Positions 1 to 64,000 of a stretch of DNA of 64,000 nucleotides are shown here, in pieces. The notes beneath the pieces were generated by a model, which had not been told where the DNA came from, made no database searches, and worked only from the letters and a program-made list of their open reading frames with translations. Both the position numbers and the translations under genes were made by a program. Source of the DNA: Physcia stellaris (taxonomy: Eukaryota; Ascomycota; Lecanoromycetes; Caliciales; Physciaceae); assembly GCA_018902385.1 (NCBI GenBank), contig JABSSW010000019.1:558001-622000 (forward strand), read 5' to 3'. Within the stretch, counting starts at the first letter, position 1, and each line of letters starts with the position of its first letter.

Positions 1-218
1 ACAAATTACGTTTTGCAATTGTTTTTTATTCACATTTTATTTATTCAATCGTACGAATTCGATCGATTTCGACTGACAATATGAATTTGTTGAATTTATC
101 GTTGATCGAATTGTAAAATGATTGAAATTGATTTTTTTCGAAATCATTCGAATTTCGATAATCGAATTGTTTGACGAGATGCGAATCGCATTTTCGAAAA
201 TTTTGAATTTTTATTTTT
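1..218. other. AT-rich flank left of element C
   Basis: This stretch is AT-rich and shares the CpC/CpT-poor composition of the following 25 kb. No similarity to the region before the matching repeat at 23761 is visible, so it is probably outside the oldest element or belongs to another degraded repeat. No gene is seen. Confidence 0.4.
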
Positions 219-376
219 TACATTAATTTTTTGACAAAATTAACGTGATTTGAAATTTGACGCTCGCACATTGTTTGCAATTTCATCATTTTGTACATAT
301 TTGTTTTTGCAAATTTATTGTTTTCGTTTAACTAATCAATATTACGTTTATTCAAACACGATTCATGATATTACAA
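219..376 (+). repeat. Left LTR remnant of element C
   Basis: This matches 23761-23915 in direct orientation over about 155 bp, including the shared stretch CGCACATTGTTT and the end CACGATTCATGATAT. The outer border is uncertain by several bases. Confidence 0.65.
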
Positions 377-2656
377 TAAATTTTCAATTTTTATCGCTCG
401 TCGAAATACGCGAACGTTCAAAAATAAAATTTCAAATCGATCAAATTTTTTTGACGAAACAAACGACGAAAAATTCTGTTGATCAAACAAATGATTTAAA
501 AATTTTTTTGACGAAACAACGACGAAATCTTCGACGATAAAAAACGAAAATTGACTCGATTAATTTTTTTTTTTTTTTATCATTTTCAATTTTTCATTTT
601 CAATTATGATTCGAAATCATCACGAAACAATTTTTTCGAATTTTTTATTTCGATGAAACAACGTTTCAAAACGTTACGCGTCAACGTGAATCGTATGTTG
701 CATAAAATTAACGACAATTTTTTTGACGAAATTTTCGTTGATCAATTCAAACGTCGTCGATTTGTATCAACGATCGATTTCATAAAAATAAAAAATGAAA
801 AAATCATTTATTTTTGAATATCGTCATCATCGATCAATTGAAATGATGAATCAATCATAAAATCGTCGATTTTTTAAAAATTTGATCGATTAAACATCGA
901 TCGCGATAATTATTTGAACGTTTTAATTCAATATCAAAATTTGTACAATATTGTCAACGTCGATCGTGACGAATTGATCAATACGAATGTCGAATTAAAT
1001 AAAATTCGTCGAAAATTGAATATTTTGAAAAGCGAATACGAAAAACAACGTGATTTATTTTTGATTAAACAAAAAAATTATATTTTTTGAAAAAAATCAC
1101 GACGTTTTGTTGATCAAAACTCGCGATCGTGCACGAAATTTCGACATCGATGATAAAAAACGACGATAAAATCAACGTAATTAATTTTTTTCAAAAAAAC
1201 AAACGACGTTTCAAAACACATTCAAATTTTTTTAAATTCATCGATGAAATAGAATTCATTTGACGTGTTTAAAAAACAAAAATACACGATAAAATGACGA
1301 TCAACGTTGATTATTACGACACGAACATGATCGTAATCACTATTGTAATTGATTGAATTGAAAATAATATCGATAATCACATACAATCGATTCGTGATAT
1401 TGATATGAATTATTTCAAAATTTGACATATAATGTTGAAATTTTTTGAACATTATTTACAAAAATTTTGATTTCAAACGCAATATGCGTAATCAATTTCG
1501 AACATTGATCATGAATATTCAAAATTTTCAATTTTTTTATTTCATTTTTTTGTTTTAGCAATTCAATTGATTATAACGAAATCATCAAAATCGAAAAATT
1601 GATAACAAAATTTTTGAAATTTGAAAAAACGATGAATGTATATTCACGTGAATTTATCACGTTCGATGAAATTCGAATCATTTTGCAATAAATATACAAT
1701 CGACAATCGAATTTTCAAAAAAAAAAAAATCGCGACACGTCAACAACGTTTTGAATTGTTTCAATTCAAATCAATTTTTATCGTTTCGATTTCGATGTTT
1801 TTACGAAATTTGTCATTTCGACTTTTTTCGTGAAATTTACAATTCATTTACATTTCAACGTTGAAATCAAAATTCGTGATTCGATGATTGACAAATTGAT
1901 CGTCACGAACAAATGTTTCACATGTGACGAATTGAATCACGTTTGAAAAAAATGTTCGAACGATCACAAACATCAAAAACGTCATTGACACAAAATGCAA
2001 ATATCGTACATGAATTTAATCGTCGAATCGAATGATTTTGATTCGAAAAATTAACAATTCACATCAAAAACGCGATTGATGAATGTTTAAAATTTTTTTT
2101 TATTCACGACGATGATTTGTTTGATTTTTTTCATCAAACGATTTTTAGTCATCAATTGTACGTTATCATTCAACGATAATAAACATAAATCAAAAATTTT
2201 AATAAACATTGATACAATTGATTATACATTCATTGATAGAAAAATCGCGCAATTTGTATGCAACATGCTGAACATAAAATTCGTATTTTTATTGAAATCG
2301 AAATCATTGATTGAATTCGACAATCGTCAATTTTTTCAATAATTCACGTCATATATTTTAAATTAACGATAGAATTGCATTTCGAGTTGATCGTTTTTTT
2401 GTTAATTATCGATTTGAATAATCATTCGATAATTTTAAAAAAATCGTGAATAAACAAACATGAAATCATATTGAACATGATTTACGATAAATTGATTTTC
2501 AAATCGTTCAAATGCAATCATCATGACAATATATTCAATCAAATTGTTCAAATTCGACGTTTGGAAATTCTCAAATCAAATCGTCGATGAAATGTATTTA
2601 ATTGACGTCGTGATATCGTGTTATCGCGAAAAACAATTCGAAACATATAACGATAA

Positions 2657-2825
2657 TGTTAAAAGCGAAGCACATCGAAAAGATGTTTGTTTGTTGATTG
2701 ACTAGAAAATCAATCGAGCAAAAGCGAAAACGATTTTTTTGTATGTAATAATCAATTTATAAGTTGAAACTTCTCTAACAATTAGCAATTCAGTTTTTTA
2801 CACATTCATTTGTTTGCATTTTGCA
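2657..2825 (+). repeat. 5' LTR of element A
   Basis: This is a direct-repeat partner of 9914-10085 and is preceded by GATAA. It is followed at once by ATTTGATAGCATCAT, almost the same sequence that follows the 5' LTR of element B, which marks the primer-binding-site region. Confidence 0.9.
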
Positions 2826-5800
2826 ATTTGATAGCATCATCTTGCTACATCAATATGCATTCACATCATTGATTGTGAATAGCAAACATCATTCGAACTG
2901 TCAATTTGCTTTGTTTGTTAATCAGTTTTTCGCTGTTTTTATTTTGCATCGCTTTCGTTCACTACGTTGATGTTGATGTAAATCTCATTTGACAAATCAC
3001 TCATTAATCAGTTGTCAAAGATTTCTCATTTATTCATTTGTACGAGTAATTCATCTTTTCATTTATCATAATTAGAAAAGCAATTTCAGACATTTTTCTA
3101 TCGACATTTTGACGTCGATATTCAACGAAACTATTCAGTTTGCGTGATCATTGTACGATTTTCTTCAAATCGATCACGATTTCGTTTCATTGTTCATTGA
3201 CGAGAATCGACGTACGATTCAAATCTTGATTGTCAAAAATTTCAAATTTTTTAAAATTCGAGTCAGCGATTCAATTTACTCATCGCAATGACGTAACGTG
3301 ATAAATTTTTTCGAATCGTTTTGAATCAATTTCGTTTCGATATCGAGCAATTTCGTCGATCGAAAATTTATCGCAATTTTTTGATCAAATCACGAATCGT
3401 CAATTCACAATTCAGCGATTCAAGTTCTTTCGTAAATCAAATTAGAATTTTCAGTCGGCAAATTTTTGTTATTCTGTTCGATGTTTTCATTGTCACTAAA
3501 TTTCGAAAAAATAGTGATTCAGAAATTCGAACATTTAATTTTTCGTCAATTATCACATCAAAAACGTCAAAAGCAATCGATTTTGCATTCGATTTCAATT
3601 TTGTCAACATTCGTGATATTTCGATCGAGAAAATCATTTACACACAATTCATTGATTTTGTCATGTTTGATCAAAAACAAAATCAAAATCAATTTGATTC
3701 GATCGTTCAAACAATCATTAACGTCGTTGTTGTTGTCGCGAATATCAAATTCGAAAAGCATTTTCGACGTTTGAAAAAACGATATAATCGAGACGATCGT
3801 CGTCGAGACGACGAAAAGTTTAAAAATCAATCATTCAATGATCAAAAATCTTCGAAGAAACGATTTATAGTCAAAAATCACGAAAATATCGATTATTTCG
3901 ATTCAGAATTAGAGAATGCTGAAAATCGTTCGTTAATCAATGTTGATCGACATTTATTTTATCGTGATGTGTTTGCGTTCGAAACTCGTTTGAAAAATTT
4001 GATTAAAATTTTTTTCGTCGATAGAATTCGAAAACTGATTTCAATTACGTTGCGAAATCGAGTCGAACGTTGATACATTTACGAGATTAATCAAAATGAG
4101 AAAAATTTTTTGCGAGAAATTTCAATAGATATTTGATGTCGTCAACTCATTAAAAAATTCAAAAAAAAGAATTTCATTGTTTTGCAAAATTTGCAAAGTG
4201 AAAAATACATCATGATCGACGTTCGCAACGAACGCATTTCACGCTTTTACGTGCAAAATATTATGAAACATGTTAAAATTGTCGAATTTTCTTTCATTTA
4301 TAATCAGCTATTTCTAGTTTGAAATGATTTCGATTTGAAATTTCGAATGCAAATTTCGAAATTCAAATTTCACATCGAAATTTTCACGTTTTTCGAGTTT
4401 CTAAACGATAAAATCAATATTTGAAAAGACATGATCATTTTTCGACGAAATGTTAGCAATGTCGAAAGCGTCAATGTTGACAAAATTAACAAATCGATAA
4501 ATAAATCAAATCGTGAACGACAAAACGATTTTCAACAATTTTTTGACGTTGACGATTTTTCATTTTTTTATTTATGATCATCGTTTGATTACAATTTCTA
4601 TCAATATCAAAATAATGTTTACAATCGATCACAAAAATATCAATATTCGTTTTCAAACGAACAAGATTTAAATCGTTCGATCTTTGTTGTTTTTGTCTTG
4701 TCGATTTCAGTTTTCAGACAATTTTTGCGAATAATTTTCGAAAACGCGTTCGATTTCAAGAAATCGACGAACAAATCTCAAACAAATATCGAAAAATATA
4801 ACAATCGAGAAAACAAAACTAGAATTTACGTGACGAACGAATCGAAAAAAGAAAAAAATATGATTTTTGATAATTTTCAACAAAAAAAAACGAATATTAT
4901 TTTGTCAACGACGATGTGAATTATTATGATTCAAATCATCGAAAATTTTACGAAAAAATGAAACGTCGATCAATTTTATTGTAATTCGAAAATTTCAATC
5001 TCGTTGTCGTCGATGTAAACAAGTTTTTTCGTTTAACAATATTTTACATAATCATTTTCGTGTCGATTGTCATTCGTCGAAAATTCAAAATGTCGAAATT
5101 TATTTTGTCAATGATTTCAATTTTAATTTTTCGATTGTCGACAATTTTTTCATCATTGACGTTACAAAAAATTTTGACACGACGTTTTCAACAAATTTTA
5201 CTATTATTCGATTTACAATTGACTTTTTCACTGATGTTGACATTGATTATGATTTTAGAAATTGAAATTACGTCAAAATTAAAACGTTTTTATCATCGAA
5301 CGTTTTATCAACAAACGTTTGTTTCGACTTTGACGCAGAAATTTCATTGATTGATCGAATTTTTTTGAAATTTCAAACATTCGATTTTGTTATTCGAATT
5401 ATAACATCGTCATTCAAAATGCGAAATTTAAACATTCGACGACACGAAACGTGAAAATACGCTATCGCAGACATTCATTTATTCGACATGAAAAATGATA
5501 AAACGATCATTTCGATACTTCGTCGAGAATTGCATTTAGTCGACGATTTGAAAATCAACATGTTGATAAACAATGACATCATGAAATCAGAAAAATCGTT
5601 TCGAATATTGTCAAAAAGACAATTTTCATAAATACAATCGACGTCAACATAGTTTTGAAAATTCGTTCAATCAAAAACGTTATATATCGTTTTGTTCATT
5701 TGCGAAAAACAATTAACGTTTTTTTATATTCAAAAATGATTGTGTCAATCAATCATATCAATTTTTCGATTTCAAGAAATTTTTTTTTCGAATCGACGAA

Positions 5801-8800
5801 CGATTTGAACATTTTTATATATGTTTATGTAATCGACGTTTTTACTATTTCAATAATTGTACGAAATAACAAAAATGTATCGATTAAAATATCACGAAAT
5901 TTTCGTTTAAAACGAATATTCGAAATTGATTTTTCAAATGCGTTTTATATTTTTAACGACGAAAACGTTCGACATTTAATCGTCAAATCAATCAAATTCA
6001 TTCATCGAAACGATTGATTTAAAAAATTAATATTTGTTTGCGTTATCGCGTATGTTATCGTCGCAACGATCAATTTTGACGTAGTCAATTTTGACGTGAC
6101 GATTATTTCGATCGTGTCGAATATCTCGCTAATCATGTCGTTCACATCGTTAGTCATTTCGACTGAATTGAAAAAATTTTTCGCAATCAATTTTTCATCG
6201 TCGAAAATCGTGTTGTTCAATGAAATCACTGTTTATAATTTCGAGATCGCAGACTTTTTCGTCAAAATTGTAAAAATTCTCTTTGTTTTGACAAAATATC
6301 GATTTTGCAAAATTGTCAAAAAAACTGAATGCGTATTCTCTTAAAATTCGATTGAAAAACTAAAATTTCTGAAAAATCAAAATTTATTTTCTAGAAACAA
6401 AGAATCGTGAGTTAGTGAATCGCACATTCGACGAATTTCATGAGTTTGACAAAATGAATTGAACGAATCAATCGATTTCTTTTTTGTATTCAATCTTCGT
6501 TATTTGAAAAATGATGAACGAAAAACGCAAAGACAAAGCGATCATTGATATCAAAAATTTAAACGTTATCATTCAATTCGATGTTTATTCGCTTTTTTTG
6601 CAATTCGATATAAAAGTTTTTGTAAAAAAATGTTTTTACATTTTTGTTATCGATTGTTCGATTTTTTTTTTAATGAAAAATATATTTTTTTGATCGACAT
6701 AAATTCATTGTCGTTAATCATCGCGATCAAAAAATTTTCAACGTAACAATAATAAAATATAAAAATTCGTCAACATACGTGCAACGACAAATAAATCGAT
6801 TACTGAAATATATGAAATCGTTTGTAAAAATTTATATCGACGATATCGTAATTTTTTTCAAAACAAAAAAAAAGCATCAACGTCATTTACGTCAAATTTT
6901 TGAAATATTGATCGAAAACAATATTTTCATCAAATCAATTAAAACATTTATTGAGTATTCGTCAATTTCATTGTTAAATCAAAAAATCGATTTTTTCGAA
7001 TTAGTCATCGTCGAAAAAAAATTGAAAATTATCGTCAAATTTCGATTTTCTCGCACGTTTCGTCAATTAGAAATTTATCTGAATTTCATCGATTGATTGC
7101 GAGATTACATAGTTCATTATGTTGATATTTTCAAATCTTTACAAGATCGCAAAATCGAATTATTACGTCACGATTTCGTCGATGAAAATCAACGACGCGT
7201 TTATTTCACGAAGACGTTTTTGACGAATTTTACGAAAACAAAATTGATCGTTTACAATCGATTACAAATTATTTTAATCAAATCGTCGTATTTGATACAC
7301 GTCGATATTAAACGTCAATTATTTATCGATTTAAATGTCAACAAAGAATTTGATATGAAAATCATGCTTTATTATGTTAAAAAAATTTTTCTCAAAAATT
7401 TGTCGTTTGAAAGTTTTTCATTCAGACACGTCATCGAATCGATATTCTTTTTTAATCGTTTTATTACGTCAGCGAAATTCAAATACTGATTTACAAAATT
7501 AGAAATAACGAAAATAATATGAATATTAAAAAAAATCAAACACATCGTCGAAACATTTTCGAAAAATATCATTATTTATATTGATCATGAATCGACGTTT
7601 GAAATTGTCACGCAAACTACTTTGATTATTACGTTCATTGACAAATTAAATTTGCGATTCATTCGAATTTCGAATTACATTCAGCGTTTCAATTTCGAAA
7701 TTCGACACAAATCAGACAAACAACACATAGTTTTTGATGTTTTGTCTAGATTGATCAACGATAATCACGAATCAGAAATTGAAAACGAGTTAAATGTACT
7801 ATTCACAATCTTTTTAGTTCAAATGAAGAAAGTTTTTCGCAAACGATTAATTGACGATTACAAAACAAATTTCAATTGACATAAAATTTTCGAATTACTC
7901 GATAAAAACGACGAGAACGTCGCAAAATTTTTTTTTGTAAAAAAAACGATTTCATTTTTCGTTTCGACGACATCATTATCGACGATCATGTTTACGAATC
8001 TCGTCGTTTGTGTATTTCGCAATCAGTTGTGCATAATATTTTGCAACAAATTCACGATAAAATCGATCATGTCGAATATGTCAAATGTTTCGAAAAAATC
8101 ATTTTTTCATACTTTATACGAAATTTTTCGCGATATTTACGTTTTTATTTCAAACATTGTTCGAATTTTTTAATATATTAAATTAAACGATATGCATCAT
8201 ACGATTCGTTACAATCGATTTTCATTTCAGTCATATTTTTTCACATTTTCACATTTTCACTATGAATTTTATTTTAGCGTTTTCATTTTTTTTTGACGAT
8301 TTCGATACGACAATGATTGTTGTATGCAAATTTAACAAACGTATTATTTTTATAATTGATAAATCGACATGATCAATTAGCGAATGAAAAGAAATTTTGT
8401 TGAACAAATTAAATGTAAAAAATTGAAATATTTTTAAAACAATTATATCGAATCGTGATCGCAAATTTCTTTTTGATTTTTGAACGATCATATTCAAAAA
8501 ATTAAACGTTCGACTATTGTATTCGACGACGTATCATTCACAAATTGATGATTTGTCAAAAAAAATCAATTAAATCGTCGAAATCGTTTTGCGATTTTAT
8601 TTCGTTATCATGAATGAATCAAACAATTGATCGAAAATTCTATTCAAAATGCAACGTCATTTCAATAATAATCAATTCGTTATCACATTTAAAACATCTA
8701 ACGAAGTCAATTATGAATTCACATCGATTCAATCGTTTGATTTGTGAAAATTTGTCGCAATTATCGAAAATTTCACAGACAATGTCGATATTTTTGATTT

Positions 8801-9913
8801 TCGAAAATTTCTCGCAAACGTTTCGTTTTTCGTCGTTATTAAAATCAGAATCGAGATAATTGACGTTATTGTTTTCGTTCAAATGAATGTCAAATATTAT
8901 TACGATCGAAAACATCAATCACTATTCATGAAAATCGATGATTACGTTTGCATTCGTCTACATCATGATTACAACATTTCGACTATCGCTATATTGAGTA
9001 AAAGCTGAATCAGCAATATGCTGACTCTTTCAAAATACTAAAAAGATGAGAAATTTAGTCTACAAATTAGAGTTATTTGCTCATTGACGAATTCATTTTG
9101 TATTTTCAATAACTCAGCTGAAATTTGCACTTTTTGACGAGAATTCATTTCATCGTTTTCACTCAAAGCAATCAGACTCAATTCACGTTCACGATGATAT
9201 CGAGCTAATCAAATCTTGAAAAATGAATCGATTAATTAACAAACGTCAAATTAAACGACGAGATTCGAAATATTTTCTACGTTGACGTGACTGAAATTTC
9301 GAATATGATGAATGACGCAATCTGTTCGAACTAAAAAATGTTTTCGATTTGATAAAAGATTACGAGAACGCTATACGTCAAATTCAAAGATTTTCAAAAA
9401 ATATGCGTGCAATCGATCGATCGATTAAACAATTCAAAACGTTCAAATCAAAAAAATTCAAATCAAAAGCATTAAAGTTTTTTGCAATCAATTCGTCATT
9501 TGCGTCTATCGCTGCTTCGATTAAAAACATTGAAATTTTTCGCAATTGACTCGTCGTCGTTTGCGCACGCATCGACTAAAAAAATCATATCGTCGAAATT
9601 TTTCGCATTTGATTCATTGTCGTCAAAATCGACAATCACGAATATTCTCGTTGATCAAAAGTTTGCAATTGTTGTTAGAAAGTTTTTCGCGAAATCTGCT
9701 TTGACGAATTCGTTTGTTATCGCTAATCAAAAATCTTTTGCAATTCTTTTTACATCGATTTCGACTTCTTCGACGTCTGAAGTTAATCAATTGATTCGTC
9801 GATTCGCTCGTTTGAATGATTAGTATAAATATGACAAAAAACATGTTAAAATATATGATATAAAATATAGATATGACATCGAGACGTTGTCGTCTATTTT
9901 GAAAAAGACAGAT

Positions 9914-10085
9914 TGTTAGAAACGAAACACATCGAAAAGATGTTTGTCTGTTGATTGACTAGAAAATCAATCGAGCAAAAACGAAAACGATTTCTTTTTT
10001 GTATGTAATAATCAGTTTATAAATTGAAATTTCTCTAACAATTAGCAATTCAACTTTTTACATATTCACAATTTTGCATCTTGCA
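9914..10085 (+). repeat. 3' LTR of element A
   Basis: This is the direct-repeat partner of 2657-2825 and is followed by the target duplication GATAA. About a dozen transitions separate the pair, nearly all in CpT or ApG context. Confidence 0.9.
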
Positions 10086-10621
10086 GATAATAAAATTTCA
10101 ATATATCATTTTATTTCGTTTCAAAATCAAATTTTTATTTTTCACAGTTGAAAACGAATCAAATGTATTCGATTCGAAATGTTTCGAATGTTCAATTCAT
10201 TCGAACGTCGATGACGATGACGAGTCGTCAATCATCGAATCAAATAATTCAAAAATTGATATCACAACGATTACGAAAACGACATTCGTCAAAAAAATTT
10301 GAAAAACAACGCAACAAACGTTGAAAAATCAAAAAACAACAATTCGAAATTTTTTATCATCGAAATTGAATTCAAACGATTCAATGAATATCGCGATGAT
10401 TGATGCAATTTTTTTTGTTTACTCGTCGATTTCAAAAATAAAAAACAAAAAATGCAATATTTTTTCATTACGATCAATCAAATCGATTTCGCGCTCAAAG
10501 CATTGCGAACAAATTTTGAATCGTTGAAAATTGCTGTCATGATCAAAAAAATTTTGAAATATGAACAAATCAAATCGATTTTTGAACGCATAATGAAAAA
10601 AAATATTCAAATATTTCAAAC

Positions 10622-10810
10622 TGTTAAAAGTTTGTCGACTATGAGACGAAAATCTGTCTGACGATTGTCAATGACGAAATTTGAAATAAAAACGTGTTTG
10701 TCGTTGAAAAACAAATCATATGTCATCATAACATTACAATATATATTTCGAAACTTTTTCGTAAAATTAACAATCAATCTTTTTCATTCATTCACATATT
10801 GTTTTTGACA
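10622..10810 (+). repeat. 5' LTR of element B
   Basis: This is the direct-repeat partner of 18094-18283 and is preceded by CAAAC. The following ATTTGATAACATCAT parallels element A at the same place. Confidence 0.9.
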
Positions 10811-13800
10811 ATTTGATAACATCATTTATCACATCAATCGTTGTTTGCATCATTTATTGCAACAACATCATCAAAATTTTGTCAATTTTGCATTGTATTG
10901 CATTGCACGCAAATCTATCAATTTTGTTAATTTTTTTTGTCGTTTTCGTTTCTGTTTGTTGATGTTGTGAGTCTTGACGTCAATGCTATTCATTTGACGA
11001 TGAAAAATTTTCATTTCATTTTATTTTATTTTTCGTTCTATCAGTTTTTCATTATTAATTTGTGAAATTTTTTTTTGTTTATTGTACGAGTAATTCGAAA
11101 TTTTTTTCAACTAGTTTTAAATCAGCAGAAAGATTTTCACAACAAGTCATTTGTAATTCATTTTGACGTCAGTTTTCAACGAAATCACTCAACTTGTTTG
11201 ATTCATTTACGATTTTTTACAAATTGATCACGTTTTTTGTTCATTATTCGACGATATTGATCGACGTACGATGAAAATTCTGATCGTTAGAATTTTCAGA
11301 TTTTTCAGAACTCGAATCAGCGATTCTGTTTATTCATTTCAATGAATCAACGACGTCGTCTCGTTTCAAAACGTCTTGATTCAATTTCGTTTTGATATCG
11401 AACGCTTTCGCAATTCGAACGTTTTTCGAAACTTTCTGATCAAATTTTCAGTTGTAATCAGTTCAAAATTCAATGACTCGACTTTTTTTTCGATTTCTCG
11501 TTTATTCAAATTAAAAACGTCAGTTTCGTCAATCTCATCAATATCGTTTGATGCTTTTTTTTCAAAAAGATTTCGACGCAATAGCGTGTCGAAAGTTCAA
11601 ATTCTCAATTTCACATTCTCGTCTGTAGCATTCAACTACTCATTTATTATCACGTCAAACACATCATTCGATTTTGCGTCTGATTTCAATTTTGTCAACA
11701 TTCGTGATATCTCGATCGAGAAAGTCATTTACACACAACTCATTGACTTTGTCATGTTTGATCAAAAACAAAATCAAAATCAATTTGATTCGATTATTCA
11801 AACGATCATTACAACAACGATCATTGCAATTGTTATTCAAACATTTGTCGATTTTACAGCACAATTGCAACGTTTGCAACAAAATAACATCGAAAACAAC
11901 AATGAACGTGATGATCGACGTTTTTTTGATTTTGATTTTTCGAATGAAATTGCGATTGACGTTGATGACGATAAATCAATTTTGAAAAATTCAAAAAATA
12001 TCGATTTTTTTGATTCGCGTCGTGAAAATGACAAAAATAAAAATGTCATTGTCAACGTTGATCGACACATTTATTACAAAAATGTATTCGTTTTCATCGA
12101 TCGATTTAAAAATTTGAAAAAAAATTCGTTTGATCACAAAATGCGTGAATTCATTGTCGAATGTTTACGCGATGATGTTTTCATTTGACATTCATTGAAA
12201 TTAAATGAAATTGAGAAGAATATGTTTCGTGACGCATCAATGAATCAATGATGTCGTGATTTGATTCGTCGATTCAAAAAACGTGATTCACAAACTTTCA
12301 AAAATTTGCAAATTGAAAAATACATCATGCAAAATGTTCGCAATGATAGAACGTTTAAAATTTACGTGCAAAACATCATGCGTCATTCTAGAATCGTTGA
12401 ATTCAATTCTATCTATAATCAGCTAATTATGACGTGAAATAATTTGAATTTTAATTTCAAAATGCAAATATTTGAGTCAATTACGATTATCATTTTTATC
12501 TCATTCTTCGACTCACTTGACGTCAAAACTAGTATTTGACAGAAAATGATTGTTTATAGATTTATTCAACATGTCAATTCTAGTTTTGATCAAATCGATA
12601 AACAACGTCAAATCAATAAGCAAAATCGTGAACGACAAAACGATTTTCAACAACAATTTGACGTCGACGATTTTCAATTTCTTTACTTTTCGTATGAGTA
12701 TTGATCATCATCAAATTACAACTCATATCAGTATTAGAATTCGACGTTTCAAAATAATGCTTATCAGAAATATCAAAATTTCAATATCAATTTTCAAACG
12801 CACTTCAAAAAGCATTTGTCGTTTTTGTTTTGTCAATTGACAAACAATTTTTGCAATTGACTTTCGAAAACGCGTCAAATTTCAAATTCAAAATCAATCA
12901 CAACGTCGATTAGCAAACGACACAGAACAAAATAATCGAAACGAATTTGACAATCGTGACGACAAAACTAGAACTTTTGTTGTCGATCAAAATAACAACG
13001 AAAAAAGAAGTCTGTGAAAGATTTTCACAATGAAGAACATGAAAATTACTATATTGAGAACGAAAATCTGAATTATTACAATTCGAATCAAAAAAATAAA
13101 ATTCTCGTCAATTTTATTGCGTCAATAGTAGTGATCAAATCATCGTTATTTTATTGTCGTCGATGTAAAAAGACTTTCACATTTAACAACGAACTACATC
13201 GTCATTTTCGTGTTGATTGTAGTTTGATTTTCTCAAAAAAATCGAAATTCTTTAACGACGTCGAAGTCTATTCTGTCAAAAATATCAATTCATTCACAAT
13301 CGATGTTACGAAAGAAATCAACGAATCTAGTCAATCGAATATCGTCATGTTTGTTGAGTTTACGAGCTCATCTATTTCGTTTGAATCTATCATTATTCGC
13401 TCTAACGTCGACTCGTTCGCAGATATTGACACGAGATACGAATTTCGTGACTGAAATTACGTCAAAATCAAAATTTCATTTGTCGTAGTCGTCGTGTCAA
13501 AAAACGTGTGTCTGAACATCGATGTTAACGTTTCATTTATGAATCGAAATTTTTCAAAACACAAACATTCAATATTTCAATTCGTATCATGATTTCGTCA
13601 TTTCAGATTCGTGATTTAGATACTAATCGACATGAAAATTGAAAATATGTCATATGTGATATTCACATGTTTGACACAAAGAATGATCAAAAGATCACGT
13701 CGTTGTTCAAACGCGAAATTCATTTCGTTGACAATTTGAAAATCAACATGTTTTTAGACAATGACATCATTGAATTCGAAAATTTCGCTATCGATATAAC

Positions 13801-16800
13801 TAAAAAACACGCAATGATAAATAGTATCGACATAATCATATCATTGAAAATACGTTTTTTCAAATTGACGATTCAACGATCGATTCATTTCAAAAAGATT
13901 ACAATCATTTCGTCACATGTCGAAATGATCGTCGTCGTTCATCATGTTGAATTGTCGATTACAAAAAATTTTCTGTTTGAGTCGAATGACAATTTCAATT
14001 TTATTTTGTACGCACATTTCATTGACGCGTCTATTAAATCTATTGTTATACGCAACGATAGAAAATTTTCAATCATGATTTTTCGAAATTTTCGATTAGA
14101 CAGAGTATTTGAAATTGATTTTTCTAGTGATTTTCATATCGATATCGACGACGACGATGTCAGATATTTAATCGTCAAAAAACTCAGATTCATTCACAAA
14201 AATGATTGATTCAAAAATTCATTTTCGTTTGCGTCGTGATTTACGCTGTCGCTGTTGCAATCGATAATAGTTTTTCGATTACGTTTGCTATTTTATCGTC
14301 GCTAGTTATTTTGTCACAAACATCAATCGTCACATCGTTTATAGTCATTTTGTCACAAACTTCGATGTCAATTGCTGAGTTGCAAAAAACTTTCACAACT
14401 AAAATCGATGATAACGATTTCGAGAAGTCTTTTACAAACGTTTCTATTTCGTTGATCGAAATCGTTTTGTTTAACGATGTTATCGTCTATAATTTCGACG
14501 AGCTAAACTCATTCGTCAAAATTGTTGAAAAGTTTTCGACGTTTTGACAGAATATCGACTTTGTCGAGATGTCGAAAGAGAATTGAATGAAAATATCATT
14601 GAAAAATGACTGAAAGAAACGTGTAACAGAAAAAACAAAAATGTATTTTTTGAATGCAAAAAATCGAAAATTGATAAACAAAATTTTCGACGATTTGCAT
14701 CGCATTGATCGAATGTTCTGAATTAATCAATCAACGTCATTTTTTTATTTTTGTTTCTGCGTTTGAAAAAGCGTTGACGACGAAAAAAAAATCGTGTAAT
14801 TATAAACATCAGAAATCTCAATGTCATAACACAATCTGACGCATATTCGTTATCATTGCAAACAAATATTATAATCGTCGTACGAGATTGCGACTACATA
14901 TCAATCATTGATTGTTCAGTTTTTTTCTATCAATGACGAATTCATTCAAATGATCGACACAAATTTACTGTTGTTAGTCACAAAAATCAAAAAAAGTTTC
15001 AACGTGATCGTCATGAATTACAAAAACTCATCGACGTACGTGCAACGTCAAATTGATCGATTGTTTCGCGAATATCGTCATTTTATCAGAGTTTATGTGA
15101 ACGATATAGTAATATTTTCTCGTACAAAGATCGAACACGAAACTCATTTGCGCAAAATATTTTCAATGCTAAACAAAAACAACATTTCGATCAAATTTAT
15201 CAAAATTTTTCTGAATTATTCATCAATCTCATTTCTCGATCAGAAAATTGATTCATTCGATTTGATCACGTTCGAAAAAAAACTCAAAACAATTGTCAAG
15301 TTTCGATTTTTTCGCACTTTTCGACAATTCGAAACGTATTTTGATTTGATTGATTGATTACGTGATTACATCGTTCATTATGTTGACATTTTCAAGTCAT
15401 TACAGAACAGAAAGACGAAACTTCTGCGTAACGAACTTATTGCAAAAAATGTTAAACGCGTTTATTTTTCGAAGACACGCGTACAGCATTTTACAGCAAA
15501 GAAATTGATTTCATTCGATGCTTTGCAAATCGTCTTGACAAAGTTTTTTTATCTAATACATTCGAATTTCAAACGTCAATTATTCATTGATTTGAATGTT
15601 AACAAGAAGTTCGATTTCGATGTCATGCTATATTATGTCAAGAAAGTTTTTCTCGAATCAGACAAATATTTTTTTCGTCACGCTATAGAGTCGATACTCT
15701 TTTTTAGTCGACTATTTATCGATGTCGAAACAAAATATTGATTCACTGAATTAAAAATAACAAACATTGTGTGAATGTTCAAAAAAACGAAACATATTGT
15801 TGAAGTTTCGTCAAACAAAACAATCGTTTATATTGATCATGAATTTGCATTCGACATTGCTAATCAAATCACGATGATAATCATTTCAATCGACAAATTC
15901 AATTTACGTTTTGTTCGTGTTTCAGATTACATTCAGCGTTTTAATCTCGATATTCGACATAAATCAGACAAACAACACATTGTTTTTGATGTTTTGTCAC
16001 GTTTAATCAACGATAATATCAACGCGTCAATGATCAGAAATTCTGATAAAAATGAATTTGATGTTCTGTTCACAATTTCACTAATCGAAATGAAAAAAGA
16101 TTTTCGCAATCGAATATTCGATGACTACAAAACTGATTTGAATTGACAAAAAATCAGTCAAATATTGAACGTTGACGACGAGAACGTCGCAAAACTATCT
16201 TTCTATAGAAAAAAATGATTTGATTTTTTGTTCAAATGATTTTATTATCGATGATTATGTTTACGAGTCGCGTCGTTTTTGCATTTTTCATTTCGTTGTG
16301 TCAAACATTTTGCGATTGACTCATGACGATGAACATATCGATTACGTCAAATGTTTCGAAAAAATGTTCGTTTCATATTATATTCGCGATTTGTCTCGCT
16401 ATTTGCGTGATTATTTGAAACATTGTTCGAAATGTCAAATGTATCAAATCAAAAAACACGTATCGTATGATTCGTTACAATTCATATTAATTTCGTCAAT
16501 TTTATTTCATACAATCATTATTGATTTCATTTTGACGTTATTTGTTTTTCGTGACGAATTGAATATCACGATGTCTGTCATTTGCAAGTTCACGAAACGA
16601 CTCACGCATTCATTGTCGACAAAAAGATTTGATTTGTCGTTGAGTGAAAAATCGCGTTAATCGACAAATTAGATATTGTTGATTGAAATATATCGAAAAT
16701 CATAATTTCGAATCGAGATCGCAAATTTTTGTCTGATATGTGAACAACAATTTTCAAGCAACTCGAAATTCGTTTGCTTTATTCAACTGCATATCATTTT

Positions 16801-18093
16801 CAAATTGACGATCAATTCGAGCGAATTAATCAAATGATTGAAATTGTTTTTCGATTCTATTTGATTACAATGAAAAATTCAACTGAGTGATTTAGAGTAC
16901 TGATCAAATTGCAACGTCATTTCAACAATTTTCACTTTGTCACTATTCACAAGACATTCAATGAAACATTCTACGAATTCATTTCGTTGCAATCTTTGAA
17001 CATGTTTCGTCAGTTCGTTACATCTGATCTCATCGGCGATTTGAAAGAGTTTTTCGCAGCGAACAATCGAAAGTCTTTCGCAAAGATTTTTTTCAATGCA
17101 ATTACTCGTGCTCGTTTTGAAATGACTGACGTCATTGCATTCGCTCAAATGATCAGCAAATACTATTATGATCGCAAACATCAATTTTTGTTCATGAAAG
17201 TTGACGACTATGCATTGATTAAGCTGCATCATGATTACAACATATCGACAATTGAAATTCTCGATAAAAAGTTGAGTCAACAATATATCGATTCTTTCAA
17301 AATTTTTGAAAAAATTGACAATTTGACATATCGACTGAAACTTTCGAATCATTGACGTATACATTTTGTTTTATTTATAGTTTAATTGAAATTTGTCTTT
17401 TCATCAATGAACGATTTTTTCAATCGTTCGCGTTCAGATCAGTCAAATTCTGTTTTCGTTGAAAAAGACACGAATCGAGTCAAATCATAAAAAATTGAAA
17501 AATTTATCAACAAACGTCAAATCAAACGTCGTGACGATGAATATTTTGTCAAATGAAAAGATTGAAAATCACAATACGATGAGTGACGAAATTTATCAAA
17601 GCTCGACGACGCTCAAAATTTTGTACAAAATTACGAAAACGCTTTACGTTTTACGATTTTTTTGTCAAATCGTTTGCAAAAGTTTTTCATCATTTCGTTG
17701 ATCAAAATTATTATTTCGTCAAAATTTTTCGCAATCATTTCATTGATTAATTTTTTTTCGCAAATAATTTATCGATGTTTGTCAATCAATTTCAAGCAAA
17801 TCAACGATTCGTAATTGTCATTTCACGTAAATCGAACACGACAACGACGATAACTTTTAATATCGAAACGCTTGTTTTGATTCGAAAATCAATCACAATC
17901 GAATTAATTACGTTTTTCGTCATTTCGTTGATTTCAATCACGTCGTCGACGTTCGCAATTGATATTTTAATGCGTCGTTTTCATCGATTTCAAAAATTAA
18001 AAAAAAAAAATTAAAAATATCGAATATTGTTTGATATGATTAAAAAACATTGTTGACATCGAGACGATATCGTTTATTTTGATTGAAACAAAT

Positions 18094-18283
18094 TGTTAAA
18101 AGTTTGTCGATTATAAAACGAAAATTCGTTTAACGATTGTCAATGACGAAATTTGAAATGAAAACGTGTTTGTCGTTGAAAAACAAATCATATGTCATCA
18201 TAACATGACAATATATATTTCGAAACTTTTTCGTAAAATTAACAATCAAATTTCTTTCATTCGTTCATATATTGTTTTTGACA
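18094..18283 (+). repeat. 3' LTR of element B
   Basis: This is the direct-repeat partner of 10622-10810 and is followed by the target duplication CAAAC. Differences from the 5' copy are mostly transitions, about half in CpT/ApG and the rest mainly in CpA/TpG or CpG context. Confidence 0.9.
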
Positions 18284-20618
18284 CAAACATTTGTCAAAAA
18301 TATTTGATTTTCAAAAAACAATTGAATTGTCATCGCATCGATTTTACGATTACAAAATCGAATTTTTAAACGATAACAATAGTTTGTTTCGAAACAAAAT
18401 ATATTCATTGTTCGAATTCAAATTTCAAAAACTCAAAAATATTTGAAAAATAATTTTCAAAAAAATTTTATTGTACTCAATCAAATTGTTTACGTTTCGT
18501 TTGTTTTATTTGCAATCAAATCAAATGATCAATTACGTTTGTGTGTGAATTATCGACGATTCAATCACATCACAAAACGCAATCGATATTTCATTTTTCT
18601 GAATTTTGATCGAAAAATTTTAATCAAAATGCAAAATTGCAAATATTTGATTAAACTGAATATTATATCGATTTTCAACAAATTTCGAATGAATGAAAAA
18701 AGTGAAAAATTTATCACGTTCGTTATTTTCATGAAATCGTACAAATATCAAATGTTATTTTTCGAATTAATCAACGAATTCGCGAATTGATAACATTACA
18801 TGAACGATTTGTTGTTCAATTTTCTGAACGATTTTTGTCAAATCTATTTAAATGATATTTTCATTTACAGCAAATTCAAAAAAAAAGCACATCGTTCACG
18901 TTCGCAAAATGTTAAAAAATTCAAAAAAATCGAATTACAAATGAATATTGAAAAATGCGAATTTTTCAAAAAAATGACATTTTTGAACGTTATATTATCG
19001 ATAAATGATTTTCGCATGAATTCAAAAAAAATAAAAATCATTGTCAATTGAAAACGTTTTACGAATTTGAAAAAAATGCAAATTTTCGTGAATTTCGTCA
19101 ATTTTTACAGACGATTCATTCGTGATTTTTCGAAAAAAACTCGAATTTTCACTCGAATGATCAAGAAGTTTGTGAATTTCGAATGAATTGAAAAAATCGA
19201 AAAAATCTTCAATCTTTTCAAAAAAACGATAACGAAAATTTTCATATTACGACATTACGATCGAATCAAACAAATCATTTTAAAAATCGATTTTTTTGAT
19301 TACGTCAATGCAAAAATATTATTTCAATACGACGACGAAAAAATGTTGCATTTCGTTGCTTTTTACAATCGCAACATGATTTCAATCGAATGCAATTACG
19401 AAATTTATGACAAAAAATTGTTAATCATTATTCGTTGTTTAAAACATTGACGTTTTGAATTCGAAAATATCGAAAAATCGATCAAAATTTTCATCGATCA
19501 CAAAAAACTGAAAATTTTCATGACGTCGAAAAAATTCATTTTTCGTCAAACTCGCTGAACAGAAATTTTTTCGAAATTCAACATAGTCATTCAATTTCAA
19601 TTCGAAACTCAAAACGTTAAAACAAATGTTTTGATTCGTATGTTTGAATTTCGATTCAAAAACGAAACAAATGAACGACATCAATATCGAAAACAAATAT
19701 TGTTCATTTCAAAACGACTCGAAATTCACGCGATAAAATTCGACGAATTTATTTATGAACGAGTTTTAATTGTCAACAGAATTGACGATGATTGCACGAC
19801 GTATCGTGAAATCATCGAACAAAATCTCATTTCAATGAATGAAATCGATTTACGAAATTGCAATGAAAAAAACGATGTTTTATATCGAAATAATCGATTA
19901 TAAATGTTTGTCAACGTTTTTTTATTCGTTAATTTTTTCAAAAAAATTCACGAATTTTCGATTTCGAAACATTCAAATTTCAATCGTATGAAAAATTTTA
20001 TACGTCGCGATTATTATTGATTCAACATGCGCAAATTCGTTCGTCGATACGTTCGTAATTGTTATGAATGTCAACGTACGAAAATTTTCAAAAATCGAAA
20101 AAATGATTTATTCACATTTTTGATCATTTTTTTGCAACGTTAAATCGACATATTCATGAATTTTATTATCGAATTGTTCGACGTTCACGATCATAACGTC
20201 ATTTGCACGATAATTGACAAATTTAACAAAAAACGTCATTACGTGTTTTGCATCGTCGACGACGAAAATACAAATGCGAAAATCACAATCAAAATATTTA
20301 TTAATTACGTATTTCGTACGCATGAATTATTTTTTTTATAACGTCAAATCGAAAATTTCAATTCATATCGTTTGTTTGACAAGCATTTTGCAAAATTTTC
20401 GACATTAAATGTAAATTTTTCATCGTTTTTCATTCAAAAATCGATAAACAAATCGAAAAAATCAATCAAAATATCGAAAAACAATTGCGACAATATTGCA
20501 ATTACATACAAAACGATTGAAACGTTTGATTATTCATGATTGAATTTGCAAACAACAACGCGATATTTGCAACAACAAAATTATCATCATTTTTCATCAA
20601 TAAAAATTTTCATTTTCG

Positions 20619-20796
20619 TGTAAGACGCATGCTTAGAAAACAGATAGCATAACGAAAATATTTGATTTAAAGAACAAATATGTACAGAAAATCGAATGTC
20701 AAAAATAGAAATGCGTGTCAAGTCACGCTAGTTTTCACATGAATTCTCGCTGATAAGATAAAATCTCAATCGAGATTTTCAGACATGCTCGTAACA
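20619..20796 (+). repeat. 5' LTR of element D
   Basis: It aligns without gaps to 22424-22601. There are 16 differences in 178 bp, all transitions. Confidence 0.9.
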
Positions 20797-21971
20797 TTAT
20801 TTTTTTTTTTTTTTCAAATTTCGTTTCGAAGCGAATAAATCATTTCTTCTATCGATCGACATTGCGAAAAAATTCATTGACGATGACTCAAATATCTGTT
20901 TGATCATGATTGACGTTGAAAATGTCAAAACAAATGCGATAAACGTGAAGAAATAAATTCGAAAACAAAAAATGTGCGAGAAAAAAAAAGATAAATATGC
21001 GACGAGAATGAGAATCTTGTTGAGAATTTTGATCTCGATCGATGCGAAAGATATCTGCAAATTAGTATGATGAAACGATCGATTTCTCGAACAGAACAGA
21101 AACAAAAACAGAACGATATCGATTTCGCGAACGTATGCTGTTTCAAACTTTTCGAATTTGAATTTTTCGAGTCTTTATTAATCGGCGCGTTCTGATTGGC
21201 TGCAGATTCTGAAATAGAGAATAGAGATATGACGCATTGACGACGACGAACAGACGACTGCGAAGAAGACGAGCTGATTTGATCGTGTAGCAAATCTATT
21301 GAATCGATGTTTTTCAGCTTTTCTCTTCATTTGCTTTCGTATCGTTGTATGTAATAGATTCACCTCTTGATTGACTGCAAAGATGTAAAGAATCGAACGC
21401 ATGCGCTTTTGATGTCATTGTAGCGAACTAACTGAGATCGATGTACGGACTCGTTCATAAGACGTCATTGAAGCAGACTCACTAGTCGTTGTAGCGAACT
21501 CACTGAGTGCCGTCGAAGCGAGCAGATCGCTGAGACAAAAACGAAACGAAACGAAACGTAATTCAAATTTTTGTTTGAAATTTTGAGTGATTGTTTGTTG
21601 ATTTGATGATTTGATGTGAAATTGTTGTGTGTGATTTCTATTTTTTTCTTCAACAAAGCGATGTCTCAACGCTTAATAAAAAGACGATTATTGTAGAGAT
21701 CATTCGAAAATAAATGAACTGACTGATTCGAGAAAGCACGAAGATCGTCTATTGACTAGATGTCGAAAACTCGAAGAAAAAGATCGACAATTGACTGTCG
21801 TTGTAACAAATTCATTGATTGATTGACTTTCAGAACAAAAAAATCAACTATTGATTGTCATTATCGTTGACTCACGATCATTTTCGCAGATTCACGATCA
21901 TTTTCGTTGACTCACGATGCGCATAGTGAAAATGAAATGCAATCATCGTCTTCAAAGAGAAAATTTCAAAC

Positions 21972-22170
21972 TGACGATTTTCTTTTGACTCGCGTATTTC
22001 TACGAGTGATTTGACGATTTTCTTTTGAACATTCGCGTATCTTTACGAGCGATGAAGATTTTGTTTCTACTCGCTTCTTTTACGAACAAATGACGATTTT
22101 CTTTAATTTCGCGTATTTTTACGAAATTGACGATTTTATTTCGTTTACTCGCGTATCTCGACGAGCAATC
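21972..22170 (+). repeat. About five tandem copies of a 40-bp unit with a small dyad, inside element D
   Basis: The unit reads roughly TGACGATTTTCTTT followed by ACTCGCGTATTTCTACGAG. It recurs near 21972, 22012, 22052, 22091 and 22128 with drift. Each unit contains CTCG...CGAG arms around a short spacer, so each could form a small hairpin. Confidence 0.7.
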
Positions 22171-22423
22171 TACTCGAGACAGAAAATTTGACGAATGTCA
22201 ATTAGTCTCGCAAAACTCAGAGCGAGAAATCTGTTGTGCAAAAGACAGTGAATCATCGTCATTGCAATTGATAGAAAATTTCGTGCTGAAAATGTGCGAT
22301 CGTCACGAGTTGAATTGTGCTGAAAACGAAATCGTCACAAATTGAATGATCGCGTTTCTTTCTATTCGCTGATTATGCGAGTGTGAAGTTTACATCGTTC
22401 GTCACGATGAAAATCAAATATAA

Positions 22424-22601
22424 TGTAAAACGCATGTCTAAAAAACAAATAACATAACGAGAATATTTGATTTAGAAAGCAAATATGTACAGAAAATCGA
22501 ATGTTAAAAGTAGAAGTGCGTGTCAAGTCACGCTAGTTCTCACATGAATTCTCGTTGATAAAATAAAATCTCAATCGAGATTTTCAGACATGCTCGTAAC
22601 A
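22424..22601 (+). repeat. 3' LTR of element D
   Basis: It aligns without gaps to 20619-20796 and is followed by TTTCG, the same five bases that precede the 5' copy. Confidence 0.9.
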
Positions 22602-23760
22602 TTTCGTATAAACTTTTCATCAAATTTTATTTCGTATGTTACAATGAAAAAGCGATTTTTGATCGTCAAAACAAAAAATATCATCGATACAATACAAAAT
22701 ATTTTCAATTACGTACGAAATCATGCAAAAATAATTCAAAAACGTATAACAATTCAAATCAACAAACATCGAAAAATCGTGAAATACGTCGAAAAAAATT
22801 TCGTTTTTTTGAATCGACGAAACATCAAAACGATCAAATCATTTGACAAATTTAATGACAAAAAATTAAAATCGTACAAAATGCTAAAACGTATGAGCAA
22901 TTTTTATCGATTCGAATTATCAAAAATTATGCGAATTTACGATATGTTTCATTGTTGATTTTTTCGCAAAGATTTTCGTGATTTTTTCGAAAATCAAATT
23001 AACGAATTTTTCGATTCAATCATAATTAACGAGAATTTCGAATGAAAAATGAACGATATTTTGAAATTTCGATATTATTACAATCGTTTTCAATATCGTG
23101 TCAATTGATCAAATTGATTTCATGATCGAACGTGATATTATGTCGACAACGAAAAATTCGATAATGTTCGCGATGTGATGAACGATTTTCATCGTAATCA
23201 TTTCACGACAACAAATTCAAAATCGTTCAAAACGTTGATTTCAATATTTCAAATCGTCGTCAACGAATCAAATTTTTCAACGAATCGTCGTCGTTTTCGA
23301 AAAAAAATCGTCATGTTGACATTAATCGAAATTATTTTCGATTAACATTTGACGTCACGAATTCGATTTTCATTCATTTGTTTTTGATTTCACGATTTTT
23401 ATTCAACAATTCAAATTTTATTATTTTTTCGATGTTATTTACAATCAAAATTTACATCGCATGAAAAACTGAATCGTGTCAAAAACATTTTCAAAAATTG
23501 TCGTCAAATTTTATCGAACGTTGAAATGACAATAAAATATTAAAAAATGAAAAATGATGATCGTGAAATTTTTGAATTTTGCAATCATACAATTTGATCA
23601 ACAAAATTCTCAACAAAATTTTCAAATTTCGCAACAACAACGAATCGTCGAGACGACGTTCGCGAAAAAAAAGAAATAATGTTACGAACATGTTTGACAA
23701 ATAAATCTGACAAATAAACGATATGATAAATGATTGAACAAATAAATTTAAATCGAATTA

Positions 23761-23915
23761 TGTTTTAATTTTTTGACGAAATTAACGTGATTTGAAATTT
23801 GACGTTCGCACATTGTTTACAATTTCATCATTTTGTACATATTTGTTTTTGCAAATTTATTGTTTTCGTCTAGTTAATCAATATTACGTTTACTCAAACA
23901 CGATTCATGATATTT
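23761..23915 (+). repeat. Right LTR remnant of element C
   Basis: This is the direct-repeat partner of 219-376. The sequence after about 23915 no longer follows the interior of element C. Confidence 0.65.
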
Positions 23916-25500
23916 GATAAATTTTCGTATTTGTTTCAAAATATAAAATTCATCGTTCAATAGTTCATTTGCGTTTTGAAATACGTTTTGATTTTCGAAA
24001 TTGTGTTTTATTTGTCACACGATGTAATTTTTCAGAAATAATGTTTTCGCTTTGTTTTTCGAAAATTGAATCGAATTGTTTTGAGAAATTGACGACGAAA
24101 GTTTTTCGATCACGTTTGATTTATTTTTGATCGTCACGAAACGAAATTCAAAAATATTCGAAAGCGTGTCAAAGTGAAAAAACGACGAAAAAATTGAAAA
24201 AACAAAATTATGCGATTTCGAATGATGAGTTGAAACAAAATTAAAATGAAATTGTGATGAATATTGAAATTCGAATTGAAAATCGAATTGAGAAAAATAA
24301 TACGATTGTTGATCGTAAAAAAAAAACATTTTTTGAAAACGACATAACGTACGAATGTTGATTTGTTTGTTGATACGATAAAAACGAAATTTGAAAAAAT
24401 TGATAAAAATAATACGAATTCATTGACGTTTCAAAAATCGATAATTGTGACGTTGATATCGTCGATGATAATAAAATAAATGCAAATTTTTCGTTGAACG
24501 TTTTTACAATATTTTTTTTTTCGATCGTTGTTTGTTTTCAAAAATTGTTTTCATATCGTATAATTTGAATTGCAATTTGTTTGAAAATTTATCGACAATC
24601 GTTTTTTTCGCAACGATAACATCGTTTCACTCGTCGAATCATTCGTGATGCAAAACATAATGTTTATCGTTTTCGTCACGAAATTGTCAACAATATGATG
24701 TATCATTTCGACATGTTTGCGAATTGCATTTTCATATAAAAAGCATTTTATAATTTTCAAATTTTAATTGTTTTTTTGTTTTTTTACGAAATTTCGTTGT
24801 TTTTTTTTGTTTGACGATGATCGAATTCGAATTCTTTTTTTTTTTTTTTTTTTTGAATTTTTTTTAGCACGTAATTTGTTAACATTTTCATTCGTATCGT
24901 TGTTCAATTGCTCGTCATCGATATCGAAAAAAATAAAAAAAAACGAATCAATTTCAACAATATGACATCGTTTTTTGTTAAAAATTTTTGAAAAAAAAAA
25001 TGATTTCATTTTTCAATTTATTATCGTATCGAAACACGATATTAACGATAACATTTTTTTTGTTATGAAATCATTGCATAGCAAATTCATGACAAACATT
25101 TCAATCGTTATTATCGTTGAATTTTTGTTTTGCAATGTTTTTGAACGAAACATATTGCAAATTCGTCGTGCGTTCATGTTTGATTACATTTCGATTTTCG
25201 ACGATTTTATTGAGTCGAAATATCGAATTTTCATTAAAATTCGAATAATTGAATGTTTTGAAAATCGTTATTTTGTTTATAATTTTGTTGTCGTTGTACG
25301 AAATTAAAATGTTTATCGTGTAAAACAACGAAAACGTCGACGATCGTTTTTCGATAATAACGAATTTAAAAAAACGAACATCGTTAATGAAAATCGTGTT
25401 ATTCGTAGTCGATTCGTTGATTTTTTTTTTGATGAAGTTGTTGTTGTTATTCGTGTTTTCATTTTCATCGCGTTTTTTCTCGACGGTTTGTGTTCTTTGA
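23916..25500. other. AT-rich block without a recognised gene
   Basis: This stretch keeps the CpC/CpT-poor composition of the retroelement nest but shows no LTR pair, reverse transcriptase or integrase signal. Open frames exist on both strands, but they are low-complexity and rich in Phe, Asn, Ile and Lys. It could be a further degraded repeat or flanking host DNA hit by the same mutation process. Confidence 0.5.
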
Positions 25501-25919
25501 TCGCGTTTGCAACGATCGTTGCGGCCCAATCTTCAGATGTGCGATCGTAGCAGTATGCTCGAGCACGTGTAGTCATGATATCACGAGTTAATCGATGGTG
25601 GTGGTGAGTTATTGAGGCCGAAAAGATCGATTTTATCGATTTAGCATGCAGAGATAAAAAAAAGTTGCACTTCAGGTTTTCGCGCGGGCGCGGGAAGATG
25701 CAAGCCGAGGTAACGTGGCGGGTGATCGGTTTGGCTGGAGGGGCCAAGCCCTGCAAGCTCCGAGAAGCTTGGTAGCATCATAACCAAGGCTACAGTGAGT
25801 GTCACCCCGGTGTGACAGACCATACCTTGTCTATTACAAGAGCTTGCACTTCCTACATCTCCCTCTCCACTTTTGAGAACAATTGAAATCCGTAATTCCT
25901 AGGCACACCCCTAATAATA
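25501..25919. other. Composition boundary and 5' region of the acyl-CoA synthetase gene
   Basis: GC content rises sharply within about 50 bp near 25,500, and CC and GG dinucleotides reappear at once. No coding sequence is convincing here. The stretch presumably holds the promoter and leader of the next gene. Confidence 0.5.
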
Positions 25920-28174
25920 ATGTCGAAGCAGAAGCAAGCCTTATATCCGAAGCTCCAAGCCAGCGGGCCTTTCTCTGTCGAAGCTTCAGGCTACGAACCT
26001 GTCGAGGGCGAGACCATACCACGAAGGCATCCGTCTGCCAAAGACAAGCTCAGTACGACTCCCAACAAAGATGTCAACACCATCTTCGATATCCTCAAAT
26101 ATAGCGCCGACAAATTTGGTAATGCCAAAGCTCTGGGTACTAGAAAAGTCATCAGGACACATACAGAGAACAAGAAAGTCAAGAAGACTGTAGATGGCAA
26201 GACTCAGGAGGTCGACAAGAAATGGACATACTTCGAGTTGAGCGAATACACTTACATCAGCTTCGCTGAGTACGAGAAGCAAGTTCTTGCTCTTGGGGCT
26301 GGTTTAAGGAAATTGGGGTTGAGCCAATACGACAGAGTACACCTTTACGCAGCCACAAGGTACATAGTTATCTATTCACGTAAAACATACTCATGTACAG
26401 TAGGCTGACCACCAAGTAGTGCCCATTGGCTTGCCTTGTCCCATGGCGCCGTTTCACAGTCCATGGCTATAGCCACTGCCTACGACACACTTGGTGAAGA
26501 AGGCCTACAACATTCTCTAGTTCAAACAGGCTCGAAAGCAATATTCTGCGACCCTCATCTGCTAAAAAATCTCATAAATCCACTCAAAAAAGCGAAGGAG
26601 CTACAATATGTCATCTACAATACGAATAGTGAGGTTAAGCAGGAAGATATTGACGCATTAAAGTCAGCTCATAGTCACATCACCGTTCTAAGCTTCGACG
26701 ACTTGCAGAAAACGGGTGAAGAGAACCCGGTAGATCCGGTCCCTCCTCAACGTGAAGATTTATGCTGCATCATGTACACTTCCGGGTCGACAGGCACCCC
26801 AAAAGGTGTCCCGATCAAGCACAAGGCTGTGTTGGCTTCGAGTAAGTAATCTTATGCTTTGTTCTGGCTTCGTCCGCTGACCACTTGACAAGTTTCCGGT
26901 GTAACGACTATTATTGGCCAGTACATTGGGCCAGGAGACGCCATGCTCACTTATCTTCCTCAAGCACATATTCTGGAATTTGTATTTGAGAACGCCTGCT
27001 TATACTGGGGCGGTACTATGGGCTACGGTAATCCGAAAACCTTGTCAGACCAGTCAGTCCGTAACTGCAAAGGCGACATCCGCGAGTTCAAGCCTACGAT
27101 CCTTGTGGGTGTACCTGCGGTCTGGGAGTCGGTCAAGAAGGGAATCATTGCCAAGGTCAATGCAGGCAGTCCTCTAGTCAAGAATCTTTTCTGGGCTGCT
27201 CTGTCCGCCAAGGGCTTCCTCATGTCTACTGGCCTTCCGGGAACGGCTGGCTTAGATGCAGTAGTCTTCAAGAAGATTAAAGACGCCACTGGTGGACGAC
27301 TTCGAGTCTGTATGAATGGTGGTGGACCGATCGCTAAGGATACCCAGCGCTTCATCTCTATGGCGATCGCTCCCATGATTGGCGGCTACGGTCTGACCGA
27401 GACAACCGCTATGGGTGCATTGTGCGATCCGATGCATTGGACGGATAGTGCTCTCGGTGATATTCCGTCGTCCGTCGAAATCAAGCTTGTCGACTTCGCT
27501 GACGCGGGCTACTATTCCAAAAACAACCCACCGCAAGGCGAGATCTGGATTCGAGGTGATGCAGTCATGGAAAGTTATTTTAAGAACGAGCAGGAAACCA
27601 AGGAGTCTGTGACCGCCGACAAATGGTTCAAGACCGGCGATATCGGCGAGTTCGACAAGAACGGTCACCTGAAGATCATTGACCGCAAGAAAAATTTAGT
27701 CAAGACGCAGAACGGCGAGTACATCGCGCTGGAGAAGGTATGTCTCCTTTTCGCCATAGCGATTGAGCGCTTTAATTAACAGACCTTCCACAGCTCGAAT
27801 CAATCTACCGCTCCGCCACCGTCGTCGCCAACATCTGCTGCCACGCCGACCCCAACAAACAAAAGCCCATCGCTATCATCGTGCCTGCCGAGCCCGCTCT
27901 AAAGAAACTGGCAAATCAGAACGGCATCGAGGGCAGCGATCTCGGGGAACTCGCCCACAACAAGAAACTCAACGGCATCGTCCTCAAAGAGCTTCAGAAC
28001 GCAGGCCGCCAGGGTGGGCTGGCAGGCATTGAGATCATCGACGGTGTGGTGATGGCGGACGAGGAGTGGACGAGCGCCAATGGGTTGACGACGGCGGCGC
28101 AGAAGATCAACCGGAAGGCCATATTGGCGAAATATCAGAAGCAGGTTGATGAGGCTTATAAGAGCAGTAGCTGA
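25920..28174 (+). CDS. FAA1: Long-chain fatty-acid--CoA ligase (FAA1/FAA4 type)
   Basis: This enzyme activates long-chain fatty acids to acyl-CoA with ATP, for lipid synthesis or oxidation. Four exons fit: 25920-26359, 26420-26841, 26893-27737 and 27794-28174. They give 695 aa, the usual family length. Introns are 60, 51 and 56 bp with GT-AG borders. The AMP-binding P-loop YTSGSTGTPKGVP lies near residue 266. GGYGLTE lies near residue 450. The hinge and fatty-acyl signature region GDIGEFDKNGHLKIIDRKK lies near 535-553 and is followed by a C-terminal domain. The N-terminus keeps the DVNTIFDIL segment common to fungal homologues. There is no signal peptide. Cytosolic, lipid-droplet or peroxisomal location cannot be read from the sequence; the C-terminus (KSSS) is not a clear PTS1. 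FAA1 versus FAA4 is not resolved. Confidence 0.93.
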
Positions 28175-28716
28175 GTCTGCGCGGGAGGGAAGTGATGCTT
28201 TCTGAGTCAATGGCTGCGCGCAAGCGTGCATTATGTTTGAAAGTGTGCATTGGGTGTTCTTGTCCAGCCAATTGACTTCTATGTATGGGTGTGTATGGGC
28301 CAAGCGTACTTATTTATGATTACCATGAGTTCATAGGGTAGGGTAGTAGTGGTAGGTAATTCTAAACCTATTTCAGCCTGTATGAGCTTCTTCAAGCGGA
28401 TGGCCTTTGGTGCCTTGATGGAGTTTGTGCTGTTTGAGATCTCTGCCGTACATCTCCAGCACACTTCATGCCTAGAAAATGGCTATGAAAGAACGCGAAA
28501 ACAAGCGAGCCTTCCTTCACCCAAAGCTTGCTACCCTAAGGCTGCCAAATAATTAAAGGAATTCCATCCGCCGTCAGGAAAACCAAGGCACACCTCTGAT
28601 GAACCAACTCAGAAGATGAGGCCCAGCATACTCCCCAGTCCCTGCTATCCACCAGTGATACCTCCCATCCCCCTCCCCTTCCAAAGCTCCGCCAAAAGAG
28701 TAGCCCAACCACAAAT

Positions 28717-30436
28717 CTAATCAACCCCCCTCAACGCCCTCTTAAGACTACCTTCCACATCCCCCTCCTCAACCCCCGTCCAATCAGCACAATCTTCCCC
28801 CCTTCCCCCTCCCCGCTCGCGGCTGCGTCCAGGTCCGTGATGTCGAAGACCTCGCGCACGCCTTGCAGCATTTTCGTCGCGCCGTCGAGGTGGCGGATGA
28901 GGCCTTTGGTGCGGTGGATTGAGAGGGGGTTTTCTGATTCTGGTGGGGAGGTTGTAGTGGGTGTTTGGGGAGAGAGGGGAGGGGAGGGAGGAGGGTGTTT
29001 TCCCATAGGAGGAGACGGAGCCAGGATTCTAGGGCTGTGGATTGGGAGGGGGAAAGTATAGGGAGGGGGAGGGCGAGGGTTGAGATGCTCTGTTGCTGGG
29101 TTAGCTACGCGTACACCCTTCTCCCTCTGTTTGAAGGGATATAGGAAGGGGTGGGAACATACGGGATCAATGTGACTGTGCCCCCTCTCTACTTCCTCAA
29201 GCGCCTTCACCCCGTCATAAGCGTGCAGATCCAACAGAAAGCCCTCCAGGTGCGGCACTCTGCTATGCCGCGTGACATGGATCCTAGCTAGACCATTAAT
29301 GGATTTCACGCGCTGCACCACGCTGCCTAACTGCTCAGACGTAACGGCATCGGCTTTATTAACGACGATCACATCCGCGTGCGAGATTTGCAGATGCGCC
29401 GTCGTGAGATGCTCGCCCGCGTGCTGCTCTGAGGGAGCGGGATCTTCGGATAGGCTCGTGAGGATGTTTTTCGCGTCGACGACGGTGACGATGCCGTCGA
29501 GGTAGATGTTGCTGCCCAGGCCGTCGTCGGTCCAGAATAGGGGCGCCAGGTTACCGGGGTCGGCGAGGCCGGAGGTTTCGAGGAGGATGTAGTCGAAGCC
29601 GCCGCGCTTGGTGATTAGGGATTCGATGGAGGCGAGGCCGGTGTCTCTGGTTGGATGAGCGTCAGTAAGGAGGATGGTAGGAGGAGGGAAAGGGGGAGTG
29701 GTGCTCCATGTAGAACGGGAATAATAGTTTTGATTGAATGATGCAATATCAATTACGAATCTATGGACGAAACGATGGCGTCTTCGCCGTCAAAGAGATA
29801 TTAAAGCTGAACAAGACTATTTCTTTTTGAATGATCTGAAATGTTTTGTGTACTCCAATGCACAACAGAATGAGTAGCTTTCAGAGCAAAGCTAGGAACA
29901 AGAGTAAAGGAAAGGCTGGGTCTGATAAATAACGAGCTCAAATCAAGACGAATTGGAAGAGCAACTTGCATACTTGATAGAGCAACAAATACAGCCGTTG
30001 GCCAATTCAAGCCATTCTTGGACTTGCTCTCCATTCTGAGAGATCGTAAGAGCCTTCTCAATGTCCGCCGCTGTTCAAAAGGGGCTTATCAGATAGAGAC
30101 ATGAAGCTAAGGGAGCATAGCCTCACAGTCGCCAAATTCTGTACAACACAATTAGCCACTGTCATAGCGCGATTGCTTCGATACAAGCCATTTAATATCA
30201 CTGCGATTTTCTTTCCATGCTCCTCCTTCAAGACGTGGTTTACTAATGTGGTCTTGCCAGCCCCAAGATAACCTCTCAGTAAGTCAGAATTTTTTTCCTA
30301 TCGAGTTACGGTATTCTAACGTACCTGTGATGATAGATAAAGGTACTTTCACCGTATCGTGGTTAGACAATTGGTGAGTTAATAGTTCTGCTGTGCTCTC
30401 AACAAGAATAGGTGCTCCATCGCCTTCGGTATCCAT
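28717..30436 (-). CDS. CobW/G3E-family GTPase (CBWD/ZNG1-like metallochaperone)
   Basis: G3E P-loop GTPases of this group deliver metal, for example zinc, to client enzymes. Six exons fit: 30436-30325, 30272-30189, 30138-30127, 30070-29974, 29646-29163 and 29089-28717. The Walker A motif [10 protein letters not shown] spans intron 1. The switch EFGDS depends on a 12-nt microexon. The metal-binding motif NGCICC follows in exon 4. [11 protein letters not shown] (Walker B region) and NKAD (guanine specificity) lie in exon 5. The C-terminal domain is shown by [12 protein letters not shown] and [10 protein letters not shown]. Intron 2 needs a GC donor (30188-30187) to stay in frame, and intron 4 is long (327 bp). 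In the last exon the frame appears to shift twice in C- or G-rich runs, between about 28905 and 29000 and near 28780. After the second shift the homologous reading ends ALRGVD with a stop at 28717. These look like homopolymer indels. Confidence 0.85.
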
Positions 30437-31038
30437 TTTGGGACAGTCAGAATTCTACTCTAGCCCCCGGTTGGACGAGTTTGATTTAATTCGAGACTTC
30501 TTTCCACTAATTTTGAAGATTTCCTCTATGAGGCTTCAAAACTTTTTGAGCTTGTGGTGTTGTATTGCACCCCTCGCGCAATAGCCACACTACCCAGCTA
30601 CAGAAGTCATGGAACTTCTTTCCATGAACTTGTAAGATGCTTTGGGACTTTCAGAAGCTCCTTGAAGATCTGATATTGGACATCATTGACCAGTCTTCGA
30701 ACATATTCTTGGAAGACAAGATATTTGAAAGTCTGTTGGAATACTATTGATGCACCCTGTATAACCGACTTCGGAAATCACAGGAGGCTCCGTCCCATCA
30801 TCAGAACAGATTTGACGGCCTCTCAGGGATGCTTAGAATGTTGTCTTATATCCCAGCTACCCGATTTTCGGGGGTATTGACAGTTACCTTCATTTAATTT
30901 GTACCCTTTTTATCAAGTCTTGTGAAACCACCAGAAAGCTGTATGGGTCACAGTTTGGCCGGCTTTAGAAAAACATTTTTCTGAACAGGAAATGATAATC
31001 GATGAATACTGATACTGGAATTCTAGTAGACACGATAG
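30437..31038. other. Intergenic stretch, no supported gene
   Basis: Only short frames are present, such as a 37-codon plus-strand frame from 30637. It could hold the CobW promoter and the unknown 5' exon of the following open frame. In-frame stops close that frame at 31024-31038. Confidence 0.4.
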
Positions 31039-32352
31039 CCGGGCGGCTATGCTTTCACCCTGGCGCCTGCCGGCATTACGTCCCGCCCTCCGGGCATATC
31101 GAATTATGGTCTGCCAGGCCCTGAGCCATCACTCAGAGAAACAAACGAGGAATATCTTGCACAGCGGGATCACGAGGAATCAAGGGCACTAATCTCACGC
31201 CAAAGATACATAGAAAGTAGGGACTCTCGCTGGGAGCGTCCTTTCCCTTATCCAGATCAACCCACGTTAATTAATCGTCGTTTATTAAACCCAGAGGCAA
31301 CTCCTTTCATAGCACCCCGAACAAGCTCCAACAGCAGCTTCCCAGATAGTGGTATCATAGGCCCTGCGCCAGATCCTAGGCGTAACTTATCCACGCATAC
31401 ACGTTCAGAGGATTTGCCCTTACCAGTCAGTGCATATCTCCAACAGCAACCCTCTCCAAGCACTCGTCAACTTAGAAGTGGCTATATAGAACCACAACAT
31501 ATAGAAAGAGCCGCTCCTCATCCACCTACCAACACAGATCTAAGCGAACGCCATATAGAGACTCTGCCTGATCCATCCTCCAGTGCCTTCGAGCAGCAGT
31601 TAGAGCTGATCGATCTGCTTAATGATAATCGTCATCAGAGGCGCAATTCGTTCGTAGAAGCACAGCGAGAGGTTGGGTCTTTCTTAACATCTCAAGCATC
31701 AAAATCACAAGTACGTGACTTTACAGAGCGTGATCTTGCAGCAGCGAATCGATCAAGGGCACAACAACCTACATCTAGTCACGATCCGGAAGCAAGACCC
31801 ACATCTAATCGCACTTCCGGAGCAAGACACCAAGGACGCACTCGACTAAGGGAACAACAAACCATAACTGTTCTCGAACACGCTTATAACGAGGCCAGGC
31901 AAATACCTGCCCGCAATTCTCCCGGCCCGCCACCTCTCGTATGTAGGGGATCGCTCGTGATAAGACTGCCTCTAGGCGTAACACGTCAATCCTTGCCTCC
32001 GAGGAGCCCGCTTTCTCAAAGCATAACCAGCGCCTCGGATATCCCAAGCAGCGAGGGTCAACCTAGGCGTCCTGAAGATACGAGCGGCGTGAGTCGTCCA
32101 AGTACTCCCACTCAGCGCGACTACGCCGGCCATCCAAGCTCAACCGCACAAACTGCCAGCCAAGGCAATAGAGTTGACCTAAATCAACCGAGCACCACAC
32201 AAGGCATTGAGAACACGCGGCCCGACGTTGCGGAGGGTTTTGGGCATCCAGAGGCTTACCGGGTTCCTAGCCTTGCAACGCAACAAGCTCTTACAGCCCA
32301 ACCCGAGGGCTACTCCTATCGCAATCCGGACGAGCCTAAGCACAGAAAATAA
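31039..32352 (+). CDS. Methionine-free 437-codon open frame, probable exon of an unrecognised disordered protein
   Basis: The frame is open from just after stops at 31024-31038 to TAA at 32350 and contains no ATG at all. A start must therefore come from an upstream exon, or the frame is not translated. The encoded sequence is hydrophilic and rich in Pro, Ser, Gln, Arg and Thr. It begins with charged segments (for example TNEEYLAQRDHEESRALISR) and looks intrinsically disordered. A TAG acceptor at 31036-31038 is possible. It ends 18 bp before the start of the MOB3 gene on the same strand, so it could alternatively be long 5' leader DNA of that gene. I do not recognise a family. Confidence 0.4.
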   Translation, partial: PGGYAFTLAPAGITSRPPGISNYGLPGPEPSLRETNEEYLAQRDHEESRALISRQRYIESRDSRWERPFPYPDQPTLINRRLLNPEATPFIAPRTSSNSSFPDSGIIGPAPDPRRNLSTHTRSEDLPLPVSAYLQQQPSPSTRQLRSGYIEPQHIERAAPHPPTNTDLSERHIETLPDPSSSAFEQQLELIDLLNDNRHQRRNSFVEAQREVGSFLTSQASKSQVRDFTERDLAAANRSRAQQPTSSHDPEARPTSNRTSGARHQGRTRLREQQTITVLEHAYNEARQIPARNSPGPPPLVCRGSLVIRLPLGVTRQSLPPRSPLSQSITSASDIPSSEGQPRRPEDTSGVSRPSTPTQRDYAGHPSSTAQTASQGNRVDLNQPSTTQGIENTRPDVAEGFGHPEAYRVPSLATQQALTAQPEGYSYRNPDEPKHRK

Positions 32353-32370
32353 TCAGATCGACCCCACAAC

Positions 32371-33634
32371 ATGGCTGCGGCGATGTCTCCCTCAACCTCA
32401 CCGCGCCTTCCAAGCCCTCCGCCATTCCCTGAGGTTCAATTTGGGCCTCAATCTCCCAGTGTGAACGCAAGTCAAGGCATTGCACAGCTTGACACTGAAG
32501 ATTCAACAATTCTAGACAATGGAGCAACACGAAGGATCCGGCCAGGCACTAAAGCCGCAGATATGGCATCGGGTCCAGCATTAATACCTCTTGGAGATGT
32601 AAGTTCAAGACAGTCTATGTACACTACCTTTCAACCAGTCTAACGCTCAGCAGCTCGACTCACCTTTTCAACTTCAAGAACACCTCAAAGCTCTCTATCA
32701 CCATCACACAAATGGCTCGACGCCCAACACTAAGACGGCAATTACTGGTGAGACCGCCCGTCTGATTGCCACCCCGCCGGACGGGATCGATCGGAATCTA
32801 TGGCTTTATGAACTCTGCCGTCTCCTCGTACAGAAAGCAAACGAACTCATTGTAGGCTTATTCAGTGAAACACCTCCATGCTCAGCCCAGACGTGCCCCG
32901 AGATGCGCGCTTCTGAATGGCAGTACCTTTGCGCTGTACATGATCCGCCGAAGAGTTGCTGTGCTATTGACTATTGTTGCCACACCTTAGACTGGGCCGC
33001 GAATATCCTCACAAGCCAAAAACACTTTCCAAGTCGCTTATCCTTAGGTGGAGAGGGGCCAGTTGCCTTCCAGCAAGCAGAACGGCAGATCACCAACATC
33101 TTCCGTCGAGTATATCGGATCTTCGCCCATGCGTGGTTCCAGCATCGTCAAATGTTTTGGAAGGTCGAGAATCAACAAGGGCTTTACATAATGTTCAAAA
33201 CCGTGTGCGACATCTACACATTGATAGAGAAAGAGAACTACACAATTCCACCTGAAGCAGAAGGCATAGTAACCTCTGCGAAGGAGCAGCCAGTTGTTCC
33301 GAAAATCCTCAAGAAGCAGCCTGAAGAAGCGGAGCAGAAAGGAGAAAAAGAGGACATTACGACTACGATTTCTACGGGTGCTACCGCCCGGCGGCACAAG
33401 CATACCCCTTCCACTGGTGCCGCTGTGTCTACAATTGTTGAGGGGGATGACGAAGATAACGACTCTATCATCACAGCCGTGCGAGAAGATGATATACCGG
33501 CATCTCAAGAGCAAGACGATCCTGATGATGTGACAATTTCAGAGCCTACGGTCGTAGCGAAGCCGGAACCACCTGGCCCCCCAGTGGAGATAGGTTCAAG
33601 TTCAAAGCCTGTCAAAGAGGAAGCGGCAGCTTAG
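32371..33634 (+). CDS. mob3: MOB-family protein, phocein/MOB3 (STRIPAK subunit)
   Basis: MOB3/phocein is a non-catalytic adaptor of the STRIPAK complex, which controls hyphal fusion, septation and fruiting in fungi. Exon 1 is 32371-32598 and exon 2 begins at 32654 (or 32651), giving about 402 aa. The 52-55 bp intron has a GTAAGT donor. The N-terminus has the proline/serine-rich SPRLPSPPPFPE, and LDSPFQLQEHLKALYHHHT leads into the MOB core. The zinc-site cysteines lie in CPEMRASEWQYLC (from about residue 157) and the histidines in IFAHAWFQHRQMF. The motif AIDYCCHTLDWAANIL is diagnostic of the phocein branch. After the core, about 130 residues of acidic, Lys- and Pro-rich disordered tail follow, making it longer than animal MOB4 (about 225 aa). 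The frame is intact. Confidence 0.92.
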
Positions 33635-34007
33635 CTTCCCACGACTAGCAATTGTATAATGGGCTTCCCGATGTTTTGAATGGCGTTTGAGGTTATGTAC
33701 ACTGTGGGAGTTTTTGCTTGTGATCCCAACAGATACCCAGCATAGGCGATCATCTAGCGATATCATAGTATCTCATAAACAATCAATTCGGTTTCTATTG
33801 ACAGAGTTCAGCTCAGCTTTCAATTACTGTAATAAATAATATCTCATGTTTGAACGAGTCGGATTGTAGAGCGCTCCAATTGCCGGATCCCTCGCCCAAT
33901 CATCGCGTTCATCTCGCCGATAAAAGGCCGCAGCGATTAGCGAACCCAAAATTTCTCAAAAAGCTCTACTTCGACACCACAGTCATTTGAACTGATATCT
34001 GGACACC
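33635..34007. other. Intergenic region between mob3 and the membrane-protein gene
   Basis: No open frame of note. The last 100 bp presumably hold the 5' leader of the gene that starts at 34008. Confidence 0.4.
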
Positions 34008-35383
34008 ATGCTGTTCGTTCGGAAAGAGGCGTTTCTCTTCTTAGGACTGACAAACCTCTTGGAAGGCGCAATGGCTAAGTCACTCCAGGCCCGACAGGAT
34101 TGTGAGTGACCGACATCGAGAAGCACTTCTTATGCCAAAAGAGCTACAGCTAACCGCTCAACTCAATCCTAGCAAGCTCGAGGGCCTCCGGCGTATCAGC
34201 AGCCTCTTCCGCCGCCTCTCGTTCAGGTTCTCACTCTCAATTAGCATCCGCAGCAGCCTCAGCATCTACCTTACCCTCACGGACGGGGTCCATCACCTCC
34301 GCGACTGAACTCTCAGGCACGCGAACTTCTTCGACCTCAGCAACCTCTGGCGCCACTTCCAAAGATGCCGGGCAGATTATCGTCCTCACCGCGCCACCAT
34401 TTACAGAGACACGCTCTTCTGCGTGGCATGCCCATGGAGTCAATGCCACCGTCAATTCAACCTGGGTATTTACTGGAACCAACACAGCGTCAACCGCAAC
34501 TTCGCTACCTGCTGGAGCTGTAATCACTGGTACTGGAGGCAACATTACGACGATAGCGGATATTCCCGAAAACTTCATCGCCTGCCGAATTAATGCTACG
34601 ATTAAGGACCAGAGCCCCTTTTGCTCCCCAGAATATGGCCAGCAGCTCTGGGTTGGACATGTCTATTCAGGTACGCTATAAACCCTTTTGATTGAACCGG
34701 GATCATCCACTAACAGGCACCCCCTCACCAGTGAACTGGAATCCCACAATCTACTCCGACAACGCAACCAATCACGTTGAGATCCACAATGCCAACAGCA
34801 CGGACGGCAAAGACCTCCTCTACACCAGCAAGAATGTCGCCAACATTTACGGTTCCATCACTCTCGAAATGCTCCACGAGTACCTCCTGAATCAAGCCGG
34901 CAACGACACCGACTCTGCGTCCAACCTAACCTTCACCCTCGTCAGCACTCCTGCTGGCGGCACCGAAAACCGAACATCTGGGCCCATCATAAACCTCACC
35001 CTCGACCCCAGCACTCTGCCCAAGATCCATGTCACGAACCCCATCCCCACAAAGAAAGGCCTCGAGATCGGCCTCCCTATCGGCCTTGTGGCATTCGTAA
35101 TCATCGCTTTGAGTCTTTGCTGCGCAGTCCGCAAAAGCAAGCGCAATTGGAGGGAGATGCGACATTACGGGAAAGACTACATGCGGAAGCGAGCGACGAG
35201 AAGGGCCGGCAAGGAGGCGATCGTGGCATCGAGCTCAACGATTATGATTTCGATAGCAGCGCTGCGAGGGCGGATAAATTTGAGGATGAGCCGACGAGAG
35301 GAGGGAACGCATTCCGGGATGAAATTGAACGGCAGAAGGAGGAGGAGTATAGGAGTCGGCCGCAGAAGATTACGAGCTTTTAG
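34008..35383 (+). CDS. Single-pass membrane protein with Ser/Thr-rich ectodomain, function unknown
   Basis: Three exons fit: 34008-34101, 34173-34670 and from 34717. Introns are 71 and 46 bp, with CTAAC branch sites. The N-terminal 22 residues (FLFLGLTNLLEGAMA) could be a signal peptide. A long Ser/Ala/Thr-rich stalk follows, then a conserved-looking globular part (ENFIACRINATIKDQSPFC; VNWNPTIYSD) with several N-glycosylation sequons. One transmembrane helix follows (GLEIGLPIGLVAFVIIALSL) and a basic cytoplasmic tail (KSKRNWREMRHYGKDYMRKR). Beyond about 35195 the tail signal continues in another frame, running through GIELNDYDFDSS to RPQKITSF and a stop at 35381. One extra G in the run at about 35199 would reconcile the two, so an assembly indel is likely. 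The topology resembles fungal wall-sensor-like proteins, but no family is assigned. Confidence 0.72.
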
Positions 35384-36106
35384 CGATATTGCGATCGGGT
35401 ATGCCGCGGTTAACGGCTGGAGCTGAATTGTATAGTGAGTTAGGCGAATGGCAAGCCTGGGCTTCTTCCATGGGTCATACGGGCAATACTTTAGCGATGA
35501 TTATGGGTTTGCAAACCTCGCGTATAAAGAGTACTGTTGTCGAGTCCCAGGAGCCAGGGATAGCATGCTGGGTGCTTATGCTGATCCCAAACATCTAGCA
35601 ACGGGCGATGAATCGTCGTTGATACATTTGCAATCGCCAATAAAGACATGCGTTTAAGAAACAGATTCATAATTACCTGTTATATGAACCCAATACCATT
35701 CATTTTCCATTACTTTATGCAGTAGTCTGATGTAGCGTGCAAGATGAAGGGGCTACAAGGCCTTATACATTACTATTTGCCTGGCCATAGCATTATTGAT
35801 AGCTCATACAGATGGTAATACATCGAAGCTTTTGTGGTTGTCTTCTAGCTGTATGGATACTGCTCTTGTTGCTAGTGGATATTAAGATTACCATCTGTCC
35901 TACTTGATTGTGGTCTTCGATTTGAGATGAAGGAGACGCGAACCTCTGAGGAATTGAGGAGCCGAGCTCGCCGAGCCAGCCAGCAGCGTTGGCGCGCTAG
36001 GCGCGCGTCTCGTACGTGAAGCTATTCCCAGATGGCTCTCCTACCCATTGATCTTGAACACTATAAGCTCCTTCATTGCCAGTTGCGAAGTGTTACGCAC
36101 AACACT
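35384..36106. other. Intergenic region before CDC73
   Basis: No convincing coding sequence. An ATG at 36032 is in frame with CDC73, but the family-like N-terminus begins at 36107. Confidence 0.4.
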
Positions 36107-37423
36107 ATGGCGACTTTAACCGCAGATCCATTGACCAGTCTCAGACGCTCCATCGCCTCAAACAATCCCCCAATAGCTACAACTTCTTCAACACCCACCG
36201 AACTCTCAGATGGGACCGATAACCTCGCGATAGCCACTCATCTTCAATTCTCCGAACCAGAAACCCAGATATTCTCCCTCGACATACCAACTCGCTTCAT
36301 TTCATCCGACAAGCCTGTCGACCTCCGAAGCATCTACTTCGCCTGGCAGAAGAAGGACGTTGCTATCCCAGATTACATCGCTGCAACCCAGCAGCTTAAC
36401 GATGAGCTTGCCGGGAAAGCCACAGTACAGAATCTGGTCTTCGTCGAAAGATTGGACTTGATTACTTGGCTAGAAGGGGCATCGGAGGAGAGCGAATATA
36501 TCAAAGCTTCAGACGCCGACTCCGCAGCGCGATCAGCGCAGGTAGCATCTGGTGCAGCGGGCGGCGTCTCAACCATCCCCAGCAGCGCCGCAGGAGCTCG
36601 AGCAGGAAAGACGATCGATCCACGGCTGCAAGAGATCTACAACGGCGAGCGAAGAATGGGCGACCGAAACAGCATCCTCCGAGGCATCAAACCAACCGTA
36701 AGTCCCTTCCATCTCATTCATCTATACTCATCTATTCAACTAACTCGCCCTCCAGGACTTCTCCCACATCCGCAAATCCGCCGAAATCTTCCTCGCCCGC
36801 TCGCGCGCCGCCCCACCCCCTCAACCAGGCCCTCCGCCCCCTCCTCCAGCGCCCCCTCCTCCCACCCCTCCATAGCCTCGCACCACAAAAAGCCCTCCCG
36901 CCGCCCAGACCCGATAATCCTGCTCTCCCCCTCCGCCTCCTCGCTCCTGCGCATGTCGAACATAAAATCCTTCCTCGAATCCGGGACCTACATCCCACCC
37001 GACGCGACCTCGGCCAACATACTGCACATCTCGCGGCCGCTGCCCAGCATCGACGCGCACCGCCCGCTGCGCTTCATCCTCGTCGACACCCCCGAGCAGT
37101 TCAAGCCCGACTACTGGGACCGCGTCGTCGCCGTCTTCACCACGGGCCAGACGTGGCAGTTCAAGAGCTACAAGTGGCAGAGCGCGCCGGATCTGTTTCG
37201 GCACGCGCTGGGCATCTATGTGGGCTGGAGGGGCGAGGAGGTGCCCGCTAGCGTGAAGGGGTGGGGCAGGGGCGTGGTGAGTGCGTTGGTGGAGAAGTGG
37301 AATCCGACCCTGGGCGCGGGCGCGAGGTGGAGGGATAAGGAGGTTGTGGAGGGCATTTGGGGGCGGGTGGAGGAGAGTATGAGGAGTAGGGGTGGGGGAA
37401 GGAGGGGGCCGGGGGCGAGGTAG
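36107..37423 (+). CDS. CDC73: Cdc73/parafibromin, subunit of the Paf1 transcription elongation complex
   Basis: Cdc73 is the Paf1-complex subunit that binds RNA polymerase II and promotes elongation and histone marking. Exon 1 (36107-36697, 197 codons) begins MATLTADPLTSLRRSI and includes the family segments LRSIYFAWQKKDVAIPDYI and IYNGERRMGDRNSILRGIKP. A 58-bp intron follows, and exon 2 starts at 36756 with DFSHIRKSAEIFLARSRA. The C-terminal Ras-like domain is clear: RRPDPIILLSPSASSLLRM, FILVDTPEQFKPDYW, RVVAVFTTGQTWQFKSYKW, then DLFRHALGIYVGW and a stop at 37421. Between the two parts of exon 2 (about 36800-36890) the frame changes inside a C-rich stretch that contains no GT donor. One missing C in a CCCC or CCCCC run would restore it. 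The gene is normally important, so an assembly error is favoured over loss. Confidence 0.9.
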   Translation: MATLTADPLTSLRRSIASNNPPIATTSSTPTELSDGTDNLAIATHLQFSEPETQIFSLDIPTRFISSDKPVDLRSIYFAWQKKDVAIPDYIAATQQLNDELAGKATVQNLVFVERLDLITWLEGASEESEYIKASDADSAARSAQVASGAAGGVSTIPSSAAGARAGKTIDPRLQEIYNGERRMGDRNSILRGIKPTVSPFHLIHLYSSIQLTRPPGLLPHPQIRRNLPRPLARRPTPSTRPSAPSSSAPSSHPSIASHHKKPSRRPDPIILLSPSASSLLRMSNIKSFLESGTYIPPDATSANILHISRPLPSIDAHRPLRFILVDTPEQFKPDYWDRVVAVFTTGQTWQFKSYKWQSAPDLFRHALGIYVGWRGEEVPASVKGWGRGVVSALVEKWNPTLGAGARWRDKEVVEGIWGRVEESMRSRGGGRRGPGAR

Positions 37424-38141
37424 GGAGTGGGGGAGAGTGGTGCTTTTGGGTCGTGTTGAGGCAGGACTCAAAGGATCACGGGTTTATAACTGCAAGGCAT
37501 GATCCCTGCATTGGTTTTTGCTTGTTGAATCCCCTGCGGTGGCATGTCGAAGCGGGCGTGCATCGTCTGAAGTCTTTTTGGGCCTTTGTTGCTGTTCATG
37601 CCATCTCATAGCCAGCGCTCTCGCGGTTAAAAATTGCAAGGGAATGGAAGTAGAGTAAGGCCGAGGACCCCCAACGTTCAAGGACAGGGATAGAGAAAAA
37701 AACATATGAAGCATCCCGGCGATAAGAACCCTTCGAGTCGTTCGAATCTTTGGGAGATCACTTCCTCAATCGAACAATTTAAGTATGTGTGCGATATCAA
37801 AAAAAAACGATGGTAGTCAAAAGTCATGTCAAAATTACTATCGTTGAATCTAAGTCTAATCCGCACGCTAACCTCCCAATCAAAGTCTATGCGTAGGGCC
37901 GCTGAAACGCATGAATCAAGATCGCGTGCAAAAAAGGAGTTTGTCCCGGTCTAGAATTATGTGCACTCCATTAAGCATTCCTTTATCATAAGAAGGGGGT
38001 ACAGAGACGACGCTCTGCACGAATGCACGCGTGGCTCCCGATAATTCAAAAGCCATCGTCAGCGTTGTCCTCGGAAGAATCAGACAATTGAGGTAGTATC
38101 TCGATCGTGACGTCGTAATTGTTCCACCGTTCAGGACGCAG
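37424..38141. other. Intergenic region between convergent CDC73 and the desaturase gene
   Basis: Two genes converge here, so it should hold both 3' ends. No gene is seen. Confidence 0.4.
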
Positions 38142-39699
38142 CTAAGCAGCGCCTGCTGTGGCGATAGGCTCGGCGATCTTCGTGACTTGGTTGCCAGCTC
38201 GGATGATTCGTTGGCCTTGGTCGTCCTTGACATACTGGACGTCCTTGTTCTCCCTCTGTGCACGCTTCCAGATCTCGACTTCGCAGCCTCCACGAATGAC
38301 ACCTACCCTCATTGTCGAGAGCAGGTTGTGGGCAGCGTTGGAGTGCATGTAGACACCTCCGTTGAACCTGATGGAATTAGTAAGTGATATTGGGGAGAGA
38401 CTCGGGGAACAAGGACATACATAGCTGTAGCATCCTTGCCAATGCCACTCTTGATCATAGCCTTTCCACCTGGATGAACCTTGATGAACTCAGTGACGTC
38501 GTGAACAACACCAGCGACAGCGATAAGACCGCGGCCGTTCTTGGCCTGGTCCTGGAAATCGTCCCACTCCATGACTGGGAGGGCGTCGAGAGGGACGCCC
38601 CAATCAAGCCTGGAGCGCTTCTGGTCGAGCTTCTTCTGCATTTGCTGGACACGGCCTTTCTCAATCTCATTCTGCTTGAATTGCTTCAGGTCAAAGGCCA
38701 AGCCCATTTGCTTCCACATCCAGATGGACCATTTCGTAGGGTCATACTGGTGCCACTCAATCGCATTTCGGTAATCGGAAGGAAATTCGTGGTGGAAGTT
38801 ATGGTAGCCTTCTCCTAGGGTGACGAGGGCAGTAATGACATGGTCACGAGGAGAATTGCGGTCGTCAAAAGGCTGGTCTCCCAACCAATGAGCGAGAGAG
38901 TTGACGCAGAAGGTGGCTTGCTGCACGAAGAAGATCCTCAGGATTCCACCGTAGACAAAACCTCCCAGCCAGTCACCCCAGCCAAGACCACACACGATCA
39001 TGGGGAAGATGAGACCCATGAAGAGGACGACCTTGAGGTAGTGACGATGCTGCCAGACCACGACTGGGTCCTCATTCAGATCTGAAATGTCGGTCCGACC
39101 AATTCGTTTGGGGTTTTGCTTCATCAACATCCAGCCAAAGTGGGAGTAGAGAAGACCCTTGCGGACTGAATATGGATCTTTATCGGTGTCGGTGTAACGA
39201 TGGTGAGCACGATGATCTCTTGCCCACCACCTCACAGATCCCTCGACCGCACCGCCGCCGACTAGAGCGAGGAAGATACGGAGGGGAAGGGTTGCCGAAT
39301 AGGATGTGTGGGCCCAAAGGCGATGGTATCCTGAAAACGATCAGCATGGTCCGAGAAAAATCCGGGACTGACAAAGTACATACCAGCAGTGATTCCAAGC
39401 CCAGTAGCGAAATAGTATGCAATCGCGAACAGAGCCGTCCTCCACTGCAGGGGCGTCCAAATCGCTTGAAGGCAGCCATAAAGCGGGATGCCGACGATGA
39501 GAGTGACATTGAGCCAATTGACGTGCTTATGCCAATTGGCCTTGGTAATAGGCGAGTCGGTGATATGGGGCTTCTTGGGGTCGTAATTCCTGCTTCGGTT
39601 GGGCTCTGAAGATTTGGCGGGTATACCGGCTGTCTTCTCTGGCGAGAGATACTGAGGATCTTTGGCGGAATAGCCGGCAACTGGCTGATGAGAAGGCAT
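38142..39699 (-). CDS. OLE1: Stearoyl-CoA delta-9 desaturase with C-terminal cytochrome b5 domain
   Basis: This ER membrane di-iron enzyme makes oleoyl- and palmitoleoyl-CoA. Three exons fit: 39699-39384, 39330-38421 and 38367-38142. They give 483 aa, with two 53-bp introns. The three histidine boxes are present: HRLWAH (108-113), HRAHH (145-149) and HNFHH (near 282-286). Hydrophobic segments surround them, such as [18 protein letters not shown] and [20 protein letters not shown]. The C-terminal cytochrome b5 domain supplies electrons and shows the heme motif HPGG near residue 390 and the second heme-ligand region NAAH. The N-terminal 60 residues are hydrophilic. The start at 39699 gives the usual fungal length. 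The frame is fully intact. Confidence 0.95.
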
Positions 39700-40915
39700 G
39701 ATGGGTATAGTGGAAGAGGATGAGGGTGGAGGAGAGTAGAGGAGGGAAGAGGGTGATGAAGAGCGGTTAAAATGGGAATCGGCGAAAGTGAAGTGTCACC
39801 CTAGGTGATGCAGGATGATTGCGGGTCCAAAGTCAAAGTGTGTCACAACGAAGGGATGCCTGGTTTGATCGAGTCTTGATACTTTGACCAAGTGAGAAGA
39901 GTGGAGAGTTCAGGGAAGGAAGAGTAACAGAAAGAAGAGAATTGACAGCGTAGGCGGGCGTGTTGTTGAGTCCAGAGTTTTTCCAACCGAATTTTAAGCG
40001 AGCGGTATGACCCTCCACCAAGCTTCCGATTGGTTGAGGCTTTTGCCGATCCATGTCAGGGACAGGCTGACGACTTCTCTCACTCCGCAATTGCTAATCT
40101 TTCATACTCACCCTCTTTAACCCCTTCCAGCACGTACAGCAGCAAATTGAGCCTGCTTATCGGTGACAGTTGCAGATAAGCCATCCTCGTGCACTGCCTC
40201 TTCGCTTTCATTGGTATCAGCCACATGGTTCACGGAAGTTGCCGACGCCAAGTGATTGCTTAGCTCCGATCTCCAAGGAAATTCACCACTACCTTATCGA
40301 AGGGTTAGGGTACTGATTGTCGATGCGCTCCGTGTTGGTGGAATTCCCTTCTGGCGGCTGGGAGAGTGATGAGCTAGCGAGAGTGATGGCTCGCGTTGAT
40401 AAGAGATTATTAGCTGCTCCAATGAGTCGAGGGGTCATTGCATGTAGATTTAGATCCATTCGATATCGAATTGTCTGCCATGTTCTCGAATGCCCATGCG
40501 AGCCATGCTTGTCGTTACTTTGAATAATGCTAAGTACCGAGTGTACCACCAGAATAGGCGAGCAACGTTTTACAAGTCAGTATCCCAGGCTTCTTGATAC
40601 CTCATCCCCATGATATCGCGCATACGAGTATTTTCTATCAGGATACCAGGCTCTGTACGCCACTGTTTGCCCGGTTGGAGAACGCAAAACGTGGCGAGAA
40701 AGAAGCTTTTCCCTTCGGCATTTATGCATCATCACTGCAATATACCATGTGTATTTTCAGATTGGGATCCAATGTTGCCATGTTCTGCCTTCGCACCCGA
40801 CTCGCCATTATATGACATGGATATCCAAAACCCCGCAGCCCGAGATCTCGCGACTTCCACCCTTATCAGACGTTGCACATCACACGACGACGATTACATG
40901 ACTTTACATCCCATC
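39700..40915. other. Intergenic region upstream of the desaturase gene
   Basis: It presumably holds the desaturase promoter and, at its far end, the 3' region of the permease gene. The first 100 bp upstream of the start are purine-rich on the plus strand. No gene is supported. Confidence 0.4.
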
Positions 40916-43052
40916 TCATCTCCTTGCTGCCGAAGCTTCCACGTCCTTGATCTTCTCCTCATTCTCGCTGCCGTCTTCTGCCATCTTCCCGTGCTTGATG
41001 TGCGCCCACTCTTCGCGGTCGTCAGCCGCGTCTGCCTCGTTTGCGGTGATGCTGCGTGTCTCGTCTTCAATCTCTTCCGCAAGTACGAGATTCAAGAACA
41101 GCGCCATGAACCCGGTGACAGCAAAGCCAGTTCTAGAGGGAAATGTGTCAGCAAGGTAGGTTTTCACATCAGTAAGGTGAGTGAAAAGAGCTGCCACCGG
41201 GACAGGGATCGCAAATGCCACGAGACATCTCGAGCCCCTGGCGTCGATGAAATCGAAAGGTAAACTTACTCCATGACCAGCACAATCGCATTGAAAAACC
41301 CCTGCTTCGCACGGTTGTCTCCTGAATATGTGAACACGTAGGAAAACCAGGATGGCACCAATGTAGCCCCAAAGCCAAGGGACATGGATGCAGTAAGAAT
41401 GAAACGGTTTCGTCGCGTGAACGGGACCGTGGAAATAATGCGGATGCCTGACACTGCCACGGCACTGAATAAAAAGGTCGTCATTCCGCCTAGCACCGGT
41501 GCTGGAATCGCCACGAGGGCTGCTGCAAATTTGGAGAAGATGCCCATGATGACCAAGAAGAAGCAGGCTGCGTAACCAGCCCTGCGGTTGGCGCACCGTG
41601 TCAAAGCGATCACACCATTGTTCTGAGCGAATGTTGACATTGGTGTGATCGTGCACAGTCCAGCCAATAGGCCATTGAACCCGTCAGCCAGAACGCCACC
41701 TTGGATACGCGATTCGAAGAGCGTTCCTTCAACCTCCAGTCTTGAGACATCACAAGTGGCAGTGATATCTCCAATCGCCTCCATCAGTAGAACAACATAA
41801 ACAGCTAGTAGGGGCAATATGATAGGCCCATAGACGCGTAGTGGGAAGGTCTTGACCCAGATGAATGATGCTGCTGGCGCTGCGCTGATACCAGAAGAGG
41901 AGAAGTACCCGGTCGCACCGGCAATGATGCACCCGACGAGAAGTCCAAGTACGACAGCGCAAGATTTCATAATTGGGCTTCCAAACCTCTCGCAGATGAT
42001 GATAGTGACGAAGACGGAGAAGCCAAGACCTATGAATTCGGCGCTACCCCATGGAAGAGCGTGTGGTGCTCCGACCGCTGGACATAGACGGTAGGGACCC
42101 TCTGTTGGTCGTGGTGGTCCAAAACAGCCGCCGCTGCCTCCACCCCATCCTTCGAAACCGCTTTGGATCAATGAGATACCAATCAAGGTCACTGTAGGGC
42201 CAGTCACTAGAGGCGGGAATATCTTTTTCAATATCGAAGGCTTCGTAAAAGAGAGGCCAACTTCGAGTAAAGCACAAAGACACGCTGTTCCCAAGATGGC
42301 CCCATACCCGTCCGGACAGGCCAGCTTGGTACCGTCGGCGGCAGTGGGGCAGTACCCAGTAGCGTACATCTGAGCGAACGCTCCTGTAGCGACGGGAATA
42401 ATAGCGAAACTGGTCCCCACCACTGAAATGAGTCCAGTGCCAACGTAATATGGTGACTTGTAGATATGGAAGCGGGTGATTTGAACTGAAGACAGAATAC
42501 CGCAGACGATCAATGATGTCGATACCAGATACTGAGCTGTCTCTGCGTCAAAATTGGCACCTTCCTGGCCCGCGATAATAATTGGTGGCGTGATGACCCC
42601 AGCTAACATAGATAATGCATGTTGAAAACCTAGCAGCATGGCCAAGATAACTGGCATTCGTTCGTTGAGTCCAAAGAACGGAGCTGCTCTGCGGGATTTG
42701 CGGAGGAAGGGTAGATTTGGCTTGAACAGGAAGGCATAGTCGTAATCCCCTACCAGACCGTCCCTAACAAATGGTGAGCTTCCACGCAACACTAGAAATT
42801 TCGCAAAACTCCATCACTGTGCAATGGTGGCGGCAGGGTCTGTTCCATAAGTTGATTTCGTTGCTCAAGCCAAAATTGTAGGGGTCTTTTCTGCTTGCGG
42901 TACGACGCAGACTGGTACATACTGGCAAGGTCTTAAGAGAGAGCGGTCGAAACTCACTTTGTGGTGAAGGCCTTGACAAGCCGTCTCGCCTTGTCGGCCA
43001 CGGATTGTTTAGGTGCCGTGTCTGGCCCTATCGTGTCTGGAGAGTCATCCAT
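40916..43052 (-). CDS. Uric acid/xanthine permease, NAT/NCS2 family (UapA/UapC-like)
   Basis: NAT permeases import uric acid and xanthine by proton symport across the plasma membrane for use as nitrogen source. Three exons fit: 43052-42958, 42763-41270 and 41132-40916. They give 601 aa, close to Aspergillus UapA (574) and UapC (580). Introns are 194 and 137 bp. The TM1 motif GFQHALSMLAG and the NAT signature QNNGVIALTR (about residues 411-420) are both present. The second matches the substrate-binding segment of UapA in place and spacing. Many hydrophobic helices lie between. The N-terminal tail has DYDYAFLF, resembling the conserved ER-exit region of UapA. The C-terminal tail is strongly acidic and charged. 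The frame is intact. UapA versus UapC cannot be decided by eye. Confidence 0.93.
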
Positions 43053-43910
43053 GGTCAAATGTGTCACCACCCAGCTGTAATAAGTATGTTGATGTTGCTT
43101 GGTGAGGTCGAGCAGTCTTTTGTATGAGCGATGGTGTTCAGCAGTGGTTTGAAAACGAATGGAGGATCGGTCGGGCTGGTAGTTTTGTCATGAGACTCCC
43201 TCTGCAGTTGCTTTAGCCTGAGATGCTTTTGGGCAGGGATGTGCCGGTATGATGGCAGACGAAGGATACTTTATAACGATTGGTCTCTCTCCGCCTTTGT
43301 CGACTATCTGATGTTCATCCACTGTACTCAAGATGGAGAGGAGACACGCGATCAGCGGTCGACGGCGCACGCCGTCGATGGAGATCTCCAATGACATGGC
43401 GCTTGTTGATGAGGATCTCTGAAAGGGAGGGTGGGCGAAGGTCTAGCCCCGCCTTTCACTGATAGCAATCATCTCGGCCTCGGATCGCCCCGCACTCGTC
43501 CTCTTCAAAGACACCTGTCTCGGCAAGACGTGAATTCGATGCGGTTTCCTACTTTACCATCATCCCAAATACGATCGTAGTCTCGATAGTCTTTACCGAT
43601 TGTCGCGTAAGCAGGGATACTGTACTCGTACAAGGCTGTTTGGCATCGAGTCATCCTCAAGGTATCGCTTGTGTCCCGACTCTCAAAGCGTCTGGAGTCC
43701 CACATTAAGACACATAATATGCGTTCGTGAAGGTCCAAGGATCTAAAAATAATCGGATCTCATCTTGCATCTGCCGTACGTGGTGTATCATGCAGCATCT
43801 CGCGTGTGCCTGAGACTAGCCTCTCTCTGTGGAGGCTTCCGTCATTGGTCAACAGGTTGCTTTGGACAGGAGTTGAAAGGTGGAAATGGCTCCCTATCAG
43901 CGTTTGATAT
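43053..43910. other. Promoter region of the purine permease gene
   Basis: This 858-bp gap separates the permease start from the 3' end of the MOSC gene. I searched for a TCGG-N6-CCGA dyad (UaY-type site) and did not find one. No gene is seen. Confidence 0.4.
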
Positions 43911-45263
43911 CTATTGTCTGATATAGTAATGTTCTCCAGTCTCCAAGACCTCTATCGCATCTCCCACCCGGATCTCGCTCTCAGGTCTTGCAGCAACCAT
44001 TTGCATCCCCAGACAGGCATTTTTGATGTCTCCTTCATCGATGCACCGGAAGCTCTTCAATGTTCGGTTCGGCTCTGATGGATGCTTTTCGCCGGTCGTT
44101 GGATCCACATTTGGGAGCAGACATCGGACTGTACGGCAAGAGACATGGTATTCGTAGTTGCCAATCCTGATTCGCTTCCAAGCATCTTCCTCGTATGCTT
44201 CGAATCCAGTAAAAACGATGTTCGGTCTAAAACGGCGAACAGTGAGGCTGGGAGGCCCACCTTTGATTTTAGTGCCCAGGTCGCGTACGCTCGCAAGATT
44301 CATGATGTGTAATGGATAAGCATCGCCAAAGGTAACCTGAGGTTGCCACCCAAGCGTCTCCTTCCGCGGAGCGCATCTGTAAACCTTCCTTGGGTGCTCC
44401 GAAGTAATTCGAAAAAGAGCTAACGGATTCGTACACCCTATAAGAACTTGCAGCTCTTCCAGGAACAGCTTTGAGTTGGGCGCAATCGTGGTTCCCATGT
44501 TGAGGCATTTTGGTATATCTTTCCAGATCTTCATCTCCTCTATAATGTAGCCATTGCTTTTCGTTTGCTCTACGGTTGGATCTAAAGGAAGTTGCACAAC
44601 CTTTTCCGGGCCTCTACCGCCGATTGCAACCCAAAGATTAGACAGCATTCCAACAAAACCTGTTCTTGTGATTGATGGGTATCTGATGACCACAACACCA
44701 CCACTTCGTACTTCTAGGAGTTCCGATGAGTAGGTTGGCGAAGCTGGATCAGGAACCCATAGTTCTGTCTTGATCAATGCCATTGAAGCGAATCTTCTTT
44801 GTGTGATAAATTCCCATTTGTGGTTTGCCTTCTCTGCTTCTGGAGTATCTAGAGAAACTGGAAAAGGACTCTTGAGCTGAGCAAAGCAGAAGAGGCGATC
44901 GTATTCCATGCCAGTGCTGATAATAGAGCCCTGCTCGAGCTCTATCCCCTGACAGCTTTTAATGGGATATATCCACAGGCTTTTGACCGTTGCATTAGCT
45001 TTCACCGTGCTATTTGTCTGTTTCTGAGCTGCTGCATGGTATCGCTTGTCGTGCTCGTCTGCGAGATTGCTCTGCGTATGCAAGCCGAGCTTTCTACAGC
45101 CCTTGGGTTGAACATTCCGACTGTCATAGTTGAGGAAATAGAAAGTTGCCAATGCGATGGCAGGTAAGCAGGCAAGACTTAACAGAAACGAACCAAGCAC
45201 TACCGGTGGCTGAAAGCGAAGCATGTTTTCAAGCGCCTCTGGTAGTTTGCGGTCGAATGACAT
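43911..45263 (-). CDS. MOSC-domain molybdenum-cofactor protein, membrane-anchored (mARC-like)
   Basis: It is probably a molybdenum-cofactor oxidoreductase of the mitochondrial amidoxime-reducing component group, which reduces N-hydroxylated compounds. A single exon gives 450 aa. One hydrophobic anchor lies near residues 18-45 (VVLGSFLLSLACLPAIALAT). It is followed by a linker and the MOSC N-terminal beta-barrel domain (SLWIYPIKSCQGIELEQG, then EYDRLFCF). The MOSC domain follows, with LTVRRFRPNIVF and the cofactor-site region CRTVRCLLPNVDPTTG. The latter resembles the Cys-centred RC-x-L-x2-VDP-x-TG motif of mARC proteins. An oxidised-thiol role as in Moco sulfurase is less likely, because the aminotransferase domain is absent. 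The frame is intact. The gene is divergent from the RAD51 paralogue. Confidence 0.88.
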   Translation of the reverse strand: MSFDRKLPEALENMLRFQPPVVLGSFLLSLACLPAIALATFYFLNYDSRNVQPKGCRKLGLHTQSNLADEHDKRYHAAAQKQTNSTVKANATVKSLWIYPIKSCQGIELEQGSIISTGMEYDRLFCFAQLKSPFPVSLDTPEAEKANHKWEFITQRRFASMALIKTELWVPDPASPTYSSELLEVRSGGVVVIRYPSITRTGFVGMLSNLWVAIGGRGPEKVVQLPLDPTVEQTKSNGYIIEEMKIWKDIPKCLNMGTTIAPNSKLFLEELQVLIGCTNPLALFRITSEHPRKVYRCAPRKETLGWQPQVTFGDAYPLHIMNLASVRDLGTKIKGGPPSLTVRRFRPNIVFTGFEAYEEDAWKRIRIGNYEYHVSCRTVRCLLPNVDPTTGEKHPSEPNRTLKSFRCIDEGDIKNACLGMQMVAARPESEIRVGDAIEVLETGEHYYIRQ

Positions 45264-45866
45264 GATTTCTGCAAGAGCTGCGGGATTGAGGTAACATCTG
45301 CAGTGCGGTTCTCATAGAATACGTTCGTTGCCTGACCCATCGGCAAGACTCGGGGAGACCTAGTTGCAAGTAGTACTGCAAATTCTTTCGAGGTTTAGGT
45401 ATTATCATCAGCTGTGTAAGTCACTCGAACCTAGATTAATAGAAGGATTGGAGATCTATGGCACAGAAAATCTTACTCGTACTTTTTCTTTAAGGGGACC
45501 GAGTGGTAAAGTAGTCCGTCTGGGGCATCGGCTACCCGGAAAGAGTACCCGGCCTCCCGGGGTTCTTTTTCCCCATCTCTAAGTAGTTTTCGACATTAGG
45601 AAAAAGAACGATCTTTATGTTAATCCCTACTTACACATCGATCTAAGAGCAATGTTTCCTACATCTATTCCGAAATTCCCGTCATTGTACTCCGATGTGG
45701 TCAGAACACAACTTGAAGTCTCCGAAAGTCTGCCAATTCGTAGCCAAATGACCACGTGAGAACGGACAAATGATGAAATTCTATGCTCATACAAAGTATG
45801 GCTGAGAGTGATATCAATAACTTTTCTTCGTCCTCTCCTCGTATGTCTTCCTACTACTTGCTCTGA
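45264..45866. promoter_or_regulatory. Divergent promoter region of the MOSC gene (-) and the RAD51 paralogue (+)
   Basis: This 603-bp gap separates two divergent start codons, so both promoters must lie in it or in the adjoining leaders. No specific site is claimed. Confidence 0.4.
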
Positions 45867-47224
45867 ATGTTTCATCTCGCTGACGTACAAGATCGTCTTC
45901 CTACGCTTTCTGCTTCAGATGTCTTACAGAACCTGACCTCAGGCTCATCCAAGTGCATTTCTACAGGACTGCCCCGCGTTGATGCATTGCTGCAATGTCG
46001 ACAACTCGACTCTTTCGGTCAGACTCATAGGGATGGGGGTCTGACGCGGGGACATGTGGCAGAGATCTATGGCCCTCCAGGAGTCGGCAAAAGTACATTC
46101 GCGTGGGTGCTTAAATAAAACTCTCGCAGCAATCATCTCATGCCGTGCATATCATTCATCATTAAAAGCTAACACACAATTCTCACACAGTATCGAAGCA
46201 TGTGGAAGCGCGCTACGGTTAGGAGCCTCAGTCGTATGGGTAGGTCAGTAATATGTCAACCGTCAAAAACTTGTGCCGCCTCACAAATCATATTGTAGAT
46301 TGCTCTCATCCAGTTGCCGGATCGAGAATAAGAGATATTATCCTCCCTGATCTCGTGCCGGAGGATATATCGCAAGGAGATGAAGCACTGGAAGGATTTC
46401 ATCATTTCACTGCGCCTACTTTACCGCATCTTCTTGCTCTACTGATCCATCCATCGCCCTCATTTCCTCCTCCAAAGGCTAGTCTTATTGTGGTAGATGC
46501 AGTATCTAGCTTGTTCAATTTAGCATTTCCTAAGCTCGTCAACAATACGGGTAATAAGCAGAGTTCCTGTAAACCAAACGACGTTACACAATGGGCAGCA
46601 AGCAGAAGATGGGCTGTAATGGGAGACTTCATCTCAAAACTTGGCAAGCTTGCCGCTACCAAGAACTTGGCGATCTTGTTAACAATGCAGACTGCAACTA
46701 GAGTCTATGCTGAGTCCGAAATGTGTCTCTGTCCAGCAATTGCGGGAACTGCATGGGACAATGGAATCAACGCTCGCATCGTACTCTTTCGCGACTGGCT
46801 GTTCAAGTCAGCTGCATCCTCGAGTCCAGGAGAACATGAGCAGGGAGCACGATATGCTGCGGTGGTCAAAGCTGGCGGAATCTCATACGAGGGTTTTAGC
46901 AAAGCGGTCCCATTCAACATCACTAAGGTTGTGTTGTCGCAAGTTGTATGACGAGTCAATTGCTAATCCAAACAGGACGGTCTCAAGGAAATCAGTGTTG
47001 AGGAAGTGGACATCAAGCTTCATGAACCGACAAACCTGGTAGGGCCCACACTGAAACGTAAACGGGACGAGAGTGGATACAGCCAGTCGGAGGAAGGGGA
47101 GACTGGATCTGATGAGGAATTTGGATGGAATGGAGACGATCATATCATTGCAAGGGACCATGAGGTTGACGCCCCGGGCAAACCGATAGCAGGAGGGAGC
47201 CTTGATGGAGGTCACGAGACTTGA
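45867..47224 (+). CDS. RAD51-family recombination paralogue (RecA-like ATPase)
   Basis: RAD51 paralogues help load or stabilise RAD51 filaments in homologous recombination. Four exons fit: 45867-46102, 46191-46243, 46299-46927 and 46976-47224. They give 388 aa, with introns of 88, 55 and 48 bp. Exon 2 is only 53 nt. The Walker A motif GPPGVGKST is at the end of exon 1. ALRLGASVVWVDCSHPV follows, spanning exons 2 and 3, and Walker B is ASLIVVDAVSSLF. Later come the RecA-core segments NLAILLTMQTATRV, ARIVLFRDWLF and YAAVVKAGGISYEGF. The tail is acidic with a basic KRKRDE patch, possibly a nuclear signal. The GPPG form of Walker A suggests the Rad55 or RAD51D/Rdl1 side rather than Rad57, but I cannot settle the branch. 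Confidence 0.85.
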
Positions 47225-49827
47225 GAAATGCCAGGATAGGCGATTGAATTTCCCGGCGAGCAGGAGAAGCCGAAGTGAGACACCCCTTTCGACTTTCGAT
47301 GGCGGATGCCTGTTGAACAGCTACCTTCTTGGATCCAATGGCCGTACTCTCCATAGCCCAATCAGAACTCCAGATGGATGCAGGCGACGGCTAGTCGGTG
47401 ATTGACTCCATCCGACAGCAAGACCCAGGCGGCAGATGCATTGGTATCACTAATAGTCAACGGTGGAAGCTCGTGAAGCAGGCCCGGTCCAAAGGTATCG
47501 CTGTAGCTCTGAAAGCACAACTCTCAAGCCCAGAGCGCCTGTACGCAAGCAAAGAAGCTTGGCTTGTATCGCATTTAGAAAAAGCTTCTTGGTCGCGCCG
47601 AAAGTCAGCCCGAAAGAAGTCAAGGGTGAAAAGAAAACAATGTAGAAAGTTTCTGTCAAATGTACATGTATGTAGATCGTATGTGCGATCGAGGTATTCA
47701 AAGTTTGAGCATTCGTCTCCTTCTTCATGTTATCTCCCCTGCATTCAGTAACTTTAAAACAGTGGAAAATACGGTAGGGATATCAGCATCAACGGCTGGA
47801 TGAAAGACGAAAATTATCCGTCGATCTCCGTCAACCGATGCCTTATCAGAAGGGACAGCAGATACTTCCCCCACCACCAAGCCACCCCACAAATCAAGCC
47901 CTACAGCACCAGCAGACAGCTGACCAGGTCTGACAGTAGCATGCGTCGTGGTATCAAATCTTCTAGCTGCGTATTTCTCTCCAATTCAGGCTTATCAGAC
48001 TGACCTGTCCCCTTCAGCTGACACCAAAAGGAGCGTTGAGCGTTGAAAAGACGCATGATCGCGACAGGTTCACCGCTTTGACATTCCCCTAAGGTCTGCC
48101 TATTAGTATTATTGCCCATAGGCAACCTTGATGTCAGAAGTACAGTAATGAAAACACTTACAATGGTACGATAGTATAAGGGTACCTTAGTTGGAGTTCC
48201 AAGTAGCCAGCCTATGGCGGGTCGCAAAGGTGACACGATGCGGTATCAAACGTGCTAACCCCGTAGCAAGACCAGCTGGGCGCTTCTAACATCAGGTTTG
48301 CCAGTAAATATTGCCAACCGCTTGCGCTTGCAGTCAACCTGACATCCTTGGCCCCAGCTTCCCTCTGCCCACATTCCCGGAAATCCAATGGTCCCAAATC
48401 ATGCAGGTCTCCTGCGCGTTGCCAAACGATACGCCCGACAAAGCCGCATACCCCACACCAGTCGACGCATGTTTGATGTGCCAGGGCAAAATCGGAGATC
48501 ATGGAGAACATCGTGGACAGGCTACCCTGATTCCTGCCTCGTAATCATCACCTCATGCTGGCTGCTTATTGCTCAGCTTCTTACCATCCCGTCCAAGCCC
48601 CCTCCGTTCCAACGCACCCGTGCATTAAGGTACCCGAATGGAACATCCTCGATCGTGTAACCCATGCGCGCTGTCTTAGATAACAGCATTGGTCGTGAAA
48701 GGCTCCACTGGCGCATCTCGGCCCTGCAAATGCAATGAAGCGATACTCTGCTTGGGATGCGGTGTGGGCTAGGACGGCGTCGCCGTGTGGGGATGGTGAG
48801 AAAGGTGCAGCTTGATAAAGCAAGCTTCCCCAGAGTCGTCTTGCCCGGCTTTCTCGCCTCTCCCGTTCCCTTGAGCTCAACCATATGGATTCCGCATATC
48901 GAGATTCACCCTGTACTTACTTTTGATCAACCCCTATCCGTTGGATTCCGGTTGTGGTGGGAGCAAGGTGGCGTGATAAGGGAGGAAGCGCACACGTTCT
49001 TCGGACAGCACACCCCAACAGGTGGGGAAGGTTTTCCCTGATCCGAGCAGCTGTCGATAATCCACGACACTTCCACGTTTCCATGGTGGGCGTCACCACT
49101 TATTTCCCCAAGAGTCTTCGGATCACCGCCCGGAGCCAGCACCATTGTTCCCCGAGCACAGCCTGGAAAACTCGACGGGAGGGCCGAGATAACAGCTGGT
49201 CGACTAGGGCGAATCGGTCCTCTCAATATATCATCCTCAAACTTTGGGCTCCAGTCTCCACAATTAAATCTACACCAATCGCCAGGGTGGCTGCCTGAAG
49301 ATTGTATTGTACCACGACTCGGGTGGCTCAAAGCAGCAATCGAGCTGCCAACAGACTTTCTGCCCTGTCCGCATTCGAGTCAGGCTCATCTCGGAAACCA
49401 AAGGGGCTACCAATAAAGCTAAGGGATATCGGTTTGTGGGGGACTTGATGATCGGCAAGCCTCCCTTGACAGCTGCCTCCCCACCGAAATAGCCCACCCT
49501 CCTCCGGGGAATCCCTCGTCATCTTTTCTCCGGTCCAAATCATATCAACCACTCAGCCAAAACTCAAAACACAAAACACTCAGCTGTAACCCATCCTCTT
49601 CCGCCGTCTAATTTACTGGGCTCTTCTTAACACTGGCCTTTGCTCCTCTGCTTCGCTCTTACTCCACCGCTGTTCTTGGCTCACCCGTCCCCTGGTTTCG
49701 GTAGAGCTACTGTATCCCTTGCATCTCGCCAAACTTCCCCTGCAAAATCCTTCTTTCACATGCTCTCTGACAGCTGAAGAATTAATTATTCTCACTCGCC
49801 ATCTTTTCTCTCAATCAACTTATCCTC
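47225..49827. other. Long intergenic region upstream of creA
   Basis: These 2.6 kb hold no recognised gene on either strand; open frames are short and unlike protein families. The right part presumably contains the creA promoter and a long leader. A poly-pyrimidine character increases toward 49827. Confidence 0.45.
49436..49509. promoter_or_regulatory. Cluster of SYGGRG (CreA-type) sites upstream of creA
   Basis: The consensus SYGGRG occurs as GTGGGG at 49436-49441 (+), as CCCCAC at 49479-49484 (GTGGGG on -) and as CCGGGG at 49504-49509 (+), all within 400 bp of the creA start. Two of them lie only 25 bp apart in opposite orientation, the arrangement often seen at functional CreA targets. 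Autoregulation is inferred; single hexamers are common by chance. Confidence 0.4.
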
Positions 49828-51024
49828 ATGTATTCACAAACAAAGATGGAGACTGATACTGCTGTCTCGTTGTCTCCCGCCGATTCTCCACCACAAGCCG
49901 ACCATGAAGACGCCAGACAAGATCTGCCCCGACCCTACAAATGCCCAATGTGCGACAAGGCCTTTCATCGGCTCGAACATCAGACGCGGCATATAAGAAC
50001 CCACACAGGAGAAAAGCCTCATGCATGCCAGTATCCCGGGTGTACGAAACGATTCAGCAGGTCCGATGAGTTAACCCGTCACTCGAGGATACACAGCAAC
50101 CCAAATTCGAGAAGAAGTACGAAACCTCACAACGCCACTGCAATAGCCAGCTATCCTCAGCAAGAACAGACAGCGCCCATGTCAATGTTGCCACCTCCGC
50201 GGGTGTCCATGTCTGCCCCAACCTCAACAGTTGGCTCACCGAATGCATCACCGCCAAACTCTTATTCTCCCTATTCTACAAATACGCCTTCCACTTTGGG
50301 TCCATATGGGCGCAGTGGTGCTGCGAGTCCAAATACGGCGAGGCCTGAACACTTGGACATCAACATGCTTGCTTCCGCAGCATCCCAGGTCGAACAACAA
50401 GATGACGAGTTCCCGCAACAAAAGACCGTGAGGGTCCATCATCACCACCATCATCATCATCCGTACTACATCAATAGCAACAGTGTCAACCACCGTCTCC
50501 CCTCGCTAGCACAGTATGCATATTCTTCTCACTCGATGCTACGATCGCATTCGCAAGAAGAGGAGGACTCCATGTCACGCAAGCGATCCCGACCAAGCTC
50601 TCGTCGTACATCCCCTCGCTCGACCGCGCCATCGTCACCTACATTCTCCCACGACTCACTGTCTCCGACCCCGGACCACACTCCGCTAGCTACACCAGCC
50701 CACTCTCCCCGGCTTCGACCGTTCGGTCTACACGAAATGCAACTTCCTGGCATTCGACATCTTTCCCTTCACCAAGTTCCAACACTCCCGCCTTTGGAGC
50801 CTCAGTCAGACGGTGTGCCGCATTATGGCAGTCTACCCGCGTCACAGGCCTATACTCCGGGGTCCACGATCAGTGATATCATCGGTCGACCCGACGGCGC
50901 ACACAGGAAGTTACCAGTTCCGCAGACACCCAAAGTCGCGGTACAGGATCTACTAAATCCTTCGTCTGGGTTTTCCAGTGGGAGTTCCAGTCAGTCCGGA
51001 GGCGATCTTGCCGAAAGATACTAG
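49828..51024 (+). CDS. creA: Carbon catabolite repressor CreA (two C2H2 zinc fingers)
   Basis: CreA is the nuclear repressor of genes for alternative carbon sources when glucose is present; it binds SYGGRG. It is a single exon of 398 aa, a typical length. Two fingers lie at residues 39-59 (C39, C42, H55, H59) and 67-89 (C67, C72, H85, H89), joined by the TGEKPHAC linker. The family block [20 protein letters not shown] is nearly unchanged. Downstream come Ser/Pro-rich segments, an eight-histidine run (about 206-213), a basic KRSRPSSRR patch, the conserved region [15 protein letters not shown] and the C-terminal [18 protein letters not shown], matching the repression region of CreA proteins. 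The start at 49828 is plausible. An in-frame ATG six codons later is the alternative. The frame is intact. Confidence 0.96.
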
Positions 51025-51934
51025 TTACTGTTCTACGAATATGGCTATTTCATGTGTTGACCTATTACTGGGAGGGTGATACGTGGGAAGGAAATGGTTC
51101 TGGGATAGAATCACAAGCATTGGCGCTGTTGGAATTATCTCTTGGATGTGGAGGGCTTATCGGACTTTGCGATACACACTATAGACTACCCTGCTCTTTT
51201 GCTTATTCTTCCACGATTTCTTTTTGCTGCAAGGTCCTCCTAGATATCCCGCACACCCTGGTTGTGTAAGCGTCGACCACTGGGTCTGTTAGCTAATAGA
51301 TTGATCTACCACCACTTTACTTGACAAACTACTTCATCCGTCTCGGCTTAGAGTTTTGCCACTAGGCTGCACTCTACACCTCCGCTGTTTTGGCTCACCG
51401 CCTTTAAAGTGCATACTATTTGGATGCAGGCAGGCTTCGCGGATTGGCATAGGATATGCCGTGGGCTTGCTCGTCCAAGCATCTCCCTAGCCAGTCGATT
51501 CGTATTTTCGAATAAGAAAATGTGGTGTCGCCAACAATGTCGCCTTCGACGGATATCATGACGGAATGGAGACATGGAAAATGTGGAGATGAGTCTCCAA
51601 AGATGCTCGTACTACGCTCTACACTTCATGTCTCGTCATACACACTCGCTGCATGCCACAACCCGGGCAGGGACCGACCATGATGGCTGCTTATTACGCT
51701 TCAGCCTGAAGAGGATATGGACCGTGGTTGAAGAGACCCTGGAGAGCTAATCGGCCATCTCTACCCTACGAGTATTTTTCTAGAGAATGGGCAATTGCGG
51801 GGAAATCCCCACGTCTGGGGACCCCTTCGTCAGCGCCACAGCCCCCACGCGGCCATGCGCACAATCAGTCGATCGTCCGATGACCGAAGCCGTTTGAGAT
51901 CTGTGTCACACACAGCTAGGGACGAAGGATTACC
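51025..51934. other. 3' flank of creA, no supported gene
   Basis: Only short frames occur. The first few hundred bases likely include the creA 3' untranslated region. Confidence 0.4.
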
Positions 51935-52498
51935 GGTAAAGTTGAAAATGCTGGTAATTACCGTCACGTCATCATGAGTATGGTGACAGAGCGTCACCAT
52001 GACTAAGCGCCAAGAGTATCACGTGCACGAGCTCTGATTCTACTGGTAAAATCGGTAAACAAGCAGAATTTTTGTTTTTTCGCAGTCTCAATCAATTAGC
52101 GTTCTAAAGAGCTTTGTTAAGAGGAGACATCATCAATGTATCACCGAGATTTCAGTGCAAATCTGATATGATTTCCGGTTCTTGAAGTGATGATTGTTGG
52201 GACATCGAACAATTATTTTGTCAATTCAGATATTCAGAATTATTAAATGTTTATTAGGGTTGAAAGAGCGAGCTTTTCAAGCTACGTGAGAAACTCTACG
52301 TACAGTCAAAAATCTTTTTCTAGAGTTGAAGAAACATCGAAACATCGGTTGAGATCTGCATATCGTACATATTCATTTCACCAATTCTACCTACTAAGTC
52401 CAGCATACTGACCACCTAGAATAGTACTATTTATAGCTAGCGGTCACCGTTCGCTATGGTGACAGTAATTACCGCGTAATTACCTTGGCGTATTTACC
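51935..52498. mobile_element. Candidate MITE-like element with imperfect terminal inverted repeats
   Basis: Left-end GGTAAA (51935) and GGTAATTACCGTCAC (51953-51967) face right-end GTGACAGTAATTACC (52459-52473) and TTTACC (52493-52498) in inverted orientation; the 15-mers differ at one base. A further GTAATTACC copy is at 52476. The roughly 560-bp stretch has an interior clearly richer in AT than its surroundings and no coding capacity. A target duplication was not identified and spacing between the motif pairs differs at the two ends, so family and exact ends are open. Confidence 0.45.
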
Positions 52499-53874
52499 GT
52501 CACCGTGGGGGACGGTATCCCTACACACAGCCTCAGCAAAACAGAAGAAAAAGCCTGCTCGGGGAACTTGGCCCGAAAGCCGACTGGACCTCGATCAATC
52601 CCACGACTCGACCGCTGAGGAGAAGTTGCACAATGGGATCAAACCATGTCGCAATCTGTCCTGGACGCAAATACCTTAGGGTATGGTAGAACTAAGGCTG
52701 TCCTCGCACGGTGCCACGTCGCTTGAACGTCCTTTCAGCCCCGAATGGGATTTTCCCCATCGCTGCCGTCATCCTGCGGCAATAATTCGTAATCCTCAAC
52801 GGCCTCCTTCGGGCAAACATATCTTGATTCCTATTACCTACAAAACACGGTAGCCCCGTACATGCACATCGATAGGACCGCATCCAGCTCACCTTCAGTC
52901 CACCTTCTAGTCTTATCACCTTCAAACTTAGCACTTACAGCGCACATGCCTTGTCGTACCACAGCACCAGAACCTGCCTGTTCGCTATCCGCCTCCTTAT
53001 CAGTCCCTCGATTACTTTGCAGCAAGCTTGGGCCACCTCGCATGACACCTCCTCGCTTCTCCCTGTTGCTCCACGTTTCGTATCTGCCTCCTTCGCTTTT
53101 CGAGGCGCATGACCGCGCTTGTCGACGGAGCTGTCTACGCTCTCGTTTTCCTTTTCAGTCTCCATCTGCAGTACGAGCTGCACGCAGCCCGACCGCACAT
53201 GCCTTTCATTGACTTTATGCACTCTGTATGACACTCGAAACGTCCATGCCCCCAGATCCATCATCGACAGATGGTGTGCAGCAGTCACGTTACCTGGTGC
53301 TGCTGACTTCCTCTCATCCTATCATATCGATGAACTTACGTCGTTGATTTTCTCTTCGTAGTCGTAGGTTCCCCCTTATCAGAGGGTATTTGATTCGCGC
53401 AAATGGAGCTGTTTTGATGAAGAGGCCAAACTCAGCGTCCAATCCAATCAAATACAAATCATAGCGCTGGCAATGCGGTGAAGAATGCAGTCGAAGAACT
53501 TTGCCATCGTGTAACTACCGAGTTTGCGGCTTCAATGTGAGGATCATCTTACTTATCGTCATCGTCATTCCCAGTCACGAAATTTCGAGAGTTTCTCCAG
53601 CTTTTTGCCATGGTAAGTCAGATTCCGATCTATGGAGCTGATCGGTCATCGATGGATTGCTGGGGAATTTTAATTCAGAAGGGTTGACATAGAGACGAGG
53701 GAAGTATTGTTTTCTTTCATTTCATGTCACTACTTCTTCGTCTCCTCTTGTCTATTAGAAGATTTCAAAGCCTCTCCGGTTACCTGAACTTAAATAGGGG
53801 AGGTATACCATCGCCATCCTCAAAGTCCTACTGTTGAAGTCAGCATCTTTCCGTGGGATAATACTGCTGCTGCA
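52499..53874. other. Intergenic stretch, no supported gene
   Basis: A 116-codon plus frame from 52862 is Ser/Pro/Leu-rich and does not resemble a family. Nothing else is seen. Confidence 0.35.
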
Positions 53875-54267
53875 ATGAACACCCATGTCAAGAAGGCAAT
53901 GGTCTGTCGCCTCACTGGTTCAGCTCCAAGTCTTGAGTTCAGAGCCAGAATTCGTGTATGGCAGCCAGTCGGCCCAAATGATAGCAGCAGTCTTGGCAAG
54001 GAAAATGTCCATCCTTCACATGATCTTGAACATTGGACTTCATGTCGTGAAATGAAACCCTATTTCCTCAAGACACCACCGCCAGCCATCCGCCTTGAGG
54101 ATCCCGCCGTCCATCTTGTTCCCTCAACATCTATTTCTATCCATGCTATCGCCTTCGAAACATCTCCACCCAAAGCAAACATCACTCGCCATTCCCTTCT
54201 TCGACGATATCGATCCCACCTATCCACTTCCTTCACACTAATTATCTTGCTCCGTGCACCTCTGTAG
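53875..54267 (+). CDS. Possible small hypothetical protein, 130 aa
   Basis: This open frame of 130 codons has an ATG start (MNTHVKKAMVCRLTGSAPSL) and a moderately hydrophobic C-terminus (FTLIILLRAPL). No domain, signal peptide or family is recognised. It is the longest frame in a large gap, so it could be a taxon-restricted gene or chance. Confidence 0.25.
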   Translation: MNTHVKKAMVCRLTGSAPSLEFRARIRVWQPVGPNDSSSLGKENVHPSHDLEHWTSCREMKPYFLKTPPPAIRLEDPAVHLVPSTSISIHAIAFETSPPKANITRHSLLRRYRSHLSTSFTLIILLRAPL

Positions 54268-54528
54268 ACCCCACAAGCTGCACAAGGAACCTTACCCGCC
54301 GTTATTGGGGACGGAGACATCCATTCTTGGTTCTGTAGCTTCCAAGGGCTGTGTTTGTCAAGGTGGTGGAGTGATTCTTGAAAGAGAACAGTAATGGGGG
54401 CACAGGTAAGCTTTTCTTCGTCTGTCAGGACCGGTTGTCGTTTTTATGATCTTCGGCGCCGGACTTTCGATTTTAAATGCTCCCCTCATGTTTCTCCGTG
54501 TTTTCCATACAATAATTACATTGCCGGG

Positions 54529-54722
54529 CAGGCTGGCTGTGTTTGGAAGGGGACGGTCTATCCAGCAGTCTTGAGGCTGACTGGAGGAATCTGACGCGGT
54601 GGATGCTCAATGTCTCGTTGGTGTCCATGTCGCACAGGTCGGCCGTGTCTGAAAGGGGGCGGTCTATCCTGCAGTCCTAAGGTTGACCTCAGAAATCTGA
54701 CGCGCTGAATGCCCAAGGTCTT
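54529..54722. repeat. Diverged tandem duplication, about 106-bp period
   Basis: The segment from 54529 (CAGGCTGGCTGTGTTTGGA) to about 54615 recurs at 54635 (CAGGTCGGCCGTGTCTGA) to 54722. Shared blocks include GGTCTATCC, GCAGTC and AATCTGACGCG. Most differences are transitions. No coding function is seen. Confidence 0.7.
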
Positions 54723-55486
54723 ACAGTACATTGAGCTGAGAGATGCTCGAAAGAGACGGTTATGACACCACTATAGAAAAATCGAAGAAAAGTACAGCGA
54801 TTCCCTACGGCTACAATATCCCCGGATTCGACCTCATTAAAGAACCGAACAGACTGATCACAATGTATCCGATCGAATCCGTCGCATCATTTTTCAGCTC
54901 ATTGAACGCGTCATGAGACGTGTGACATTGAGACGCTTGCGACAGGCCATGAACTCAATGATATAATCCTGAGGACCGTGGTAGGACTGGAATGAGAAAA
55001 AAGACTATCTTAATATGGTAGATCTTTGGTACCTCTCAGAAGCCTTCCGAAATCCATAAGGTCGCGATATGAGGTTCAAATCTCCAGCCACACTGTCCGT
55101 TGTATCCTATACTCAATACAAAAACCAAAGATACCGCAATGCTCGGCCGTCTCTGCGAGGTAGATGGTCTGTCCGGAAACCATGGTGTTGACCACAAAAC
55201 CCCGCCACCGCAGTGAATCTCACCACAAACAATAGCAATGCCAAATCTCCATTGTCCCCCTCAGTTTCGCGCCGAATTAGCGTCATGTGTTGAACGTTCC
55301 CTCAATACTAAACGCCAAATCTCTTCCTCGCACTCTCCTTCTGCTTCCTCATTCTCTTCAATCGCTTTCGCACAGATACACGGACGTCCTCCTCGCTTTC
55401 GCGCAGATATAGATACTCATCAACGCATACCAGATCTCGGATTGCTTCTGCTGCTTCTTGCTGCTTTCATTGAAACATCGTTCAAG
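54723..55486. other. Intergenic region upstream of the repeat-rich membrane-protein gene
   Basis: No gene is supported. An ATG at 55238 is in frame with the start chosen at 55487, but the residues between them are not protein-like. Confidence 0.35.
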
Positions 55487-57834
55487 ATGCCTAGCTGTGG
55501 ATTTATCGCTCAGGTGGTTAGTTCTGTGGTCGCGGCGGTTTTGGCAATTTATCTGGGGCCTCAGGTAAGTCACTTTCTGCTTTTTTCTGACTCATTCTTT
55601 CTACTCCTTTCCTCAAGCATCTATCACCCCGGGTTCTTGTATCTTCATTGTAGATTGGCTGTTGGCTGTAAGCTGCTGGCTTTGTGCGTGGAGATACAAA
55701 GCTTTTTTCCTCTGTGTCATTCATGGCGAGGGACGATTTCACCCCCTTTTTTTGCCCCTTGTACCAAGATTGCCTACCACCCTTTCCCGATTCCTCTATG
55801 TATTTGGTCCTTCTCGTCATGATAACACCGGGTGACGTATGTGGGAACGAAAAAGTTCCATGCTCTCGTCTACATTTGGTTTTGGCATTGGAGCTGAAGC
55901 ATGTCCGGCCCCCCTTACCCCTTTCCCAGGTCGCATACCTACCCCATCCTCAGCCACTCTCGTTACGATCCAGCTAAAGGACGTATATGGGAATCAAAAA
56001 TCCCATTCTGACGTCCACAACTGCGTTCTGCTGTTTTTATCACGCTCTTGGAGGAATTCAGTCACAGATTCTGGAATGGATTGGCTGATTTTGATACCTT
56101 TGATAGACATCGTTGACGGTTTTCGATCCCTGGCGGACCGACGGCCCCTTCGATTTTAAGACTCCATACTGGCGACCTCATAAGCCAGTTTCAACGCCCG
56201 GGATCCACCTCCCATTTCCCCCCAACGATACCGCCCCAATTCCCTCGATCCCGTACGCAACCCCCCACTTCACCCTCGCAGAAGTCGAGAAACTGGTCGC
56301 GCTCGCGTACCTCAATGGCAGCAACTCCGCCGCCGCCGCCGCCGCTTCCTCTGATGCCGTCTTCACCGCCTCCACCAATCAACACATCGCAGCTCCTGGG
56401 TCTTGGGTGCTCCCGTCCGTCTCTGCCGTCGTGTCTACGATCCTGGGGTTCTACGGCAAGCTCGGCTGGTACGCTCTCATGGTCGTTGCCCAGCTCCTCG
56501 CTGCCAACGTCGTCTGCTGCCGCTACCTCACTAAGCAGAGCGTGATTGTCTATAAGCCGGCTCGTCCCACGCTACCCTCCGTCACCGCTATCTCGACTTC
56601 GGCTCGCGGAACACAGACCGACCTCCTCAGTAGTAATGGCTTGATACCAGCACCAGCTTGGCCGCGTACGGACAATGGAACACAAACCGACCCCCTCACC
56701 AACGGCTCGATATCAGGAACAGCTTGGCCGCGTATGGACGCCGGCACGCAAACATCCCCCGCCCCGATATTGGAGTTCCTTCCTACCTCTCCTCTTCCCA
56801 CATCGAAACCAGCTAGGCCGACTTCAGAAGCAGGAACGCAAACCTCCTCTCCCCCCGCCTCGAAAGCCGCTCGGCCGACTTCGGAAGCCGGGACGCAGTT
56901 CTCTCCCCCAATGTCACCACGCGCCCCGTCCTTGGCACTATCAAAAATCTCTAGCATTGAGATTCTTCCTTCCTCTCCTTCCCTCGCATCGACACCAGCT
57001 CGGCCGACATCGGAAGCCGGAACGCAATTCTCTCCTCCCACGTCACCACGCGCCCCGTCATTGGCACTATCAAGAATCTCTAGCATTGAGATCTTTCCTT
57101 CCTCTCCTTCCCTCGTATCGACACCGGCTCGGCGGACATCGGAAGCCGCAACGCAAACCTTTCCTTCTCCCGCATCGACACCAGCTCGCCCGTCTTCGGA
57201 CGCAAGCTCACAGACATCCCCCCGCCCTCCTCCCACCCGACCAATCTTCAACCCAGGCGCAAACAGTTTCGTTCCCAACTCGGGTCCCGGTGCTTTCGTC
57301 CCTCCTACCGGCGGTCGCGGCGGCCCTGGCAATTTCTCCAGCGGCCTTGGCAATTTCTCCAGCCCCGGTGCTCCTCAATTCGGTGCTCAGGGCGGCGGCG
57401 GGTTTGTGCCTCCTTTCGGCGGTCGTGGCGGTTTCGTGCCTCCCTTCGCTCCTCAGTTCCCCGGCGGTATGCCTCAGTTCCCTGGCGGTGGTCCTCAATT
57501 CCCTGGCGGTGGTCCTCAATTCCCTGGCGGTGCTCCTCAATTCCCCAGCGGTGCTCCTCAATTCCCTGGCAGCGCTCCTCAATTCCCCAGCGGCGCTCCT
57601 CAATTCCCTGGCGGTGGTCCTCAATTCCCCGGCGGCGCCCCTCAATTCGCTGGTCGTGGCGGTTTCCCCAGTCAAATACCTATTCCTTTTACACCTGCCA
57701 ACGGCGGTACCTACCCGAGCGCGCGTCCTAAACCCGGCACCCGTGGTGGTCCTCCGGTAGCTGCGTCTTCAAAGGCTGAGTGGGACGCGTGGAATGCTCG
57801 CTATCCGCAGCATGGGAGGCCGGCTAATCCTTGA
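55487..57834 (+). CDS. Repeat-rich, Pro/Gly-rich membrane protein, function unknown
   Basis: A proposed exon 1 (55487-55564) encodes a short hydrophobic start (IAQVVSSVVAAVLAIYLGPQ) and ends at a GTAAGT donor. The main exon (56107-57834) follows a TAG acceptor in phase 0, giving about 601 aa. The 542-bp intron is long for this genome, so a further small exon is possible. The main exon has a hydrophobic segment near VLPSVSAVVSTILGFYGKLG and WYALMVVAQLLAANVVC. It then carries repeats of ARPTSEAGTQ(T/F)S, including two full 43-residue units encoded by an exact 129-bp period, and a run of ten PQFPGGx heptads near the C-terminus. The architecture is a membrane anchor plus a low-complexity domain. 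I do not recognise a family; it may be lineage-specific. Confidence 0.65.
56869..57126 (+). repeat. 129-bp tandem repeat (43 codons), two full copies plus a partial third
   Basis: The phrase GCTCGG(C/G)(C/G)GAC starts at 56869, 56998 and 57127, exactly 129 bp apart, and the intervening sequences are nearly identical. The repeat keeps the reading frame and encodes the SPRAPSLALS(K/R)ISSIEI unit. Confidence 0.85.
57451..57660 (+). repeat. 21-bp tandem repeat encoding PQFPGGx heptads
   Basis: Ten consecutive seven-codon units begin CCTCA(A/G)TTC. The variable seventh residue is G, A or M, and some units have S in place of G. It lies in frame within the gene at 55487-57834. Confidence 0.9.
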
Positions 57835-57998
57835 TTTAAGAGTGTGGGCGGTCGTTTGGTGGGCTCGGCGGCGGGGTGCTGTGTGGTGGACGTCGGTATG
57901 GTGGAGTTAGGCGTGGTGCCGTCGCTGGGCGGCTGGGTTTCGGTGTGGCGGTTATCGTGGTATGGTGCTTGGGGTGGTGGAGATTTCCGGATTTTCTG

Positions 57999-58075
57999 TC
58001 TTTTTTTTCTTTCTTTCTTTCCTGTCGTTTTGTTTTGTTTTTGTCTTGTTTTTGTTTTGTTTTTTGCGTGCATGT
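57999..58075. repeat. T-rich low-complexity tract downstream of the repeat-rich gene
   Basis: Runs of TTTC and TTTTG repeats follow the stop at 57834. This looks like 3' untranslated or intergenic simple sequence. Confidence 0.6.
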
Positions 58076-58889
58076 GGTGCGAGCGTTTTGTATTTCTGTT
58101 CTTTGCGTTTGGATTTTGCATTTGATTTCTTGTACTTTGCTTTCTTTGTATTTTGTTCGAGTTTGTATTTACAGAGTTTCCTGCATTTGATCCCTGGACA
58201 TAAAATGAAAAGGCACAAAAACAATTGAAAATAATAACTTGTGCTTTAAATACTCTACGTGAACTACAATGGACTTTCTCCTCGAGAAGGAGAGCCACAT
58301 GTTCGTCTCCGAAACAACTGTGATGCTCACAATCGACGAAATGGCTCCAAGGAGACCATCCCTTCCATTCCAGACGTCGTCCAAATCTGCCCTTAGTGAA
58401 AAGCTAGCCTAGCCCAACCCTAAGACAGCGAAACATGCGGTCATCGGTCCGGTCTCCGCTCCGGAAAAACCCGCAATGACAGAGGCAGAAAGGCCCGATT
58501 AGTACTTCACTTCACCTCTCCCCTCGCCACGGAGCAAAGGCAGTTGTAAAGGCTAAAAAGCAAATGCTATCTCTCCTACCCCACACCCACCTATCGCCCG
58601 CTCAATCATCCCCGCACACCGCAACCATCATGGCAGTTGCGTCCGACCACTCAGCGTAGACCGATTAACCACCCTCTCCCTGGAAACCTCCTCCGACTTC
58701 TCCGGAACTCGATAAACCTCCACAATCCCATAAACCTCCAGCCCTCCCTATCTCCCTTCAAATACTCCCACGAATCCTTCATCCTCCAAGCAAAGCAGCC
58801 CGACTGCCCCCCTTCGCCACATCATCCACAGCAAAAGCCTCCCATCAACCCCCTCCCTAAAAAAAAACCAGCAAACCAAAAAAACCACA
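58076..58889. other. Intergenic region and leader of the next gene
   Basis: From about 58600 the plus strand is C- and A-rich, as in fungal 5' leaders, and ends in AACCACAATG at 58890. No separate gene is supported. Confidence 0.4.
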
Positions 58890-59396
58890 ATGCCCGCCCT
58901 CCCCAACAACCGCCCCTTCTTCGCCAACTTCCTCTCCGCCTTCCGCGCCCACTCCTACCCCAAAGCGCCCACAACCACAGCCCTAACACCAACCACAACA
59001 AGCACCACCTCCTCCCCCTCCGCCTTCGCAGCAGCCTCGTCCCCCCCACCGCCTCCGCGCGCTCAATCACCACCGCTCCCTCCCCGAAAGCTTCCTCCTC
59101 CTCCTGCACCCAGCCCCCTTCGTCCACATCTCCCACAGCTACCTCCACCCCGGGCCCGATCTCGCGGGCAGCGCGGCAGGTGAGTGCGTCTCCGCCGCCG
59201 GGGACGTGGAGGCGGACGGAACCGCAGAGGAGGGGCAGCGATAGTAGTTCCGATGGGGGCTTTCGGGAGGTCTTGGGCGCGGAGAAGTGGTATGTTGGGG
59301 GCCGGACGGCGGGGGGAGGAGAGGTTTTATAGGTTGGGCATGGTGAGGAAGGAGAGGAGTGGGGATCGGTTGAGTTTGGATCGGTTGAGTTTGTAG
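58890..59396 (+). CDS. Small conserved fungal protein of unknown function, ending RLSLDRLSL
   Basis: The start MPALPNNRPFFANFLSAF and the end EERFYRLGMVRKERSGDRLS followed by LDRLSL fit, from memory, a widespread uncharacterised fungal family. That family also has a middle block RRGSDSSSDGGFREVLGAEK followed by WYVGGRTA. The expected length is about 168 aa. The three blocks lie in three different frames. The first change falls in a seven-C run (59041-59047), where one more C would join the frames. The second falls in a six-G run near 59314, where one fewer G would do so. No canonical intron explains either. These are best read as homopolymer indels in the assembly. The protein looks disordered, Ser/Pro/Thr-rich and soluble. 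Role unknown. Confidence 0.6.
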
Positions 59397-59831
59397 ATTG
59401 GGTGTGGGAGAATTGGAGGGGATGGAGAGATGTTGGGGGGTCTCTGTGTTGGATATTCGACTGGTTTTTTTGGGGTGGGAGAGGGGTCTTGGTCCGGTTG
59501 TACATATGGGACTTTTATTTTCTGGATGGCTGGTGCTTTCTGTGGCAGGGCTGCTCGTGGTTAGAGGGTATTGGTGTTTTCTGTGCATACGAAGGCTGGA
59601 TTACGACGGCCACCGGCTTTACCAACTCTTCTCTCAAGACACCGTGCTTCGAGGAATATACAAACTTTCCGAGCCCAGATCTACGAGATCGATACCGCGC
59701 GTCATGGATGACTTGTCCTGCAATCCTACCTTACACTACATATCCCAATCCCCGACTCCTCGCTCCAAAGTCCAAATCCTTTCCGAAAAGACACCAGACG
59801 CCCCAATCTCCAAAGAAAACATCCCTAAAAT

Positions 59832-60399
59832 TCACATCGCCACAACCGACCCTCTCCCATTCGGGCCATAAACCCACATCAAGCCCGACCGAAACAAAAC
59901 ATCCATCGCCCTGATCTTAACCTCCAGACTCTCCTCGTGCATCCTCGCGTCCCTGTCGACCAACAATCGACTCATCTGCATCATCGCCGTCGCCCCTACA
60001 TCCGCATTCCAAAGGTCAGCAGTCCAATCCCACACCACTCATCGAGTCACCAACAAAAACCCCTCTCAACTCCAACTACTCCTCCTACGATCCACTGACG
60101 CCCCTAAAAAGGTGCAAAATGAGGCTCGCACCAGAGACAGACATACCTTGAACAGTGACCCGCCTCGAGTGCGCATGCGCGATATGTTGCTCGATCGCAT
60201 TACACGTCCACTCCACATGACCCCGGATCGAGTTCTCGAACTCGATCATGGTGAAGTGGCCGGATATGGAGTTGTTGCCTCGCATGCGGATCAGGGATAG
60301 GGTGACGGAATGCCGTGTGCGTATGCCGAGCGGGAAATCTGTGAGGGCGATTATGAATGCGTTGGGCGTTTGGTGCCAGGTGTTGGGGCCTAGAGACAT
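59832..60399 (-). CDS. Two-exon hypothetical protein, about 138 aa
   Basis: The start at 60399 has a good Kozak context (CGCCATGTCT) and opens MSLGPNTWHQTPNAFIIALT. Exon 1 (60399-60147) ends at a GTATGT donor. A TAG acceptor at 59998-59996, 18 nt after a CTGAC branch-like site, leads into exon 2 (59995-59832). This ends VDRDARMHEESLEVKIRAMD, then VLFRSGLMWVYGPNGRG. The composition is that of a folded soluble protein with amphipathic helices. No signal peptide or transmembrane helix is visible. A GAG acceptor 32 nt upstream would also be in frame. No family is recognised. Confidence 0.5.
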
Positions 60400-61382
60400 G
60401 GCGAGATGGTAGGGGGTCGGAGTATTATTGTGAGGCTGTTGCTGGGGTTGGAGATGGGGGAGGGAGGGAGGTTGTTGAGAGTGGAGTGTGTAGGACTCGT
60501 TGGATACTAGGGGGGGAGAACTATATTGTGGGATCAGTGTATATAGTATACCCAGCAGGGAATCGACTTCTTCTAGGATTTTATAAGGAAAAATCTGTTG
60601 TTCGTGTGCTTTATGTCCTGATAGGATTGTTTGGAATTTTGTTGAGGCGACTTGGGGCGTTGGTTGACTGCACAAAGTCTTATATTCGGGTTGAACGAGA
60701 TTCAACGATGGTTCAGCATCAGCACCTTTTGGTCCTCAACCGGCGCCACAATCTGCTTGAGGAATGGTGTTTTTCAACGAGAAATAGGAGATCAGGTGCC
60801 AAGTATAAAATATTTGCCCAAAGAAACTAGACATTGGAGGGCGCAAACATAGGGATGCCAATAGATTCATTGAACATGGTTTAAATTGTGATGACTTTAG
60901 CTTGTCCTCAACAACTAGACTGAGAACTTGCGGAAGTAGCCGTCAGTAGTCGAGTGTACTATGAAGCCTGTTGTAGACTACCTGAAGGCAATAACTCTTC
61001 CCTTCTGTTGAAGATCCTGCCGGCTGCGTGGTAATCGTAAGCTCATTTCGTTGTATATTGGCTACAATTCTCCCGGTCGATATAATTTTGAACGTTTTGA
61101 AGGGCAAGCCATCCCGCCCTTGTAGCTCTTACTGTTCCAGAAGTATTTCAAAGGTCAATATCGTCTTCGGTACGGCCTCTCAATGTGCTTGGTGGATGGA
61201 CCACTTGCCCGAGCTACAATATTATCCTCATGATCGGGTAGTCCTCACTTGAAGTATGTGCCACTTCTACACTGAATGATCTTGGTATTAGCAAGCTTCC
61301 ACGAGTGAAATCCGAGATCTGAGCCAAAGGATTCTCTTGGAGCTAATTGCTCGTTACATACCCATCGAATAATCCTCCTCAG
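60400..61382. other. Intergenic stretch, no supported gene
   Basis: Only short or low-complexity frames are present on either strand. Confidence 0.35.
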
Positions 61383-61847
61383 CTATGAAACACCAAGAGG
61401 AGCAATCGCAGACTTCAGAGAAACTCCACTTACAATGAACCCATCAAGTCCTGCCAAGACAAATACGGCCCCGAAAGATTTATGCGTATCTACCAGCACC
61501 TCCCAGAGTGCCCAGTAAAGTTCAGTCAACATGCTGTATGTCATTGCAATGTGTCGGTCTAATACTGTTGATGTGACGTTAAGTCGGCAAGTCCCCTTAG
61601 AGTATTCATACTTCGGAGAGACAAGCGGTCCTTCGCCCTGGCTCTCGATACGTGTAGCTACAGATCTCTGACCGTCATAGATCATCTCCATCATGGACAA
61701 TCGGCTTATCGGACGATTTGTTTCAAGATGGCCGATCAATGACCGAGAAGGATATGAGGTTGGGATTCGATAAATGAAGCTCTCATCGCCAAGTCTATGA
61801 GACGACGTGTGAGTGAATGCATGTGTGAGAATTATTGGCTTCAGCAA
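61383..61847 (-). CDS. Possible hypothetical protein exon, 5' end unresolved
   Basis: The open frame lacks a convincing ATG at its 5' end but encodes a protein-like stretch: RLSMMEMIYDGQRSVATRI, then CRLNVTSTVLDRHIAMTYSM, and ELYWALWEVLVDTHKSFGAV near the end. The pattern of a threonine/serine-rich part followed by a helix with LWEVLV and a final glycine-containing strand recalls small secreted fungal proteins, but only weakly and from memory. A short hydrophobic N-terminal frame at 61980-61795 (-), starting MRLKIARARFLYSAFSYCF, could be part of the same gene. Confidence 0.33.
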   Translation of the reverse strand: MLKPIILTHAFTHTSSHRLGDESFIYRIPTSYPSRSLIGHLETNRPISRLSMMEMIYDGQRSVATRIESQGEGPLVSPKYEYSKGTCRLNVTSTVLDRHIAMTYSMLTELYWALWEVLVDTHKSFGAVFVLAGLDGFIVSGVSLKSAIAPLGVS

Positions 61848-61980
61848 GCACTTCCAACGGTGAAGATATATTGAGAAAGACAGCGTGATTAAATGTTAGT
61901 GGATGCAGGATTAGATATGAAGAGAAGCAATAGGAAAAAGCAGAGTACAGGAAGCGGGCCCGGGCTATCTTCAGCCTCAA

Positions 61981-62438
61981 GGTGGAGTGACTTGCTCAAA
62001 CGGTATGAATGCAAGGAGAGCCAACTTGAACGCGGATATGAGACTGTATTAGGGAAAGAATTTCAGCTGCGCAAATCGTTGATTCGCGAACTTGCGATAT
62101 CCATGGGTGGAGAATGATACTCGATTGGGGATGAGCTCCAAAAGGCAAGGAAACACCTTTTTGGAAAGCTCCGAGGTGACATTATCGAAGGATTGTAGTG
62201 TTCAAGTATTGCAAAACGTTGGCTTGAACCAAAGGTTCCTACTCCGTACCACTCGGTTTTTGAAGTTTGATGAATGGAGGTAGAATGCTAAGCCCTGATG
62301 ACTCAGCAATAGCCTTCAATGGTCTGATTGGCTCCTCGCTCCATCATCGCCTTTCCAAAAGCACATCACCACTTTCGACCTAGATTGGACACCTACCACG
62401 ACTGATCGAAGCTATACTAATCTCCATTCCGTCTTACC
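61981..62438. other. Upstream region of QCR10
   Basis: No gene is supported. The last 100 bp, with CCATTCCGTCTTACC before the ATG, is pyrimidine-rich like a fungal promoter or leader. Confidence 0.35.
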
Positions 62439-63088
62439 ATGGTGCGTATACGTAATATCCGCTCAATGAATGACTCTGCATCTCAGGACTGACCTTTCTG
62501 AAGGTTCAAGGTCAGCATGGCGTGGGGACATGGGTCCAAAAGCCCGATTATCAAACCTACAAATCACCCTATGGACCAAAGTACGCTATGTCTCTTGCTT
62601 CACCCTCGCAGATTGATATCGGATAGATGCAAGGAAAGAGGCTGATAGGGGATCTTGTGCAACACAGCTACCGGATAGGCCGCAACTTCCATGGCATTAG
62701 TGCTGGGAGGGCGCTCAAATTGTACGTCAACCTTCCCTCAACGCTCAGCTCTGGACTGCTCCTGTTATATGGGTACTCGCGATATTTAAGAAGACTGGCT
62801 TATTCGTCTCTGGCAATAGTGGCATCACAGCGGCCTCCTTCGGTGTCGTTGGTGGAGTATTTGCGCTACAGTTCTTCTCCGAGGTGCCCAAGGTGCGGAG
62901 GGATATAATGCAGGTATGTCTCATGCACTTTGAAGGTTGCGGGGCGATGAAAGCTAAGAGGCCACAAGAAATTGCCAATCATAGGAGAATATTTTGAGAG
63001 AGAGGTGCCGCCGAGTGATAATGTGAGTGACCAAGAAATAAGATTAGCCGTGAAAGGCAGTGCTGACACCATCTCGTAGCCGTTCTAG
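62439..63088 (+). CDS. QCR10: Cytochrome bc1 complex (complex III) subunit 10, six small exons
   Basis: QCR10 is a small single-pass subunit of mitochondrial ubiquinol-cytochrome c reductase. Six exons fit: 62439-62441 (ATG only), 62504-62580, 62668-62721, 62820-62913, 62969-63022 and 63080-63088. They give 96 aa. Introns are 62, 87, 98, 55 and 57 bp, all GT-AG. Family features in order are YQTYKSPYGP, NFHGISAGRALKFG, the transmembrane stretch ITAASFGVVGGVFALQFF, SEVPKVRRDIMQKLPIIGEY and the C-terminal PPSDNPF. All phases agree across the five junctions. The start is chosen because only an ATG exon followed by GTGCGT reaches the next exon in frame. Yeast QCR10 is 77 aa; the extra N-terminal residues are usual in filamentous fungi. 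Confidence 0.88.
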
Positions 63089-63421
63089 AATGCTGGTATT
63101 GCACGGTGGGAGCTCGATGCTGTTTCTTCACAGCCATTCCATCCTGCCGCGTTAGATGAGAAACCTGTGTACATATGTAGTAAAGTTTCCCTTTCTGGAA
63201 GATCCTTAACATACGGAACGTCTCCCTCACAGAATGGGATGTTCAGAAATTACGCAGCAGTGTGTGGCGAATTCTCGAAATTTCGCTACAAAGCCTCAAA
63301 CGACAACCTAAGAACGCCTTTCGCCCCCAAATATGTGAATAGAGATACATAGTAATGACAATGAAGGGGACCGCGAGTCCACGACCGTAAGCTGGTCGTA
63401 GATCCAACTTTCACATAGGCG
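63089..63421. other. Convergent 3' region between QCR10 and the PDI-like gene
   Basis: No gene is seen; it should contain both 3' ends. Confidence 0.4.
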
Positions 63422-64000
63422 TCAATCTGCCTTTCCATAACCTCCACCGTTCAAAAGTCCCTCTTTACCATCCAGTTGGAAGAAGCCGCCTGTGCCGCCT
63501 TTCGTCCGGCGCATTCTCTTCTTCCCCCAATAACTTCCTCCAAGACCAATCCCAAGTAATACCCCTATAGATATCCAAGGGTGGTGTGAGAAGGGGCCTG
63601 TCACCATGAAGAAGATTTGCTGAAGAAACCCCGTGCTTGACTTTGAGCTTAATTTCGACGAACCTGAGACAACTTCCTTCAGAGTCTCGAGGATCGAGGT
63701 GCGCGAAGGCACGATGTACGCCCCTGACTCGGTGGTGTCCCAGAAACGATGATTCTGCAAGGTCAGCACATTTGATATCACAAAGGTGACTAGATAGCAC
63801 TTACGTCTTCGTCATTGATAATGACCCGTTCACCGTTGCTCACATCGATGCCGTACGTTTGTCTAATCCATCGTTCCCAGAATACACCATCGACCCAAGC
63901 AAAACCAACTTGCTTTTTGTCTTCTTCACGGATATTGATCTGCATGCTCTTTGCAACGCGCAAAGCTCGTTGGTCACCTCGATCCTCGGCTTCTTCAAGC
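63422..64000 (-). CDS. 3' part of a PDI/thioredoxin-like ER membrane protein (runs off the right edge)
   Basis: Two exons of the C-terminal part are visible: one from the window edge to 63805, and a last exon 63754-63422 after a 50-bp intron. The first encodes a thioredoxin-fold-like end (KQVGFAWVDGVFWERWIRQT, then ERVIINDED). The last continues NHRFWDTTESGAYIVPSRTS and ILETLKEVV. This pattern is shared by fungal transmembrane protein disulfide isomerases that assist folding in the ER. A linker and one transmembrane helix follow (HPWISIGVLLGIGLGGSYWG) with a short basic cytosolic tail. The tail has no KDEL-type signal, as expected for a membrane-bound form. The catalytic CXXC part lies outside the window, so activity cannot be judged. 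Confidence 0.72.

Follow-up and report, generated by a model that had tools for sequence, protein, structure and literature searches.

A Ty3-type retrotransposon nest of Physcia stellaris that has lost most of its cytosines before pyrimidines

The window analysed here is a stretch of 64,000 nucleotides from a Physcia stellaris contig (JABSSW010000019.1), and its first 25 kb are AT-rich and almost devoid of CC and GG. What removes cytosines that stand before a pyrimidine and leaves those before A or G in place? Is this RIP with another target, passive decay of methylated DNA, or the work of a different enzyme? A preliminary description of the stretch had proposed a RIP-like C-to-T process with a CpY target unlike that of classic RIP. 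Both halves of that proposal are supported, the first by the substrate (a transposon block, with the adjoining genes exempt), a single abrupt edge, mutation of both strands and an excess of transitions, the second by dinucleotide and trinucleotide fits and, independently, by differences between paired LTRs.

A transposon nest beside spared genes

The CpY-depleted block occupies positions 1–25480 (no strand assigned; GC about 26–35% by segment), as delimited by dinucleotide counts and a jump in composition near 25480. The stretch from 21511 to 25480 is free of CC and GG starts; one follows at 25485, and 25501–25750 already contains 26 of them. From 25485 to 64000 (likewise without strand) runs an unmutated, gene-rich flank that served as reference, with counts for fits and survival starting at 25601. 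Eight of its ten proteins matched Pfam families: AMP-binding, desaturase with cytochrome b5, xanthine/uracil permease (best structural matches named uric acid-xanthine permease), MOSC, C2H2 zinc finger (a protein we take to be CreA-like), Mob1, Cdc73 and CobW C-terminal. By their general likeness, these genes most likely fit a filamentous ascomycete. The adjoining single-copy gene DNA has been spared, and the one edge seen within the window, at ~25480, is sharp.

The block itself consists of nested Ty3-type LTR retrotransposons, with three complete insertions (E1, E2 and E3) inside older, partly Ty3-like remnants. Each insertion has an LTR pair and a 5-bp target duplication. E1 lies on the forward strand at 2657–10085 (LTRs 2657–2825 and 9914–10085; duplication GATAA), and its reverse transcriptase piece at 6677–7093 matches RVT_1 (E 1.5e-09) in a Pfam scan of E1 pieces from outside the integrase region. 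The related E2, also forward, spans 10622–18283 (LTRs 10622–10810 and 18094–18283; duplication CAAAC) and carries a reverse transcriptase at 14875–15354 (RVT_1, E 9.1e-09), an integrase zinc-binding domain at 16169–16657 (Integrase_H2C2, E 2.6e-07) and an SH3-like piece at 16891–17352 (SH3_Tf2-1, E 8.2e-06, under the curated cut-off). Ty3 elements have the reverse transcriptase upstream of the integrase, an order seen here in E2 only, where RVT_1 precedes Integrase_H2C2; RNase H had no Pfam match in the scanned retroelement pieces. E3 is a short LTR element (~2 kb, strand unassigned) at 20619–22601 (LTRs 20619–20796 and 22424–22601; duplication TTTCG), with no recognised protein.

What lies outside these insertions? 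An older Ty3-like element has left a forward-strand reverse transcriptase remnant at 18383–18787, which phmmer matches to the Ty3 reverse transcriptase 4ol8 (E 2.2e-04) and which has no Pfam match. An SH3-like integrase-end piece at 22548–22955, on the same strand (SH3_Tf2-1, E 8.4e-04, its 19.8 bits falling short of the cut-off of 30), shares its first 54 bases with the right LTR of E3; it probably derives from the older element, E3 separating it from the reverse transcriptase remnant. Further out, a direct repeat at 223–385 recurs at 23765–23926 (both forward, 94% identical). The two copies are possibly LTR pieces of the older element; neither TG...CA ends nor a target duplication was found for them. 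Searches for relatives of the retroelements gave 8 and 6 pattern matches in two scans of viral-contig proteins, none confirmed, and a motif scan returned no viral contig and three stretches from bacterial or archaeal records (L001–L003), which are taken as chance matches, L001 being the only one compared by tblastn (best E 0.048).

Which cytosines were lost?

The near-absence of CC and GG and the scarcity of CT and AG across 25 kb, as first described, are borne out by counts and shuffles. Positions 1–25500 hold 2 CC and 7 GG, with odds of 0.32 for CT, 0.36 for AG, 1.30 for CA, 1.15 for TG, 3.08 for CG and 0.41 for TA, and an excess of TpC (1.54). In 25501–64000 the odds are 1.01 for CC, 1.02 for CT, 1.09 for CA, 0.87 for CG and 0.70 for TA; this comparison, suggested at the outset, thus shows loss of CpY, with CpA at 1.30 versus 1.09. 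Against 500 mononucleotide shuffles of 1–25480, CC+GG number 8 versus 847–979 (a non-overlapping count and hence, if anything, an underestimate), CT+AG 883 versus 2461–2714 (about one third of expectation) and CA+TG 3191 versus 2488–2704. Per kb of strand, block and flank contain 0.16 and 65.3 CpC, 17.3 and 64.9 CpT, 62.6 and 67.7 CpA, and 62.5 and 56.3 CpG. The plentiful CpA, TpG and CpG of the preliminary description are therefore real, and since CpA and CpG densities are near those of the flank, both have been spared and are not just common for lack of other cytosines. The strong CpY loss that it had expected needs qualification: for CpC it is near total, whereas for CpT it is partial, with 27% of the flank density remaining. 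The ratios (CpC+GpG)/(TpC+GpA), 0.002 in the block versus 0.91 in the flank, and (CpT+ApG)/(TpT+ApA), 0.105 versus 1.01, give the same contrast. CpT loss is milder still in a pocket at 21.0–22.5 kb, where CT/AG are much better kept (24, 33, 22, 19, 26 and 14 in successive 250-bp bins starting at 21001), yet CC/GG are almost missing there as well.

Could an untargeted cause, such as UV-type dipyrimidine damage, a general drift to AT or an assembly artefact, leave this pattern? The block is AT-rich and partly old, as such causes would have it. The shuffles, however, have the same base composition and far more CC+GG (847–979 versus 8); dipyrimidine damage would hit TpC as well, and TpC is in excess; and the intact LTR ends, together with the target duplications and frame pieces, tell against an artefact. 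We regard this family of explanations as very improbable.

Applying C-to-T changes to the flank at 99.9% of CpC, 70% of CpT and 5% of CpA closely reproduces all 16 dinucleotide frequencies of the block. The best of 210 rate sets brings the squared error down to 0.00015, compared with 0.0399 before, the minor CpA component fitting best at 5%. On the 64 trinucleotides the same model, in which the 3' base decides, lowers the error from 0.0208 to 0.00034. Alternatives reach 0.0095 (context-free, and rejected for the block on this fit), 0.0109 (5' context) and 0.0140 (the classic RIP order, worst of the four); these trinucleotide fits used coarse grids of 15 CpY, 16 five-prime, 4 context-free and 9 classic sets, each with three flank stretches. 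CCA and CCG have become TCA and TCG: the 5' C of CpC is altered and the C preceding A or G is kept. Decay of CpG methylation, of the Masc2/DNMT1 type, was also considered and rejected, as CpG survival is 1.05–1.19.

The importance of the 3' base bears on a deaminase as the agent. Retrotransposons are the substrate and C to T is the change, as would be expected if retrotransposon DNA were attacked by an APOBEC/AID-type cytidine deaminase acting on single strands, or by some other deaminase that is not a methyltransferase relative. Known APOBEC/AID members, however, read the 5' neighbour, and in this block the outcome depends on the 3' neighbour, TpC is overrepresented and the 5'-context fit is poor. 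Nor do the surviving CT/AG cluster by strand in a runs test on four block segments (z 0.02, 1.17, 0.13 and 0.86); the gene flank gave z −7.90, which may reflect coding-strand composition. An enzyme of this kind seems improbable, though a deaminase with a new 3' rule could fit.

The order of the loss

The LTR pairs of E1, E2 and E3 (536 aligned bases), presumed identical at insertion, offer a record independent of the flank. They differ by 41 transitions (18 C/T and 23 A/G) and 4 transversions, with none of the latter in the 178 bases of E3. Transitions being 41 of the 45 substitutions, C-to-T and G-to-A, both strands of the transposon repeats have been hit. The transitions fall on 30 of 49 CpT, 6 of 74 CpA and 2 of 44 CpG sites, with three more at sites with an altered neighbour; E2 is mixed (5 CpT, 4 CpA and 2 CpG). 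CpC receives no score from these pairs because none is left. In the coding parts, TGA terminates 16 of 19 frame pieces picked by hand from E1 and E2, whose 2776 residues still include 93 CAA/CAG codons; with glutamine codons spared, coding damage came through Trp, Pro and Gly codons and not through CAA/CAG stops.

Is any of this compatible with classic, CpA-directed RIP? The transposon substrate, the C-to-T change, the AT-rich product and the sharp edge all recall it. Its CpA preference and TpA excess are not found: CpA survives at 0.86–1.01 of flank, CpA sites in the LTRs changed far less often than CpT sites, and none of 50 RIPper-type or 127 RIPCAL-type windows passes the published thresholds (RIPCAL substrate index taken as (CpA+TpG)/(ApC+GpT)). 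CpA depletion with TpA excess, the pattern that would have told against a CpY target, was looked for over the block and is absent; TpA density exceeds that of the flank by only a little (1.09–1.33 of flank by segment; TpA/ApT 0.41). The counts refute classic RIP for this block, and we give it next to no probability.

With the flank as stand-in ancestor for the older host, CpC survival is 0.001 in host, E1 and E2 and 0.019 in E3. CpT survival is 0.081 in host, 0.289 in E1, 0.339 in E2 and 0.688 in E3, the least mutated. CpA stands at 0.90, 0.86, 1.01 and 0.91, and CpG at 1.14, 1.13, 1.05 and 1.19, in the same order. CpC was lost before CpT. Fresh insertions would lose CpC first and, progressively, CpT.

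Such a gradient may also suggest chronic decay, in which silenced transposons carry DIM-2-type, CpY-preferring methylation and 5-methylcytosine slowly deaminates with no dedicated RIP step. The greater CpT loss in the older host than in the insertions is as expected of gradual decay, and DIM-2 is described, in the excerpted text of PMC13297926, as active in all CpN contexts with CpT preferred. That reported preference is for CpT, however, and not CpC. Moreover, 98% of E3 CpC has gone with no transversion in its LTRs and only four in all pairs, which would be a very large excess for passive decay. We consider chronic decay rather unlikely.

Candidate agents and known systems

Which agent, then, would fit? 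The explanation we favour, with moderate confidence, is that the Ty3-type nest was hypermutated by a transposon-directed C-to-T mutator acting at a 3' pyrimidine, the agent most likely being of RID/Masc1 or DIM-2 descent. Observed features are the target preference, the block-to-gene contrast with its sharp edge, the action on both strands, the loss of CpC ahead of CpT and the LTR transition excess. The mutator would read the base 3' of the target C and act if it is a pyrimidine, taking CpC to TpC nearly to completion and CpT to TpT at a slower pace, with CpA seldom changed and CpG scarcely ever. It may be a mutator of the cytosine-5 methyltransferase family with altered 3'-neighbour recognition, recruited by repeat homology or heterochromatin. 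Counting against this are the small CpA component, the mixed E2 LTR pair, the use of the gene flank as ancestor for the host rates, and the 5mC of Pyricularia transposons, which in the available part of PMC7979813 prefers CpA over CpC and CpT, so that a CpY-preferring methyltransferase has no precedent there. More broadly, we think it fairly probable that this is a genome-defence mutator whose rule is inverted relative to RIP (a re-specified RID/DIM-2 or a new deaminase), and that such defences have escaped notice because screens for RIP look at CpA and TpA.

Why does it matter? A block near-saturated at CpC with CpA almost untouched means that the target rule can be inverted, and as a natural variant it could help to explain how RID/DIM-2-type enzymes come to prefer a given 3' neighbour. 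Strong hypermutation can escape CpA-based indices entirely, as the index windows above demonstrate. In mainly open-access, partly excerpted literature, with Clutterbuck 2011, the main earlier survey, represented through citations, we met no account of fungal repeats mutated at CpC first with CpA spared; a 2025 k-mer survey of 1,239 fungal species has RIP-like defences sharing a CpA preference (PMC12543289, in excerpt).

How does the block compare with what is known, as far as the accessible portions of the cited papers go? Judged from sequence, it resembles RIP of Neurospora crassa and other Pezizomycotina (RID, with DIM-2) in its both-strand C-to-T changes in transposons and very AT-rich product, and also in its spared single-copy neighbours and sharp edge. 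The published orders, CpA>CpT>CpG>CpC in N. crassa and CpA~CpG followed by CpT>CpC in T. reesei (PMC5496416), differ from that of the block, CpC>CpT>>CpA, CpG. The basidiomycete hypermutation of Microbotryum and Rhizoctonia (PMC4352252, PMC4014442) is likewise RIP-like C-to-T with a rule other than CpA, but that rule is CpG or TpCpG, and CpG is untouched here; in the Rhizoctonia table CpC changes have the shortest mean spacing (214 bp), though its authors stress CpG (PMC4014442). DIM-2 methylation (PMC13297926) shares non-CG targets and a reported CpT preference with the block, but acts in all CpN contexts, and CpC-first mutation is not described for DIM-2 in that account. Finally, a CpT signature beside CpA is given for Botrytis cinerea, Sclerotinia sclerotiorum and Magnaporthe oryzae in PMC4352252, whose text has no occurrence of CpC, and alignment-based counts name CpT to TpT the dominant form in RIP-capable genomes (PMC7882544). 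The block is like this CpT-type RIP in that CpT to TpT is a main change, and unlike it in that CpC is hit first and CpA left alone.

Composition of the block and its edge

The left part of the window (1-25480) is an AT-rich nest of transposons, hereafter the block; the gene-rich DNA to its right, the flank, serves as reference. The preliminary description held that 1-25500 had lost C before C or T and not before A or G, and direct counts bear this out: CC occurs twice and GG seven times, with odds ratios of 0.32 for CT and 0.36 for AG versus 1.30 for CA, 1.15 for TG and 3.08 for CG. The pattern that it had named as contrary, CpA loss with TpA excess, is absent; the TA odds ratio in 1-25500 is low (0.41), the opposite of the product of CpA-type RIP. 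How sharp is the border? A 1-kb table of the window has a single regime change, at 25-26 kb, and finer counts place the edge at about 25480: the block has its final CC/GG starting at 21510, the following one starts at 25485, and 25501-25750 already has 26. Five of the eight CC/GG in 1-25480 lie within 21184-21511, inside the LTR element E3.

Because scarce C makes odds ratios mislead, densities were compared with the flank. CpA stands at 62.6 per kb of strand in the block versus 67.7 in the genes, and CpG at 62.5 versus 56.3; both are truly spared, not merely abundant in relative terms. TCA in the block (35.1) is about the flank sum of CCA and TCA (36.7), and TCG (34.6) is near that of CCG and TCG (30.4), so in CCA and CCG the leading C turned into T while the second was kept. 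C-to-T change by 3' base was then applied to the flank in 210 rate sets with CpC fixed at 0.999, and the best (CpA 0.05, CpG 0, CpT 0.7, CpC 0.999) lowers the squared error over 16 dinucleotides from 0.0399 to 0.00015. Over 64 trinucleotides the starting error of 0.0208 falls to 0.00034 if C is targeted before a pyrimidine (CpY), versus 0.0095 for context-free C-to-T, 0.0109 for 5' context and 0.0140 for the classic RIP order, a ranking that is the same with either flank half as ancestor; the rates were sampled coarsely, and the flank takes the place of the actual ancestor.

Compared with the flank, CpT in the block has survived less often where G precedes it (GCT 0.18) than where A or T does (0.51, 0.44), and CTA survival (0.42) lies above that of CTC, CTG and CTT (0.22-0.27). 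This unevenness is partly secondary loss of the adjoining base and may in part reflect a wider target context. The flank itself carries tandem repeats: a 21-bp unit present about ten times at 57448-57653, which encodes a PQFPGG-like repeat in frame 56113-57834 of the + strand; a further 21-bp repeat, present twice, at 57320-57363; and a 129-bp unit, repeated 2.2 times, at 56869-57156.

Nested LTR elements and the order of loss

Three complete LTR elements, each with TG...CA ends and a 5-bp duplication, lie in the block: E1 (2657-10085, GATAA), E2 (10622-18283, CAAAC) and E3 (20619-22601, TTTCG). E1 and E2 are related, sharing 65-72% identity in the three parts of their bodies that were aligned. 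Pfam was run on 20 of the 40 frame pieces in the block that reach 95 residues; five gave retroelement matches with E <0.001, two of these (SH3_Tf2-1) under the curated cut-off, and all other matches were weaker, with E at 0.01 or above, and fell in unrelated families. Reverse transcriptase was found in E1 and E2 and integrase H2C2 in E2, whose integrase piece also matches Ty3 Gag-Pol of solved structure (E 2.3e-04). Outside the three elements, an older Ty3-like remnant is represented by reverse transcriptase at 18383-18787 (match 4ol8, E 2.2e-04) and probably by an SH3_Tf2-1 piece at 22548-22955 (sub-threshold match), with E3 between them. The direct repeats 223-385 and 23765-23926, which lack both TG...CA ends and a target duplication, may be LTR pieces of this remnant; taking out E1-E3 would leave 6615 bases, which we take to be a plausible Ty3 length. 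E3, about 2 kb long, is a short element with no recognised protein and has mutated less than any other part of the block; it is perhaps non-autonomous.

In 19 hand-picked frame pieces of E1 and E2 (2776 residues), no Pro, no Trp and one Gly are left, Pro and Gly being lacking because CC and GG are absent. The same residues retain 148 CGN and 93 CAA/CAG codons, the latter being those that a CpA mutator would turn into stops. Sixteen pieces end in TGA and three in TAA (all-frame background: 418 TGA, 207 TAA, 67 TAG; binomial chance 0.025), a bias expected if TGG became TGA.

Being nested in it, E1-E3 are younger than the host DNA around them, only some segments of which have been shown to be transposon. 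Measured as density against the flank, CpT survival rises from 0.081 in host segments through 0.289 (E1) and 0.339 (E2) to 0.688 (E3), and CpC survival is 0.001, 0.001, 0.001 and 0.019; thus CpC was lost first and CpT afterwards. CpA (0.90, 0.86, 1.01, 0.91) and CpG (1.14, 1.13, 1.05, 1.19) survive in the same four. For E3, the segment furthest from saturation and the best spot in the block for reading early steps of the process, the data imply a CpC:CpT rate ratio of 10.6. Nesting dates the elements only against the host, and the age order among them rests on CpT loss itself; unequal mutation intensity, in place of age, could lie behind their CpT differences.

LTR elements are established to insert with two identical LTRs, which is presumed for E1-E3 as well. 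Over 536 aligned bases the three pairs differ by 45 substitutions, 41 transitions and 4 transversions. Where the 3' base is shared, C/T differences fall 30 times before T, six times before A and twice before G (unchanged C: 19, 68 and 42); three more have altered 3' neighbours, and CpC differences are unscorable, no CpC being left. Only four transversions suggest that little ordinary time has elapsed, and CpY loss therefore looks driven, not drift. The outer direct repeats differ by nine transitions (five lie before T, one each before A and G, and two have a changed neighbour) and no transversions. The E2 pair (10622-10810 and 18094-18283) is the weak case, in which five differences precede T, four precede A and two precede G; CpA and CpG thus take six of its 11 scorable transitions, more than in the other pairs, as if E2 had been touched by a second, minor C-to-T process.

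A candidate agent and its relation to RIP

What kind of agent could do this? It would locate transposon DNA and halt at its edge, convert cytosine to thymine on either strand, recognise the 3' neighbour and require it to be a pyrimidine, and probably continue acting on old copies. Our first-choice candidate is a re-specified member of the RID/DIM-2 lineage, because these two enzymes are known to carry out RIP in fungi and because cytosine-5 methyltransferases recognise the base 3' of their target. The main rival, a CpY-preferring methyltransferase combined with passive decay, would be nearly as unusual as the re-specified RID/DIM-2 enzyme that we favour.

Published target orders run CpA>CpT>CpG>CpC in N. 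crassa and CpA~CpG, then CpT>CpC, in T. reesei (PMC5496416). CpT accompanies CpA in three ascomycetes, both tied to RID (PMC4352252), in Anisogramma (PMC10998396) and in N. crassa rDNA, chiefly CpA with more CpT (PMC5555474). Alignment-based counts make CpT-to-TpT the dominant form in RIP-capable genomes (PMC7882544), and Tad1 of N. crassa and certain repeats of Stagonospora show strong CpT change (PMC2621366), so the CpT half of the block's pattern is not new. Monilinia has CpC-to-TpT double changes plus classical CpA RIP (PMC8959702); in Sclerotinia CpA and CpG are hit above CpY (Clutterbuck, as cited in PMC4188875); in Rhizoctonia the authors stress CpG, and CpC changes have the shortest spacing in their table (PMC4014442). 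RIP-like defences are said to have CpA preference in common (PMC12543289), and the portions of these accounts drawn on here describe no ascomycete in which CpA is spared. The block passes the usual RIP cut-offs in 0 of 50 windows of RIPper type and 0 of 127 of RIPCAL type. We do not count the process as classic RIP, because the CpA target rule of classic RIP, tested on the block, does not hold there; our claim is that the process works like RIP.
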